This document shows, piece by piece, positions 1-64,000 of a stretch of DNA of 64,000 bases. The stretch's first letter is position 1, and the number at the start of each line of letters is the position of its first letter. The translations under genes and the position numbers were made by a program. Source of the DNA: Vanrija pseudolonga (taxonomy: Eukaryota > Basidiomycota > Tremellomycetes > Trichosporonales > Trichosporonaceae); contig NC_085850.1 in the NCBI RefSeq assembly GCF_020906515.1, forward strand, positions 2,108,001-2,172,000. The letters run 5' to 3'. The notes below the pieces were generated by a model. The model was not told the DNA's origin and did not search any database. It saw nothing but the letters and a program-made list of their open reading frames with translations.

Positions 1-285
1 CGAACTCCGGTCATCTATGCTGAGTATCGAGTCTAATCCCACAAGTGGTCTTAAACGATTCACCGAGCGGCGACGAACAGGAAGCGATGAAAACAGGCGG
101 CGCCGATGGCTAATGAACCAGACTCACATGGCCGTTGGAAGCAAAGCAGCGCTTGCCGCCAAATGTCCGCAATGCGTGCACCGTTCTCTCAGACTTTTCT
201 TCAAAGTGGGTCGTGCTCAAATTAGGCATAGACTAGAGAACTTCTCGACATGCATGCGCGTTTTCTACATTCTGGGTGCGCTTCA

Positions 286-2830
286 CTAGGCAATGCGGCC
301 AACAGAAAGCTCGTGCCTGAGCCACTGGAGGAGAGGGGTGAAAGCGGGAATCAAGTAGCTACTAGCACCTTCCCACTGCTTGTCCTGGACAAGCGCATAG
401 ACTGCCGCTCGGAAGATGTCGGCCTCAGTCTTGTAGTTACCCGGACCATAAGGGCCCCCAATGACCTGTTCGTCAAGCTTGAGCTTGGAGGTAAGGAGAC
501 GGAGCACCGGCAGCCTGACGATGTAGCCAACCAGCCTCTGCACAGGGTCAGCTCGGCTGTACGACCGCCATTGTGCTCACCATCCTTTGCTTTCCAGTGA
601 GTTCGCCAAACGTGTTCACAATCTCCCACACAACCCCCTCGAGGAGCGCGTGTCCAGAGGCTGCAATGTTTGTGAAGGTGGCACTATCACTTCGGGTGCC
701 TTGACCGTTGGGGATGGCGAGGGCGGTCCGCAAAATGGCCGACTCCCCGAAAGCTGGTAGGGGCGGGAAGGCGGCGACGGGGAGGTTGGTGACGACGTGA
801 GTCAGCATGCTTGTCGTGCAGCAGCGGCAGAGGCCACACGGCGCTGCCGTCTTCCAGCCTCCGATCGGCACGGTGGTGGCGTTCTTGCGCATGCGGCGCT
901 TGTGAGGGCAAGTGCACCGCGGGACATTGCAGTCCTCGATGGCAGGCTTAACAGCGATAGCGGGGGCGGCAGGCGGAGCGGTAACGTTCATGGCCTCCTC
1001 TTCATCGTCGAGGGCCTGCCTGGCTCGGCGGGGCCTCTTCTGACGACGGTTCCTCTTGGCGCGGGGTGCTGAGACAGTTAGCTTCATTCTCTCCACTTCC
1101 GTCTGGTACTCACTGAGTTCGTCGCCGGTACGCTTGCCGTTGTCGTTTCGCCTGGCGCCCTCCACTGCCTCGGCGTCGGGTGCCCTCTCTCCCTCTCCCT
1201 CCGCCCCGCCATTCTCAATGACCTCCGCTCCAGGCTCCTCGGGAGCAGCGCCACCCTCACCCTCCCCCGGGGCATTGGCCTCTGCGCCCGCTCCATCGGC
1301 AGGCGGAACGACCTCCTTGTCGCCTTCGGCGGTCGGAAGGGGCTCGGCTGTTGGCTCCGGGGTGACGGTCTTGGCGAGGCGACGACCATCATCACGAATG
1401 TCATCGTCGGCAGTGGAAACGGCGGCGGGCGATTCGCCGGCGAGCTCGACAGCGGCCTCGGAGCCCTCCACGCCGATCTCGGCGGCATTGTCTACCTGGG
1501 GTGCCGTGGTACCGTCAACCTCTTCGCCAGTGAGGCGAGGCGGGGTACCTGTCACAGTTGGTTCACCGGCACCGATCTGGTGGGCCGACGATGCCTCACC
1601 CTGGGCAGGGGGACCAGGGTGGACACTGAGCTCCTCCGTACCTGCCTCCACTCCACCTGGAACCTCGATAGCGCCGTCGTCGGACGGAGCGAGGCGACGC
1701 TCAGAAGTCGCCGGTGACGAGTTGAGCTCCGACAGCCCATCGGTGTCGAGGCGTGTGATGGAAGGCCGGGGAGTAAGGGGTGAAGAAGTGAGCGCCGAGA
1801 GCGGATCACTGCCAGAGTCAATGTCAAGCGACGGGGTGGCGTCGCGAGGGTCGCGGTGGTCGTCGTCGGGGGCGGCAGCGGTGGCGGGGGTGGCGGTGGC
1901 GGTCGGCATCTCGGACTCAGATGCATCTGAGACACCTTCGGCTGCAAGTTCCACAGGCTCAGTGTCGGGGCTGAGCGGGTATGCGGAGCGACCAGTGTTC
2001 ACTTGGGGGAGGTGACGAGGGCCAAACGCGAAACGGCCTTCGTCCTCACTGGCCGTGGGGGCACGAGCCCGCGGGGCATTGTGACTACCCATCGCCGTGG
2101 CGAGGTGGGATGGGCCTGCAGCCATGAAGCCGGCCCAACCGGCGAACGTCTGCGGCTCTCGAGCTACGCTGGCGCTCGAGAAGAGGGGAGGGTGGCTGCC
2201 CTCCATGCTGTCGTCATCGACAGCACCGCCGGTCAGCGTGTCACCACTGGCTGTCGAGAAGAGGGGAGGGCTGCCGCCCTCCATCTTGTCGTCGTCGCCA
2301 GCACCACCAACCAGCGTGCCGCCAAAGTCTGATGGACCACCGGTCGCCGAGCCGAGGTTGAGCGGGCCAGACGGGACCGAGCTGCCCGACCACTCGAGCG
2401 ACTCCTTGCCCTTGCCCTTGACCTTGGCTCCGCTGGCGGGCTTGAAGAGGCTGCCGGGGTTGGACGGGCCAGAAGGGAGCCAGCCAGCTGACCCTCCGAG
2501 CTTCTCCTTGCCCTTGCCTTTACCGGCAGGTGAGAAGAGGCTCCCGACGTTGGACTTTCCAGAACCGACCCAGCCGCCCGACCCTCCGAGCGTCTCCTTG
2601 CCCTTGGATCCGGTGGCCGGCAAGAAGAGGGGAGGGCGGCCGCCCTTCATCTCGTCGTCATCGTCCACACCACTGGCCCGCGTGCCGCCAGAGCCGCCAA
2701 AGCCTGGGTTCTCGGCGGCAAAGGCGTAGCTGCGACCCAGGACGCTGCCGGTGCTGAGCTCGGCCTCCTCGCAGGGCGAAATAGCGCGATGCGGTGGGGT
2801 CAAGCTGAGGTCGGGGTTCTCATCCTTCAC
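286..2830 (-). CDS. RNase III-fold protein with Cys cluster, catalytic residues lost (family copy A)
   Basis: Two exons are visible: 581-2830 (open further upstream; no ATG fixes the start) and 286-537, joined over a 43-nt GTGAGC...CTGAC...CAG intron. The first ~600 residues are low-complexity, acidic and Ser/Pro/Gly rich, with repeated modules of the type DDDxMxGGxPPLF. Next comes the family Cys cluster (C-x-C ... PCGLCRCC), then an RNase III-like region. Where active relatives have LEF-x-GD this copy has AASGH, and the second-half motif reads ADIFRAA, so only one of four metal-binding acids remains. The fold is inferred from alignment with copies B-G in this window. It is likely a non-catalytic paralog that might still dimerise. 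An acidic frame upstream (2827-4008) overlaps the 5' end by a few bases and may be its first exon. Confidence 0.7.
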
Positions 2831-4008
2831 GTACTTCTCGAAGGAGCCAGCGGGGCTTGGTGTGCGGCGCGGAGGGCTGGCGTCACCTGGCGCAGTGCTG
2901 ACGAGGGGGCTTGGCCCAATCGTGATGTAGGGCGAGGTACTGCTGCTGGCGATGCTGTTGTCGTATACCCGCCGAATAGAACACTGCCGCTGCCAGCCGC
3001 ATCCGCTCCGACGATGGCACTCCTACTGCTGGCCGGCGGCGGGGCGTACGCAAAGCCCGTGGTTGGCGTGCCTCCGCTGATGTTGCTCCGACCAGCCCAA
3101 GAAAGGCGAGGGCGCGTGTCGGGGAGTGCGGCGACCACGTCAGGATCAACGAGAGCGCCGATACGCATCATGTCCCGCCCACCGGACCGGCTGTCGGAGC
3201 GAGCGGATGGCGCAGATGCACCCTCTGCCGCCGCAAGGCGCTCGTGCCGCGGAGGCGCGATGTACGACCCAAAGGCGCGCGTCTGGCTGGGGCGGGTTGC
3301 AGGGGCGGGCGGGTGGACTGGGGCGGGCTGCGGCGGGGTGGGTGCACGGTGGCGCGCAAGCGGCTTGACGGCGTCGTCTTCGTCGTCCTCGTTGTCGTCG
3401 AGGTCGACTACGCTGTTGCAACCCATGGTGTCGCGGAAGCCAGCGAATGCGTGGCCCCGGTTGCCGGCGCGAGCCTCGGCCAGATTGAACATCGCCCGCG
3501 GGGCGGCCGGCACCTCACTGCGGTTGCTGCTGCGGGGGATGCGGTGGTTCGAGGCGCCGGGGGTGGTGCTGGCGGTGTGAACCCTTCCCTGGCCGTGTGC
3601 GGCGTTGACGTCACGGGTGTGTGACTCGACCTCCGCCTCGTCAAGCTCGTCGTCGTCGAGCTCGTCCTCCTCCTCCGCGCTCTGCGCGTCCTCCTCATCC
3701 TCGCTCTGCTCGTTCTCCTTGTCGTCCGTCTCGTCGAGCTCGTCAAGCTCGTCGTCGGTCTCGTCGATCTGGTCGTCCTCCTTGTCGGTCGCGTCTTCCT
3801 CCTCGTCGAGCCTGTCGTCGCCGTGAATTGCCTGGCCGGTGCCATGGTTGCCCCCGCTTGTGGTGGCGTCGTGGCCAATGTCGTCGTCGGAGTCTGCGAC
3901 GTCGCTGTAGGCTGGTAGGGCAATGTACTCATCAGCGGGGGTAGGAGAGCCGGTGGTGTTGGCTGTGTGTGCCCAGGAGGGCCGCTGAGCCGTTGGTGGC
4001 CGGCTCAT
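2827..4008 (-). CDS. acidic low-complexity open frame, probable 5' exon of copy A
   Basis: A 393-codon frame starting MSRPPTAQRP and ending where copy A's frame begins, in a different phase. It is dominated by Asp/Glu blocks (roughly residues 65-130) followed by Pro/Ala/Arg-rich sequence, with strong G/C in third positions, and no recognisable domain. I could not find one convincing intron that joins it to the 581-2830 frame. It could be the N-terminus of copy A (giving a protein above 1,100 residues) or a separate intrinsically disordered protein. Other family members also carry long disordered N-termini, which favours the first option. RNA reads across 2.7-3.0 kb would settle it. Confidence 0.45.
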   Translation of the reverse strand: MSRPPTAQRPSWAHTANTTGSPTPADEYIALPAYSDVADSDDDIGHDATTSGGNHGTGQAIHGDDRLDEEEDATDKEDDQIDETDDELDELDETDDKENEQSEDEEDAQSAEEEDELDDDELDEAEVESHTRDVNAAHGQGRVHTASTTPGASNHRIPRSSNRSEVPAAPRAMFNLAEARAGNRGHAFAGFRDTMGCNSVVDLDDNEDDEDDAVKPLARHRAPTPPQPAPVHPPAPATRPSQTRAFGSYIAPPRHERLAAAEGASAPSARSDSRSGGRDMMRIGALVDPDVVAALPDTRPRLSWAGRSNISGGTPTTGFAYAPPPASSRSAIVGADAAGSGSVLFGGYTTTASPAAVPRPTSRLGQAPSSALRQVTPALRAAHQAPLAPSRST

Positions 4009-4897
4009 GCTGGGTGGTTGGTCGACGGTGGTGGGTGGAACGTTTGTGAAAGTGAGTTGTGTGCGAGGCCATTGTCATGGGGCGGGCGGGCGAACGGGAT
4101 CAGAGTGCAGAGGTTGACGGAGCAGGCCAATGTGCAGGTTGGGGATGGCAGGGATGATGGCGCGTGTGTGTGTGTGTGCGGCGTGTGTGCGGCGTGTGTG
4201 CGGCGTGTGTGCGGCGTGTGTGCGGCGTGTGGATGGTGGGGACGGCGGCGTCGGAGTGGATGATGGTGAACCCTGGTGCGGAGGTGCGAACGAGGCACCG
4301 CCACAAGCCGATCCATCCTTGGCGCCACGAGCCTCCCTTGCTGGGTTTCGCGCGCAGTGCTACTTTGTTGTGCACACACTAGTTATGGCCGTGTTCAGCG
4401 TCACTCACCTATGCATTTTATTCTCCAAGTTGATGCATGGCAGCCCGCCTCTGCCCCATGGCGCGGCCCAGTCGAGCTTCCCACTTGAGCGACTGGCGCG
4501 TGTGTGACGCCACCAACACACACGCCGAATGCTCCGAGTCCAGGGGCTCGTTCTGCAGGTTAGTGAGGGCGCGGCGCAGAGCAGTGTTGTGTGCAAGCAT
4601 CCATCGTGCAGGGTCGTGGACGTCGTGACGGAGGACTCGACGCTCAGCACGCCGTGCCGAGGGTGGGTGCGAATTTATGCCTCATTGTGGAGATCACGTG
4701 ATCTTTTACGTAACACTTTCCCCCCTATCGGTTACCCCCGACTATGACATCAGTGTGTTGTGGTTGCTCATGTGACCCGACCAGGTCGTGTGCCCCGTGA
4801 CCTGCATCGACTGCATCGACGCGACGTCGACCCATACCATGTTGACCTCGATACAGCTAGATGGGATGATTGTTGACATTAGCCAGTGAACCGCGTA
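4009..4897. other. divergent promoter region with a GTGTGCGGC-type minisatellite
   Basis: No supported gene. The stretch separates the minus-strand copy A locus from the plus-strand oxygenase gene, so it should hold both promoters. At about 4164-4233 an 11-bp unit (GTGTGTGCGGC) is repeated five or more times behind a short TG run. Confidence 0.6.
4164..4233. repeat. 11-bp tandem repeat
   Basis: About five nearly perfect copies of GTGTGTGCGGC preceded by (TG)n, lying 150-230 bp upstream of the 4008 ATG on the minus strand. A simple-sequence minisatellite in a promoter-proximal position. Confidence 0.85.
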
Positions 4898-6330
4898 ATG
4901 ACCCTCACATCGACTCTGATAGTAGACGACCTCTCAGCATACCCCAAGCCAGAAGCAGTACCCGCCGAGGTCCGAAGCGATGGCAACAGACTCAAGGATG
5001 GATGGAACATTGACGATCTCCACATCGAGGGCAACGAGGGTGGAAAGGTGGGCATACAGCGAGCTGGGCCATCCGACACGTTCGCTGATACTTGCCTGCC
5101 TGGTGCTCAGATTCCGAGTACCCACCTCGCCTGGCTGCCGTCCTTGCCTGCCGACGCCCCGATAGAAGACATTCGCGCCGCGTACGAACGTGATGGGGTT
5201 ATCCATGTCAAGGGGCTGCTTCCGCGCGAACATGTGATGGAGTGTAGGCGGAGGTGAGTTGCAGCGCGCTGGAGAGGGAGGCAGAGCAGAAACGGGCCCA
5301 GGTGCAACCGGCCTCGACCTCCCGTCACATGCTCGATGTTGCCACTAACTGCCCCCAGGTTCTTCGAGTTCCTCGAGCCAGCGGGTATCCTCAAGGAGGG
5401 CACAGACCCCGTCGACGGCATCTACTGCGGCGAGGTGGGTTCGGGCACCTCTGGTTCACCTCGTCGGAGCACTCCTCACTGACGCCGGTTGGCAGGACCC
5501 GAACCAGTTCAACCCCCACGAACGCGACTACCGCATCCAGACCAACAACGAGCTGCTCCAACTGACAACAACGGCGGGATACGACCCGCTGATCATGGGG
5601 TTCACGGACCACCCGGACCTCTTGGACTTCATCGGGCGCCTAATGCCCGAGTGGAAGAAGCCAAGCAGGTACAAGAAGCAGCTCATGCGGACGAATATCC
5701 CGCACGCGTACAAGTCGGCGACGAGGGTGCACTACGATCAGATGTGGGTGCTGCCTGTGCACTTCATAGCGCGCTTTGTTCGCGGCACCTTGGCTCACGA
5801 TTCGGTTGCAGGTACCTTCGCGGCCAGAAGCCCGGGACGCTCACCGCGTGGATCCCAGTCGGGGACATCTCGCCCGTGTCCGGTGGGCTCATGTACCTCG
5901 AGGACAGCTTGTCGCTAGGCATCGAGATGGAGAACAAGTGGCGGGCGTACAACAAGAACCTGCCTGTGGACGAGCAGATGAGCGGGTTCAACAGTAATGT
6001 GCGTCGCATGAAAAGGCAGAGGAGGGAGGGTCGAAGAACAAAGCTCACGCGGCACAGATGCTCCTCGGCGGAGGCCTCACAAGGGACTGCACCACATTCG
6101 CACTCCGAACGAACCGACGCTGGCTCGTCGGCCAGTATGAGGCGGGGGACGTCGTGTTCCACCAGTGTCGCATGATCCACTGTAGCGCGAACAACGAGGA
6201 TCCGGACGAGCGCATCCGATTCGCGACGGACGTGCGCTTTACGGATAAGCTCATGCGTTTCGAGGACAGGTGGGACGAGTATGGTGATGAGGAGGAAGTG
6301 GATGACGAGGAGGACGCGGGGGACGAGTAG
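4898..6330 (+). CDS. phytanoyl-CoA dioxygenase (PhyH) superfamily oxygenase
   Basis: Five exons: 4898-5253, 5359-5434, 5496-5743, 5812-5998 and 6058-6330, encoding 379 aa; all phases agree. The first in-frame ATG (MTLTSTLIVDD) is taken as the start. The protein has the PhyH layout: an N-terminal 'RDGVIHVKGLLP'-type strand, an iron-binding H-x-D (His223-Tyr-Asp225) in the VHYDQM motif, then GTLTAWIPVGDISPVSGG, and a distal His330 with Arg341/Arg343 expected to bind iron and 2-oxoglutarate. Members hydroxylate varied lipids and small molecules with Fe(II), O2 and 2-oxoglutarate; the substrate here cannot be told. The C-terminus is an acidic Glu/Asp tail. Two introns use GTGGGT and one uses GTGCGT donors. 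It converges on copy B, about 300 bp away. Confidence 0.88.
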
Positions 6331-6628
6331 CGGTCTGTACCAAAGCATTGTCGGTAGATGTCAGAATTCACAACAGGAAGGCGAGGAATGCAACCGAGGA
6401 CAGGTGAGGCGCAGATATGGTACATAGTGAACATCAAGTGGTGTCTCGCGCTGTCGTCGTGATCCAGGCGAGTCGCAGGTGAAGAGACGTTGCGAAGAGT
6501 CGAGCTGGCTTTGACGTTGATTGGATATTGGGTGACTAGGGAGCTTGCAAAGGGTTCGTCCACGCTGGTGCTGGTGCTGGTGCGAGGGCAGTTGGAGGCG
6601 TCGAACAAGGTGGCGGTGAACAGGCAGC

Positions 6629-8151
6629 TCAGGCGGGGGGTGGTTTGGGAGGGGCGCGGGCCCATAGGTTGCCTTTGTGAATCTCCTCCAAGATCCAATA
6701 ACAGATCGGCCGGAGCATGTCCTTGATGAAAATCATTGCGGCATGGGGATGATACTCTTCCCAGCAGGCAGCAATGCGTGCCTCAAAGAGATCTGCCTTG
6801 ATCTTCGTCCTGTCGTGGTCCGGTCTCGAGTTCAAGGCGGGTTGAATCTTGACCTTTTTATCCAGCCGCAGGTGCTCGGCTATTTTAGCCAGAGTCGAGT
6901 TTCGACACACGAGCGTCACAATCGTCTGGTCTATGAGCTTCTGGTTTTAATGTACGTTGTCCTCGACTCACATGACGCTCTCTGGGCGATGCCTCAAAGC
7001 CCCCCACCAGCTCCTTTGCGGCAGCCTCGAGGTAGCCATCACCTTTGAACTCCAGGAGCTCATATGATTTGTGGTAAAGGACTCCTGAAGACAGGTGCAG
7101 AAGGGACTGATCCTCGAGTGTGGATTTCCTGATCGCTGGAGGAGACGGGATACAGTCGTACGGAGCGAAAAGCTTGACATGATCGGCCATGTAGTTACCG
7201 CAGCACTGGCAGTCTCCGCATGGGGTCTTAGAAGAATGGCGTTTCCGTCTGGCAAGGTCGAAACAGCATGGGGTGGTGGGACATTTGGGCCAGAAATCAC
7301 GGTCTGGTTTAGATAGGGCATCAACGGCGTAGTTGAGCGCCTTCACCTCATCTTGGAGTTTGTTTGCCCTGATTGACCTGTCAGCACTGCCAGAAGAGCT
7401 GAAGTTGTCGCTCACCTGCTGGACTCCGACAAAACCCTTTCCTTGGCCTCGGCCAGTTCGGACTGGGTGCTGGATAGCTCCTTCTGAATGTTCGTAGACT
7501 TTGCTTCCTCCTCCGCAAGCCGACTGAGATTAACAGCGCAGCCGTTAGCATCAGATAGTTGGGTTCCATGAGAGCAAGAGTGGATGCGTTCGCTGAAGGT
7601 CGGCAAATTTACAGCGAGACACAGCCTCACGCTCACCGAAGGAGTTCATCGTTTGTGGCCTTGCTCTCCTTTTCGAGGCTGTCGATCCTGGGTGTCACGC
7701 GGAAGGTTAGTCAAGTGAGTTGGAGGTGAAATCATGATCACACACTGCCTCAACAAATCCGACCTCTCCTCACGAACCTTCTTGGCGGCGGGTGTTTCAG
7801 GCTCTTCGCTTACACATTAAGTTGTTAGAACACTACGGCGGCCTCAGTCTACAAGTACCCACTGTAACTCGATCGTGTGCGTTTATGAGCGGGGCCTGTA
7901 CGCGGGCTCTTTGGGTCATCGCCGACCGAAGGACCTCCCGGGTGGACGGCACTGGATCCTTTCTCTTCCTCGTGGGCTGCTGGTGCGGCCCCGGGGTGGG
8001 GAGTTGGCGAGGTGGAACCGGCCAGACGGCCCCGCCGCAGGCGGGTTGGGGTGGTGGGGGTCGTGGGGGGTGGTCGGCGCCGAGGGGAGCGGTGTGGGGC
8101 GGGAATGGGGGAATCGCTCGCGCTATGTGTTGAGGATGATGGAGCACTCAT
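6629..8151 (-). CDS. RNase III-domain protein with coiled coil and Cys cluster (family copy B)
   Basis: Six exons (minus strand order 7859-8151, 7746-7808, 7637-7687, 7416-7523, 6972-7377, 6629-6940) give 410 aa with every phase matching; the start is an ATG (MSAPSSS). Residues 1-95 are Ser/Pro/Arg rich and disordered; about 100-190 form a heptad-like coiled coil (ESKATNDELL, QKELSSTQSELAEA). The Cys cluster spans ~204-231 (CPTTPCC ... PCGDCQCC). The RNase III domain follows: LLEFKGDGYLE supplies Glu281 and Asp285, and ADLFEARIAA supplies Asp357 and Glu360, so all four metal ligands are present. No dsRNA-binding domain is seen. The last intron is only 31 nt. Closest to copies C and F in this window. 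By family knowledge it should cleave double-stranded RNA as a dimer; its biological substrate is unknown. Confidence 0.85.
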
Positions 8152-9364
8152 TGTTGACCGCGGTATGATGGCTCAGAGGGAAGGTGCTGGAGTTGTGTTG
8201 GTGAGAGGGGATGGGTTGTGGATTGAGGAAGGAAGGATGGTGTTATACGGGCCCGGTGGCGAGGACAGCCTCGCGCTGCCAGCATCGGGGTTATCGGTGC
8301 GGCCGTCCATGCGACTCAGGTGGCTTGGCCGAGCAGAATGTTTAACCATGGCGGGCCGTTATCTTCCGGGCGTAACTGGTCACTTGCATAGGAAAGGTAC
8401 TGTGTCAGGGCGATGACGACGCGAGGAAGGGCGAGCGAAGCTTTATATACCCCTTCGGGTTGGAGTTCGCTATTGCACTGGGAGCCCGTGCGATGCCAAA
8501 GGTCGTACATATCGACCTCGGCACAGCGAATCGAATCAATCCACGGGTCGAACGCGTTGGAGCTCGGATCAAAGACGCGTTGGTGGGAAGTGCTGGGGCA
8601 GATGACGTACGTAGACACTGTTGATTCTGACTGCCCCGCATGAGCCCGTCAACGGTCTTTTTAGCATCACAGAGTTCTCCCTTCGGAATGTCACGCTCGG
8701 CGAGTGCTTCGCCACCGCTTTGTCCGCCACTTTGTCCGCCGCTTTGCCCGCCGCTTTGTCCGCTGCGGAGCACCAAACAATCCGGTCCCATCACCGTGCG
8801 GCTGTTTGGGGTGTCACTGGATCCTCATAACTGCGCTCCAGCAACTCTTCACACATGGACGATACCGGATACCGGATACAGAGACAAGGGCGAGGCAAGG
8901 GCGGCATCGTTGCCGTCGGGTTGCGGCAGATATTTCATGGAATCTAACCTTCGCCGCCGTAACCCGCTGCATATATTCTCATAAAGGCGACAAAAATAAA
9001 AGTGATGATGTCGGTTTCCTGTCCATACCATGAAGATGGTAGAATCAAGGCAGAAGCGAAGAGACGGTCGGTTTGAGCTGGGACATCATCCTGGACCTTC
9101 GTTCCTTTCCGCCACTGTAGTGAGTCACAATCAGGACCTGTCACGATTGAACGTGGTAAGCTCTGTGTAGGGCCGTGTGGTTGTGGGAAGACCTACCAGG
9201 GTAATGTAGTGACGACTGAGTGCATGTTCTGGTCTAATACCGAAAGATGGTCGAAACACGCGTCTGAGCAGTTGGAATGGTGGAGGGGGCATGGCAAGAA
9301 TAAAAGGAGCGCTAGCACAGAAGTCTTGAGGACAAGCATGTCGGTCATGATGGAGCTGACCTGG
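8152..9364. other. intergenic, with a short 12-bp tandem repeat
   Basis: No gene I can support. At about 8714-8767 a 12-bp unit (CCGCTTTGTCCG and variants) recurs four to five times. A minus-strand frame (about 8316-8618) has a mildly protein-like composition but no start, splice structure or relative that I recognise. Confidence 0.55.
8714..8767. repeat. 12-bp tandem repeat (CCGCTTTGTCCG)
   Basis: Four to five imperfect copies in tandem between copies B and C; on the minus strand it would encode repeated SGGQ, but the surrounding frame is not convincing. Confidence 0.75.
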
Positions 9365-10783
9365 TCATTTCGGAGTCCACTCGCGGCTCCAAAGATTGCC
9401 TTTCTCCAGCTCGTCCTTCATCCAAAGGCAGATAGGTGTGATGACTCTAACGGTAAAGTTGAGGCCTTCTTTTACGTCTTTGGCCTCCCAGTACGCTGCA
9501 ATGAAAGCTTCAAAGACGTCGCCGTAGATCTTTGTCCATTGATGAGAAGTGGGGTGCTCGTTGGGATGGATCCTGATCTTCTCGTGAAGGCCGAACTGAA
9601 TGGTAATCTGTGCGATGGTCGAGTTGCGAGCCATGAGCGTTACGATAGTCTTGGTGGTTAGTCCCCCTTCCCAAGGGTTTGTAACTCACGTGTTTGGCAC
9701 TCGCCCCGATTTGCCATGGTCCAACGAGATGCTTGGCCGCTGCCTCGAGATATCCGTCCCCAATGAACTCGAGAGCCTCGTAGGAAGCTTTGTAGCCGCC
9801 GACCGTGCGGTGCGTAAGGGTTTTCCTGAGGACCCCTTTGGGCAACTGGGGCAGCTTGTACGTGATGTTCTTGAAGGGAGCATTTTCGACGACATACACA
9901 GCCATGTAGTGCCCACAGCACTGGCAGTCGCCGCATGGGCGGACCTTCTTTCCCGATGGTTGCTCTTGCGGCTTACGAAGTTCTACGCAAGGGCATTTGT
10001 CGGGGCAAGCCGGCCAGAACCGCCGAGTCTGCTCCTTTGTGCTCTCAAGCTTGTCTTGTAGCTCCTCAACATCGGACTCGAGAGCATGGATCCTTGAGCA
10101 CGGTTTAGCACAGATAAAATCATCTGTTCCTTTGGGCTCACCTCTCGGCGAGCCTCTGCGCCAACGTGGCATGTTCACACTCCTCGGCTACATGCTCGTC
10201 GTGGTCATGGTCGTCGTGGTCTTGCTCATCGTGGTCTTGCTCATCGAAGTCTTGCTCGTCGTCGTCATGCTCGTAGTATGCGTCCGCCAGGACACCGGCA
10301 GGAGCCTCAGCCTCTGCATCTTCGACAGGCGTGCCGTTGCTTTGCAAGTCAGTTGTGACGTCGGTAGCCATATAGGTGAAGCTCACGGCTGCAGATCCCC
10401 TTCCCCAAGCCCTTCAAGCTGAGGCTTCTGGCTAACCGGTTCAAAGAAGGTCCTTACATCCAGCCGGCGGTGGCTGCTGAGGGTAGCACCTTCTTTGTGC
10501 GTTTCGAGATCGGCCTCCTCTCTAGGGCGATTGAGCCTTGCCTCCTCTCTAAGTAATTCGAGGTCTGACTCCTTGTTAAGCCTTTCGAGGATCTCGATAC
10601 TGTGTGCAGTTGGTTAGAGATGTACATGTGGCTCTTCCAACGAGAAGCCTGTCAGACTCACTAGCGCTTGGCCGACCGGATCGTCATGGTTCTGCTCGGA
10701 AGCCGAGGAGGCCTCGGACGAGGTGGCAGGGCCTGCGGTTCATTGCCGTCTTCCTGAGGTTCGTCTATGGTCAGCGCAAGCAT
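9365..10783 (-). CDS. RNase III-domain protein with coiled coil and Cys cluster (family copy C)
   Basis: Five exons (10662-10783, 10387-10599, 10142-10339, 9690-10092, 9365-9649) give 406 aa from the first usable ATG (MLALTIDEPQ); the frame is open upstream, so an extra 5' exon is possible. Residues ~42-90 are a charged coiled coil. About 132-160 is a striking Asp/His/Glu/Gln tract (DDDEQDFDEQDHDEQ). A second short coil precedes the Cys cluster at 207-237 (CPDKCPC ... PCGDCQCC). RNase III motifs are complete: LTHRTVG, ALEFIGDGYLE with Glu286 and Asp290, and GDVFEAFIAAYW with Asp356 and Glu359. The intron before the second half (CAC|GTGAGT ... GACTAACCACCAAG) is at the same codon as in B and F. 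Predicted active dsRNA endonuclease; role unknown. Confidence 0.85.
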
Positions 10784-11586
10784 AGTCACGCCTGGAATCA
10801 CATGAGGCTGGGGAGTGAGAGCGCTGGAAGACCTGCGCGGAGGCCTCCCCTTCCTGGCGGTGGGCGGGGAATCGCGATACAAACGGCGTAGCCAACGGGT
10901 TGAGGAGAGACGCGGGCTCGGAGGCGAAAAGTGCAGCCATGGGTGTGAAGTGAGGAGGGTGGTAGGGTTAGAGGGGAGTTGGTGGTGAGGATCATGAGTG
11001 ACAAAGGCGTAGGAAATGGAGCCATGGTTCTCATGTTATAGCTGGGGATGACGGGGTGAGGAAGCGAGGGCATGGGGCAGCGACAATAGCACGCCAAACG
11101 GCACCGTGCGGCGTGGAGGTGATATCCAGTGCATTGCACAGTGACGATTCGTTGTTGATGGCTTCGTAGACGGATAACGGTAAGCTCGTCATGCGGCCGT
11201 GTCTACTATTTATGCGGTGCTCCGTGGTTCTCTCGAGATCAGTGCACCCGTCCGTCCGTCTGTGGTTGAGGCCGGCGGTGGGGTGTGGCGTGAGCTTGGC
11301 TTCTGTGGCGCGCCGTGCGTGGGGCAAGGAAGCCAATCACACGGGGTACTGTATGGGGGGAAAAGTGAATCCTACCTCGGGCATCTCTCGCCTCTCGCCG
11401 TGTCCTTCTGGCTGATGATACGATTGATGAACGAACAACAAGGCTGGGGAGGGTCTGCCACGGCGTACCACGTTCGGGCATCAGCTTTCCCGAAATGAGG
11501 GGCCCCACCAGTAAACAAACACCCACTCGACGACAAGGCTTTGATCACACCCATCGCGCGAGCACTTCGGCACCAACCCTCACACC
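10784..11586. other. intergenic between divergent genes
   Basis: Upstream regions of copy C (minus) and the first F-box-like gene (plus). Several ATGs with short open frames occur between 10783 and 10940 and might belong to an undetected first exon of copy C. Nothing else is supported. Confidence 0.5.
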
Positions 11587-12719
11587 ATGCTCGACCGCAC
11601 GGCCTACCCGCACCTCTTCGATCTCATCTTCGAGCAAGCACCGCCGCGGGCACTGCTCCAGCTTCGGCGCGTCTCCCGCGAGGTGCAGGCGCTCGCGGAT
11701 GAGCGGCTGTTCCGACACGTCGTCGTGCGCGCGGCCGACGCGGAGCTCACACCGGACACGCTCGTCTCGCTCCGCAGCGCAGACGGCAGTGCCCTCCCCC
11801 TCCCACAGCGCAACATGGCGTGGTGGGATGGCGCGAGCGACCCCGACGAAGAACAGGAAGAGGAGCTCGAGGTCATCGCCTTGCAGCTGACGCGGGTACG
11901 CGTGCTCGACGTAAGCGGGATCATACCCCACGTGTTCACGCGGCGGTTCGACGCCATGCTCGAGCCGCTCGGCACCGACACGCAACGACGCATCACGCGC
12001 GCCCTCCCCTCCGACGACGGGACGGCCATGGAGCTGCGCTACCCTGCGTCTCACATCCTCGTCAAGTTCGCCGCGGTCCACGCGCCGAGGCCGGTCCGCG
12101 CGCCGGGAACAGGCGAAGAACTGTACTACAACAGGATGATCTCATTCAGGCTGCTACAGAAGGGAACCGACACGGTGGTGCAACACTTCAGGCTTGTCAA
12201 TCTGGACACGGTGGCGCAACCCCACCAGCCCGATTTCGACGCGGAGCCGGGGCTGCGATTCACTCGCGCCGACCCCACCCCCGCTTGTGTTACATTGTGT
12301 TGGACCGTTCGGGTTTGGGCAGGAAACAGCTCGACTATTCCTCCATCTTCTGGTTGGGCTTTGCCTACGTGGTAACACAACGGGTACGCCAGGGAGGCAA
12401 GTGTGTCTTCGTCGGTTTCGACGAGGGGAACGACAAGCCCAGCGCCGCTGTGCAATCCTGGCAATCGGAGATCATCTCCAATATCCGACGGGCAGCGCAT
12501 TTTCCACCAAACTCCGAACAGGCCCATCGCCTGGTCAAGTTTATGAGCCGCTCTCAGTTCGAAAGTCTCTGGAGCGCCGAGGAGCTGCTCGCCATCATGC
12601 CTCCGCGACCGAGCGACAGTGGGACCGCCGGGCTACCCAACGTATCTCCTGCCGAGACAGCCTCCACGGCTACAGGATCATCTGTGCCCCTGCCCAACTC
12701 GACCACAGCCCCAACCTAG
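11587..12719 (+). pseudogene. F-box-like protein, paralog 1, single-base frameshift
   Basis: Begins MLDRTAYPHLFDLI and continues with an F-box-like helix set ending ALADERLFRHVVV (residues 1-48), the same opening as the 12870 gene and similar to the 15.6-16.9 kb gene. The first frame runs to about 12285, where homology to paralog 2 moves to another frame (YIVLDRSGLG ... LGFAYVVTQRV) that ends at 12719. The switch lies at a run of five C (12278-12282) and equals the loss of one base. No intron signals fit there. F-box proteins normally recruit substrates to SCF ubiquitin ligases through Skp1, but the rest of this protein matches no domain I know. Either a recent pseudogene or a sequence error in a homopolymer. 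Confidence 0.65.
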
Positions 12720-12869
12720 AATGTAGAATGCATCATGCCCCGGCGTGGTTGGAAGCAGCAGGACCGGAGAGCGCCGGACTCGTGACGCCGCGGGGCCCCG
12801 GCGACGGGCCGTCTTGACTTTGTTCGCCCTATCCGCCCCGTTCGCATTTCTCCATCGCCCTCAACGATC

Positions 12870-13966
12870 ATGCTCGACCGCACGGCATTCCCGCACATCT
12901 TCGACCTCGTCCTGCGGCACGCGCCGACGCCGTCGCTGATCCGCCTGCGCCTCGTCTCGCGCGAGGTGCGCGCGCTAGCTGACGAGCGACTGTTCCGGCA
13001 CGTGGTCGTCGGCGGCGCGGCGGCAACGGCGACCGCTGGGCGGCGATCAACCCCGTCTTCTCTCTCTGTGCGGCAGCAGACGGCGAGCCGCTGCCCCTCC
13101 CGCAGCGCCCGACGCGGTGGTGGGACTGCGCTGAGGAGCCGGACGCCGAGCAGGAGGCGGAGCTCGCCGTCGTCGCGACCCAGCTAGCGCGCACGCGCGT
13201 GCTCGACGTCGCTGGCGCCGTGCCCGTGTCGTTTACGCGCTGGTTCCACCGCCTCATCGGGCCGCGGGGCACCTTCAAGACGAACCGCATCACGCGCGTC
13301 TTCAACCACAATGACCTCACCGACGACCCGGACACCTGGCCCGCCCGACCGACACCAGACCCCCTCTCCGACGTCCTCGTGAGGTATTCCTCGCCCGTTG
13401 CCCACACCATCCGCCGCGGCCTGGGCGGCCTGTCGTCCCTTTCTAGAGTTTCTAGAGATGGCCACCACAAGGTGGTGCACCACGTCAGACTGCGCGACAT
13501 CAAGCTCGGCCAAGGCGCCTACATGGCTCGTGACACCGCCTTATTCGGGGCATCCGCGTACTACGTCGTGTTTGAGGAGGACCTGGGCGCTGGCGAGGTG
13601 CAGGAGCTGCTCGAGGAAGGCAACATTTCGAAACAGCTGGTTACGTTCACCGTAGGACTGGCACGCCGCGTCCGTTGCGGCAAATCCGTCGTGCTTGTTG
13701 GCTTGACTAGCACGCAGAGGAGGCCTCATAAGGCGCCCAGAGTCACGACGAAACACTCCCCTGGCGAGCTCCTCGCCGGATACATAATGGAGAAGCTTTG
13801 CTCGCTGTTACGAGATGGCCCGGACAAGATACACAGCCGCGTCCAGTTCACCAGCCATGCCGAGTTCTGCAGCCTCTTCAGCGAGGACGACCGGCGGATC
13901 ATCATGGCCCCACGCCCGCCAGCTGCCGATCCGGAAACACCCGCCCCCGCCCCCGCCTCGCCCTAG
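12870..13966 (+). pseudogene. F-box-like protein, paralog 2, single-base frameshift
   Basis: Starts MLDRTAFPHIFDLVL and shares the RLVSREVRALADERLFRHVVV block with paralog 1 150 bp upstream, so the two are a tandem duplicate. Around 13015-13025, in a GC-rich GGCGGC stretch, the frame must slip by one base: the downstream frame restores residues equivalent to paralog 1 (PLPLPQRPTRWWD, TRVLDVAG) and then stays open to the stop at 13966. The intact length would be about 365 aa. The C-terminal half contains a conserved strand pattern (GASAYYVVFEED, CGKSVVLVG) seen in paralog 1 but no known domain. Same interpretation: decaying duplicate or assembly indel. Confidence 0.65.
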
Positions 13967-14034
13967 ATTCAAGATGCATATGCTGATGATACTGTTGTTG
14001 TTGAATACCCAAAAGACCGAGACCGCCCCCCGCC

Positions 14035-15135
14035 CTAGGCGTACGCGCCGCCGCTCATGTTCTCGCCGGCCGCCTTGGCCTTGAGCAGCAGGTCGGCGTG
14101 GTGGCGCTCCGAGACGTCGGGGTGCGCACGGAGCCTGCTCTTGATCTGGTTTTCGCCATACGTCGGGTAGATTGCGTTTGTGGGGTCACGGGTCACGCCG
14201 CGCGCCTTGGCCTGCAGCTCGGGCGGGAGGTTGACGAGCGGGATCTTGGCGTCGAGCGCGGGATTGAAGAAGAAGGGGAGCGAGAGGCGGTCGCGGCCGT
14301 TCGGGGGCGCGACGACGCGGTGGCGCGTCGCCTTGAGGTAGCCTTGCGTGGCGTACTCGAGCATCTCGCCAATGTTGACCACGAACGCGCCCTCGACGGG
14401 CGGCGCGTCGACCCACACGCCGCCGCTGCCGTCGGCCTCCTCTTCCCCAAGCTGGACCTGGAGGCCGTCGGCGCCCGGCTCGACCCAGAGCAGGGTCACG
14501 AACGCCGCGTCCTTGTGCGCGCCGACACCCTGTGCGCGCGCGGCACTCTCGTCCGTCGCGCCGGGGTAGCGCACGATCTTGAGCAGCGGGAACGACTCGC
14601 CCCAGCACTGCGTGAAGTAGTCTTCTGGCTGGCCGAGGGCGACGCTCCACGCCGAGAGGAGCTTGAACGCCACGGTGGTGAGGTGCGCGATCCACTCCTC
14701 CGCCGCGGGGCGGAGCGACGGCAGCGCCGACGGCCACTGGTTCGGGCCGAGCAGGCGCAGGTGGGGCGGCGCGCCGGCCGCCTCGCGCGCTGGTGCCTCC
14801 GCGTCCGTGTTGGGTCCCTCGGGGCCAATGTCGATCTGTTCCCGCCAGTCGACGGCGCCCTTGGTCCGCTCGCCCCCGAGGCGCGTGTACCCGCGGAACT
14901 GGGCCGAGTTGATGCTTTCAATCTCGAGCTTGGCCGCGTCCGGGAGCGCGAAGAACTCGCGCGCAAGCGCGGGCAGGCGCGCCTCTAGCTCGGGCGCAAG
15001 GCCCGTGTTGGTCAAGTAGAAGAAGCCGTACGCGTGCGTCGCGTGCGCGAGGTCCTTGATGAAGGCTGTACGCTGCGCCTCGCCGGCGTCCAGGTCGGCG
15101 AGGGAGAGCACGGGGAGGCTGGTCGGGAGGGCCAT
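14035..15135 (-). CDS. 2-oxoglutarate/Fe(II)-dependent oxygenase, isopenicillin-N-synthase-like
   Basis: A single-exon 366-aa gene with the classic layout of this family. The N-terminal DIOX_N part includes HAYGFFYLTNTGL and REFFALP. The C-terminal double-stranded beta helix has iron ligands His207 and Asp209 (GAHKDAAFVTLL) and His272 (ATRHRV), and the 2-oxoglutarate-binding RLS at Arg283/Ser285. Fungal members act in secondary metabolism or detoxify small molecules; the substrate cannot be predicted from sequence. It sits inside the group of F-box-like paralogs, transcribed away from a 435-bp spacer. Length and motifs look intact. Confidence 0.9.
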   Translation of the reverse strand: MALPTSLPVLSLADLDAGEAQRTAFIKDLAHATHAYGFFYLTNTGLAPELEARLPALAREFFALPDAAKLEIESINSAQFRGYTRLGGERTKGAVDWREQIDIGPEGPNTDAEAPAREAAGAPPHLRLLGPNQWPSALPSLRPAAEEWIAHLTTVAFKLLSAWSVALGQPEDYFTQCWGESFPLLKIVRYPGATDESAARAQGVGAHKDAAFVTLLWVEPGADGLQVQLGEEEADGSGGVWVDAPPVEGAFVVNIGEMLEYATQGYLKATRHRVVAPPNGRDRLSLPFFFNPALDAKIPLVNLPPELQAKARGVTRDPTNAIYPTYGENQIKSRLRAHPDVSERHHADLLLKAKAAGENMSGGAYA

Positions 15136-15570
15136 GGTGATGGGGTGGGGGTTGGGAGATGTTGAGATCTGCCCAGAGTGTTGAATTGTGGTTGAGAGGG
15201 GGTGGTGTTGCTACGACGTGGGGCTTATATCCTCGTTAGTGAGTTTTCTCGCTGAGAAATCTTTGGCGCCTTGGCCAGGGAGACGTTGTTGTTGTGAGTA
15301 ATGTGCAAGAGTAAGCGTGCATGACAAGAAAGAGAGAGAGCGCGGAGACGCCGCGGAGGTCGAGGTGCTGCTTGCTAAGTACGACGAGGGCTTGGCGGGT
15401 ATATCCGGCCAGACCGGCGCCGACCTCCGGACAATCTCCAATCGGCAACGACGTGGGCGGCTGCACGCGAGCAGATGGTGTGCTCGATACAATGCATAGG
15501 GACATGGTCACAGGGTACTCTACAAGGGACAGGCAGCAGCCGAGCCGAGGCTGCAGGTGGCGTACATAGG
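15136..15570. other. intergenic spacer
   Basis: Promoter of the minus-strand oxygenase and 3' flank of the third F-box-like gene. No gene or repeat seen. Confidence 0.5.
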
Positions 15571-16873
15571 CTAGGCTATCTGGTCCTGCTGGTCAAGCAT
15601 GCCGAGGACGGCGGCGGGCGAGTAGACGTCGTCGCGGTGATTGGCGTTCCGGACGACCTCGAGCATGCTCTTGACCTGGAGGCGGGGTTAGCGAGGTGGC
15701 GAGCGGCAAAACCGGCAACTCACAGAGTCGGGCACCGAGACGAGCTCCCTCTCCTCTGCCGAGAGGCGCGCGGTCCACTGGTCCCAAGTCACAAACTCCA
15801 ACAACGCGTGCACGACCTCTATCGCCTGCGCCATCGTGCGGCCCTCCTCGACGCTCTCGTGCAGCTCGAACACGAGCGCGCGGACGAGCGTCTTCTGCAC
15901 CCAGTCCTTGCTCCCGACCTCGACATTGGGCGGGAGCTGGGCGTCGCGGAACTGGAGCCACGCAGGGTCGAGCGCGGCCAGGTCGACAATCGTGCAGCGC
16001 GTGCCGTCGCGTAACCTCCTCGCGAGCTGAGACACGAGCTCGTCGACGCGGCGCGGCGACTCGACCTCGCGCTCGGCCATGACCGCTACCCACTTCTGGC
16101 AGAAGGGAAGCGTCCACCGCAGGTCTGCAGGGTGCAGATTTGGCGTCGCGTCCGAGAAGACGAACACCTCGTTTGCGGGCCTCGCCTCCTTGGGTACGGC
16201 GTCGTCCTGCTCAACCGCCAAGATCGGCGCAGCGAGCAATGGGATCTTGAGGTGGTGCACCACCGTCTCTGAATCCGGCGCCATGGTGGGCACCTCGTCG
16301 ATGTACTCGCGCCCGATGCGCGGCTGGCTGGGCGGGAAGACGACCTGGAAGCGCGCCGAGGGGAACGGCGAGGCGGGGTGCTCGCCGTCCTCGTTGCAGA
16401 AGATGCGGAGCACGTCGAGCGGGTCGAGCGTGACGCTCAGGAAGGCCGTCACGCCGAAGGTACTCAACGCTGTCGAGTGGATGTCGAGGCGGCGCGTCGA
16501 CTCGAGCAGGCGCGCGACGCGTTCGAGCGCCCTGCGCCGCTCGTCCCGCGTGCCGGCGGCCGGCGGCGGCTCGGTCGTGGCGTACGTTACGCCGGTCGCG
16601 ATCTGCCACCACCACTCGGAGCGCGGGACGTGCGGGATGCGCCCGAGGCCGTACGCCTCGAACACGATGATCGGGTCGGCTTCCGCCATCGTGTTGGCGG
16701 GCCGCCGCGGGTCGCCGGGGTTGGCGCCGCGCACGACGACGTGCTCCCACAGCCGCGCATCAGCGCGGTCCCGCACATAGTGTGACGTCGCGCGTAATCG
16801 CAGCAGGCTCGCGTGGGACGCGTACGCGATCACCGTGTCGAGGATGTGCGGGATGGTCTGGTGGTCGAACCAT
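15571..16873 (-). CDS. F-box-like protein, paralog 3, start codon out of phase by one base
   Basis: Exon 15724-16833 upstream-extendable and exon 15571-15675, joined over a 48-nt GTGAGT ... CTAACC ... CCAG intron. The N-terminus aligns with the other two paralogs: FDHQTIPHILD and LLRLRATSHYVRDRADARLWEHVVV. The only well-placed ATG (16871-16873) is followed by one extra G before the TTC that would continue the aligned frame, so the annotated start is out of phase and an in-frame TAG lies not far upstream. The body (~400 aa) is otherwise open and has strong codon bias. It may be damaged like its relatives, or it may use an unseen 5' exon. Function is inferred only from the F-box-like N-terminus. 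Confidence 0.55.
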
Positions 16874-17387
16874 GCGCGATGGGGCGCGTGGTGCGCTGGT
16901 TGCTTCGTCGCTGCGCGTGTGAGCTATGCACTGGTGCCGAGCTTACTCTTAGGGCTGAGCTTGGACCGTTTTGTCCGTCTATAGTCGCTCGCATCTTGTC
17001 GTGGATGTGACATTGCGCGCGTGTGCGATGGACGGCGCTGCGAGAGATAAGGCGAGTGATAAGATGGTGTCGTCGTGGTGGAAATGTTTTAAAAAAGTGG
17101 AGGACGACGAAGGTTTGTTGTTGCAAAAGATTTGGTTCCACCGCGACGACATGACAGTGGCGGGGGGAGGGGTCGATAAGCGGGGGGCCACTAACGGAGA
17201 TCATGGCAACGGCAGAGGCAAGGCAAGCAAGACAAGACAAAGTTCATACATGTGGTTGGATGCACTCGAGGGTGCAGATGCTACATACTGGCGTCTTCAG
17301 CATAAGTACACGGGGGGCGGGGCGTCTACTGCCCCACCAACTCCGCCAAGATCCCGATCGCGCCAAGAACCCGACGCGCCGCGTAGC
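16874..17387. other. intergenic spacer
   Basis: 5' flank of the third F-box-like gene and 3' flank of the amino-acid transporter. No gene, RNA or repeat that I can support. Confidence 0.5.
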
Positions 17388-19117
17388 CTACGCCACCGGC
17401 CCGGAGTTGTTCTCGCACGACCACGGGCGGGTGAACTTGGTCTCGCGGAACAGGTCAACAACGGCAGCATACACGCCCGCGACTGTCAGAAAGACGCAGA
17501 GCACGAGGATGAGGGTGTTGATGGCGGCCGTGGCGCGCTCGCGGCGGGACAGGGCAGTGTCCCGTTTTGCCCAGATATGATCGTGGTTCCACCCCAGGAT
17601 CATGGGCGCTATGGCCGTGATGGGGCAGAAGATGGCGCCGCTCAGCTCGATGAGGCTGCTGAAGATTGGGATCGCGGACGCGATGAGGTACGCTGCGAGC
17701 ATGGCGCCAAACGTGCAGCCTAGCCAGGTGGCCCAGTGTCGCGTGGTGTTGGCTGCTAGGTGGCGCGTGCCGCTGAGCAGGCGGACGAAGATGACCTTGG
17801 CGGAGACCTGGGCGGAGTGAGCATTGTGCGAGCTGCGGCGACGCTTACGTGGTTGAAGATGGTGAGACTGGCACACAGCCCGGGGAGGGCCAGCCCATAG
17901 CACACCTTTTTCAGGAAGAGCCCTGCGCTCCCCAGCGCCGGGGACGCGACGTACTGCCCGCAGAAGAAGTAGACCACGCTCCCGACCACGACATAGAAGG
18001 ATGTCAGAAAGGCGTAGGTCGATAGCACGGGCTTGGTGAACTTGTGCGGGTCTTTCATCTCCGACACGATGCCGTAGCTGGGCGGTGTTAGCTCACTCAG
18101 AGCTCATCCAGGAGCTCGCACTCACTAGATCGGCGAGCTGGCCGACGAGAACAGAATCACGTTGAGCGCGCCCATAGTCTCGACGAAAGAGGGGTGTCCG
18201 ACCAGCTTAAAGTTCTTGTCCCACGCTCCATGGGGCGGCGCAGACGCGGGCCGGTCCTGCGTCGCGACGGCGACAGTGAGCGTGATGACCGCCGAGAGGA
18301 TGGACACGAGCCCTGCCCACCCGACCCACGACACGTCGGAGAGCGTGCGGATCGAGCTGAGCGCCCAGCCTACCACCGCGGCGAGGGCGACGAAGAGCGC
18401 GGTGCAGGCCCCGTGGGAGGTCACGGCGTTCAGACCGACTGAGACGCCGACGAGCGCGGCCGCGGCGCAGAACACGAAGACTGGGCGGGCGTGAGCTGCC
18501 TGTCGCCCGCGAAACGCCCGACCCAACCCAGCTGAACTCACAGACAATAAACATGAGTCCGAAAAACTCCTTGCCCCGCTTCCCGGCAAACACGTACGCC
18601 GCGTCCCCGAGGCTGTACACCTCCGGATGCGCGATCTTGAACGGCCCGATGAACGACGCAGACCAGGTATACATGGCCTGGATGCCGACGATCGCCGCGA
18701 TGCCAGGCAGCAGGCCGAGCTTGTCAAACACCGACGGGATAGCGAGCACGCCGAGGCCGAAGTTCGCCTTGGCCATGAGGACGAATGCGCCGGCGGGCGT
18801 GACCTGGGCGGGGCGTTAGCACCGGACAGCGCTCGGCGTCACGCTCACGCGACCCAACTCACCCCTCTATAGTCCGGCCCCCCGTCCTCGAGGTCGCCGA
18901 ACACGGCATCATGTACCGTGATCCTGCTCTCGCCTGCGTCGTCGTCCACGGCGCCATAGTGCTCGATGTGCTGGGCCGTGTGGTGCTTGAGCGGCGGGAG
19001 GAGGGGGCGGCTTGGCGAGTCGGGCGACGGCGCCGATGGGGAGGCGCCCCGCGCTCCTGCCCCCCGCGCCCGACGATCAGCAGAGCTGCTCGACGCACGG
19101 CTGGATTCTCTAGTCAT
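17388..19117 (-). CDS. amino-acid transporter, AAAP (Aa_trans) family
   Basis: Five exons (18863-19117, 18542-18803, 18126-18480, 17849-18077, 17388-17807) encode 506 aa, phases consistent. The first ~85 residues form a Ser/Pro-rich cytosolic tail (MTRESSRASSSS). Transmembrane segment 1 carries the family pattern KANFGLGVLAIPSVFDKLG, matching the G-x-G-x-L-x-x-P helix break of AAAP proteins. About ten or eleven hydrophobic helices follow, including VCYGLALPGLCASLTIFNH and LGCTFGAMLAAYLIAS. Such proteins exchange neutral amino acids across the plasma or vacuolar membrane, usually proton coupled; relatives include yeast AVT vacuolar carriers. Substrate and membrane are not decidable here. Confidence 0.88.
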
Positions 19118-19665
19118 TCTAGGTGGTGTAGTTGAGTGGGTGGAGGTGAGTCGAGTTGTGGGGCATGCGGGGTCGTGCTGGTGGTTGCGCGTGCTCCGCT
19201 TCGCCCGCTCCGACCAGTCGGGAAGGTGCCGATGCCTGATGGCCATGTGACGTCAAATCGGGCCAGTCCGACGGCGCGGTCTGGCCTGGCTCGTCGGTCG
19301 ATCAGAGCTAGGTCGACATGAACATGAGGCTGTACTGCGTGCGTGCGGTCTGTCGCCGCATGCCGCACAAGCGATGCAGCAGCGCAGTTGGAACACTGTA
19401 AGCGACGCGGCGTGCGGCGTCGGCGTCGGCGGCCAAGGTGGGTGCGAAGGTCGCGCGGGCAACGCAGTGGCCAACTGTAAACAAGCGATCGCCGGCGGCG
19501 TCAAGTCCTTCCGAGACACTCTCCCACCCTGCCATGGTCTGGCCACCCCCTCCCACTGCTGCTACTAACTACTATATCCATTAGGTTCCAAGCTGATTAT
19601 GTACGAGTCCTATAGAGCCGAGGCATATTAACACGATCCGCATCTATGAAAGCACTGCCGTTCAC
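19118..19665. other. intergenic spacer
   Basis: Promoter of the transporter and 3' flank of the NmrA-like gene, both on the minus strand. Nothing else supported. Confidence 0.5.
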
Positions 19666-20504
19666 CTAGTACCCGATCACGGGGAAGCGGTTGACCCACT
19701 CGTCGCTGTCGATAACGTGCTTGACGACCCAGTCGGCGAGGTCGCGCCTGCCGATGAAGTAGCTCTTGATCGCGTCCCCGCTGCGCACCTTGTCGAGGCC
19801 CTTGGGCTCGCGGTCGTCCATGAAGGCCGGGCGAAGGATCGTGACCTGCGGCAAGAAATTCTCGGGCAGCAAGGCAGCCTGCGAGGCGGGCAGGATGTGC
19901 TCGGCGGGCACGTCGCGCTTGTCCTTCGCCACGGTCGGCGTCGCGATCCCCCGCGCCGCCCGCGAGAAGATGTACTCGAGCCCCACCTTGTCCTCGTGCG
20001 GCCCGCCAATGAGCAGGGGGTACACGATGCGCCAGGTGAGGGGCATGACGTCGTGGTTGGACCCGATGCCCATCGACGAGCAGACGACCACGCGGGGCGG
20101 CGTGTCGAGCTGCGAGAGGGCGCGGGCGAGGGCTGCGCCGGCGACGGTGCAGATTGTCGGGTCGTCGAGCACGCCGCCGCGCATCGTCATCTTGCCGGCT
20201 CCGCCTGATCCGTTAGCACCGACCGGTCGTTGGGACCCCGCTCCCGCGACTCACCAATCGTCGACAACACGAGGTCGGCGCCGCGCAGCACCTTCGCGAC
20301 GTCGTTCTCGACCTTGGCGTCGCCCTGCACGATGCGCACGCGGCCCGCGCGGATCGCTGGCCCGACGGTAGAGTCGTCGTTCAGCACGTCGGGCTTGCGG
20401 AGCAGAAGCGTGATGTACGTGTCGGGCCGTTGGGCGAGGACGCGGAGGACGGCGAGGCCGGTACCGCGGGACGCGCCGAGGATGGTGATGTTCTGGGGGG
20501 TCAT
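19666..20504 (-). CDS. NAD(P)-binding NmrA-like / atypical short-chain dehydrogenase
   Basis: Two exons, 20255-20504 and 19666-20204, encode 262 aa over a 50-nt intron with a GTGCTAACG branch region. The N-terminus gives a Rossmann beta-alpha-beta with the G-x3-G-x-G pattern (ILGASRGTGLAVLR, residues 8-21), then VQGDAKVENDVAKVLRGAD and VLSTIG, typical of atypical SDR/NmrA proteins, in which a sugar-nucleotide or redox cofactor is sensed or used. The second exon holds the conserved VVVCSSMG strand and the TILRPAFM block. Yeast and human relatives (BLVRB-like, NmrA-like) include flavin or biliverdin reductases and redox sensors. A catalytic Tyr-x3-Lys is not evident, consistent with the atypical class. 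Confidence 0.83.
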
Positions 20505-23500
20505 GGTGTGGGTGGTTGGGTCGAGTTGCTGTGTGTTGCTCTGCTGTTCTCTTAGATCTGTCTCGCATCTCCTTGTCCTTCTTATACCCCTCCCAAGATC
20601 CATACCCAACACAAACATTCCAACATTCCAACATTTCCGCCGCGCCGCGGCGAAACTGTGCCGAGATGACGTTTGTCGGCAGCAAGCCTCCCCTGCACGA
20701 TGCACCCTGCAGAGATAATTTGGGACCGGCACGCCCCGCCGCGTTCGGCGAGCGAGTCGGCACGGCACAGCATGGCGCGTCGCGTCGCGGCGGCGCAGGA
20801 CGTGCCAACGCGACAAGAACGCTGGACGCTGGACAAGCGTTGTCAGCAAATCAGTCAGGATTCGTAGGGCGCGGGCCGACTGCGCGGGCAAGTCTGTGCC
20901 CTGTTGTGCTGCCTGCCTGGCTGGCCATTGCCGCTGCCCACTGCCCACTGCCACGCCTCGCCTCGCCGCTGCTGTGCAGTGCGCCACAGCCACGCCGACG
21001 CTCGGCGGGGCGGTCCACTTGCGCGTCGAGAGCCGAGTGTCCGACGTGACATTGCGGCGGTGTCGCCGAGGTCTCGGCGCTCGGATGCCGGGGAAGAGGT
21101 ACGCCGAGGCGCGGGGCGGGCCAGATTGGTTCCGCTGCGTGGTTTCCACGTGGCTCACGTGGCTTTCGCCTTTCTCGCCTGTGCATGCTGCATTGCGGGT
21201 TGCATTGTCTTTGCTATGCGTTGGGTTTGGTCGTGCAGTGGGTCATGCTGCATGACAACGGGGATGGAGAGCGCGATCCACGCCGGACAACGACCAGTTG
21301 CGACACTCCGCCCCCACCACTACATCACCCTTACTCACCACCACATCATCACCCATCATCCGAGGCAGAATTAATGTACCTACCCACCTACCCCCACGTA
21401 TGAATCCCCTCAGTCGGCTCTTATAGATCTGACGTGGATGTCACCACCCCTCGTAACTATGTAACTGTCGAAAACCCCGCGGCTGTTGATGAGATGACAA
21501 CGAGGTACAAGGTCCGTCATGTCGCGGTCCCAGACACGGGGGGTGTGAAACGTGTGCGCGTGTCGTGTCGTGTCGTCGCGACACGTCGACCCCTTCGGCT
21601 TCAGTCCGCAGACTTTGCTTGCAGCCCGCTCGCTACGAGAGTTTACACTTTTGCATGCGAGAGCGCCACGCCACGAAGCCACACCGCCACGCGCAGGTCG
21701 CCTCGCCTCGTAGGCAACCCCACCGTTCCGCTGGAATCCATTAGCCCAACCTGCAGTGGCCAATACAAACCCGCCCATTAACCACCACTGCCCAGCCGTA
21801 ATTTTCTAACTGGGGTTAACTCTCCACGCCCCAAAGTGAACGGTTTACGAGAGGTGCGTGCCAACAGCAGATCCAGGGCCGCGTGCGTGTGCAGGACACG
21901 GGCAGGTGGACGGGCGCAGCCAAACCTAAACATCGTGCCTGTACCTCCTTGTTGCTCTTTGCTATTCACTTTGAGCTGACAACGAGTTGACGACCGGGGA
22001 TGGCAACGAAAAAAGTCGGTGTCGGCGCGACGGCGGTCGAGGAACCGGGATGGAGCGGGGTTCGGCCCTCGACACGACGCGGCCGTGGTGAGAAAGATGC
22101 CCGTCAAGCGCTGTTCCTCGGTGCCGTGCCATCGACACATGGGGGACAGGACGCAGGCAGGAGTACAGGCCACAGGCTCCTCGGCAAACTCCGCAAACAC
22201 CACAAACAGCCTGTCTCACCCTGTCTGCAAGGCACAGGGTGAGGCGCTGTCGGGTCGTGTTAAGCTTGGCGCTGGGCCCAGGGGAACCTTGTTTACCCTT
22301 GCAGCGAGCGGACGGACCTGGGCGGGGACAGAGTTAAGGTGAGAGGGGTGAGATGCCTGTGTGTGCAGTGTGCGTGGGTGTGGGTGTGGGTGAGTGCGTG
22401 CGTCGTGCGTGAGTCTCTGCATGCTTTGCTTTGTCCTGGATGTGCGGAGGCGAGAAGAGCGGCGTACGTATGTAGATGGCTGTTGGCCGAGGGGCCGAGC
22501 AGCAGCAGCAGCAGCAGCAGCAACAGGAGCAAACGCAGTGACAGTGGCCTGGCGACGGCTCAGCACCTCTGCTCCACCTCCTCCGTCAGCCTCGGCACCT
22601 GCACAACCGGGCCACATTGCATAAGCGCAACCCACCAGCCACACTATGACCGAGACTGGCATGACTGCATGGAGACAGCAGCGGGGAGGGATAGCGACCA
22701 ACCCACCGAGCCCCCCGCAACCGACCGCCGACTTGAAACGCTGCTGCCTTTTCTCGAGACATTGCGAAACTGACCCTCGATGCCTTGCTACCTCGGAAAG
22801 CGGAGGGCCAAGCCAAAGTCGCCGCCGCTGCGGTGTTCCCGTGAACTTCGAGCCAAAAACACCAGATACGTACCTCTTGCTGCCTCGTGCAGCTGGCCAG
22901 TTGCAGCGTGCCTCGCCCACCTTTTCATATTCCGCCCAAGCCTAAGATTGGCAGGCACGGCCCACTATGTGACTTGGGGGAGCCAGCCATCCCGCTGTGC
23001 TCTACAGCTGCAGTCTGCAGCGATTCTCGGAGCTCGGAGAAAGACTGCGCGAGAATCATTACTACGCTGCCCCTTGCAGTCACCAAGTTGTTGCTTTTGC
23101 TTGCTCGGATGCATGGACATTGCGGTGGTGTTTGAGGGACGGAACATTGAATCCTCCGAAGGGAGGCTCTGGAAGCGTGACGGGTAGCCCGAGAACGCAG
23201 GGTTAGAAGGGTGGGTCGTCGTTGGATGGCGTCGTGTTCTCTTCGACGATGCATGCAACAGCAGCTGACTGACCTCCGAGAAGGGAGCGGCAACAACACC
23301 TGATAGCCTGCACAGTCAGTGCCCACTACTGCGCTGCTGCCGACACCCGCGGAAGCGGATTGGAATGGTGGAGAGAGCCGCCTTGTCGCCCCGGTGGGTG
23401 CGGGTTCGACGAGTCGCGGCATTGACCAGTGTGGCATGTGCAACGGCGGGGATGCTGCATGCTGCCGTCGCTGCTGCCGGCAGTGACCATCAGCCAGCTG

Positions 23501-24925
23501 TGTTGACATGACATACCGATGCGCAACCATGACGATGAGGCAATAATAGCGTGCGCGGAGCACGTTTGTGCCGCGAGCTCGAGGGCGGCAATGCCATGGG
23601 CATGCCGCGGTGGGCTGGCTGGCTGGCAGTGGAGCCGAGCCGAGCTCAGTCGCGCTCTGCTCTGCTCGGTCAAAAGACGGCGGCGAGCGCAGTAATGACC
23701 CCCAATGGCGTAAGGCACGTGTCGTTGTTGTTGGATCCACTAGCCATGCCCACCGCCAGCAGATGCTATATCTGCGGTATCTGCGCGGCTGTCAGATCCC
23801 GCTATGTACGAGCAGCTGGGAGGAGGCAGGCGGCGACCAGAGACGTAGCCGTCAACGACACAGCCTCGGGAATGGCAGCGGTGCAGATGCTGCCGTTGGC
23901 GTTGGCGGCGGCGGTGGCGTCGACGCCCTCCTCCCTCCGCCATCAAGCATGCTCGCTAGCCCCTCCACGCATTCCTAGCTCCTCCCTCACGCCGCTAGAC
24001 CTCCTCATGCCCAGAACCTGCTGGCTGCCAGCGAGCTGCCAGTGCGGGCCTTGTGTGCTACCAACAGAGATGCCTCAGGGAGGTGGATAACGTAACAAAG
24101 GTTCCCAACAACGACCGACCATCACAGCGCTCAGGTACCCGCCGTCTGGGCCCCTGTAGTCGGCACGTTTGGTGCTTCAGGGGAGGGGACGTGAGGATCG
24201 GAGGAGTGAGCGAGGGAGGGAGTGCGGCGGCGTCCATCCGTCACATGCTCCAGGAGGCCAACGCGCAGATCATCAGTGGTCATGTCCTCCAACCCACCTT
24301 TGGCTTCCTGCTGCTTCTGGAGAGGTAGGGAGGGGAGGTTGCCGATATCTCTGCTTCTCTGCTGCCCGCGCTCCCTCCGCTCGCTATCCCGCTCCCCCGC
24401 TGGCCCAAACAAGCTCGGAACCGTGCCGCGGCGCCCACGCGTACCGCCGCCTCGGCCGGCCAGGTACAGCTGCGTCCATGAAATAGCCTCAGAGTCAAAC
24501 ATCCCCAGAGGGTCTGGCAAGGTACGGAGCCTGATGCCTGAACCAAGGAAGGAGACACGCGACGTGTGTGTGCTCTCGCTCGCTCGGCTTGGGCCAAGAG
24601 CAGGCGTGCAGGCGTTGACGCCCCCGGCCCCTCTGCGGCCACCCGCCGCCGCCCCGCCCCGCTATCGTAACATTGCGCTGCACGCCCGAGGTGAGGTGGG
24701 GGTGAGGGAGGTAGCCGGGGTGTCGCTGCTTGCCTTGCCTTGGCTCGCCGTCCAATCCGCGGACTGGCGTACATCATCCAAGCAAGCAGCAAGGGCTGGA
24801 CGCTGCGAGAAAGATCAACCGGGTGTCTCCCCCACGAGCGTATAAGAGGTGTGTGCGAGTGGGGTTGCTGCCTTCTCCCCCAACATTGCTCTCACCCCCC
24901 CCCCCACCACTACTACCTATACACC
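20505..24925. other. long gene-poor interval (4.4 kb)
   Basis: No frame on either strand shows a start, splice pattern, codon bias or family resemblance that I would defend. The composition is mixed, with CT-rich tracts near 20.6, 21.3 and 24.9 kb, a CAG/CAA run near 22.5 kb and CA-rich stretches. It includes the 5' region of the NmrA-like gene on the left and of the pathogen-related homolog on the right (a C-rich pyrimidine tract at about 24886-24912, just before its ATG). Long regulatory DNA or an untranslated RNA is possible. Confidence 0.5.
22498..22531. repeat. CAG/CAA trinucleotide run
   Basis: Eight or nine CAG units ending in CAACAGGAGC, in non-coding DNA. A simple-sequence repeat. 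Confidence 0.8.
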
Positions 24926-26162
24926 ATGAGCCTCCCCGACTACGCTACCAACCCCGACGCCGTGCTCGGCGACGATGCCAAGTGGCGTCTGGGCAGGGCC
25001 CCCGACTACTCCAAGACCCGCGAGGTCTACCGTGCTGGTGAGTGATGGCTCTGGTGATGGTGATGGCGATGGGAGTTGCTGGCAGCGAGATGGGGGGAGC
25101 TGGGTCCTCCATGGTGGGAAGAGCTCCCCCAGCACCGTGCGACCAGGTGGGGCGGTGCGCTGGGCGATGCGAGGCGGGGGCGAGCACTACGCCTCGTTGT
25201 GAGCCTGTCTGCTGGGGGGGCCGTAGCATGAGCAGCGTCGGCGACGCCGGCGACGTTGTCTACCCAGGGTAGTGGTGGCTGAGTGCCTTGGCGTCAACCC
25301 ACCGAGCCACATACCTCGGCTGGTGACATCCCTGTTGTCAACAAGCCCCGGCGGCTTGATCTCGCCATGCCTCCACAGCCATGCTGACGCCACCGCGCAG
25401 GCAAGAAGCAGAACCACAAGCCGGGATCGCTCGAGGAGATTGTCGAGAACCTCGTCAAGAACTGGGAGATTGAGGCGTCCTTCAAGACCGACTACAAGGA
25501 CTGGCGCACCGTCGACCAGGAGGTCTACACCTTCTCGCTCAACGGCGGCCCGCCCTCGACCGGCCCCGACATGGTCCGCATCGGCACGTACAACGCGCTC
25601 CTGCCCGACTCCAAGTTCTACAGCCCCAACCACAACGACTACGAGCAGAGCCACAAGATCTTCAAGCGCATGATGCCCCGCTTCGCCTGGGAGGTCACCG
25701 AGGTCTACTCTGGCCCGCCTGTCGTCGCCTTCCGCTGGCGTCACTGGGGCGAGGTGAAGTTTGACTATGTTGGCCGCAACGCGTGAGTTGGCAGAAAGGG
25801 TGGGGGAGGTGGGTGGGGTGGGTGGATGGGTGGGGTAGCGCCAAGCAAGCGCCGCAGCCGCGACGCCACGCCACCACCACCATCTCCCCGCCTCCACCTG
25901 ATAACAGCAGTCAGCATCACTGACACCCACTAGCGAGGGCAAGAAGGTCCGCGTCAAGGCCCACGGCGGCATCATTGACATTGAGGGCGTCCTCGTTGCC
26001 AAGGTCAACGACAAGCTCCAGATCCAGAAGATTGACACGTGGTACGACCCATTGTCCTTCTTCCGCGAGGTCACCAAGGAGGGCCAGGAGGTCATCATTG
26101 AGGACGACACCGGCTCCGACTCGGACAAGAAGGAGGGCGGCTCGTGCCCCTTCATCCACTAG
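24926..26162 (+). CDS. pathogen-related protein homolog, NTF2/SnoaL-like fold
   Basis: Three exons, 24926-25037, 25401-25782 and 25934-26162, give 240 aa; intron 1 is unusually long for this locus (363 nt). The protein follows the pattern of the plant 'pathogen-related protein' family: an N-terminal WRLGRAPDYSKTREVY segment, then SLEEIVENLVKNWEIEAS, the IGTYNALLP block, and the FRWRHWG motif followed by a beta strand and a basic segment. Those proteins have an NTF2/SnoaL-like barrel that binds small ligands; no enzyme activity is established to my knowledge. A Lys/Asp-rich C-terminus ends CPFIH. The strong pyrimidine tract before the ATG and the highly biased codons suggest abundant expression. 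Confidence 0.8.
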
Positions 26163-27175
26163 GTGCAGACGGATTACGACGACCAGGAGATTTGTGACGA
26201 CCCAGCAGAGTGACGAGTTGTAGACGGGCGGTGACGGCGGCGGCGGCGGTGGCTATAATTGATATCCCCAGAGTGATGATGATGCAACCTTGCCCCACCT
26301 AGACTAGACTCACACCCAGTGTGGCGGCGCATTCCACTGCCTCCACTCTAGACGTCCACAGACACAAACAACCGCAGCACCAACACCCTAGATACACCCC
26401 TCGCTACAAGACAGACCTGCAGGCGCACTAATGGATTAGAGCAGCACTAGCTTGCCCACGATGCGACCAGTGCCTAATCACATGCTGGGTGCGATAACCG
26501 GGCAGAGTTTGACTCGTCGACTAACGGCACCAGCGACGGAACCGAGTGCCTGGGGTGGGCACTTGACCGACGTGGCTCCGCCTCGCGACATCCACTAGTG
26601 GCTCGGACCGGGTCATGATACACCGCCACGAGCGAAACAGGGTGGCTGCGGTTGTGGCGATACGACGAGCTGCCTCGACGGTGTTTCCAAAAGTCGCCAC
26701 GCGTCTGAAACGTCCCCTCGTGCTGGTGGCGCTCATGCAACCTACCATATCCTGATAAGCGCCCACATCCTCTTATCCTCACATCCCCATCTGCCATGAA
26801 CCGCTTGAAGACCTCGCTCGATCTCGGAGCGCACTCACGTCGTCACCGGCACATGCAGACTCAACGCGGTGGTCTCCGAAGAACAATGCGGACACACCCC
26901 GTCCACACACCCACCCACACAAGCCACACAATCTGCGATCCACCTGGACAATCTCCCCTTGGACAGTGTCACACACACACGCCACCTCGCTCCTCCCCTT
27001 CAGTGCGAATGGGTGACGAGCGTCCACGGGAGGCGACCGCACACACTCGCCCCGCGACCCACTGGCCTGGCTGCACAACATGCTCACGCTGTCTAACACA
27101 CCACTACCACTACTTACACCACCACCGTTGCTCACACGAACGTCACTCATCCCCATAGCACTCGCCCCCTTCGCC
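26163..27175. other. intergenic spacer
   Basis: 3' end of the pathogen-related homolog and promoter of copy D. A CA-rich stretch lies near 26.9-27.0 kb. No gene is supported. Confidence 0.5.
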
Positions 27176-28880
27176 ATGACTCTCTCGGCCGTCGACGCGC
27201 CCACCCCTGCAGTGAGCACGAAGCGGCCACGCTCGCCCTCCACAGCTACCGATTCTCCGTCGACGCCCGAGAAAGCGGCGCGGAAGGATGACATGGACGC
27301 CGTGACACGTCCCACGCCGACGGTAGGTCCTTGGTGTCAGCTTGCTGGCTGTTCACTCACCGTCCCAGGGGACAATTGACGCGCCCATGTCGAGCGGCGC
27401 AGCGGCGGGCGGACAACAGAGTCAACCTGCTCCGTCATTGTCCGAGTTCTCTTTTGTTGCCTCCTTGCCTTCCCCCGTGCCAGTCGGCTCTGGGGACACA
27501 GGGCTCATCGATGTGCTGTGCGACGTCCACCTCCTGCTGTCGGCCATTGGCGATCGGCTGAGCACTGTATCCCCCGAAGCTTCCGTCCACGCTGTAGCCT
27601 TGCTGGCTGCAGTCGAACCTCTGGTGGCTAGCCGACTGGAAGCTGGTCTACTGGATGACAGTGACACGGCACCTGCTGGTCTTCTCACCCCCATCCAAAC
27701 CGACGATGAAGGTGAGGGGGCGAGCGTACGGGCTTGGGGTAGCGCTGGCTGACACTGGTAGACGAGCTTGAGGACGGTGAAATCGAAGAGGATGATGACC
27801 CCTACAATGGCGAGGTTCACGGCAAGAGTCTGAATGACGCCCGTCAGAGGTTCGTTGAGGGGTTGAAGACTGATTGAAGTGCTTACAGCGGCAGGTTGCA
27901 TGAGCTGCAGCGTGCGACCAGGCCACGGTGGTCGTCGAGGTAGGCAATAAGGGCAAGCAGCTGCTGACAATGGTAGGACGACACCCGAAACTTGTAAACG
28001 CGAGGCTAAGATTGTGTACCTTCAGCGGCGGTAAGTGTGCTGGTGGTCGCTGATACTCAACAAGTTGCTAACATGACAAGCCTTGACGAACAAGCCGTGG
28101 TCTGGAACACATTGTCGCCAAACTACACGTTCGAAGACGCCAAGACCGACCTGGACACCATCAGCCCCAAGAAGGTGCGCGACAAGATGCAGCCCAAGTC
28201 GCCGGCCTGCCGGGATGGGACGTGCAGGTGCTCTCCATCCCTCACCAAGCTCGAGAATGGCACAGCACGCCCAGGGGAGCTCACGCACTGTGGCAAGTGC
28301 TTTTGCTGCAATCAGCGTCAAGCGCGTTGGGTGGAGAAGAATATACCCATCTGGGATTGCCACCCACCCCCTCGCCGCCGAGACTTCGACGATCCGTCAA
28401 TCTACCAGCGTGCATTCACCCACAAGTCGGCAGTACGCAACGACTTTGACAAGTCTTATGAGAACGACGAGTTCCGGGGTGACGGCATCCTGGAGGGCGA
28501 AGGAAAGATGTTTGCGTCACAGCTGATCAGGATCCCCCTATGTGCTCGAAACGCAAGTCTGGTTGCAGAGACGATGGCTGACAAGCCAGAAGCTCTTTAC
28601 ATACCTGGTGAGGAACACGACTCTTGCCAAATATGCGCGGCACTACGACCTCGACCTGCTCATCCACACGGGGCCATCCGACAGGGACAAGGCAATGGCG
28701 AAGAAAATGAAGGTCCAAGCCGACGTTGTAGAGGCTCTGATCGGGGCCACTGCTGTGGACAGGGGCAGGAGTCGCAGGAAGGGGGGCAGGGCCTGGGCTG
28801 ATTCGTTTGCCCGTGACATTGTCGAGCCCATCGGGGAGTGGCTCCGGCAGCAGTTCGAGGACGGCCTCTTGAAGGCGTAG
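27176..28880 (+). CDS. RNase III-domain protein with Cys cluster (family copy D)
   Basis: Seven exons: 27176-27322, 27369-27711, 27762-27849, 27895-27939 (or from 27889), 27977-28030, 28081-28552 and 28590-28880; 479 aa. The last intron starts with GCAAGT, a GC-AG intron, and removing it restores homology with the other copies. The N-terminal ~190 residues are disordered or helical, followed by an acidic patch (ELEDGEIEEDDD). The Cys cluster is at ~269-302 (CRDGTCRC ... HCGKCFCC). RNase III motifs: FTHKSAV, then NDEFRGDGILE with Glu356 and Asp360, and ADVVEALIGA with Asp428 and Glu431, so the four acids are intact. The C-terminus PIGEWLRQQFEDG matches the final helix of the family. Predicted active dsRNA endonuclease without dsRBD. 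Confidence 0.83.
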
Positions 28881-29067
28881 TCTTGTCACTATCGTCCTTT
28901 TCGTAGCTTGTCGTGAACAATGTATGTACTGCATGACTACGTGCCTTACGAGGGAGGACGGCATACGACAATGGCTCTTGGTCCAAATGTCATTGTTGCC
29001 TTGAGCCGATCTATTGTCTCGTCTCAACTACATGCGGTGAGCCAGGCTGACTGCGATAAACAATAAA

Positions 29068-29215
29068 AGCCATCAAAAACAGGCAGAACCTCTCGGATAG
29101 GACAGCTACAGCATAGGCAGGTGCCGAACCCTCAAGCTCCGGGCTCGAGTCCGCGAGCCATAAATGGCGAATGGTAGTCTGGAAACTCGACGCGGATCGA
29201 ACTCGGGTCCTCACC
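29068..29215 (-). repeat. tRNA-derived SINE-like element, copy 1
   Basis: On the minus strand it reads GGTGAGGACCCGAGTTCGAT-C near its 5' end, matching the B-box consensus (GGTTCGANNCC type), and ends near GCCATC after a short A/T-rich segment. It aligns with 29736-29885 over ~150 bp with gaps. No complete cloverleaf can be folded, so it is a tRNA-related repeat rather than a tRNA gene. Confidence 0.5.
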
Positions 29216-29735
29216 GTAGGCACCAATCAATCACTATAAATTGTCGAACGAGTGAAAGCCAAGTGTTCTACAGATCAGAATCTGCTTGCAGGGGCCGGTG
29301 CATGAGCCTACTTGTACTGCCCGCTGCGTATTGCCCCGGTCGGCGGCAAATCCGCCACACCTGCCACTCCGACGCCCAATGCCGATGTACATGTACATAC
29401 ATACATGTCCCCACGCATGCTGGTCATTATCGGCGCGGTTAATCAGCAACTCGATCGCCAGCATAATGTATATACCGACAGGCTGTACTTGCATGCGATC
29501 CCCCAAGTGTGAGACCTTACTGCATGTTGCCCCTCTGAGCCGTCCTCCTCCCCCCCACCAAGAAGTCAATCCTGGTGCGGGTTGAGACGGAGGGAACACC
29601 ACGCCTACTACGCAGTATACAGCGGCAAACATGAACAGTAGCGCACAACCTAAAAGCAGCGACACGGTGCTTGGTACGCGGCAGGTGGAAATCTATTGTT
29701 GTGTCGCGACCCCTTCTCCTCACCCAGTGATGCAT

Positions 29736-29885
29736 TGTTTGCCATCAAAACAAAAGGCAGGACCCCTTGGTAACAGCCAGCTCACGCGATCGGTGTCTGT
29801 CTGTCCCTCAAGCCGAGGATCCACGACCACGTTAATGGCCGATATGCAGTCTCAAACTCAACGTGGATCGAACTCGGTCTCACCG
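29736..29885 (-). repeat. tRNA-derived SINE-like element, copy 2
   Basis: Same order as copy 1: GCCATCAAAA ... CAGGCAG(G)A ... GGAT ... CTCAACGTGGATCGAACTC on the plus strand. The B-box-like GAGTTCGATCC is on the minus strand. Copies 1 and 2 have the same orientation, about 670 bp apart. Confidence 0.5.
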
Positions 29886-30295
29886 CAAACCGCCAGTGGG
29901 TACCGCGCATGTCGAACAAATGCTATGTACCAAACAACTAATCTACGGCTGTGAATCCTGTGCTCGAGAGATGGTGTGCTCCCACACATTCTGCGCGCCC
30001 ACCCGCTCTGCAATCGTTGAGCCCGGTGCGCATGCCAATTCCGCACTCCGTGTCACCTTGAGCATTGTGTTTGATAGTGGGACACGTGGCGGCACACTCA
30101 ACTCCACTTATCACGTGTGAAGGTGATCCAGTGTGGGAGTGACAAAAGAGAGAGGGGGAAGGTCGGCCGACCGGTTAAGCGGGATACACATGTGGTGGGA
30201 CGGATACGTGTGCAGTGGGCTGCCTACCCAAAGAGGCGGTAGGCAGTTTCTTACACAACGCTCAGCAACCCAAGTAAGACACAGCAAATTAACCA

Positions 30296-30332
30296 TAGTT
30301 AATTGCCTCCACGCGGATCGAACTCAGGCCCT
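30296..30332 (-). repeat. fragment of the same SINE-like element
   Basis: Contains CTCCACGCGGATCGAACTC followed by AGGCCCTCACC, the head of copies 1 and 2 only. The rest of the element is not recognisable here. Confidence 0.4.
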
Positions 30333-31314
30333 CACCCCGGCACGAAGAGGCAAGCTCCTCGCCCGTCTGGCAAGCGCGTCCATGAAACGGGCGGGCATTT
30401 GGATGCCTTTCTGACCTGTGGCTGTCCCAACCATCCGGACGTCCACACGCACGCTCACCAGCCACCTCCCCTTGTACATATGTACAGAGCAAAAGACAAA
30501 TCGCGCCTCCACCTCACGTTACCCAGATTTTGCTCCGCCCTTCCACTTTGTCGGCGCCTTCCTTTCTCAGTGCAGGCTCATCAGTGCAAGCTCATCGTTG
30601 CATAGGAGCCAACCAAACGTTAAAGAGTAGGGCTGGTTGTCGTCGTAAGCGGGATGGCTTCTTATTACTTGTCAATATGGGTGGCGAATTAATAGAGTAG
30701 TGTCTTGTATCCCAATCATTGTGCCGACCCTGAGGAATCACGCCAGGCCGCGGCGGTGTACGAGGACGCTTGTACCCCTTGACCTGCTTGACCCCTATGC
30801 ACAGCGTGCACTCTGCAGGAGTAGCTGCGCCGATGCATGGCTGCTGCTTGATGTGTTGGTTCGCACGCGACCGCGGCGGCTGGCCTCTGGTTGGCTGATG
30901 TGGCGCCGACCCTGGCGGTGGCTTGGGATTCCGCCACACTAGCGCGCGCACGGATCGCTCCAGAGGTTTCATCTGGTCGTCGTCGCTGTCATTTCGACCG
31001 CCGTCACCACCATCCGCCGCCAATTTCGCGTCGCGCGGCGCGCGTCGGCGCCTGACACCTGACTGCTCGCACTCTGCCAATGCACTGCATTGGAACCGAT
31101 GACTGCATGACTGCATCCAAACACCAGACTCGATGAAAAGGATCCGCTGCAGGGTCATTGGCCCCCACGCCATCCGTCCTCGCCCAGACTGGCTGCCAGT
31201 GTCAGCGTCCCAGGCAAACTGCAAACAAACACAACGCCAAACACCACTACTACGATCCCTCCTTCTCTACACACGTCTTCCCTTCATCCCCATCTACACT
31301 CGTCGCCAACGACT

Positions 31315-33015
31315 ATGACTCGTTCTAAGAGTAAGAAGAACAAGCGAGCAAGAGAGCCCGAGGCCGAGGTGTCACACACCAACCATGCGCAACAAGGGCC
31401 CAGTACCGACACACGTCCGCCCCAGCAAAAGCATCGCCGCGTAGATCACCCCTCACTCCCTCCTCAGCAGCACATTGGATCTGGCTCCTCGAGCTCCGGC
31501 ACTCGCTCGACCCACCCCAGTGCCGCACACCTGCCCTCGCGCCCGCTGCCGACGACGACGCCGATCGCACCGAATATTCCTGCCCGACCAGCTCAAGCCC
31601 AGATCACAGACCATGGTCCGCATGGGGCTCATCCTCACCGGCGTCCCACTTCCATACAACCCCCATACCAGCACCAGTATGGTAACGGCTCCTCCTCATC
31701 TTGGGTTCCACCGCACCGCCAGCCTGGGTTCACGTCAATCACGGGCCCACCCGCTCAGGAGTCTGGCCCCTCCAATAACCCCCCCGCGCGGTTCACGTTT
31801 TCGATGACTCTCGGTCCTCATCCGCCTCGACCCCCACCACCTGTCCCACGTTCAGCACCAGGACCGCCCTTAGTGATCGGTAGGTTACGCTGTCCTTGCT
31901 TGATGTGAGTGTAGCTAACTGTGGTCCAGGGTCCAGCCACTTGAGACACGAGTACCCGCAGGCTGGTCAGACTGTTGACCCTCAACTCGAGTTCGTACAA
32001 TGACACGGTGTCAATGCTAATCAGTCCAGAATCGCTGAACTTAAGCGGCGTCTCCGAATCAAAGACCTCCAGCTACAGGAGAGGGAGAGGCAGCTTAGGC
32101 AGAGCAAGAAAGATCTGGTGGCTGCCCAGACGAAGCTGAAGATGATGCAGGTCCGGTAAGTACATATTGCCCCTCAGTGTAACCCGATCCAGCGCTGATT
32201 AGAAAAGCGAGAAGGAAAATGAAGCTGTATGGGCCAAGGCATCACCTGCCTACAGCCTTGCGACCGCCCGGGCCGACAATGCCCCATCGTCGCATCCCAT
32301 GTCCGCTCTGGATTTGCTACAGAAAATGACAAGCAAGAAGATTCAGGAACCGAACGATTGTCAGCGGGGACGGTGCCCTTGCCCCCCATCACTCGCCGAG
32401 CGTCTGGAAGCGAAAACGAAGCCTGCAGCTTGGGGCACGAAACCTCCTTGTGGCGGCTGCACCTGTTGCGCTGAAGCGATGCTGTGATACCAGGAAGACA
32501 ACATGCCCATGGGACTCGTCGAGATCCCAGAGCTCGATCCCTGGACACTTACGAGGGCTCTTACCCACCGATCTGGTGTCAAGGAGCACGCAGACTCGTA
32601 CGAGGAGCTTGAACAAATTGGCGACGCTGTACTGGAGCTTTTCGCCGTCCTTCTTATCCATGGTTACAGCCTCCTACCCCCGATCTCCAAGCGCGCTCAT
32701 CGTCAGGTGAGTTTCTGTCCCGTAACACCTGACAAGCAACACCCATCTGACGCAGACCAGAGATTGAAGACGTACTTGGTCCGCAACGCGACCCTCACGA
32801 TCTTCTCGGACGAGTTTCAGCTAGCGACCAAGGTGTTGGCGTGCAGTAACAAGCAGACGCATTCCCCCAAAACGCGCGCCGACGTGATGGAATCCGTCAT
32901 AGGCGCAATCTTTATCAATCACGGTTGGGAACGCTCTCTGGATTTCCTCGAACAAGTATTTGTTCCGGCGGCAGCGTGGATAACTGAAGAACTGTCATTC
33001 GAGCGGTTGACTTGA
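31315..33015 (+). CDS. RNase III-domain protein with Cys cluster, interrupted by one TGA (family copy E)
   Basis: Exons 31315-31879, 31930-31994, 32025-32155, 32208-32706 and 32761-33015. Residues 1-188 are a basic then Pro/Ser/His-rich disordered region, followed by a charged coiled coil (KDLQLQERERQLRQSKKDL). The Cys cluster (CQRGRCPC ... PCGGCTCC) is complete. Seven codons after it an in-frame TGA (32485-32487) stops the frame; the sequence then continues in the same phase with clear family homology: ALTHRSGV, EELEQIGDAVLE (Glu and Asp present), ADVMESVIGA (Asp and Glu present) and a normal end. No intron can remove the stop. Either a one-step nonsense allele, readthrough, or a sequence error. 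If it terminates, the product is a coiled-coil plus Cys-cluster protein lacking the nuclease domain. Confidence 0.75.
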
Positions 33016-33065
33016 CTTTAAGAAGTATGCATGCACATGGATTGCTTGTCACCAAATCTTCGATT

Positions 33066-35596
33066 TTACCTATCGTTTGCGTGGAACACACCACCGCGGA
33101 GATAGTGGAGGACACCTAGCGCTCCCTGGCACCTTGATCAGTGGCGGCCACACCAACAACGCACCATAGACCCCAAGTTGACAGCCGTGTAAACTCCTGC
33201 CACGATCAAGATGGCCCAAACGCCAAACAGATCGTAGAGTGGATTGACATGGGCATTGTGGACAAAGTTGGAGGTTTCAGACTGCACGAGGTAGAGCTCC
33301 TTGCTCCCAATGCCGAGCAAACCGAGGAGGGAGAGGACGACTCCGGCCAATATAGGGAGCCCGTGGACGAGGTAGCCTGCTTTCCCAGTAAATCGATATC
33401 GTACCATCGAGCGCACGGCCGTCAGAATCAAAGTCAGTCCCTATTTGATCAGCACCATTCAAATTTCTTCGCCCCTCAGAAACTCACCGCGATTGGAAAC
33501 AGCCAGAGTACACCGCTCGCGGCATCGTCTGAGAGCCCTTGGAGAGCGTTGCCCGCCAGTTGAATTGCCTCGGTCAGCACCGTGTTGTTTGTCCCGTCTG
33601 CTGGCTTCAAGCTTTGCAATACGGCCAGGTCCGCAGAGACGTTGTCGCTGAATTTGGCGTTGACTTTCTGTTAGGTGGAGTAAGCTCCGTTCAACCCAGA
33701 AGACACTCACCTGTGCTGTCAACTTGAGCATCCGGCCAAACAGTTGCATCTCCATCACTTCTGCGATGGAGGAGGTAGAGTTGTCTTCTTGAACGTACTC
33801 CAGCACGTTATCCAGGTCGACGCCGAGGCTGGGGTCAATTCGGATGAGGAAGATCATCATCTTCTCGAACGTCTTGTTGGAAAGGGGGGTGTCGGTGATC
33901 GTCGCGTTTTTTACCACGTCAAAGTACTCTGTGGCCATGTCTATGGCGTCGAAGAAAGTGGTGGCAACAATGATGTTCTGGCAATGTCAGCCGATTCTCC
34001 TCAGCATGGCACATACCATCAACGAGGCCATGAGAAGCAGCAGCGCAAAGTGTAGCGGAAAGTGAACGAGCTCCCATACCAGGGTCCGATACGGGTTGAT
34101 GGCGTCCGTGCTTCTAAAGTTCGAGAACAGGAAAGACCATGTGTGATACATGATCAGGATCACTTGGAAGGTTAGCAGGTATCTTGCGGCTCTGGCCCCT
34201 ACCAAGAAAGACTTGTCCATAGACCGAGTAATCGCGAATGTCGAGGCCGTCAATGGCCCTGTTGAATGCGATTGTTAAGGCGACGAATCCCTCACCACTA
34301 TGTGTTTTCTGGTCAGTGTCCGCCCTCCTCACCACAACGAACTTACAGGATGATGAGCGAGAATGAGCCATAGCGCTTCGTCACCTCGTCGACCGGCGTC
34401 CAGCCGCGGGTGTACATCTGCAGTACGGCCCACACGACGATTTCCTCAGCGATGGCGAGATAGAATACCGCAGGTTTGGCTCGCGCCTTGGCTGCCGACG
34501 AGGTGGGGATAACCACAGCCACGATGGCAAGGACGCATGAAAGGGCTTGAGATATCACCGACGCTATTGGAGGGAGGGTGGGCAGACCTACGGAACGGGC
34601 AGGGCCGATCACTGGGACGCGTCAGCTGAGAAGCATGGGACGGGCTTACCGAAGCTGTACTGCACAGACAATATGAGTCTTGTAACGGCAAATGCAATAC
34701 CGACCGTGGTGAAGCTCTCACCTGCTCGAGCTGGCGCACGATCAGCATCACCTCATAAGCACCGTACTCACCGCTGTTGGCGTCGGACAGAATCGCCTTG
34801 GCCTCCGCGACGCCGGCAGTTGCATGATCCAGGGGCTTGCGTCGAATGCTGCCGATGTCCCAACCTCCACCTGATGCTCCGATGTAGACGAATAAGATGA
34901 TCTGGAGCAGCTTGGCTGTTCGATGGAAGAAGTCTTCGGCTTCGTATCGGGTGTCGTAATGGATCTGTGCTGTCCAGATCCACACGAGGACGGTGTAGTA
35001 GCTTGGATCCAAATCAGCGGTGCACACGCGGCTTCCATGGCCCTGATATCAGTGTACAGCACTCACGAGAAGAAGACTGGGATGCCGGACGGCGTTCGCA
35101 GATCATGGGTACTCGTAAATGTTGACAGCACCGCGACGAAAACGAGGTCTGTGCCATCAGCGGCAGCGCCTAAACGAGGGACAGCAAGAGGGGCTCACAA
35201 CGCACCATAGAACAGAGACAGCCACTCTGTAGCTCTATCCTCGGCCTTCAACTCGCAGCCGTCGGTGGTCAGCGTGAGCTTCCGACGAAACGGCAGCCGC
35301 TTGACTGGCTTTGGATACCGATCAGGCGCAGTGTCGGTGCCGATGCCGTCGATAGATCGGCGCGTGTACACCCTTCGTGGAGCGTACACTGGTTGGTTTA
35401 TGGACATCTGCCGTTCTCTGCGTCGTGTCGTGGATGCCGCATCGTCGTTCTCGTTCTCTGGGGGTGGAGTGAATGGGTCGGTGAAGTCGGGTGTGGAGCC
35501 CGCTGGCTTCTCGGACTCCCTCTGGGTAACGGCTGCCCGAGATTCCGGTATGGATGAGAGCTTGGATGCGAGTGGTTTTGGGATCGTTGATGCCAT
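33066..35596 (-). CDS. LtrA-like multispanning membrane protein, paralog 1
   Basis: Eleven exons (35206-35596, 35067-35169, 34772-35001, 34650-34721, 34347-34611, 34203-34297, 34017-34162, 33711-33977, 33488-33667, 33165-33440, 33066-33125) give 694 aa, all phases consistent. A ~125-residue cytosolic head ends KPVKRLPFRR; next come RATEWLSLFY and DLVFVAVLSTFTSTHD, and YYTVLVWIWTAQIHYDTRYEAED, the pattern of the LtrA (low temperature requirement A) family. About nine or ten further hydrophobic segments follow. The molecular function of LtrA proteins is not established. It converges on copy E with only ~50 bp between stops. The second copy is at 45.0 kb. Confidence 0.85.
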
Positions 35597-36274
35597 AAAG
35601 CTGTGTTGGAGGGGATAGATTGTCTGAATGGACACTGTTTGATGAGTGGACAAGAGTTGTTGTCGAGAGAAGGTGTGTTGTCAACAGATCACCGTGGTGC
35701 TTGGCGCGTGACGTCATGGAAAAAGTCGAGCCACAGAGTGCAACTTCAGTCTTCGAGAGACAATCAACCCTGCAAGGACAATGTATCACCTCAGAGGAAT
35801 AACGGGGGGTCATACACTGGAACAAGTGGGTATTCAACATCCCTTGCACGACAATTCAGGCCCTAGCCTGTCATCTGAGCTGGCTGGACCACAGCGTTGC
35901 TCCCAGGCCGCCTGGCGGACCTGACCTGCCGCGCCGAGCGGTGATGCTCAGCCTGCCATGCCACGGGGTTCACCGGCCGACGTGTCGGGTACCCTCCACG
36001 CTGCGTCACTTCCTATTCTAGAGCAGACAATTCATGACCTCATAACATGGAAAAGGCTCCGAGAAGGGAACGAAGGTAAAGCTCAGGTGGAAAACCGGCA
36101 GTAGTTGGAGCGGCTACTCGGCCGACATCATTGTCAGGACCTTGACGTCATGTTGGAGCATATCACCTGTCCACCAACGCAATGATACACTGTACCAGCT
36201 ATAACAGCGGAGCTCACACATGCATCACCCTCGTTCCCCATCTCCCTACCCCTCGTACACTGCAAACACACGCA
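35597..36274. promoter_or_regulatory. divergent promoter interval
   Basis: A 678-bp gap between the starts of the LtrA-like gene (minus) and the mitochondrial protein gene (plus). No coding frame is supported. The plus-strand side ends in a pyrimidine-rich leader (CCCCATCTCCCTACCCCTCG) shortly before the ATG at 36275. Confidence 0.45.
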
Positions 36275-37576
36275 ATGCGCCCCGCTACCCGTATCGCGCT
36301 CAACGCCCAGCGGACGGCTTACCGTCGCCCACTAGTGAGCTGAAGAGGGGCACATGATGTTGACGCCATCAGGCTGCCGCCCGCCCTCGCGTCGTCTCCA
36401 CGCAGCTACAAGGGGTCCGATTCAACTCATCAGCAGGTGGAGGGGCGTCAAACAGTCACGTCGTCGGTGCCAACTATGCTGTCCTGTCGGCAATCGGGGC
36501 GCTCGCGATCGCCGGATACTTCTACATCAAGCCGATCAGAGAGGTAGCCAACAAGCTCAACACTGCCCTCGACAGCATCGGCAACCTTGGTGAGAAGGCC
36601 AAGGATGTCGCCAATCAGGCCGTTGAGAAGGGGACCGAAGTCGCAAAGAAGGGAGCAGACCCAGCTGGTGTTGACTCTGTCGGTGATATCGCCAAAGCCG
36701 CCAAAAGTGCTTTCCCGGGCGTGGCGACGGCAGTCATCGGCGGCGGCTCCCTAAGCGGATTGCTTTCAGGCCTGAGCGACAAGGACCTTGCGGGTACGAT
36801 CGAGAAGCTCAAGGCATTCAGCAATGATGAAGTCAAGAAACTGCTCGACAAGGTTCAGAAGGCCATCAAGGAGGCGGATGGCAAAGTTGAGAATGTCAAG
36901 TGGGGCCAGCTGGCCCAGAGTCTCTCGGACGAGTTTGGCAAGGAGTACCAGGGCTACATCGACGTGAGTCGTCTTCTTCGCTTGACGCTGACGGATGAAG
37001 ATGATCGTTGGCTCTGTGCCGTCCACTGAAGACCTCGAGAAGTATGTCAAGAAGATCAAGGACGAGCATGCCGACCAGCTCAAGCAGCTGGAGGCAGCTG
37101 CAGCCAAGGTCTACAAGTCCGTCGAGAAGGCCATCAAGGACGGCGACGACGCCGGCAAGGCTTTCGTCAAGGGTGTTCAGAACGCCACACCCGAGGATGT
37201 CGAGAAGCTCGTCGGCGACCTCAAGAAGACTGCCCAGGAGGCGGGCCTACCCGCTGATCAAATCGAGTCATGGATCAAGGACAAGGCCAAGGACAGCGCG
37301 GCCTATGCCCAGCAACTCCAAGACCAGTTCAACAAGTACATCGACTTTGTGCCCGAACCCGAGGTGATCGTCAAGCAGGCCACCGCGCTCAGCCCCGCGC
37401 TGGGCAAGATTGTCGAGGAGCTTGTGAAGGAGGCGCAAGCAAAGGTCGAGGACGGAAAGAAGGTCCTGGAGAAGGGAAAGAAGGAGGTTGAGAAGGGTGG
37501 CGACAAGGCCAAGAAGGCCGTTGACGACACGGCCAAGAAGGTCGGCGAGAAGGCGAAGAACGCATCAAAGGAGTAG
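36275..37576 (+). CDS. mitochondrial membrane-anchored helical (LEA/apolipoprotein-like) protein
   Basis: Exons 36275-36334, 36373-36963 and 37001-37576 encode 408 aa. The N-terminus is a textbook mitochondrial presequence: MRPATRIALNAQRTAYRRPL, basic and hydroxylated without acids, with a likely cleavage near GVRF-NSS (residues 34-40). One transmembrane helix follows (~52-72, YAVLSAIGALAIAGYFYIKP). The remaining ~330 residues are almost entirely amphipathic, Lys/Glu/Ala-rich helix with repeats such as EKAKDVANQAVEKGTEVAKKG and a Lys-rich tail. That pattern suggests an inner-membrane protein exposing a long helical domain, similar in style to apolipoprotein-like or LEA proteins; I cannot name a family. 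Acid/base spacing suggests lipid or self-association. Confidence 0.75.
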
Positions 37577-39153
37577 TGTGGTAGCCCCGCATGCAGTTGT
37601 CAAAGTGCTATGTGGAGCAAGGAAGAGAATGCAAGTGATGCATGCGAAGTTACATGCGCTGTCGCTATGCATGTAGGATGCGCTGTCGGCATGCATGTAG
37701 GACCTCATGTTGCACGGGTGCGATGGGGTTTTGGAGATGCATTTGGTTCCGCCAACAGGTTATATGCATGGAGAATTTCTGGTTTTTTTTCATAGATTGA
37801 CAACCTTCGATGGCACAGTGGTTAACGCTGTGTGTTGTTGGGGGTTGGAACCGGGTTCGATTCGCGGCTGGGCTTGGGCTCTTGTTTCGTGGTTTCGTGG
37901 TTTCGTTTGCTTCCGTTGTTTCATCGGCTTTCGGACCCGGGTGGGCAGGTGGCTCGCGGCTGGCTCTTCCTCTGGATGAGTCTCCCCGGACACCAAACGC
38001 CCCATCTACAGCTGCTGCCTCCTGGCCGCGGGCTGGTTTCAAATGCAAGGCCTCTGTGAGGTTCAAGGCGGTTACCGGCCTCCCAGGAACTCTTTTTGGG
38101 TTAGACACACCTCCCACAGTACTACTGTGCATACATGGTAACGTTGGGCCCTGTGCAACTATCCACCTTTATGCAGCACGCTTCACTCTGAAGCGCGCCG
38201 GCTTTGCTGGTCGTACCGCTTGGCGGTGGCGCGAGCCGAAGGGCACCACGCCGGGAGGGGACGACCACCGGCCAGGCGCGTGAGACGGCATCATGAGATA
38301 CGAGGGGCCCGGGGTGGGGTCGATGCTCGGTCCCCGGGGGGCAGGAGGCATGTTGATGAGCAAGGGCGATGGCTCGCCGTCCGCGCCAGCGCACGCCGAC
38401 GACGGCTGAGCGACCGCGCTGGAAAGCGGAAGCACGACGTCTGTGAAATGAGTCGCGCTGCAGCGGCCAGCCGGGTGCGAGGGCGAGGCGAGGGGGTCAT
38501 GAACTACCCGCCAGGTCCGTTACCACAACAGGTCTAAAGCAGTGCGGTAGCGCAAATCTCGACTTCGTATCCCATGAAGCGGCGGCGGGTGTTCGACTCG
38601 GCACGGTGACCGGCTGCCCCCCTCCTCGGCGCTCGACTGGGGGCATGTCCGGCCCGAACCCGGCCTTAGGTTACGACCAGAAGTTCTCTGGAATCCTAAG
38701 GGGCCTGACATCTTTTGTTGTGTGTGTGCGATGGTGCGCTCGGACGCCGCGGACACAGGCTGACGCGAGATCTTCCTCTTTTTGGGCGAGCTTTCCGTCA
38801 CCGCCGCGGGAGGGAAGCATGTGAGCATGTTTCTCAATACGGCCAGTCAAGCTACAGTCAGACTGAGCGACTGCGTGCATCTAGTGCAAGCCGTCCAGAC
38901 GCCGCAACAACACTCGCCGGTGTGTTGGTTCCAGTGTTCATTCCAGGTCGGTAGCTGTGACGTCACGATCTGCACCCAGCTAGGTGAAACCAGCCATCTG
39001 GTTCCAGCGACCCAACCAACCCTCCGTGGGTGCCCGAGTCTGGACCCACGTCGTCCCCCCGACCCCCATTCCCCAACGCGTGCGCGACGACACGACAAAC
39101 ACGCACCGACAACAGGCAGTCACCCGACCATGCATCATGAGGCCCTAATCACT
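37577..39153. other. intergenic, with a tRNA-like segment
   Basis: No supported gene in 1.6 kb. A tRNA-like segment with A-box and B-box matches lies at 37808-37872, and a weaker one with GTGTTCGACTC lies near 38540-38610. Confidence 0.5.
37808..37872 (+). repeat. tRNA-like (pol III A/B-box) segment, probably a relic
   Basis: TGGCACAGTGGTTAACGC resembles an A-box and CCGGGTTCGATTCGCGG resembles a T-arm with B-box (4 of 5 stem pairs). A CACAG/CTGTG hairpin is perfect, but no anticodon stem or acceptor stem can be formed. Best read as a tRNA-derived repeat or decayed tRNA. Confidence 0.4.
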
Positions 39154-39465
39154 TTACTTGCCCGCAGCGGCGGCCTTGAGCACCTCGCGGTGCGCCTGGA
39201 CCTTGGCCTTGAGGTCCTCAATGTCCTTGCCGAGGCGGGTCTGGGGCCGCGAGAGGGCGGGCTGCTCGCCCTCGATCTTCTTGGCGTCCTGGCGCTCGTG
39301 CAGCTCCTCGCGCGCGTGCTGCATGAACTTGTCGTACTGCTCGTCGTCCTCCTTGGCGCGGAGGTCGACCAGCTTCTTGAGGTGGCCCTCGATGTCGTCG
39401 AACACGGCGTCGATCTTGGCCGACAGGTCTTCGGGCGCAGACTTGGCAACGATAGGGGCGGACAT
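39154..39465 (-). CDS. small coiled-coil protein, unknown function
   Basis: 103 aa from the ATG at 39465 (MSAPIVAKSAPEDL). Nearly the whole protein is helical and charged: DAVFDDIEGHLKKLVDL, DDEQYDKFMQHAREEL, LGKDIEDLKAKVQAHREVL. No transmembrane segment or signal. Third positions are almost all G or C, which supports real coding. A short CTGACACCAGCAACAG before the ATG may be the end of a leader intron. I do not recognise the family; a subunit or assembly factor is possible but not shown. Confidence 0.6.
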   Translation of the reverse strand: MSAPIVAKSAPEDLSAKIDAVFDDIEGHLKKLVDLRAKEDDEQYDKFMQHAREELHERQDAKKIEGEQPALSRPQTRLGKDIEDLKAKVQAHREVLKAAAAGK

Positions 39466-40206
39466 GGCTCTGTTGCTGGTGTCAGCGGCAGTAAAGGGCA
39501 GCGCGACGCACAGTTGTTGAGGATGGGCGGTGCAAGCAAGAGCAGCAGTTGATGGGGAAAGGCAGGACAACCAGCCGCGGTCTATTTATTGTAAACGAGG
39601 CCTACCTGATCCTGGCACTGTGTGGGAAGATGACGCAATGACGCGACCCCGGGTCTAAATGCCGCACATGCTAGAATGTGATCGTGCCTTTGCTGTCTCG
39701 ACGTGCGGTCAAGATCAACATCATGCGCGAGGTAGTAGGCGCTGATAGCTGCTGTGGCATGTGGCAGGGTTGAGCTGCAGGCGTCAGTTGTTGTTGACCT
39801 TGCACGCGGGCCTGGGTGCGGCGCCGAGGCCCGCGCGCCACAGGGCCGAGGCGAGGCGGGCGAACGCCGGCTCCAGATTGACCAGTACATTGCCTATATG
39901 GTATACGTTACAACGAGTAGTGAGGGGGCGGGCTGGCGCAGGTGTGGCGTCAAGCGCCGAGAGTCATGAGGCGAGTACAGGTGTGCATGCACGCCGGTGG
40001 TGTAGAGTGGTTGGTGGACGATAGCCGCGCCTAGGCGGGGCGGGGTTCGGCGTTGGGCCGCTCACTGGTCAAGCTGGCTGCGGTCTGCCCCGGCAGCGAG
40101 CGCACACGAGCTGATAGCGATACAGGCACCGACGCCGGAGGTCACTCAGTCCTCTAGCTACGCCATCAGCACAGCTCAAAGCCAAGCCCGCCCACACCCA
40201 CCCACT
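39466..40206. other. intergenic spacer
   Basis: No supported gene. Includes the 5' flank of the small coiled-coil gene and the 3' flank of the next minus-strand frame. Confidence 0.5.
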
Positions 40207-40533
40207 CTACAGCCTCGACTTGCCAGCCTCGGCAGGCCCCCGTCCCCACCCCTCCCAAGCAGGCGAGACCTTGGCTGCGTTTTCCCAGTCGGTACGCTTC
40301 GGCGGGCTCGGTGCGCGCGGTAATGTAGGCGGCACGGCAGCGAGCGCGGCAGTGACGTGCACCCGGACGGGGAGGAAGGCGGGGTGCGAGAGCGACGGGT
40401 TGAAGGGCGGGATGGGCGCGCCGCCGCGCGCCGCCGCGTACGGCGCCGTGGTGATGTACCCCGGCGCTGTGGACGACGGGCCGAGGCGCGAGGCGTGTAC
40501 TGGGATGCTGGGCCGCTTGTCTCGTGAGAGCAT
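40207..40533 (-). CDS. small basic Pro/Ala-rich hypothetical protein
   Basis: 108 codons from the ATG at 40533 (MLSRDKRPSIPVHASRL). The codon bias is strongly G/C-ending and the C-terminal part (FLPVRVHVTAALAAVPPTL, then SPPKRTDWENAAKVSPAWEG) looks like genuine protein. No family is recognised. An unspliced extension upstream to 40680 is open but less protein-like. Could be a small mitochondrial or ribosome-associated protein; that is a guess. Confidence 0.45.
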   Translation of the reverse strand: MLSRDKRPSIPVHASRLGPSSTAPGYITTAPYAAARGGAPIPPFNPSLSHPAFLPVRVHVTAALAAVPPTLPRAPSPPKRTDWENAAKVSPAWEGWGRGPAEAGKSRL

Positions 40534-41371
40534 TGTGAGGTGGGTGAGTGAGAGGAGAAATGCCGCACGACGTCGATGTTGGCGGCGGCGAGTAGCAGGC
40601 CCACCGCGAGTCCGACTAGCGGCGGTGTCCTTGTCGGTAACTTCGCCTGGCGGGAGACCGGCTGATGGAAAGGCGGCCACGTGGAGTCGTTAATCAATCA
40701 TCCCTGTTAACCGCGTGACGGTCACGTGCAGTGGGTCTGTGTATAACTCGCTTGGCAGACGGCGTCGATCCGTCAAGAGGCGGACCTCCATGTTGCCGTT
40801 GGCGGTTTCTTGCCGACAACAACTGATCACATGCTGGTGCATTTATCGACTCAGTCGGACGCCGAGGCGCCGAGAGCTGCGCTCGGCCGTCCGACAAGCC
40901 CCAGACTCCGACTCGGCTCTCGTCGGATCTCTCCAGCAGCCGCGTAACGAGGCAAACACCACACAACTCTCGCACCCCGCCGTCCACTCGCGTCCACATG
41001 CATCCCGCAATCCGTCGGCCGGATATCTGTTGCGCTCTGCTCGCCCCCACTGGCCTCGATATGGTCGAATCACGCCTTGCGCGTTGGACTGTTGTGCGGA
41101 GATCGACAGTGCACAAGGCGCGACGGGATCCGGCCACCGGCGCCGAGTGGCCATATCGGGTTTGGCCCGCTGAAATGACGCGATGGCGATTTGGACGAAG
41201 GACCCACTCCGACAAGAACCGCTCACACCTACAAGAGCCGACAGCAGCAACGGGCCCACCCCGACTGACCTGCATCGCAGCATCTCCACTGTCCCATTTC
41301 AAGCGAACATTGTGAGTCTTGTGCACTACTGTAGCACTATCACTAACAGGAGCCAGCCCAAGCCCACCGCC
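40534..41371. promoter_or_regulatory. promoter and leader of the Cys/Met-metabolism gene
   Basis: Divergent interval. A 38-nt intron with GTGAGT at 41312, a CACTAAC branch and CAG at 41349 lies in the likely 5' leader, 22 nt before the ATG at 41372. No coding gene is seen. Confidence 0.5.
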
Positions 41372-42586
41372 ATGCCCAGCATCCCGACCCACGCTATCGC
41401 GACCCGCGTCCTGCACGGCGACGACGTGCAGTCCGCCGCCGAGCGGGCGTTCCACCCCGTCGTGCCCCCCATCTACTGGAGCGCGACCTTTGCTGCCGAG
41501 GACGCCGAGACGTTTGCAGGCATGTCGGCCGACCCCCGCCACCCGGCCGTCTACACGCGCCACGCGAACCCGACGCACGAGCGCGTGCAGCGCATCATGG
41601 CCGACCTCGAGGGCACCGAGGACGCGCTCCTCACGGCGTCGGGCATGGGCGCCATCTCGACCAGCATCCTCGCGCTCGTCAAGAAGGGAGACCATGTGAT
41701 CGCGCAGACGCGCCACTACATGGCTGCGTCGCGCCTGTTTGCCGACGTCCTCCCCAGCTACGGCGTCGACGTGTCGATCGTCGAGCAGACCGACCTCGCA
41801 AACTTTGAGAAGGAGATCAGGCCCAACACGGTGCTGATCTACATCGAGACGCCCGCAAACCCGACCATTGTGCTCACCGACATTGTCGGCGTCGTCGAGC
41901 TGGCCAGGAAGCACTCGACGCCCAACAACCGCATCCTCACGGTTGCCGACAACACGTTCGCTGGCCCAGTCAACACGCGCCCGGCTGTCGACGGCGTCGA
42001 CGTGGTCGTGCACTCGGCGACCAAGTCGCTCGGCGGCCACCACGACCTGACGGCTGGAGTGATCTGCACGTCCAAGGAGCTGGCGACCAAGATCCACCTG
42101 ATGCACACGATCCTCGGGTCGGTCGCGTCGCCGATGGACGCGTGGCTGCTCCTCCGCGGCATCCGCACGCTTACGCTGCGTATCGACAAGATCAACAGCA
42201 ACGCGCTCGCCATCGCCGAGTTCCTCGAGAAGCAGCCCAAGGTCGAGAAGGTCTACTACCCCTTGCTCAAGAGCCACCCGCAGCACGAGCTCGCCAAGCG
42301 CCAGATGAAGGGCGGCGGACCTGTGATTGCGTTCGCAGTCAAGGGCGACTACAAGGCGACGGCCGAGTTTGTCGCCCAGCTCAAGCTCATCGTGCACGCC
42401 GTCAGCCTGGGCGGCATCGACTCGCTCATCGTGCACACGGCGACCATGTGGCGCAGCACCATGACCGAGCAGCAGATGGAGGAGGCGGGCATCGCCGTCA
42501 ACTTTGTCCGCTTCTCCGTCGGAGTCGAGGACGTCGAGGACTTGAAGGCGGATCTGACGCAGGCGCTGGCCACTGTGCCAAACTAG
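41372..42586 (+). CDS. Cys/Met-metabolism PLP-dependent enzyme (cystathionine/methionine gamma-lyase type)
   Basis: Single coding exon, 404 aa. A fold-type I PLP enzyme of the Cys_Met_Meta_PP family: the substrate-side YTRHANPT motif (61-68), GMGAISTSILAL (91-102) around the cofactor phosphate, VADNTFAGP with Asp193 pairing the pyridine nitrogen, and the Schiff-base lysine Lys218 in SATKSLGGHHD. The C-terminal RFSVGVEDVEDLKADL helix is standard. Family members include cystathionine gamma-lyase, cystathionine beta-lyase and methionine gamma-lyase; motifs here do not separate them cleanly, though the GHHD and Tyr-containing QTRHYMAAS loop suit a lyase. The start MPSIPTHAIATRVLHGDD is normal for the family. 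Confidence 0.9.
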   Translation: MPSIPTHAIATRVLHGDDVQSAAERAFHPVVPPIYWSATFAAEDAETFAGMSADPRHPAVYTRHANPTHERVQRIMADLEGTEDALLTASGMGAISTSILALVKKGDHVIAQTRHYMAASRLFADVLPSYGVDVSIVEQTDLANFEKEIRPNTVLIYIETPANPTIVLTDIVGVVELARKHSTPNNRILTVADNTFAGPVNTRPAVDGVDVVVHSATKSLGGHHDLTAGVICTSKELATKIHLMHTILGSVASPMDAWLLLRGIRTLTLRIDKINSNALAIAEFLEKQPKVEKVYYPLLKSHPQHELAKRQMKGGGPVIAFAVKGDYKATAEFVAQLKLIVHAVSLGGIDSLIVHTATMWRSTMTEQQMEEAGIAVNFVRFSVGVEDVEDLKADLTQALATVPN

Positions 42587-42946
42587 GATACGCAGAGTGT
42601 ATGTTTCTGGGACTTTGAATGCATGGTTGTAGGAAGAGGGTTGCTTTTGTCCATGTCCGATGTGGGTCCGTTGGGCGGTTCGGACCGACAGAGCCGGGTC
42701 AGAGCCAGGCTGCTGCGGCGAGGTTGCCGTAGAGCCGGGGATTATATCCAGTCGGCGTTGGCCGCGGGCATCAGAGCCGAGCCGACCCTCGTTCTCCATC
42801 GGTACTCGTCTCGACGAGCATCTCTTGGCGAAAGGACGACGAGTCGACTTTGGCTTCTGTGCATATCATACCCTCCTCGCACGTTTAAAGCGACCCAGTC
42901 GACCCCCTTAGCTTCGCTTATCCCCACACTCACACACACCACAGCA
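42587..42946. other. short intergenic promoter region
   Basis: 360 bp between tandem plus-strand genes. Ends in a CA-rich leader (CACTCACACACACCACAGCA) directly before the next ATG. Nothing else seen. Confidence 0.5.
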
Positions 42947-44396
42947 ATGGCCACCCCCCGCCCCCGCCCAGACTACGCCAAGCTCTCGATCCGCATCGCG
43001 ACGCCGGCGCAAAAAGTCCAGTCGCACAAGAACCAGTACCCCGAGTGGGGGCAGCCGCGCGGCTTCGACGTCCCGCAGTTCCTGCACCGCGAGACCATCC
43101 TCAACGGTGACGACAGGCCGTGGGTCCGCGACGGCGGGTTCACGACCTGGGTGCTCGTCCCGCGCGACGATCCCGAGTCGCTTGACCTCCTGGCTTCGTG
43201 CGAGACGTGAGTGGTGCTGGCTGGGAGCAAGGGATGTGCGTGGGGAGGCGGAGCCTCGGTCTGTCAGCGGTGCGAGAGACGTACTTGGATTGCGCCGTTC
43301 ACTACCACTCACTTCGGGATGCGCCGCGACGCCCTCCACCACATCCCATCCGCAGCACGCTACTGACACCCCCCCCCCCAGGTACAAGCGCGACTCGCTC
43401 TACCTCCCTCCCGGCGAGACGACCCCGCGCCCAACCACGGCATACGGCATCGCGTCCGTCTTCTGCATCCCCGAGCACCGCGGAAACCGGTACCCGACCT
43501 TCCTGCTGCAGCTGCTGCACTACGTCATGGCGGAGGAGGGCACGCTGCCGCCGTTCCCGGCCGCCTGGGGCGCGCCGCCCGACATCAAGGGGTACAAGGA
43601 CGCGCGGTTCTCGGTGCTCTACTCGGGCGTCGGGCGCGTCTTCTACTCCAAGGTGCGCAAGGGCGACGGCGAGGCCAGCGAGCCCGGCTGGGTCGCCGAC
43701 GAGCACGCCCACCGTATCTGGCAGATCGAGGACGCGCCCGCGCCGCAGGTCGACGGCCTCGAGTTCCTCGGCGCTGAGGAGGTCGAGAAGCTCGCTTCCG
43801 GCGTCGACGAGTACATGAAGGCTGAGCTCGTGAACACTGGCGACAAGAGCAAAACGCGGTTGGCGATCTTGCCTACGAGGTGAGTCGCGACTGAAGGGCG
43901 CACGAGTGCTCGGCTATCATGCTGTCTATCGGCGGCTCGTGCCGATACACACAGCTGGGCGATCCGGCGCCAGCGACACGCCCCGACGATCAGTGCTGAT
44001 CCCCTCCGCAGGAACATGTTCGGCATCCACCCTCTGCGGTACGAGCTCGCCCCCGGCCACCGCAAGACCGCGACGTTTGGCGTGCGTCTGCCTGCGCCTG
44101 CGCCAGGCACGCCGCAGCCGTTCTTCACGTACACGTACGAGATCAGCTCGGCGCGGCCAGAGCGCCTGGTGCTGCTGTACGTCCAGCATCCCGTGCCCTT
44201 CTCGGCTGTGCTTGCGGCCGCGAAGCACGAGGGCGTGGGCAGTATCGAGATGTGGGGCGGCTTTGCTGGCTGGGATGCCGAGGCGGGCGGCGCCACGCTC
44301 GACAGAGACGACAGCGTGTGCGCCCTCGCGCAGTACGGCTTTGGGGGAGACGACAAGGTCGAGTGGGAGTGGGTCGAGAAGTACGCCTGGTGCTAG
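42947..44396 (+). CDS. LYC1-like N-acetyltransferase (lysine acetyltransferase family)
   Basis: Exons 42947-43206, 43382-43879 and 44012-44396 encode 380 aa; intron 1 ends in a long C-run before CAG. The layout follows fungal LYC1-type proteins. Residues ~60-95 hold the acceptor-side segment ending LASCETYKRD. The GNAT core follows, with YGIASVFCIPEHRGNRYPTFLLQLLHYV (the acetyl-CoA phosphate loop region HRGNRYP), then FSVLYSGVGRVFYSKV and GW. A C-terminal domain (~255-380) begins FGIHPLRYELAPGH. In Yarrowia, LYC1 acetylates lysine at N6 as the first step of lysine breakdown; the same role here is inference. Gene structure and motifs look intact. Confidence 0.78.
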
Positions 44397-45037
44397 AGGG
44401 TCTCTGGCGCTGCTGCTATGCATAGGCTCGTTGTTACGTGGTAGCTGCGCGGAAAGCGGAGAGGAACAAGGGGGTTGTGGGAGTCTGACGACTGGGAGTA
44501 CGCGGGAGAGCGAGCGACCGGGTCGTCGTGCATGTTATGTCTGATGCGAGGAACCGTGGGCACATGGCTCGCTGGTCATTGTTGTTGTCGTTGCTGCTGC
44601 GCCTGTTTGACATGGTCGCCTTCCCCTCCCCGCGAGGAGAAGTATTGCCACCTACGACTCTTGTCCCACGTTTGCTGGCAGTGCGGGGTTTGCCTGCCTG
44701 TGGCTCCCTCGCTTGGCGCTGTGTTGCCTTGCCTTGCCTTTAAAGGGTCCAGTCCTTGTCAACATGACGGCTCCGGGAAATTCGCGTCGTCCACCACCAC
44801 AGAGGTCTCGGGCTCGGCGCCGGCCCCTTTCGATCCCTGCACCGCTTGCCTGACTTGGGCTTGGGAGATCATTCCTCTCCTCGATTACTTTTGCGACCTC
44901 GACACTTTCTCACACTTGCCTTGCCGCGTTTGTTCCTCGCCGTGTCGTCGTGTTGTTGCATACTTCGTCGCAACTCATAGCACCCGCTCGCCCGCCCACC
45001 ACCGACCAACGCAGCAGGCGTATAACTGCACACCACC
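44397..45037. other. intergenic spacer
   Basis: Promoter of the LtrA-like paralog 2 and 3' flank of the acetyltransferase. The 45-kb end is CT/CA-rich. No gene is supported. Confidence 0.5.
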
Positions 45038-47740
45038 ATGCCGCGATGGGGACCCAAAACGCGCCTCCTCATCCCCTCGACCCCCGACCACGTCGTGCGC
45101 GACTCGTCCCCGACTCTCAACCCAGAGCTGTACGCGACCACGCCGGTGCGCGAGCGGACCCCGACTGAAGACCACCCGCCCGACCCGATCCACGACCCCA
45201 CTGCTACCCCTGCGTCCGAGTACGCCGGGCCAATACACCACGACACGACCGAGCTCGTCGACATGACGCAGAAGCGCGCGCCCAACCTCTTCATCACGAC
45301 GCCGCAGGGCGAGGCTGGCGGGGCCGCCACCCCGCGCTCGAGATCCTCCGGCTCCCACTCGCCCGCGAAGAACGGGGGAGCGACCCCGACGTCGCCGTGG
45401 TCCCCTCGCACGCCAGCTACCGCAACGACCGCCGACTACCCGCCCACCAGCGCCCGTTCGCTCGTCGCCCCGCCCAACCCCATCCGCGAGGCGCGCAAGG
45501 AGTGGGGAAGGCCAGAGGAGAACGACGGCCCGATTCACAGCCCCGACTCTGCCAACCCGTCTAAACCTGAACGTGACGCTAAGACCTCGGTGCACCGCTA
45601 TGCGAAGCCCGTGCGCCGGTTGCCATTCCGCCGCCCACCGGCGTATGAGGACTCTGGGTGGCTGCACGAAAGCGACCGTGCGACCCAGTGGCTGTCGGCG
45701 TTTTACGACCTTGTTGTCGTCGCTGTGCTCTCAGTGTTCTCGTCGACCCACAAGATCGCAGTTCCCTCGGCCATTGGAATCTTCTTCTCGTGAGTCGTGC
45801 GTGCTAGGTGTCTTGTTGCTGACGACGCGCAGCTACTACATCGTTCTCATCTGTGTGTGGACAACACAGGTCCACTACGATGTGCGATACGAGGCCGAGG
45901 ACACGTTCCACCGCGGTATGAAGCTCCTGCAGATCATCGTCTTCGTCTACTTTGGAGTCTCAAGCGGCGGCTGGGACCCGAGCAAACTCGGCACCTTTGA
46001 TGTTCTTGAGACGCAAGAACTCAGAGAAGATCCTCGACTCTATGCTCGGCAGGTGACTGCAGCCAGTGAGTGCCTTGTTGCCCACAGTAACTGACCTCGC
46101 CAGCGAAGGGTGACCAGAGTTGGAAGACGGTCGTGATCGCCTTCGCCGTGAGCCGAGCGCTCCTGGCCCTCCAGTACATCTTTGGTACGCAGTCTCCTTG
46201 TGGGATAGCTCAGCTGACATGTGCAGTCGCCTTCGCAGGCCGCAAGGCTAAGAGACCCAACATGGGCCCCAAACTCGCTGCCTTTTCCTCCATTGTCTCA
46301 GGCTTGATGGCAGTCGTCGCCGTCTGTGTACCTGCCGACACGGAATCCCGATACTGCGGCAAAATTGCAGCTCTTTACCTTGGCATTGCCATCGAGTTCT
46401 TCACGACCTGGTTCGACATGTATGCTTACAAGATTGGGGAGAGAGCAAATTCGACTCCCGTGGTGGCTATCGCTGAGAGATATGCCCTCTTCTCACTCAT
46501 CATTTTGTGAGTAGGCCCATACGCTTGCGCACCACATGCTGACACGTCACAGAGGAGAGGGCTTTGCTTTGTTGTCTGGACAGTTTGGCAAGGCGGTCGA
46601 TGGGCTTGATATCAAAGAAGCGTCGGTGTACGCACAAGTCTTCCTAGGTGAGAGAATCTGGTACTCGGCGGTCTCTAATCCCTCCAGTCATTCTCGTCGT
46701 CTACAATGTGTGGAGCTTTCTGTTCTCGGTGTTCCACCAGAAAGATACCATCAACCCGAGAAAGACGGCCTGGTGGGAAATTGTACACGTTCCGTTACAC
46801 TTCGCCATCCTGCTGCTCCTTGCCGCCATGGTTGTGAGTGTTTTCTTGGACCGTGACCTTTATCGTTGACGTCAAAGAACATCATCGTCATGTCCTCCTT
46901 CTACACAGCATTGACAAAAGCTCTCGATTACTTGTCCATCGAAAACATTACCAGCCAGGACGCAAGAGACAAGGCTGAAGTCAGCATGAACCTGTTCTTC
47001 AACCGCCTCGATCCCAGTCTCCTTCCTCCGACGCCTATCGTGGATGTAAGCGCTCCCGACAACCAGCAACTGCTCTATGGATACTCATTCTTGGCCGGCG
47101 TGATGAAAGCAATCTGCGAAGTGAGTACCAGTACAGCCGCATCGCTGACGCTTGTAGAAGTCGTCAACTTACATGAGTGATGAGGTGTCAGCCAGTCTTG
47201 GTGATCTCATTGGTGCAAATCTATCAGACTACAACAACGAGACCTATGTCAACCAAACTGGGGACCTGTTTGGCAACACGCTCGTCCAAGTAGTCGACGA
47301 CGCCTACTCTGGTACCCTTTGGCTCTTTCCTGCGGCAGTGAGTCGCTTTGCCTCTCAAAGTGCTGACCACACACGCAGGGCATTGTGTTGATAACCTGTG
47401 CGCTTCGCTCCCTAACACGCTATCACCTCCAAGGCGTCTCTCATCGTATTGTTCACTGGACCCAGCTCATCACTGGAGTCGTGCTTGCCCTCCTAGGTTT
47501 GCTCGATCTCGGAGGCGGAAGCTACGTGGACAAGGACGGGAAGAGGTCGGACAAGACAAACGCAATGTACCGTCTCGTCGACTCCGATGGCGCGATTGCC
47601 GTGGTTGCCTGCGTCTACACTGCCGTCAACATTGGAACGATTGTGAGTTGTTGGCATTCACGGCTTGTGCTAACCATGTCTAGGTGGCGCTCACCCTCAT
47701 TCACCGGATCAAAGGTGGTGTGTTTGGAAGCGAGTCATAA
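45038..47740 (+). CDS. LtrA-like multispanning membrane protein, paralog 2
   Basis: Ten exons (45038-45789, 45833-46065, 46104-46184, 46227-46506, 46553-46647, 46688-46833, 46878-47120, 47158-47337, 47379-47642, 47684-47740) give 776 aa, phases exact. The ~215-residue Pro/Thr-rich head ends with KPVRRLPFRR, as in paralog 1. The LtrA signature follows: RATQWLSAFYDLVVVAVL, YYIVLICVWTTQVHYDVRYEAED, and MKLLQIIVFVYFGVSSGG. Nine or ten more helices follow and a short tail ends GGVFGSES. Exons 5, 6 and 8 match paralog 1 in length exactly (95, 146 and 180 nt), showing an old duplication. Paralog 1 only adds one intron in the N-terminal exon. Function unknown; the LtrA family is loosely linked to cold tolerance in bacteria. 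Confidence 0.87.
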
Positions 47741-47903
47741 AGCGAGGACATGGGCCTGCGACAGCAGGCCTCCAAATGCCCTGCATACTCTACCCGCCCT
47801 TCCCAGATGGACCCGGCTGCATCGGCGGTGAATCTCTTTGTCAAAAGCTTTGTTGTATATCCCCCCATCTATGTACATTGTGCTCATTTTGGCATCCCTT
47901 TCT

Positions 47904-48817
47904 CTACAAGTGCAGCTTGAAGAACTCCGCAAAGTCCTCGTACGCCTCCTTGAACTTCTCCGCCTGCTTGGCGTCGCTCAGATCCGCCCGTGCCGCCGCC
48001 CAGCCGTGCACCGAGTCGTTGTACCACTTGAGCTTGTTGGTGCCCGGGCGCGCAGCCTCGAGGCGGGCATACAGCGCTTCGATCTCGGGGCGCGGCTCGC
48101 CGGCAGACGGCAACAGAAGAACAGGGACGCTGACGCGGTCCGCGTCGTCGGGGTCGATTGCGCTGGGCGTGGCGTGAGCAAGCCTGGCTCTCCCTCTCCC
48201 AAGGCACTTCCACTTACCTCGGGTGCGCCGTCGCGATCGCCGCAAACCCATTCACCGCGCGGCTGAGCACGACCGCCTTCCAGCCCCAGCAGAAGCCCGC
48301 CACGCCGACGGCGTACCCCTCATCCTTGAGCGCCGCCAGAGTGTCCGCCACGCGCTGGTCCTGCGTGCTCGGCTTGCCGGGATATCCGGCGCGGAAAGCA
48401 GTGCGCGCGTCCGCGCCCTTCTGGCTCCCGTTCCCCCACCAGGCCTGCATGTACTGCCCGTCGAGGAAGTCGGGGACCGCGATGCGGTAGCCTGCTGCTG
48501 AGAGGATGTCGGCGCCTGCGAGGGCGGGGGTGTTAGCGAGTGGACGAGGAGGGGGTGTGAGAGAGAGGAGGTTGGGACCGCGGCTCACCCTGAAGAATCT
48601 GCGCGCTCGAGAAGCCAAACACGTCGTACACGAACAGCACGGCCTTGCCCGTGTCCTCTGGCCCGGTGAAGTACGTCTTGATCCCCGCGAGCTCGCCCCA
48701 CGTGCCCTTGGGGGTGTAGGTCGCCTGGACGGGCGGGAGGGTGTTGCACTCTGCGCGCGGGGTGAGCTGGCTGGCTGCGGCACACGCGCACTCACGGTGG
48801 TCTTCTGGGATGGACAT
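47904..48817 (-). CDS. dienelactone hydrolase family protein
   Basis: Four exons (48796-48817, 48589-48750, 48218-48515, 47904-48162) encode 246 aa, the usual length for the family. Alpha/beta-hydrolase features: VLFVYDVFGF strand, PDFLDGQ loop, nucleophile Cys137 in GFCWGWK, and the catalytic His213 in SVHGW. The acid position reads SAGEP, so Glu183 may stand in for the usual Asp. The family includes bacterial dienelactone hydrolase, human CMBL and yeast AIM2; they hydrolyse small esters or lactones in the cytosol. The 22-nt first coding exon is short but has correct splice signals. Its 3' end converges on LtrA-like paralog 2. Confidence 0.87.
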
Positions 48818-49030
48818 GTTGCTGACGACGACGAGGTGTACTCTTCAACTCTCGCTGACTGATACTTATACGTCCAGACGCCGGGCGGAGGTCGGTATCG
48901 CGGCATGTCAACATAGCGCGTCATCGCGCCGCCCTCACGTGCCGCGGCGCCGCCTGCGCCGGCTGGCTCGGCTGCACCCGTCCACCAAGATGTGTACATG
49001 TATGCGCCGTCTATCATCTACAACTAGCGG

Positions 49031-50455
49031 CTAGTGCTTGCCGCCGCGCTTCTTGCCCTTCTTGGGCTTGGTCGTCGCGGCAGCAGCGGCGTCGGCGTCG
49101 GCCTTGGCCTTGGCGTACGCCTCCTCGGCGCTGGCGGTGGACGCGGCGGCTTTCTCGAGCGCGATAGCGGCCGCGGCGGCCTCGGCGTCGTCCGACGCTT
49201 TGGCCGCTTCGAGGTCGAGGGTCGCGTGGTGCGTGTGCTCGGCCACAGCGACAGCCTCCACCACCTCGTCGACCTTGACCTCCTCCTCGGCGGCAGCGAC
49301 CACCTCGGCGGCCTTGGCCTCCTCGTATGCGGCCGCGGCGGCGTCTGCGCTCGCCTGCGCCGCGGCGTACGCCTGCTCCGCGCTCACCGTCTCCTCGGCT
49401 GCCTTGTCGAGCGCCCGCGCGGCGGCCTCAGCGTCCGCGACAGCATCGACGACCGCATACCCCTCCAGCTCGCTCTCGGTCGGCGGGCCCTCAAACGTCT
49501 CGCGCGCGATGCGCCAGTACCGCTCCGGGTCTGCCTTCATGTGCGCCACGTGGGCCGACTTGCCAAAGTTCTCCCGGCGCACCGTGAACCCGAGGGCCTC
49601 GGCCTCGCGCGCGTGCGCCTCCACGTCGGCGGCGTGGATGAGCTTGTCGGCGTCGCTGTAGATGTATGCTCTGCGGACCTCGGACGCGCGCGCGATCGGC
49701 GTGTTGTGGCTTGCTGCTGCGGTGCGCAGGGGCCCGCCGGGCCCGCCGAACACGCGCGAGATGTTCTGCCGCAGCCAGAACCACGCGACCATGGCGTGCA
49801 GGAACGGCGAGAGGATGCGCCTCAGCCATGGGGGGAAGGACAGGGCGAAGGCGGTGAATGTTGACCGGTAGTGGAACTGGCCTGGCGTAGAGTCCAGCAC
49901 GAGCGAGTACCGCGGGAGCGTGACCTGCGCCTTCTTGAGGACACCGCGCAGCGCCGCGAGCGCCGAGCCGCCGCCGTTCGACCATACGTGGATGAGAAGC
50001 TCTGCGCGCGGCGCACGCGGCGGGGGCTTGACGAGCACCCCGCTGATCTCGCTGTCGGCAATGTCCGAGGTGGAGACGCTGCTGCTGATGCTGCTTGCGT
50101 CCGTCTCGTCCTGCGGCGCGGGGACGACGCCGCCGACCGCGAGCTCGGGGAACGCATCGCGCAGCACGGGGATGATGCGCGCAAACTGGCGGTTGCGCTC
50201 CGTCCGCCGGCCGGGCACCATAAAGTCGGACAGCTCGGTGCGGATCACGACGATCGGCGAGGCGGGGTACGCGATGCGGTAGGGCGTGAGGTACTTTGCG
50301 ATGTGGACGTCCTGCGCGCCCATCCATGTCGCGAGGAGGATGAGCCGTGGATGCTTGCTGGACGCTTTGGCGGCGACGGCATCGGGCTTGTACAGGTAGA
50401 CGCTGCGCGAGAGCCGCGATAGGAAGCCGAGCGGGTGTGGTGGTGTTGTTGTCAT
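49031..50455 (-). CDS. DUF829 / TMEM53 (PaxU-like) protein with Ala-rich tail
   Basis: Single exon, 474 aa. Residues ~35-325 follow the DUF829 (TMEM53/PaxU) plan: HPRLILLATWMGAQ, HIAKYLTPYR, ELLIHVWSNGGGSALAAL (the oxyanion-like SNGGG motif), LVLDSTPGQFHYRS, then AYIYSDADKLIHAADV and ENFGKSAHVAHMKADPERYW (acid and histidine of an alpha/beta-hydrolase-type site). Human TMEM53 is a nuclear-envelope protein and fungal PaxU lies in an indole-diterpene cluster; catalytic activity is unproven. The last ~140 residues are an Ala/Glu/Asp-rich repeat helix (AAAIALEKAAASTASAEEAY) ending in a Lys-rich KKGKKRGGKH, which is unusual for the family. Confidence 0.82.
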   Translation of the reverse strand: MTTTPPHPLGFLSRLSRSVYLYKPDAVAAKASSKHPRLILLATWMGAQDVHIAKYLTPYRIAYPASPIVVIRTELSDFMVPGRRTERNRQFARIIPVLRDAFPELAVGGVVPAPQDETDASSISSSVSTSDIADSEISGVLVKPPPRAPRAELLIHVWSNGGGSALAALRGVLKKAQVTLPRYSLVLDSTPGQFHYRSTFTAFALSFPPWLRRILSPFLHAMVAWFWLRQNISRVFGGPGGPLRTAAASHNTPIARASEVRRAYIYSDADKLIHAADVEAHAREAEALGFTVRRENFGKSAHVAHMKADPERYWRIARETFEGPPTESELEGYAVVDAVADAEAAARALDKAAEETVSAEQAYAAAQASADAAAAAYEEAKAAEVVAAAEEEVKVDEVVEAVAVAEHTHHATLDLEAAKASDDAEAAAAAIALEKAAASTASAEEAYAKAKADADAAAAATTKPKKGKKRGGKH

Positions 50456-50884
50456 TTGTTTGGGGGTGTGATTGTAGTAGCACTGAAGGAGTGTGATGGA
50501 GTGGGATGAAGAGTAAAGTCGAGTAGTCTTTGCATGTCGTCGGCGTTGGTGTCCATGTCGTTGCCGGTGACAGACATGGAGCGCTGGGTGGTGCGTCTCT
50601 CGGGCATCGTCATTTCTCGGCCGCCGTCTCCGTTTTGTATGAACCGCTTACGAACGCCAAGCAGAGCCGACAATGACGGAACCAACCCACCCACCCCCGC
50701 ACGCGACAAGCGACCTCCATGACGGAGCCCCTGCATTCATTCGATCCATGCACACGCCTCGCGGCGGCGGCGTGAGCAAGCCGCGGAATGCAGATGCGCT
50801 GCACGCCGTCGAGCGACCACGGTAGCGAGGCCTCGACCGCTGTGCCCAATAACAACCAAATCACATCCCTGCAGCCTTGCAGCC
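50456..50884. other. intergenic spacer
   Basis: Promoter of the DUF829 gene and 3' flank of the DJ-1-like gene. No gene is supported. Confidence 0.5.
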
Positions 50885-51583
50885 CTACACAATCGCCGCC
50901 TTCTTGGCCGCGTTCTCGACCTCGTCCACGCGCTCCTTGTAGCGGCCCTGCACGCGGGCGAGGACCTCTGGCGGCGCGAGCTCCGGTCGGCCAGAGTTGA
51001 ATGGCGGGGCAGGCGCGTACTCGATACCGAGCTGGATCGCCTGTGCCGCCTCGGGGCCGGCAATCTCAGCGACGATGGTGAGCGCAAAGTCGATGCCGGC
51101 AGTCACGCCTCCACCGGTGAAGATGTTTCCGTCGCGCACGACGCGGGCGTCGTCGGGGATCGCGCCGTACAGCGGCAGCGAGTGCCGCCAGGCCCAGTGC
51201 GTCGCTGCGCGCTTGCCCTTCAGCAGGCCCGCCGCGCCGAGGATGAGCGAGCCGGTGCACACCGACGTGATGTACTTTGCGTGCGCGGCGAGCCGCTTGA
51301 TCTGCTCGATGAACGCGGCGTTCTCGACCGCCTGGCCCGTCCCGATGCCGCCAGGGACGAGGAGGATGTCGATCTTGGACGCGTCGATCGACGCCAGCGT
51401 CGGCAGCCTGCCGAACACGAGCCCGTCGGCTTCGATCTCGCCGCCGTCCAGCGACGCAGCGGTGATCTTCGCGCCGGGGAGGCGCGCAAGCACCTGGTGT
51501 GGGCCGGTGAAGTCGAGCTGTGTGACGCCGGGGAAGAGCGCAACGACAATGTTGAACGTGGGGGCGTCGGTCGCGGCGGCCAT
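50885..51583 (-). CDS. DJ-1/PfpI family protein, isocyanide-hydratase-like
   Basis: Single exon, 232 aa. Class I glutamine-amidotransferase-like fold with the nucleophile elbow Cys109 in TSVCTGSLILGAAGLL and the TQLDFTGP motif (Asp24), which in bacterial cyclohexyl-isocyanide hydratase (InhA) lies by the active site. Also LLVPGGIGTG (75-83) and ATHWAWR, both typical of that subfamily. Fungal genomes carry many of these genes; proposed roles are isocyanide detoxification or small-molecule hydratase activity. The motif set supports hydratase-like over protease or DJ-1 chaperone function. Confidence 0.87.
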   Translation of the reverse strand: MAAATDAPTFNIVVALFPGVTQLDFTGPHQVLARLPGAKITAASLDGGEIEADGLVFGRLPTLASIDASKIDILLVPGGIGTGQAVENAAFIEQIKRLAAHAKYITSVCTGSLILGAAGLLKGKRAATHWAWRHSLPLYGAIPDDARVVRDGNIFTGGGVTAGIDFALTIVAEIAGPEAAQAIQLGIEYAPAPPFNSGRPELAPPEVLARVQGRYKERVDEVENAAKKAAIV

Positions 51584-52209
51584 TTTGGTGGGGCTTGCTG
51601 GCTGGTTGTGTTAGCTGCCGTGTCGCTTTCATCACTGCGCACTGCTTGGATGTCGGGGCGTGCCGCCGTGCTGCTGAGTCACTCGAGGGATTTCCGCAAC
51701 GAATCGGATGCTGTCGATGGAAGAGTTGATGGAAGTTGCCGAGTGTCGCGCGTCGTCGTGCTGCCGAGAAGCGGGCGGGCAAGTCACAGCCAAGTGACCA
51801 GTGACGACATGGCTCGCCTGTCGCTTGGCAAAAGTGGAGGTCGAGGCATTTGTGGCACTCGGTGTGGCAGCGGGCAATTGCCGCACTCGCACGACTCGGG
51901 CACGACGGCTTCCAATGCACGCTTCAAACCGATGCGGCTTGGACGATGTGAGTGTATGGAGGATGAAGTTGACGAGTGGAGGGTGCTGGAGCCTCAGCTG
52001 TATCGTGCAATGTGCCAACACTATGAACTGGTCAAATTGGCAGGGAAAGTTGAGACATTGTCTCACCCTGTCACAATCGGCGCGGATGCATCCAACAACA
52101 AAAGACATGCGCGTGTGGGCTACATTGTGATGAACAAGGCCGCAGCCGCCATCAAACCACACATGGGAGCACAATGATCAAACTCATCACTGCGTACAAA
52201 CACGCTGAG

Positions 52210-52422
52210 CCATCACTCACAATAACAAAACATTGATCCCTCAAGGTGTCCCAGAGACTCACTGGTCGGACCTTGAGGCGGGCCGGTGTGGACTGCCCCT
52301 GGCCGAGTGTCGAATGTCGAATGTCGAGGAGGGCTGCAGTCCACGTTCCGGGTCGAACGCCCGTCGCAACTTGGTGGCAGGCCGAAGTCGAACATTTACG
52401 CACACTGCCACTGCGCGAAATC
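52210..52422. repeat. direct repeat, copy 1 (~215 bp)
   Basis: Runs from CATCACTCACAATA through AAAACATTGATCCCTCAAGG and GAACGCCCGTCGCAACTTGG to GCGCGAAATC. About 75-80% identical by eye to 52863-53082 in the same orientation. On the minus strand it contains TGTTCGAC...GGCGTTCGACCC, reminiscent of the B-box repeats near 29 kb. Confidence 0.75.
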
Positions 52423-52862
52423 TTTGGTGACTGCTGTGATTACGCCCCATAGAAGGGCCAGCACACCGTACGCAGAACGCGGCACTCACCTCCGCACCAC
52501 AACCTACACTTGAGCCACCGTAGTTGAGCAAAGCATGACTCCTTTCTTACTATGCATGCTTCTGGACACCCGAGCCGATGAGCACAATTCCGGCGCGACA
52601 CGCCAGCGTTGTCATACCAGTTGTAGCATAAACAGCTGGTTGTCGACGGCGACATGTCACCCCACCAGTATCGTCGAAACCCAGCAGTTGTAGCGCAACT
52701 TCATTGTTCATTCACCTCTCTGCTCCGCTCGACACTCGCACCTATTCTACCAAGCTACGGTCTGGGAGCGTTCAAGCAAGAAAGAAAGATATTGGTGGAC
52801 AAGGTCACACTCAATATCAAACAATAGATCCATGCCAGATGTGCCACCCATCACTTCCTTGT

Positions 52863-53082
52863 CCATCACTCACAATAGCAAAACATTGATCCCTCAAGGG
52901 TCCCAGAGATTCTCTGGTCGAGCCTTGAGGCGGGTCGGGCTGGACTGGCCCCTGATCGGATGCCGGAGTCGAGTGTCGAAAGTCGCAGGGGGGTACAGTC
53001 CAGTCTCCGAGTCGAACGCCCGTCGCAACTTGGTAGCAGGCCGATGTCGAACATATACGAACCATGCTACTGCCGCGAAATC
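52863..53082. repeat. direct repeat, copy 2 (~220 bp)
   Basis: Same landmarks in the same order as copy 1: CATCACTCACAATAGCAAAA, TTGATCCCTCAAGGGTCCCA, GAACGCCCGTCGCAACTTGG, CGCGAAATC. The copies are ~430 bp apart and no open frame is conserved between them. Confidence 0.75.
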
Positions 53083-53464
53083 GTGATTACTTGGAGCCTG
53101 ATTCACCTGTTCATAAACCCCTCCCACCGCTCTCGCAACAATGCGACACATGACTACTGGCTTTCTTTAGTTGACTAAATCAGGCATCAGACAGTCCCAC
53201 GGCGGACATCGCGAGGCGCTGGAAAACAGGACGCAGGCTTCCTGCAAGCCTAAGGAGAGAGGCGCAGTTACTCCACTCTGGCTCAGATTCTGGGTTCACG
53301 TTTTGCTGTATCACACAAAGGAGTTGAGAATGCATGCTGTCAACGGGCAATCTGGGTGTTACACCGTTTGGTTGCCTAGCAAGTATATACAAGTTGTGTG
53401 GCAAAGAGTCGTGTGGCAAAGAGTCGAGTGGAGCACCAATCAAGTGGGCAGTTGGATCGATGAA

Positions 53465-54675
53465 TCATTGGCGGTTGCGCCGACCGCGGGGCTGGTGGGT
53501 CCACAGCCTGCCCGCGCGGATCTCGTCGAAAATCCAACTGCAAATGGGCCGGATCATGTTCTTAATGATCTCGAGGCCGTGCTCGGGACCATATTCCTTC
53601 CAGTACGCAGCCGCTAGCGCCTCGCAGACATCGCCCTCAATCTTGGTCATCTCGAAATCGGTGGGCCGAACCCGGAGGTCGATGTCTCGGTCCAACCCGT
53701 AATGACGGGTGATCCTTGCGAGGGTGGTATTGCGGCCCATAAGCTCCACAACCGTCTTGGTCGTCAGCATATGCTGCAAAGTGACGTTGTACTTACGTGT
53801 CGCTCATAGTTATTCGCATCCCGCCATTCGCTCGTGACCTCAATAGCGGCGATCTTGATATATTCGTCGCCAGCGTACTCGAGTAGCTCATACGAATGGG
53901 CCTTGTCTCGGGTGGCCGAGGAATGGGTGAGGACCTTGTCGAGGAGCCAGCCCTTACGCACTCGGACACGCCTCCCGATCTCTTGGAAAGGAGCATTGTA
54001 CGCCACATGGGCTCCCATGAACTCGCTGCAGCACTTACAATCGCCACACGGCAGCCGACCGCCCTGTCCAGCTCGGCGAGCACGCTGAAGACTGTAGCAA
54101 GGACAGTGGCGGTCGCATGGAATCCAGAACGGCTCTGGGCTCTCTGCACAGGCGTTGGCGCTGCAGGGACTCAACATGTCTTCGAGCCTGCTGTGAAGAG
54201 ATTCCGCCCTGGTTGGACAGTCAGCATCAATGAACTGGACTCGGGAAGAATTACTAGACTTAGGAAGCATTACTACTCACTTTTCAACCGCAGTGGCCAA
54301 TCTCTCGCGGGTAGCCGCATGCTCCTTCTTTGACTCTACGAGGTCCTTCTGAACAGCAGCGAGCTGTTCCTCCGTAGTCGACAGCTTTGTCTTTACTGCG
54401 GCAAGCTTGGCCTTGGCTAGCTTGTGCCGAGCTGCGAACAGTTGGGCCTTGGATTCGGCGAGAGTCTTCTCGGTGCTCTCCAGCTTGTCACGAGTGGCGA
54501 TGAGGTCGGCCTCGACTTGGGTGAGCCTGCTTTGGGTAGACACCACATCGTTCTGAGGTGAAGTGAGGTCGCCATTGCCCGTGACAAGTGTACTCTTGAT
54601 CAGGAGCAGCTCCTGCTGAGTTTCTCCGAGTTCGACCTCGGCGCGCGTGAGCTTATTGTCGGTGACAGCCAGCAT
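53465..54675 (-). CDS. RNase III-domain protein with long coiled coil and Cys cluster (family copy F)
   Basis: Three exons (54281-54675 and upstream, 53797-54208, 53465-53755) give 365 aa from the first in-frame ATG (MLAVTDNKLTRAEVEL). The frame is open upstream to 54834, so the true start may be further 5'. Residues ~1-135 are one long coiled coil with near-perfect heptads (LIATRDKLESTEKTL, LSTTEEQLAAVQKDL). The Cys cluster reads CDRHCPC ... PCGDCKCC. The RNase III domain has LTHSSAT, LLEYAGDEY with Glu242 and Asp246, and GDVCEALAAAYW with Asp311 and Glu314; all four acids are present. The last intron lies at the same codon as in B and C (ERH|). Closest relatives here are B and C, more than 40 kb away. 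Confidence 0.82.
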
Positions 54676-56034
54676 CGCGCGACTGGCAATGAGCTCCACC
54701 TCGACGGCAGGAAGGGTGAGACGACGTGAGGTGCTGGGTGGTGGGTGTTCGGTGTTGGGTGTTGGCTGTGGTGTGCGGTAGGTGTTGGCGCAGGGAGTAG
54801 GGGGTTGGGGATGGTGGTGGGTTGAGTTGTCCAACTGATTGCAGCGCGGCGGTTATATCGTGGCATGGGTGGGCACACGGCACGATGTCCTAGCACAAAC
54901 ATCTAGATACTGATGGAGGTGTGATGGGTGTATGTTTGTTGTATGCGGTGGACAGCGCCGCTGATTGGGTGCGAAGCGAGAGACAACAGACCATGTACCG
55001 TCACGCACTCGCACTGAAGGTAGTGTTGATTTGATGGTACCAAACAACTGAGGTCAGGTACCTCCTTGCCTTGTTACGCATGCATTGAGCGTAGCCTACA
55101 GTGGGTTTGATGGTGCCGTGGTCCCATGTTGCTGCCAAGCAGGCGCGGGGCTCCGCTGGTGGCACTTTTGGTGGCACCCGCGCCCTCTGGAGGATCGCGA
55201 GTCTTGGAGGCACTGCAGCTGGCATATGCATTAGCACACGTCCCACGCGACATTGGGACATCGACTGGCTCGATCTATGGGCCTCTGCGTGGCTGTGTGT
55301 ATGCGCGTGTGTGTGTATGCGGCTCGTGCCGGCTCTGAGAGCCCCGTCGCGTGTGTGCCGGCGCGACAAACCCAGCCGCCCACGCCTGGCAAGACGTCCT
55401 CCGGTAGCGAAGTTGTTAACACGACGGGTCTGCCGACAAGGGAGCTGGGTTCGATTTCCGGTGGGGCATGTCATTACACGACATGTTCGTCGAGGCCCGG
55501 TCGGCTGTCCAAGCAGGTACCGTTTAGAAGGGAGTTCCTCAGCGTAGTCCGTCTCACACCTATCCTTTGGGTTTCTTTTGAAGTTAGCAGTCAAAGGCCT
55601 ACTGGTCTCTGTCTTTTAGAAGGAGCAATTGGCGGGGCTGGGTCGACCTGATTTATTGCCACGACATCGGCCACCTTCACCCCAGCACCTGGCCGACAAT
55701 GTGGGCACCAGTTGGATTCACAAGCGCAAACAGCGAGAGCACTGTTCAAGCTCTTGAATGAGTGACTGAACGAGGTTCTTGCCAGCTGCAGTCGCACGGC
55801 GACGAGTGCTGCGACACCGCTTCGCGTGTGTTCGAGTGCGGCGTGTGTGCTTGGCGTGTGTGTCGCAGGGTAAACCATTCACCATCTACCACGCTCCTCG
55901 CACTCAGAAGAGTCAGCTGGTCGTTCAAGACCGACACGTCGACAACGTCCTTTCTCCCTTCATTCACTAACCAACCCTAACCACTTGTCTTGAGTATAGC
56001 TCTCTTGCTGCCTCTCACGCCTCGTCACTCGACA
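54676..56034. other. intergenic between divergent copies F and G
   Basis: Promoters of two diverging family members, possibly including the missing N-terminal codons of copy F (54676-54834). A TATA-like GATATAACC lies near 54853 on the minus strand. A tRNA-like segment is at 55398-55470. No protein gene is supported. Confidence 0.5.
55398..55470 (+). repeat. tRNA-like segment (pol III B-box), probably a relic
   Basis: GGTAGCGAAGTTGTTAAC fits an A-box loosely, and CTGGGTTCGATTTCCGG forms a five-pair T-arm with wobble pairs. The acceptor and anticodon stems do not close, so this is not annotated as a tRNA gene. Possibly the same repeat class as 37.8 kb. Confidence 0.4.
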
Positions 56035-57831
56035 ATGTCGACCTCGAATCATCAAGGGGTCCAGAACGCACCACCCGCGCCGTCCGTCGAGCACTCGGAC
56101 GGCAGAAATGGCGCGTCTTTCGTTCTCGACGCAGCTTCAGTAGCGAGCTTTGCTGGACTCACAGGCGTAAAGCCCGCGGACATCGAGACCCCCGACGGCA
56201 CAATCTCCGCGGTTGACGGGCATTCCCAAGAGGTGGATACCTCGCTCGAGAATAAAGACTCGACAGACATGGAGGGCGCGTGGGGTCAAGTCGCCCAATG
56301 GGGCTCTGCACAGTCCAAGAAGGCTCTCCGGCGAGCGCAGAGAAAGGGTAAAAAGTCGCGTCGCAGGGAGCTTATGAAGTACAACCTCCTCCGCGTCCCA
56401 GGTGTCAAGGCTAGCGGCAGTGTGCAGCATTCACCGGCTACTGCCGGTGAGGCCGGTCAACTGTCGCCTCCTCAAGCGTTTACCTTTGGCACTGAGGCTA
56501 CCTTTGGTTTCGCACCCTCCTTGGGCTTCAGTGCTTTCGTTGGATTCGGTCGCCCTCCTGCCGCTCTACCAGAGACCACACTCGGCCAAGCTGGGAGCTT
56601 AGAAGGCGGAACAGTTGCCCCGCAAGGTGCGCGATAAGCCTGTCGCAAGTAGGCTGACATATGGTCCAGATGGTTCAGCTGCACTTGAGGGGTCTGAAGC
56701 TCCAGTCCGACGAGAGACTGAGCTCGAGATGTGGAAGCGGATGTGAGTGCCGGTGAGGCAGACCAGCCTCGCGTATTGAGCCAACTATGCAGTGATTGCG
56801 AGCAACAAAGCAAGATTGGCCAGCTTGAGACCCGAGTCAAAGTTCAGCGCACAATCAACGAGAAGCTTCAGAAGGAGTGAGTGCGGGCTTGGAGTCTGCA
56901 GAAACAGCAGTACTAAGGAGTTGATCAGACGAAATCTCTTGCGTGCAGAGTACGTGGTGGTATGCGTGGGACAGAGCCCCTCCTGACCCCCCTCCAGCGT
57001 GAACAAGTTCAAAGCAGTGTGGAGCAAGGCCTCGCCGCGGTACTCCATCGAAACCGCGCTGGTCGACATGACCCAGTGCAAGGGCAGGATGCTGCGGAAG
57101 CGGATGGCGCCTGCCAAGGGCGAGGACCCCGAGCTGACGGACTGCACGGACGGATCGTGCCGGTGCGTCGCGTCGCGCCGCGACCGCGCCCAGGCCCCCA
57201 TCCGTGGCGTCAACAACTGGGCCTCACCTCCCCCCTGCGGGCACTGCGACTGCTGCAACGACGCCATGGTGCCGCACGTGGCGGCCAACCTCCCGGTGCA
57301 CCTCGTGCCGCAGCTGCCCGAGTCGATGGGCGCCCCGGAGATCCAGCACGAAGTCCAGCTCGCGCGCACGCACCCGACGTTCGTCGCCGACCTGGTCGAC
57401 TCGTACAAGGACCTCGAGCACGTGGGCGACAGTGTTGTCGAACTGTCGGTGCGCGTCATGATGATCATGGCTGCGGACTCGTGTCTGCCCCGGGGGTACT
57501 ATCGATCGGTGAGTCGCCTACTGTAGTTGGACGAGTATCGTGGTCTGGCAGCTAAAGGCCCACCCACTAGCGACTCAAGAGGTGGTGCGTCGCTAACAGC
57601 ACGCTCGCCCTGCTGTCGAAGCACTGGGACCTGATTGACCGCGTCCGCATCGACCCCGAGACGAGGAACGAGATCGACGAGACCAAGCTCAGGGGCGACC
57701 TGGCCGAGTCTCACATTGGCGTCATGTTCAAGACGCACGGGTGGGACGCGACGAGCGCGTTCCTCCGCGACGTGTACACGCCCATCATCGACTTTCTCGT
57801 CGAGGAGATGGACGCGCAGCGCCTGGCGTGA
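56035..57831 (+). CDS. RNase III-domain protein with Cys cluster (family copy G)
   Basis: Six exons: 56035-56626, 56670-56742, 56793-56876, 56929-56949 (21 nt), 56998-57508 and 57571-57831; 513 aa. The N-terminal ~200 residues are disordered, with a basic patch (SKKALRRAQRKGKKSRRREL) and a Phe/Gly-rich stretch; a short coiled coil (QLETRVKVQRTINEKLQKE) follows. The Cys cluster spans ~306-343 (CTDGSCRC ... PCGHCDCC). RNase III motifs: KDLEHVGDSVVE with Glu397 and Asp401, and GDLAESHIGVMF with Asp470 and Glu473. The usual Phe of LEF is His, but the acids are intact. The C-terminal half resembles copy E (GWDATSAFL, FLVEEM). The codon bias of the last two exons is much stronger than that of the first. 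Confidence 0.83.
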
Positions 57832-59012
57832 TGCGGTCGGCCGAGGGTCGAGGGTAGGTCGGTAGGAAGCGAAGGTAGGCCTGCGTGCATGCAGTGATAT
57901 CAACAATGTTTGGTCGTACGAGCCGGCGTGCAGCACCAATGCCACGGGTGTCGTCTCGTGCCACTGCATATCCATCACCACCACGACAAAAAAGCATCCG
58001 CGTGTCCTGGGCGCCGGCGGCGCCGAGTGGGCGCCGAGACACGGCCCATGCCTCGGCGGGCGCCTCCGCGACGGCATCACATGATCGGCAGGCAGGCGGC
58101 AGGCTGGCCAGGTGCGGCATGTCACTGTGCGGCGCGCTCAGGCGCAGCGGCTTGCCGCGATCCGACTTGCTGCTTGGCTGGCTCGTAGTCAGTCGGACCA
58201 AGCCGCCGGCCGGTCGGTGACCTCCATCTCCCGCTTCCGACGGAAATGGGTCGGTGGTCGTATCTTGGCGCCTGCCTGCGTCAGCCGAACGTAAGGCGCT
58301 TTGCGGGCCGCCGGTGCCAGGCTTGTCTCGCAGTCTCGCAGCCTCGCACCCGCAACACCTGTCTGTCCCTTGCCTTGTTTGCTGCCAAGCCGACAACACC
58401 ATCCCCACGCTGCTCCATGATGCAGCCGCCCCGGCTTTTGTGCGGACGTGACGATGGTGCTGGTGGTGCTGGTTGGTGATGGGTGCGTCACGGTGGTCCG
58501 GGGTGGAGGCGCAGGGATGCCCTTCGGCCTCGGAACCGGTACGTAAGCAATCTCACCGTTGTGTCCAAAGCCACGGAAAACGATAAGCACGACGGGGCAG
58601 GGAGGGTGTAGCTCTTCTTCCCCCCCGGAGCCGTTGGATGTGTGCGTCTACTTGCGGTGCCGGGGGTCAGGTCGGCGACGAGACCGAGGCAGTCAGTGGA
58701 GGTGTATTAGGCCCAGTTGTAATGCCGCAAGCTAAACGAGCCAGCCGCCCCCGCTGTGCTGCGCTGCGCTGCCCGTATTTTGTCAGATTGATTTATCACG
58801 GCAAGTCGGCCCCGACGGGCTGCCTGGCTCTGATTTTCCGGGCCGGCGGCGGGGGTTTCCCGAGATGCAACCAACGCTCGCTGCCCAAACCTGACCGAGG
58901 ACCCTCGACACCGACGACGAAGGTCGGCATCTCCCCCGACCTTGGCTGACTTTGACTGTTGCAACATCTTCTACAGCAACACTACTGCCTACACCTACAC
59001 TACTGCTACACC
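57832..59012. other. intergenic spacer
   Basis: 3' flank of copy G and promoter of the zinc-cluster gene. No gene, tRNA or repeat that I would defend. Confidence 0.5.
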
Positions 59013-61687
59013 ATGTCAGGCAGCGACGACGCAAAGGACGAGCTGGCACCGCCGCCAGCTAACAGTATGTTGGCGGGAGCACGAAAACGAGAATAGAGCT
59101 GACTCCACTCCCCCCTCAGAGGCCTGTGTAAGCCACCCTCACCCCCCGCTCCAACTCACCCCCAGGACCTATGCTACCGCTCCAAGCTCAAGTGCGTCGG
59201 GCGCGAGAACCCGCCCTGCCAGCGCTGCGTGACGCAGGGCATGGAGTGCACGTTTGACGGCCGGCGCAAGTCGAAAATGACCATGGTGGAGAAGTGAGCA
59301 AGCCAACCCGGCGCGCACAGTGGCAAGACTAACGCCGACGTAGTCGCATCTCATCGCTCGAGGGCACGCTCGAGGACATGCAGGCGCAGATGAGCGCCGT
59401 GTCGAACCAGCTCGCAGAGCTCGCGGCCCTGCAGCGCGCCCAGCCGACAAGTGAGTCATGCTTACGCCGATGGGTGGACGGTGGACGCATTCGGCGCCGC
59501 GCCGAGCCTCCATCGCCTCGTCGCGCCGCTCGGCTTCTCCGGCAACGCGGCTGACATTCTTCTTCTCTGTAGAACCCGAGCCGTCGCCGATCCCGCGCTC
59601 GCCACACACGCTCGCGCCGCCCGTCAACGCGCACTCGCTCTCGGCCATCCTGTCGCCCGCGCCGCCGCGCAGCGGCTTTGACGACGACAGCAACAACCAC
59701 TACCACTCTGCGTCTGTGCGCTCGTCCGGCAAGGCGCCGATCCTCGGCCCGACGCTTGGCGGCCCGCCATCTTACCTTCCCCCAGCGCACGGCAGCCCCC
59801 CTCGCCGAAGGGACGACGTCGACGACGACCCGCTCGACGAGGCGTCGCGCCACGGCCCGCTGCGCAAAACACTGACGCGGTACGAGCAGTCGCGCCGTCC
59901 GCCGGCGGCCTCGTCGTCGTCCAACCCCATCTCGCCGGCGGCTGGCTCCGAGCGCCCCAGCAAGCGCTTCAGAGGCGACGACTACGCGGCTGCTACTCCC
60001 AGCGACATCTATGCCGGATCCGTCCTCTCGGCGCCGGAGTACGCGGATCCCGTGGACAGCGGCCTGATCACGCCTGCGCGGGGCCGCGCACTGGTGGACA
60101 CGTGAGTGGCGGGCTATATGCATCGTTCGCTTCCGGCGGACTGGACTGCTGACCCACGCAGGTTCTTCAAACACTGCAATGTGTCGATTCCTATCTTTGA
60201 CCCGGCGGTGGACACTTGGGAGAGGTAAGTCGCCGCCGCTACCCCGGGGCTGACGTCAGCCTCCGCCGGCGGTCGGCACTCTGCCTCACATCCATTTTGA
60301 TGGTAGGCGCCCGGTATGACGACGGGCCCGAAGATAGCACGCTGCAGCGGCGACTGCAGGAGCATGCGGAATGGCTTGCAAAGAACACGTTGTTTAGCCC
60401 TGCTCCCAACGACGTCGACATTGAGACGATCCAGGCATTGGGTAAGTAGTTACCGCCGCAGCAACAACTACTAGCCGCTAACTTACCTCCCAGTCGTGCT
60501 CACCGCCTGGGGAGAGGTCCAGTGGCGGCCGGGAGGGCACACGTTCCGCCTCGCGATGGAGTCGGGCCTGTATCGCTGCCTGCCGCACCTGGTTGCGACG
60601 GGCATGGGCAGCCGGTGCGTGTACACTGCCGACCTCGAGAAGGACCGGCCGTATGTCGTCGGCGCGCGCGTGTGGCTCGCCATCCTGAAGAGCGAGTACG
60701 AGATGGCGTTCAACCACGGCAGACCGCTGTTGGTCGGCGACGACCCGAGCATCGGGCTCGGCAGGCGGCTGCTCGACCACCCACTCGCGCTGCAGACCGA
60801 CTCGCGCCTCGTCGCGCAGTGCGAGCTGATCGCCGGCCGCCAGCGCCGCCACCTCAGCTTCCAGGACCCGCCGCAGACGACCGTGGCGCAGACGGTCGCC
60901 GAGTTGAAGAAGGAGAACGACTTTTTCGACTCGTGGTTCGCCGACTGGAACAGCTACTATGGTGAGGTTTCGAGTTGTGCCTTCTGACCTCCGCCCAGAC
61001 CACATCGACATCCCGAGCGGCCACTTCCTCCGCGACGTGCTCATCACACTCAAGCACCACGCGATCCTCATCTCCAACGCGCGCCTGCTCATCGGCGTGC
61101 ACTCGCAGGCGGACGTCGAGGCGCTGTCGCCGGAACGCCGCGACGCGCTCTTCAAGGCCGTCGGCGCCGCCTCGGGGCTCGTGCACATGGCCGTCGGGTC
61201 AAAGGGGTACAAGGAGCACTTTGCGAGCTCCAGCAGCCTGACGCAGGTCGGCATGGTGTTCGCCTCGCGCCTGCTCATCCGCTTCGCGACGCTCGCGCCC
61301 GAGGCGGTCGATCTGCGGCGGACAAGCAAGGAGATTGAGGAGATTGCCGAGATGCTGCGAAGGGGGCCTGGCGCACAGCTCGCAGAGCAGATCCACCAGA
61401 TCCTCGAACGCGCGCGCGACAAGCGCGTCCTCCCGCCCCGCTCTGGCCCGGGCTCGCGCGACACCTCGCCCCGGCAGGGCCAAGCGGCGGCCGACGCCGA
61501 CGGCCGCATCGCATTCAGCATGCCCGAGCCTGCGGCACCGTACACGTTCGACCTGCTCAGCGACTTTGAGTTTGCGCAGGAGCTGTTCAGCGGCCCGGCG
61601 CTGACTGACAACGAGGCGATCAACATGTTCAACTGGATCAGGAATGACTGGCACGACCGACCGCAGGGAGGCGGGTCGGCGTGGTAG
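59013..61687 (+). CDS. Zn2Cys6 fungal transcription factor with an 8-nt microexon
   Basis: Nine exons (59013-59064, 59120-59127, 59166-59293, 59344-59450, 59573-60101, 60162-60224, 60260-60441, 60494-60961, 60999-61687) encode 721 aa; every phase fits. The binuclear zinc cluster uses Cys20, 23, 30, 38, 41 and 48 (KACDLCYRSKLKC ... PCQRC), and its first cysteine is encoded by the 8-nt exon 2. A dimerisation coil follows (ISSLEGTLEDMQAQM), then a disordered linker, and from ~255 the fungal-specific 'middle homology' domain (FFKHCNVSIPIFDPAVDTW, SALCLTSILMVGARYDD, FRLAMESGLYRCLPHL). Such factors bind CGG triplets as dimers and usually control nearby metabolic or transport genes. Targets are unknown. 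Confidence 0.88.
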
Positions 61688-61867
61688 CGCGGCGTAGCGG
61701 AGCTGGGCAGCCAGTAGCCAGTAGCTAGTAGCCCGCCGCATCTGTATGATTTACTTGCATCTGCATCCTCTTACTTTGGGGGAACATGGTCGCCGTGTGT
61801 CCCGATTTCTTCTTCTTCTTCTCGCGCGTGCTTGCTCTCTCTCTTGCCCAGTGTCCATGGATGTCGA

Positions 61868-62095
61868 CTACTTGCCGTCCTTGTGGTCGAGGTGCGAGCC
61901 GGGCGTGTGCCCCTCCCCGTGGTGATGGTGGTGGTTCTTGCCCGTACCGGGCGCGATCTCGCCCTGCGTCTGCTGGCCCGCAGCGGCGTGGTGTCCGCCG
62001 TGGTGGTGGCCGTGGTGCTGGCCGCCGGCTTGCTGCTGCGCCGCGGCGGCCTGCGAGCGGGTCTGGCGGTCGGACGTGGGCTGGGGTGCGGACAT
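61868..62095 (-). CDS. small His-rich protein
   Basis: 75 aa, single exon, MSAPQPTSDRQTRSQ start. Hydrophilic and disordered, with His clusters (QHHGHHHGGHHAAAG and KNHHHHHGEGH), about 17 His in total. Almost all codons end in G or C, which supports coding. His-rich stretches can bind Zn, Ni or Cu, but nothing proves this here. Adjacent on the same strand to a Cys-rich protein (62500-63063). No family recognised. Confidence 0.6.
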   Translation of the reverse strand: MSAPQPTSDRQTRSQAAAAQQQAGGQHHGHHHGGHHAAAGQQTQGEIAPGTGKNHHHHHGEGHTPGSHLDHKDGK

Positions 62096-62499
62096 GGCGT
62101 TGCGTTTGGTGGGGGGATGGGGCTGGGGGTGGTGGGGGATGATCGTCAGTAGTCAGCAGTGTGAGTCCCGTTAAGTAGCGCTGCCCACATGCACCCACCC
62201 CGCTACGCTACCGCACCTCGCTACTGTCGTCATGCCGCAGCCACCAGCAGCAGCAGCAGCCATCCCCCATCTGGCACATTCCTGCCGAGGTCCGCACGCA
62301 GGTCGTCGGGTGTGAAACGAGCCGCCGCGGTTGTCGCACGTCGCAGTCATGAGTCAGTGGTGGGCGATGACGACATGGCCGCGTGGCATCGACACGGAGT
62401 TCACGAGTTCACCAGCATCATCATTATAGACATCAACCCAGCTACAGAATTACAACGATGGACCACGCACAGCGGCGCACGAGCGGCGGCCTGAGACTG
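62096..62499. other. short intergenic spacer
   Basis: 404 bp between two minus-strand genes. Contains a short CAG run (near 62246). Nothing else is supported. Confidence 0.5.
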
Positions 62500-63063
62500 C
62501 TAGTTCCCGTGGGTCTCTTGGTAGCGCCGCCCCCCGTCCGTGTCGACAGCGTCGACAGCGGCGGAGGGCACAGCGGCGATGGGGGCCTCCTCAGGCCCGA
62601 TGGGCGCGGCGAGCGCGTCGGCGTCAGCGTCGACCGCCGAGCCGGCGCCGCTCTCAGCCTCGGCGATAGGCGAGGTGGCCGGCTTGCCGTCCCTACTGAC
62701 GCGTCGGCGCGGGTCAACGGGCACTTCGTGGGCGTTAGGCTGGGTATGTACCCCGTCGCCGCCTGTCCCGCGCGTGTGGTGCGCGGGGTCGTGGTGCGGG
62801 TCGTGCGGCGCGGCGTCGTCGAGCATGTCGCCGCTGGGGCGGGTCGCGTCGGTGGACGTGCTGGGGCGGGGCGCGCCGCTGCTCACGAGGGAGGGCACGG
62901 CGCGCCCGGGGCACTCGGGACACTTGCATTTGTGCGCTCGGCACCTGCAGTGCCCGTGGCACCTGGCGTACTGTAAGTTGGGTGGCGCTGGCGCGACTCA
63001 CTCGCATGAGATGCCACTCTGCTTGCATCTACACCCGGTGAATACCCCGCGAATGGCGTTCAT
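62500..63063 (-). CDS. Cys-rich (metallothionein-like) N-terminus with disordered tail
   Basis: Two exons, 63002-63063 and 62500-62962, joined over a 39-nt GTGAGT ... CGCCAG intron, give 174 aa. After MNAIRGVFTG comes a dense run of Cys pairs (CRCKQSGISCECHGHCRC, then HKCKCPECPG), 11 Cys in about 32 residues with the C-x-C and C-x3-C spacing of metal-thiolate proteins. The other ~130 residues are disordered, Asp/Ala/Pro-rich with His pairs (PHDPHHDPAHH). Splicing at the second AG is needed to keep the frame and to join the Cys blocks. Resembles fungal copper metallothioneins in its Cys spacing, but the long tail is unlike them. Metal binding is inferred. Confidence 0.62.
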
Positions 63064-63444
63064 TGTGGTTGCGTGCGATAAGTGTCGTACGTGGGGCCCG
63101 ATCTGAGCTCGTGGCAGTAGTAAGTGTTTATATGCAGCTGGTATTGCGTCGGCGTCGTAGCCGCCGACGCGGTCTGGCCACAAGTACATACACTGCACGC
63201 GAGTCCAGATAAGTGGAGCCCTGTAGTCGTCTATCCACATGCCAGGCCGCGGCATGCACGCGCTCGCATCTAGATGCCCCAGGCCACATCGAGGCCATGG
63301 GCATGATGCAAGGCAGGTGGCATCATAGGTGGCATCCCAAAAATCCCACAACCATAAAAACACGAACGAGACCTACTCTCCCCCTTCAAGCGAGCACTCG
63401 TTCCCACCCCTGACTTGACCCGTCCTGACGAGTATCCCACCCAC
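63064..63444. promoter_or_regulatory. divergent promoter interval
   Basis: 381 bp between the ATGs of the Cys-rich gene (minus) and the PY-motif gene (plus). Rich in CATG and AT near 63340-63360. No gene is supported. Confidence 0.45.
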
Positions 63445-64000
63445 CATGCGACCGACGACGGAGGCCAAGTCGACGTCGGCGGTGAGCTACGCTGCGCCCC
63501 CTGCACACCCGCCGCCACCTCCGCCGGCCGCAGAGCCAGACGAAGAACTCCCGCCGTACTCGCCGTGCCGGGGCGGCCCCTCATGCAGGGACCACAACAG
63601 CACGGCGCCGCAGCGCCCTTCGGCGCCCCGACATCCGTCCTACTCGGCATGGGCGCCGAGCGTCGTCCACTCGCGCGCTGGCCTCTCCCGCCTGCGCGCG
63701 ATGGAACGCGTCGAGAGCGATGAGGAGCGCCGAGAACGCGTGCGCAGGGAGCAGGAGGCAGAGCTCGCGCATTGGAGGGAGCAAGTCGCCCTGGCTACTA
63801 TCCTCCGCGAGGCGGAAGAGGAGCCTCGTCGCCCACTGTCACAACGCCAAGGAGACGCGGTATCGCATCCGCAACAACGCGGTCTGGACCCAGTGGCCTC
63901 GAGTGCCGCCCCTGCGCCGTCTCCGTCGCCGCCGTCGTCTTCCGCCCTAGGACTGCATGGCCTCGGAAGCAGCACACACGCCACCCCCGTCGCCGCGTCG
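63445..64000 (+). CDS. PY-motif disordered protein, 5' part only
   Basis: Open from the ATG at 63445 (MRPTTEAKSTSAVSY) to the end of the window, 185 codons, no stop. Pro-rich at first (HPPPPPPAAEP), then EELPPYSPC, which contains a PPxY motif of the kind bound by WW domains of Nedd4/Rsp5-type ubiquitin ligases. Next comes a charged helix (~ERVESDEERRERVRREQEAELAHW) broken by basic residues, then Ser/Pro/Ala-rich sequence. Strong G/C third positions. Family unknown; a Rsp5 adaptor or membrane-tethered substrate is one option. The 3' end lies outside the window. Confidence 0.6.

Follow-up and report, generated by a model that had tools for sequence, protein, structure and literature searches.

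A clustered family of single-domain RNase III proteins with a cysteine module, including a predicted pseudoenzyme, in Vanrija pseudolonga

We found seven genes coding for single-domain RNase III proteins with a cysteine-rich (Cys) module in a window of 64,000 nucleotides, the whole stretch of DNA analysed (C2:2108001-2172000, in a genome of 24.87 Mb and nine contigs). The family, here called Cys-RIII, has common motifs, a predicted RNase III fold and conserved relatives in a second genome and, as far as searched, it occupies one locus. We lean, without great confidence, towards reading these proteins as dimeric dsRNA endonucleases with a division of labour, in some form, between active and dead members.

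The first-pass annotation of this DNA had described the same order of parts at seven loci. We rebuilt all seven as spliced models, by hand, from three-frame translations and hand-chosen splice sites; the Cys module and RNase III domain share one reading frame in six of them, the exception being G5, which is interrupted by a TGA codon. Introns are 26-121 nt long and GT-AG save one GC-AG in G4, and in all seven models, with splice sites so chosen, a phase-0 intron lies between the two catalytic motifs (the first motif and the helix preceding RN-x-TLA). The genes are as follows.

286..4008, minus strand: G1, in which a long acidic/disordered N-terminus and a basic stretch precede the Cys module and a degenerate RNase III domain
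6629..8151, minus strand: G2, coiled coil, Cys module and RNase III domain with intact YELLEFKGD / ADLFEA; 6 exons
9365..10371, minus strand: G3, acidic N-terminus, coiled coil, Cys module, intact RNase III domain
27176..28880, plus strand: G4, disordered N-terminus, Cys module, intact RNase III domain; 7 exons, the last intron (37 nt) being GC-AG
31315..33015, plus strand: G5, Pro/Ser-rich N-terminus, coiled coil, Cys module, in-frame TGA, RNase III domain with intact motifs
32485-32487, plus strand: in-frame TGA of G5, separating the Cys module from the RNase III domain
53465..54675, minus strand: G6, long coiled coil, Cys module, intact RNase III domain (YELLEYAGD / GDVCEA)
56035..57831, plus strand: G7, in which a disordered N-terminus carrying a basic cluster and then a coiled coil precede the Cys module and the RNase III domain (YKDLEHVGD / GDLAES)

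The secure part of G1, 286 to about 2942, comprises the Cys-module open frame and the final exon; its 5' part is uncertain, as an extension up to about 4008 needs a doubtful 26-nt intron. The start of G3 is likewise uncertain (10371, or upstream to 10783), and its last intron is independently confirmed by sequence identity between the 166-residue tail of our model and a public V. pseudolonga protein of 166 aa (P0004, LOC62_02G002573). That public annotation (9368-9890) begins after the Cys module and so leaves out the most conserved part of G3; because the module is conserved in the related protein P0003 of a second genome, we argue that translation starts further upstream than annotated. Splicing around the G5 TGA is not claimed: the sequence offers four in-frame GT-AG pairs, and each would delete conserved residues.

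To assess the family statistically, we built profiles from six genes and searched them against all window ORFs of at least 35 residues, leaving out one gene at a time (G5 was entered with X at the stop). The gene left out was recovered in seven of seven cases, with its best exon at E = 4e-16 to 4e-26 and a second piece at 5e-10 or better, against 0.34 for the best non-family ORF. Profiles of the Cys module only gave E = 2e-8 to 3e-14 (best non-family ORF 0.13). With profiles confined to the RNase III domain, the best exon of each gene scored 6e-11 to 2e-27, against 2.0 for the best ORF outside the family, but these profiles missed the first half of G1 and found that of G7 only at E = 0.03. These searches rule out chance ORFs, and by this measure of similarity G1-G7 are one family, with paralogues 20-44% identical. 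In a tree of 13 RNase III rows, in which Dicer was joined by eye from two exons with part of the domain missing and G5 was represented by the piece after its stop, a branch with support 73/74 puts G1-G7 on one side, weakly suggesting monophyly on the RNase III domain alone, and G2, G3 and G6 group at 100/99; the family remained unplaced among the other RNase III groups.

The Cys modules have the following positions and cysteine patterns, the central number being the residues between the two halves.

818..931, minus strand: G1 Cys module, CNVPRCTC - 23 - CGLCRCC
7200..7283, minus strand: G2 Cys module, CPTTPCC - 14 - CGDCQCC
9915..10007, minus strand: G3 Cys module, CPDKCPC - 17 - CGDCQCC
28208..28309, plus strand: G4 Cys module, CRDGTCRC - 19 - CGKCFCC
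32359..32469, plus strand: G5 Cys module, CQRGRCPC - 22 - CGGCTCC
54028..54117, minus strand: G6 Cys module, CDRHCPC - 16 - CGDCKCC
57143..57256, plus strand: G7 Cys module, CTDGSCRC - 23 - CGHCDCC

The first half had been given as C-x(3-4)-C-x-C throughout, which is correct for six of the seven genes but not for G2 (CPTTPCC), and the gap before CGxCxCC, put at 15-24 residues, measures 14-23. Across nine module sequences the invariant pattern is C ... C ... CG-x-C-x-CC, that is, six cysteines and one glycine, and the module probably binds metal. Pfam found no zinc finger in the nine sequences (two chance matches, in one member each, had E = 0.16 and 0.47), and PDB sequences gave no match at E <= 10. 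Nor does the module resemble the fungal Zn2Cys6 cluster, in which the spacing is C-x2-C-x6-C: its own spacing differs and Pfam gives no match. An RNase III architecture with this module is thus absent from the libraries searched (Pfam and PDB sequences). AlphaFold confidence for the module is low (pLDDT about 55-75).

The RNase III fold had been proposed from motifs, with profile and structure prediction named as the check, and both bear it out. PF14622 and/or PF00636 match G2, G3, G4, G6, G7 and the downstream ORF of G5, the two G7 matches (E = 6e-7 and 7e-4) both falling under the curated cut-offs; the 625-residue model of G1 has no Pfam RNase III match at E <= 1. AlphaFold models of G1 and G3, each built on 7 aligned sequences which in the G1 run included active members, show the superfamily fold by structural alignment with VIA-align over the RNase III part only (model residues 94-239 and 125-269). 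The coiled coil appears in the G3 model as a 37-residue helix, and G2 and G6 have weak coiled-coil Pfam matches. The claim that no member has a dsRNA-binding domain (dsRBD) also holds, in that seven Pfam scans detected none at E <= 1 (for G1 in the 625-residue model, for G5 in the downstream ORF only), and the proteins of G1-G7 end immediately after the RNase III domain. They accordingly depart from class 1 RNase III (RNase III domain and C-terminal dsRBD) and, having one RNase III domain and no Pfam match to an RNA-binding or helicase domain, from Dicer, which has two RNase III domains together with such a domain.

Catalytic signatures had been reported for all seven genes. We scored five acidic residues (E-x2-E-x3-D ... 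D-x2-E), which we take to be E38, E41, D45, D114 and E117 in E. coli numbering. All five are present in G2, G3, G4 and G6, and also in G5, there downstream of the stop; G7 is nearly complete, with Lys in place of the first Glu; and G1 lacks the motifs, keeping the second-motif Asp alone. Seven active copies are thus ruled out, G1 being dead and G5 interrupted. G1 is predicted to be a pseudoenzyme that keeps the RNase III fold, and G5 may be decaying or may make a truncated product.

Protein searches (at least 8000, 1365 and 2183 candidates) returned only four proteins: P0004, which is the public G3 model; P0002, a bacterial-type RNase III (E = 1.1e-3); and P0001 and P0003, each placed on a 16,830-base contig of a second genome, in all probability one and the same contig. 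P0001 is likely an orthologue of G1 (52% identity) and P0003 of G3 (57%), by sequence identity, so that two of the seven members have likely orthologues; in each case coverage is limited to one exon, which encodes the Cys module plus the domain's first half. Between these pairs the Cys module is, by identity counts, the best conserved part: 32 of 46 residues against 16 of 42 in the covered part of the RNase III domain for G1 and P0001, and 30 of 37 against 27 of 48 for G3 and P0003. P0001 reads AAAVGH at the first-motif site (the covered exon reaches the first motif, not the second), which indicates that loss of this motif is probably older than the split of the two genomes.

The first-pass annotation had also suggested a rapid, lineage-specific expansion. 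As far as the protein searches reach, the family appears restricted to the Vanrija lineage; such searches depend on 5-letter words in common and on comparable length, and public models for the six V. pseudolonga genes other than G3 were not among their results. No relative was found in viral contigs searched with G3 or in prokaryote contigs searched with P0003, and we found no description of the family in the open-access literature. The idea of a rapid and recent expansion is not supported, given the divergence of the paralogues and the likely counterparts of G1 and G3 in the second genome, which imply that at least that duplication predates the split.

In genome searches with G6 and with segments of G1, G4 and G7, which scored the best candidates only, family members came up within the window alone, at least seven in all. 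Outside it there was one match to an RNase III gene on C5 (E = 1.5e-5), the rest being chance matches (E = 0.15 or worse). Pfam located five RNase III loci elsewhere: a Dicer with a Dicer dimerisation domain (L074, C2:2.023 Mb), L070 (C1), L071, L072 (C5) and L073. The family profile found no Cys module in the 8.0-9.5 kb around each of them. CGxCxCC as a genome-wide DNA pattern, which barred x residues with T at codon base 2 and so missed G1, G4 and perhaps others, had 69 matches (five of them in the family) against 80 in a reversed control. Ten of the 64 non-family places (L075-L084, by eye not CTG-repeat-like) and L070 showed nothing module-like by eye, and there the family profile gave one marginal match, in L082 (E = 0.053), with strong composition bias.

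Among the other RNase III loci, L071 and L073 are taken for the mitochondrial ribosomal type (the mL44 match of L073 is below threshold), mL44 and mL57 being mitochondrial ribosomal RNase III-fold proteins; unlike Cys-RIII, both lack the Cys module. The single-RNase III genes L072 and L070 keep YEKLEHVGD, with Ala or Ser for the second-motif Asp (AALFEA, ASIFEA), and on these residues may be inactive or altered. L070 has the same phase-0 intron as the family, which hints at a common source. Compared with Rnt1/Pac1, L070 and L072, Cys-RIII has an added Cys module and coiled coil and no detected dsRBD. Dicer and budding-yeast Dcr1, of which the latter has dsRBDs, share the RNase III fold with Cys-RIII. 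Dicers have two RNase III domains and further domains in the available text of a Dicer survey (PMC12663654), which, by requiring two such domains, would overlook Cys-RIII.

RNase III domains act as dimers. If those of Cys-RIII dimerise likewise, the coiled coil would be a natural partner selector, and coiled coils and Cys modules together could select partner and RNA, the predicted metal-binding module and the coiled coil replacing the dsRBD of other RNase III enzymes. Since no dsRBD was detected, the RNase III domain, the basic stretches and the Cys module would have to bind the substrate between them. G2, G3, G4 and G6 would cut base-paired RNA, and G1, a conserved dead member, would be a regulatory or specificity partner in heterodimers, like the dead editosome RNase III proteins. 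Metal binding, dimer partners, a nuclear place, dsRNA cleavage and substrates are inferred.

The Cys module had been held to be unlike anything in known RNase III groups. No Pfam or PDB sequence matches it, but a zinc-finger RNase III group does exist: in the available text of PMC12936278, the kinetoplastid editosome proteins KREN1-3 and KREPB4-10 combine a zinc finger with a single RNase III domain and form active/dead heterodimers. Both systems have several paralogues, some active and some dead, and Cys-RIII members may pair in a like way. The editosome proteins, as described there, have a U1-like zinc finger and RAM and belong to a mitochondrial RNA-editing complex, whereas Cys-RIII has CxxxCxC...CGxCxCC, with no Pfam match to a finger, U1-like C2H2 included. 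It is a tentative idea, and one we would not put first, that this fungus independently built an editosome-like modular RNase III system, in which coiled coils and a novel Cys (metal) module, not dsRBDs, pair several active subunits and a conserved dead one. If so, selected structured RNAs could be cut in one strand or at specific sites. The family gives a fungal case of a predicted RNase III pseudoenzyme retained alongside active paralogues, and its locus, compact and deletable, lends itself to asking whether dimers of an active and a dead RNase III evolved on more than one occasion.

An alternative that we consider rather unlikely is a housekeeping role of the Rnt1/Pac1 type, in which the family took over pre-rRNA and snRNA processing and the Cys module substitutes for the dsRBD. 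The altered second motif of L072 and L070 speaks for it, as besides Dicer only Cys-RIII has complete motifs among the loci found; however, housekeeping enzymes are rarely multi-copy and so diverged, and an Rnt1-like C-terminal dsRBD was not detected.

We also doubt that these are diversified nucleases of RNA defence, aimed at selfish RNA such as that of mycoviruses and transposons and perhaps feeding RNAi. The paralogues are clustered and divergent, RNAi genes are retained in the genome (two places match a Piwi domain and three RdRP), and the Mucorales-specific R3B2 is a precedent for a lineage-specific RNase III in RNA silencing, according to the available text of PMC4395119. As portrayed there, R3B2 is, like Cys-RIII, a lineage-specific fungal single-RNase III family with several paralogues; it carries a pair of dsRBDs and lacks the canonical signature motif, whereas Cys-RIII has no dsRBD in Pfam scans, four members with complete catalytic residues, and the Cys module. 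Against a defence role, we saw no positional or sequence link of the cluster to RNAi genes, and the duplications are old, G1 and G3 at least having likely one-to-one counterparts in the second genome and not turning over.

A decaying tandem family without present function, to which the stop in G5, the lost active site of G1 and the GC content of five of the seven genes (0.55-0.60 in G2-G6; G1 at 0.66 and G7 at 0.62 are unremarkable against 0.62 for the window) might point, is improbable, since in five of the seven the spliced frame is open and the motifs are intact or nearly so, and since the Cys module, that of dead G1 included, is conserved in another genome.

Transposon-borne copies were considered and dropped on a survey of repeats of at least 45 nt in the window: apart from low-complexity repeats and those inside G1, it showed a tandem pair of ORFs, a pair next to G6, the Cys exon itself and a single inverted pair. 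The tandem ORFs (11586-13966, plus strand) are similar, with repeats of 146 nt and 134 nt (78% and 71%), and look F-box-like by eye, with no Pfam match in two stretches tested; the direct repeat at 52309-52414 / 52968-53073 (106 nt, 83%) adjoins the 3' end of G6. Linkage to mating type was rejected, the STE3 match being on C1 and the cluster on C2. Low-GC islands (0.54-0.59 per 2 kb) lie at 6-10, 28-38, 46-48 and 52-56 kb, and an open frame in one of them (36992-37573) codes for an amphipathic helical protein with weak apolipoprotein-type Pfam matches below cut-off. The neighbours are ordinary: a 2OG-Fe(II) oxygenase (14038-15210, minus strand), a Cys/Met metabolism PLP enzyme (41174-42583, plus strand) and a DUF829 protein (49034-50647, minus strand).
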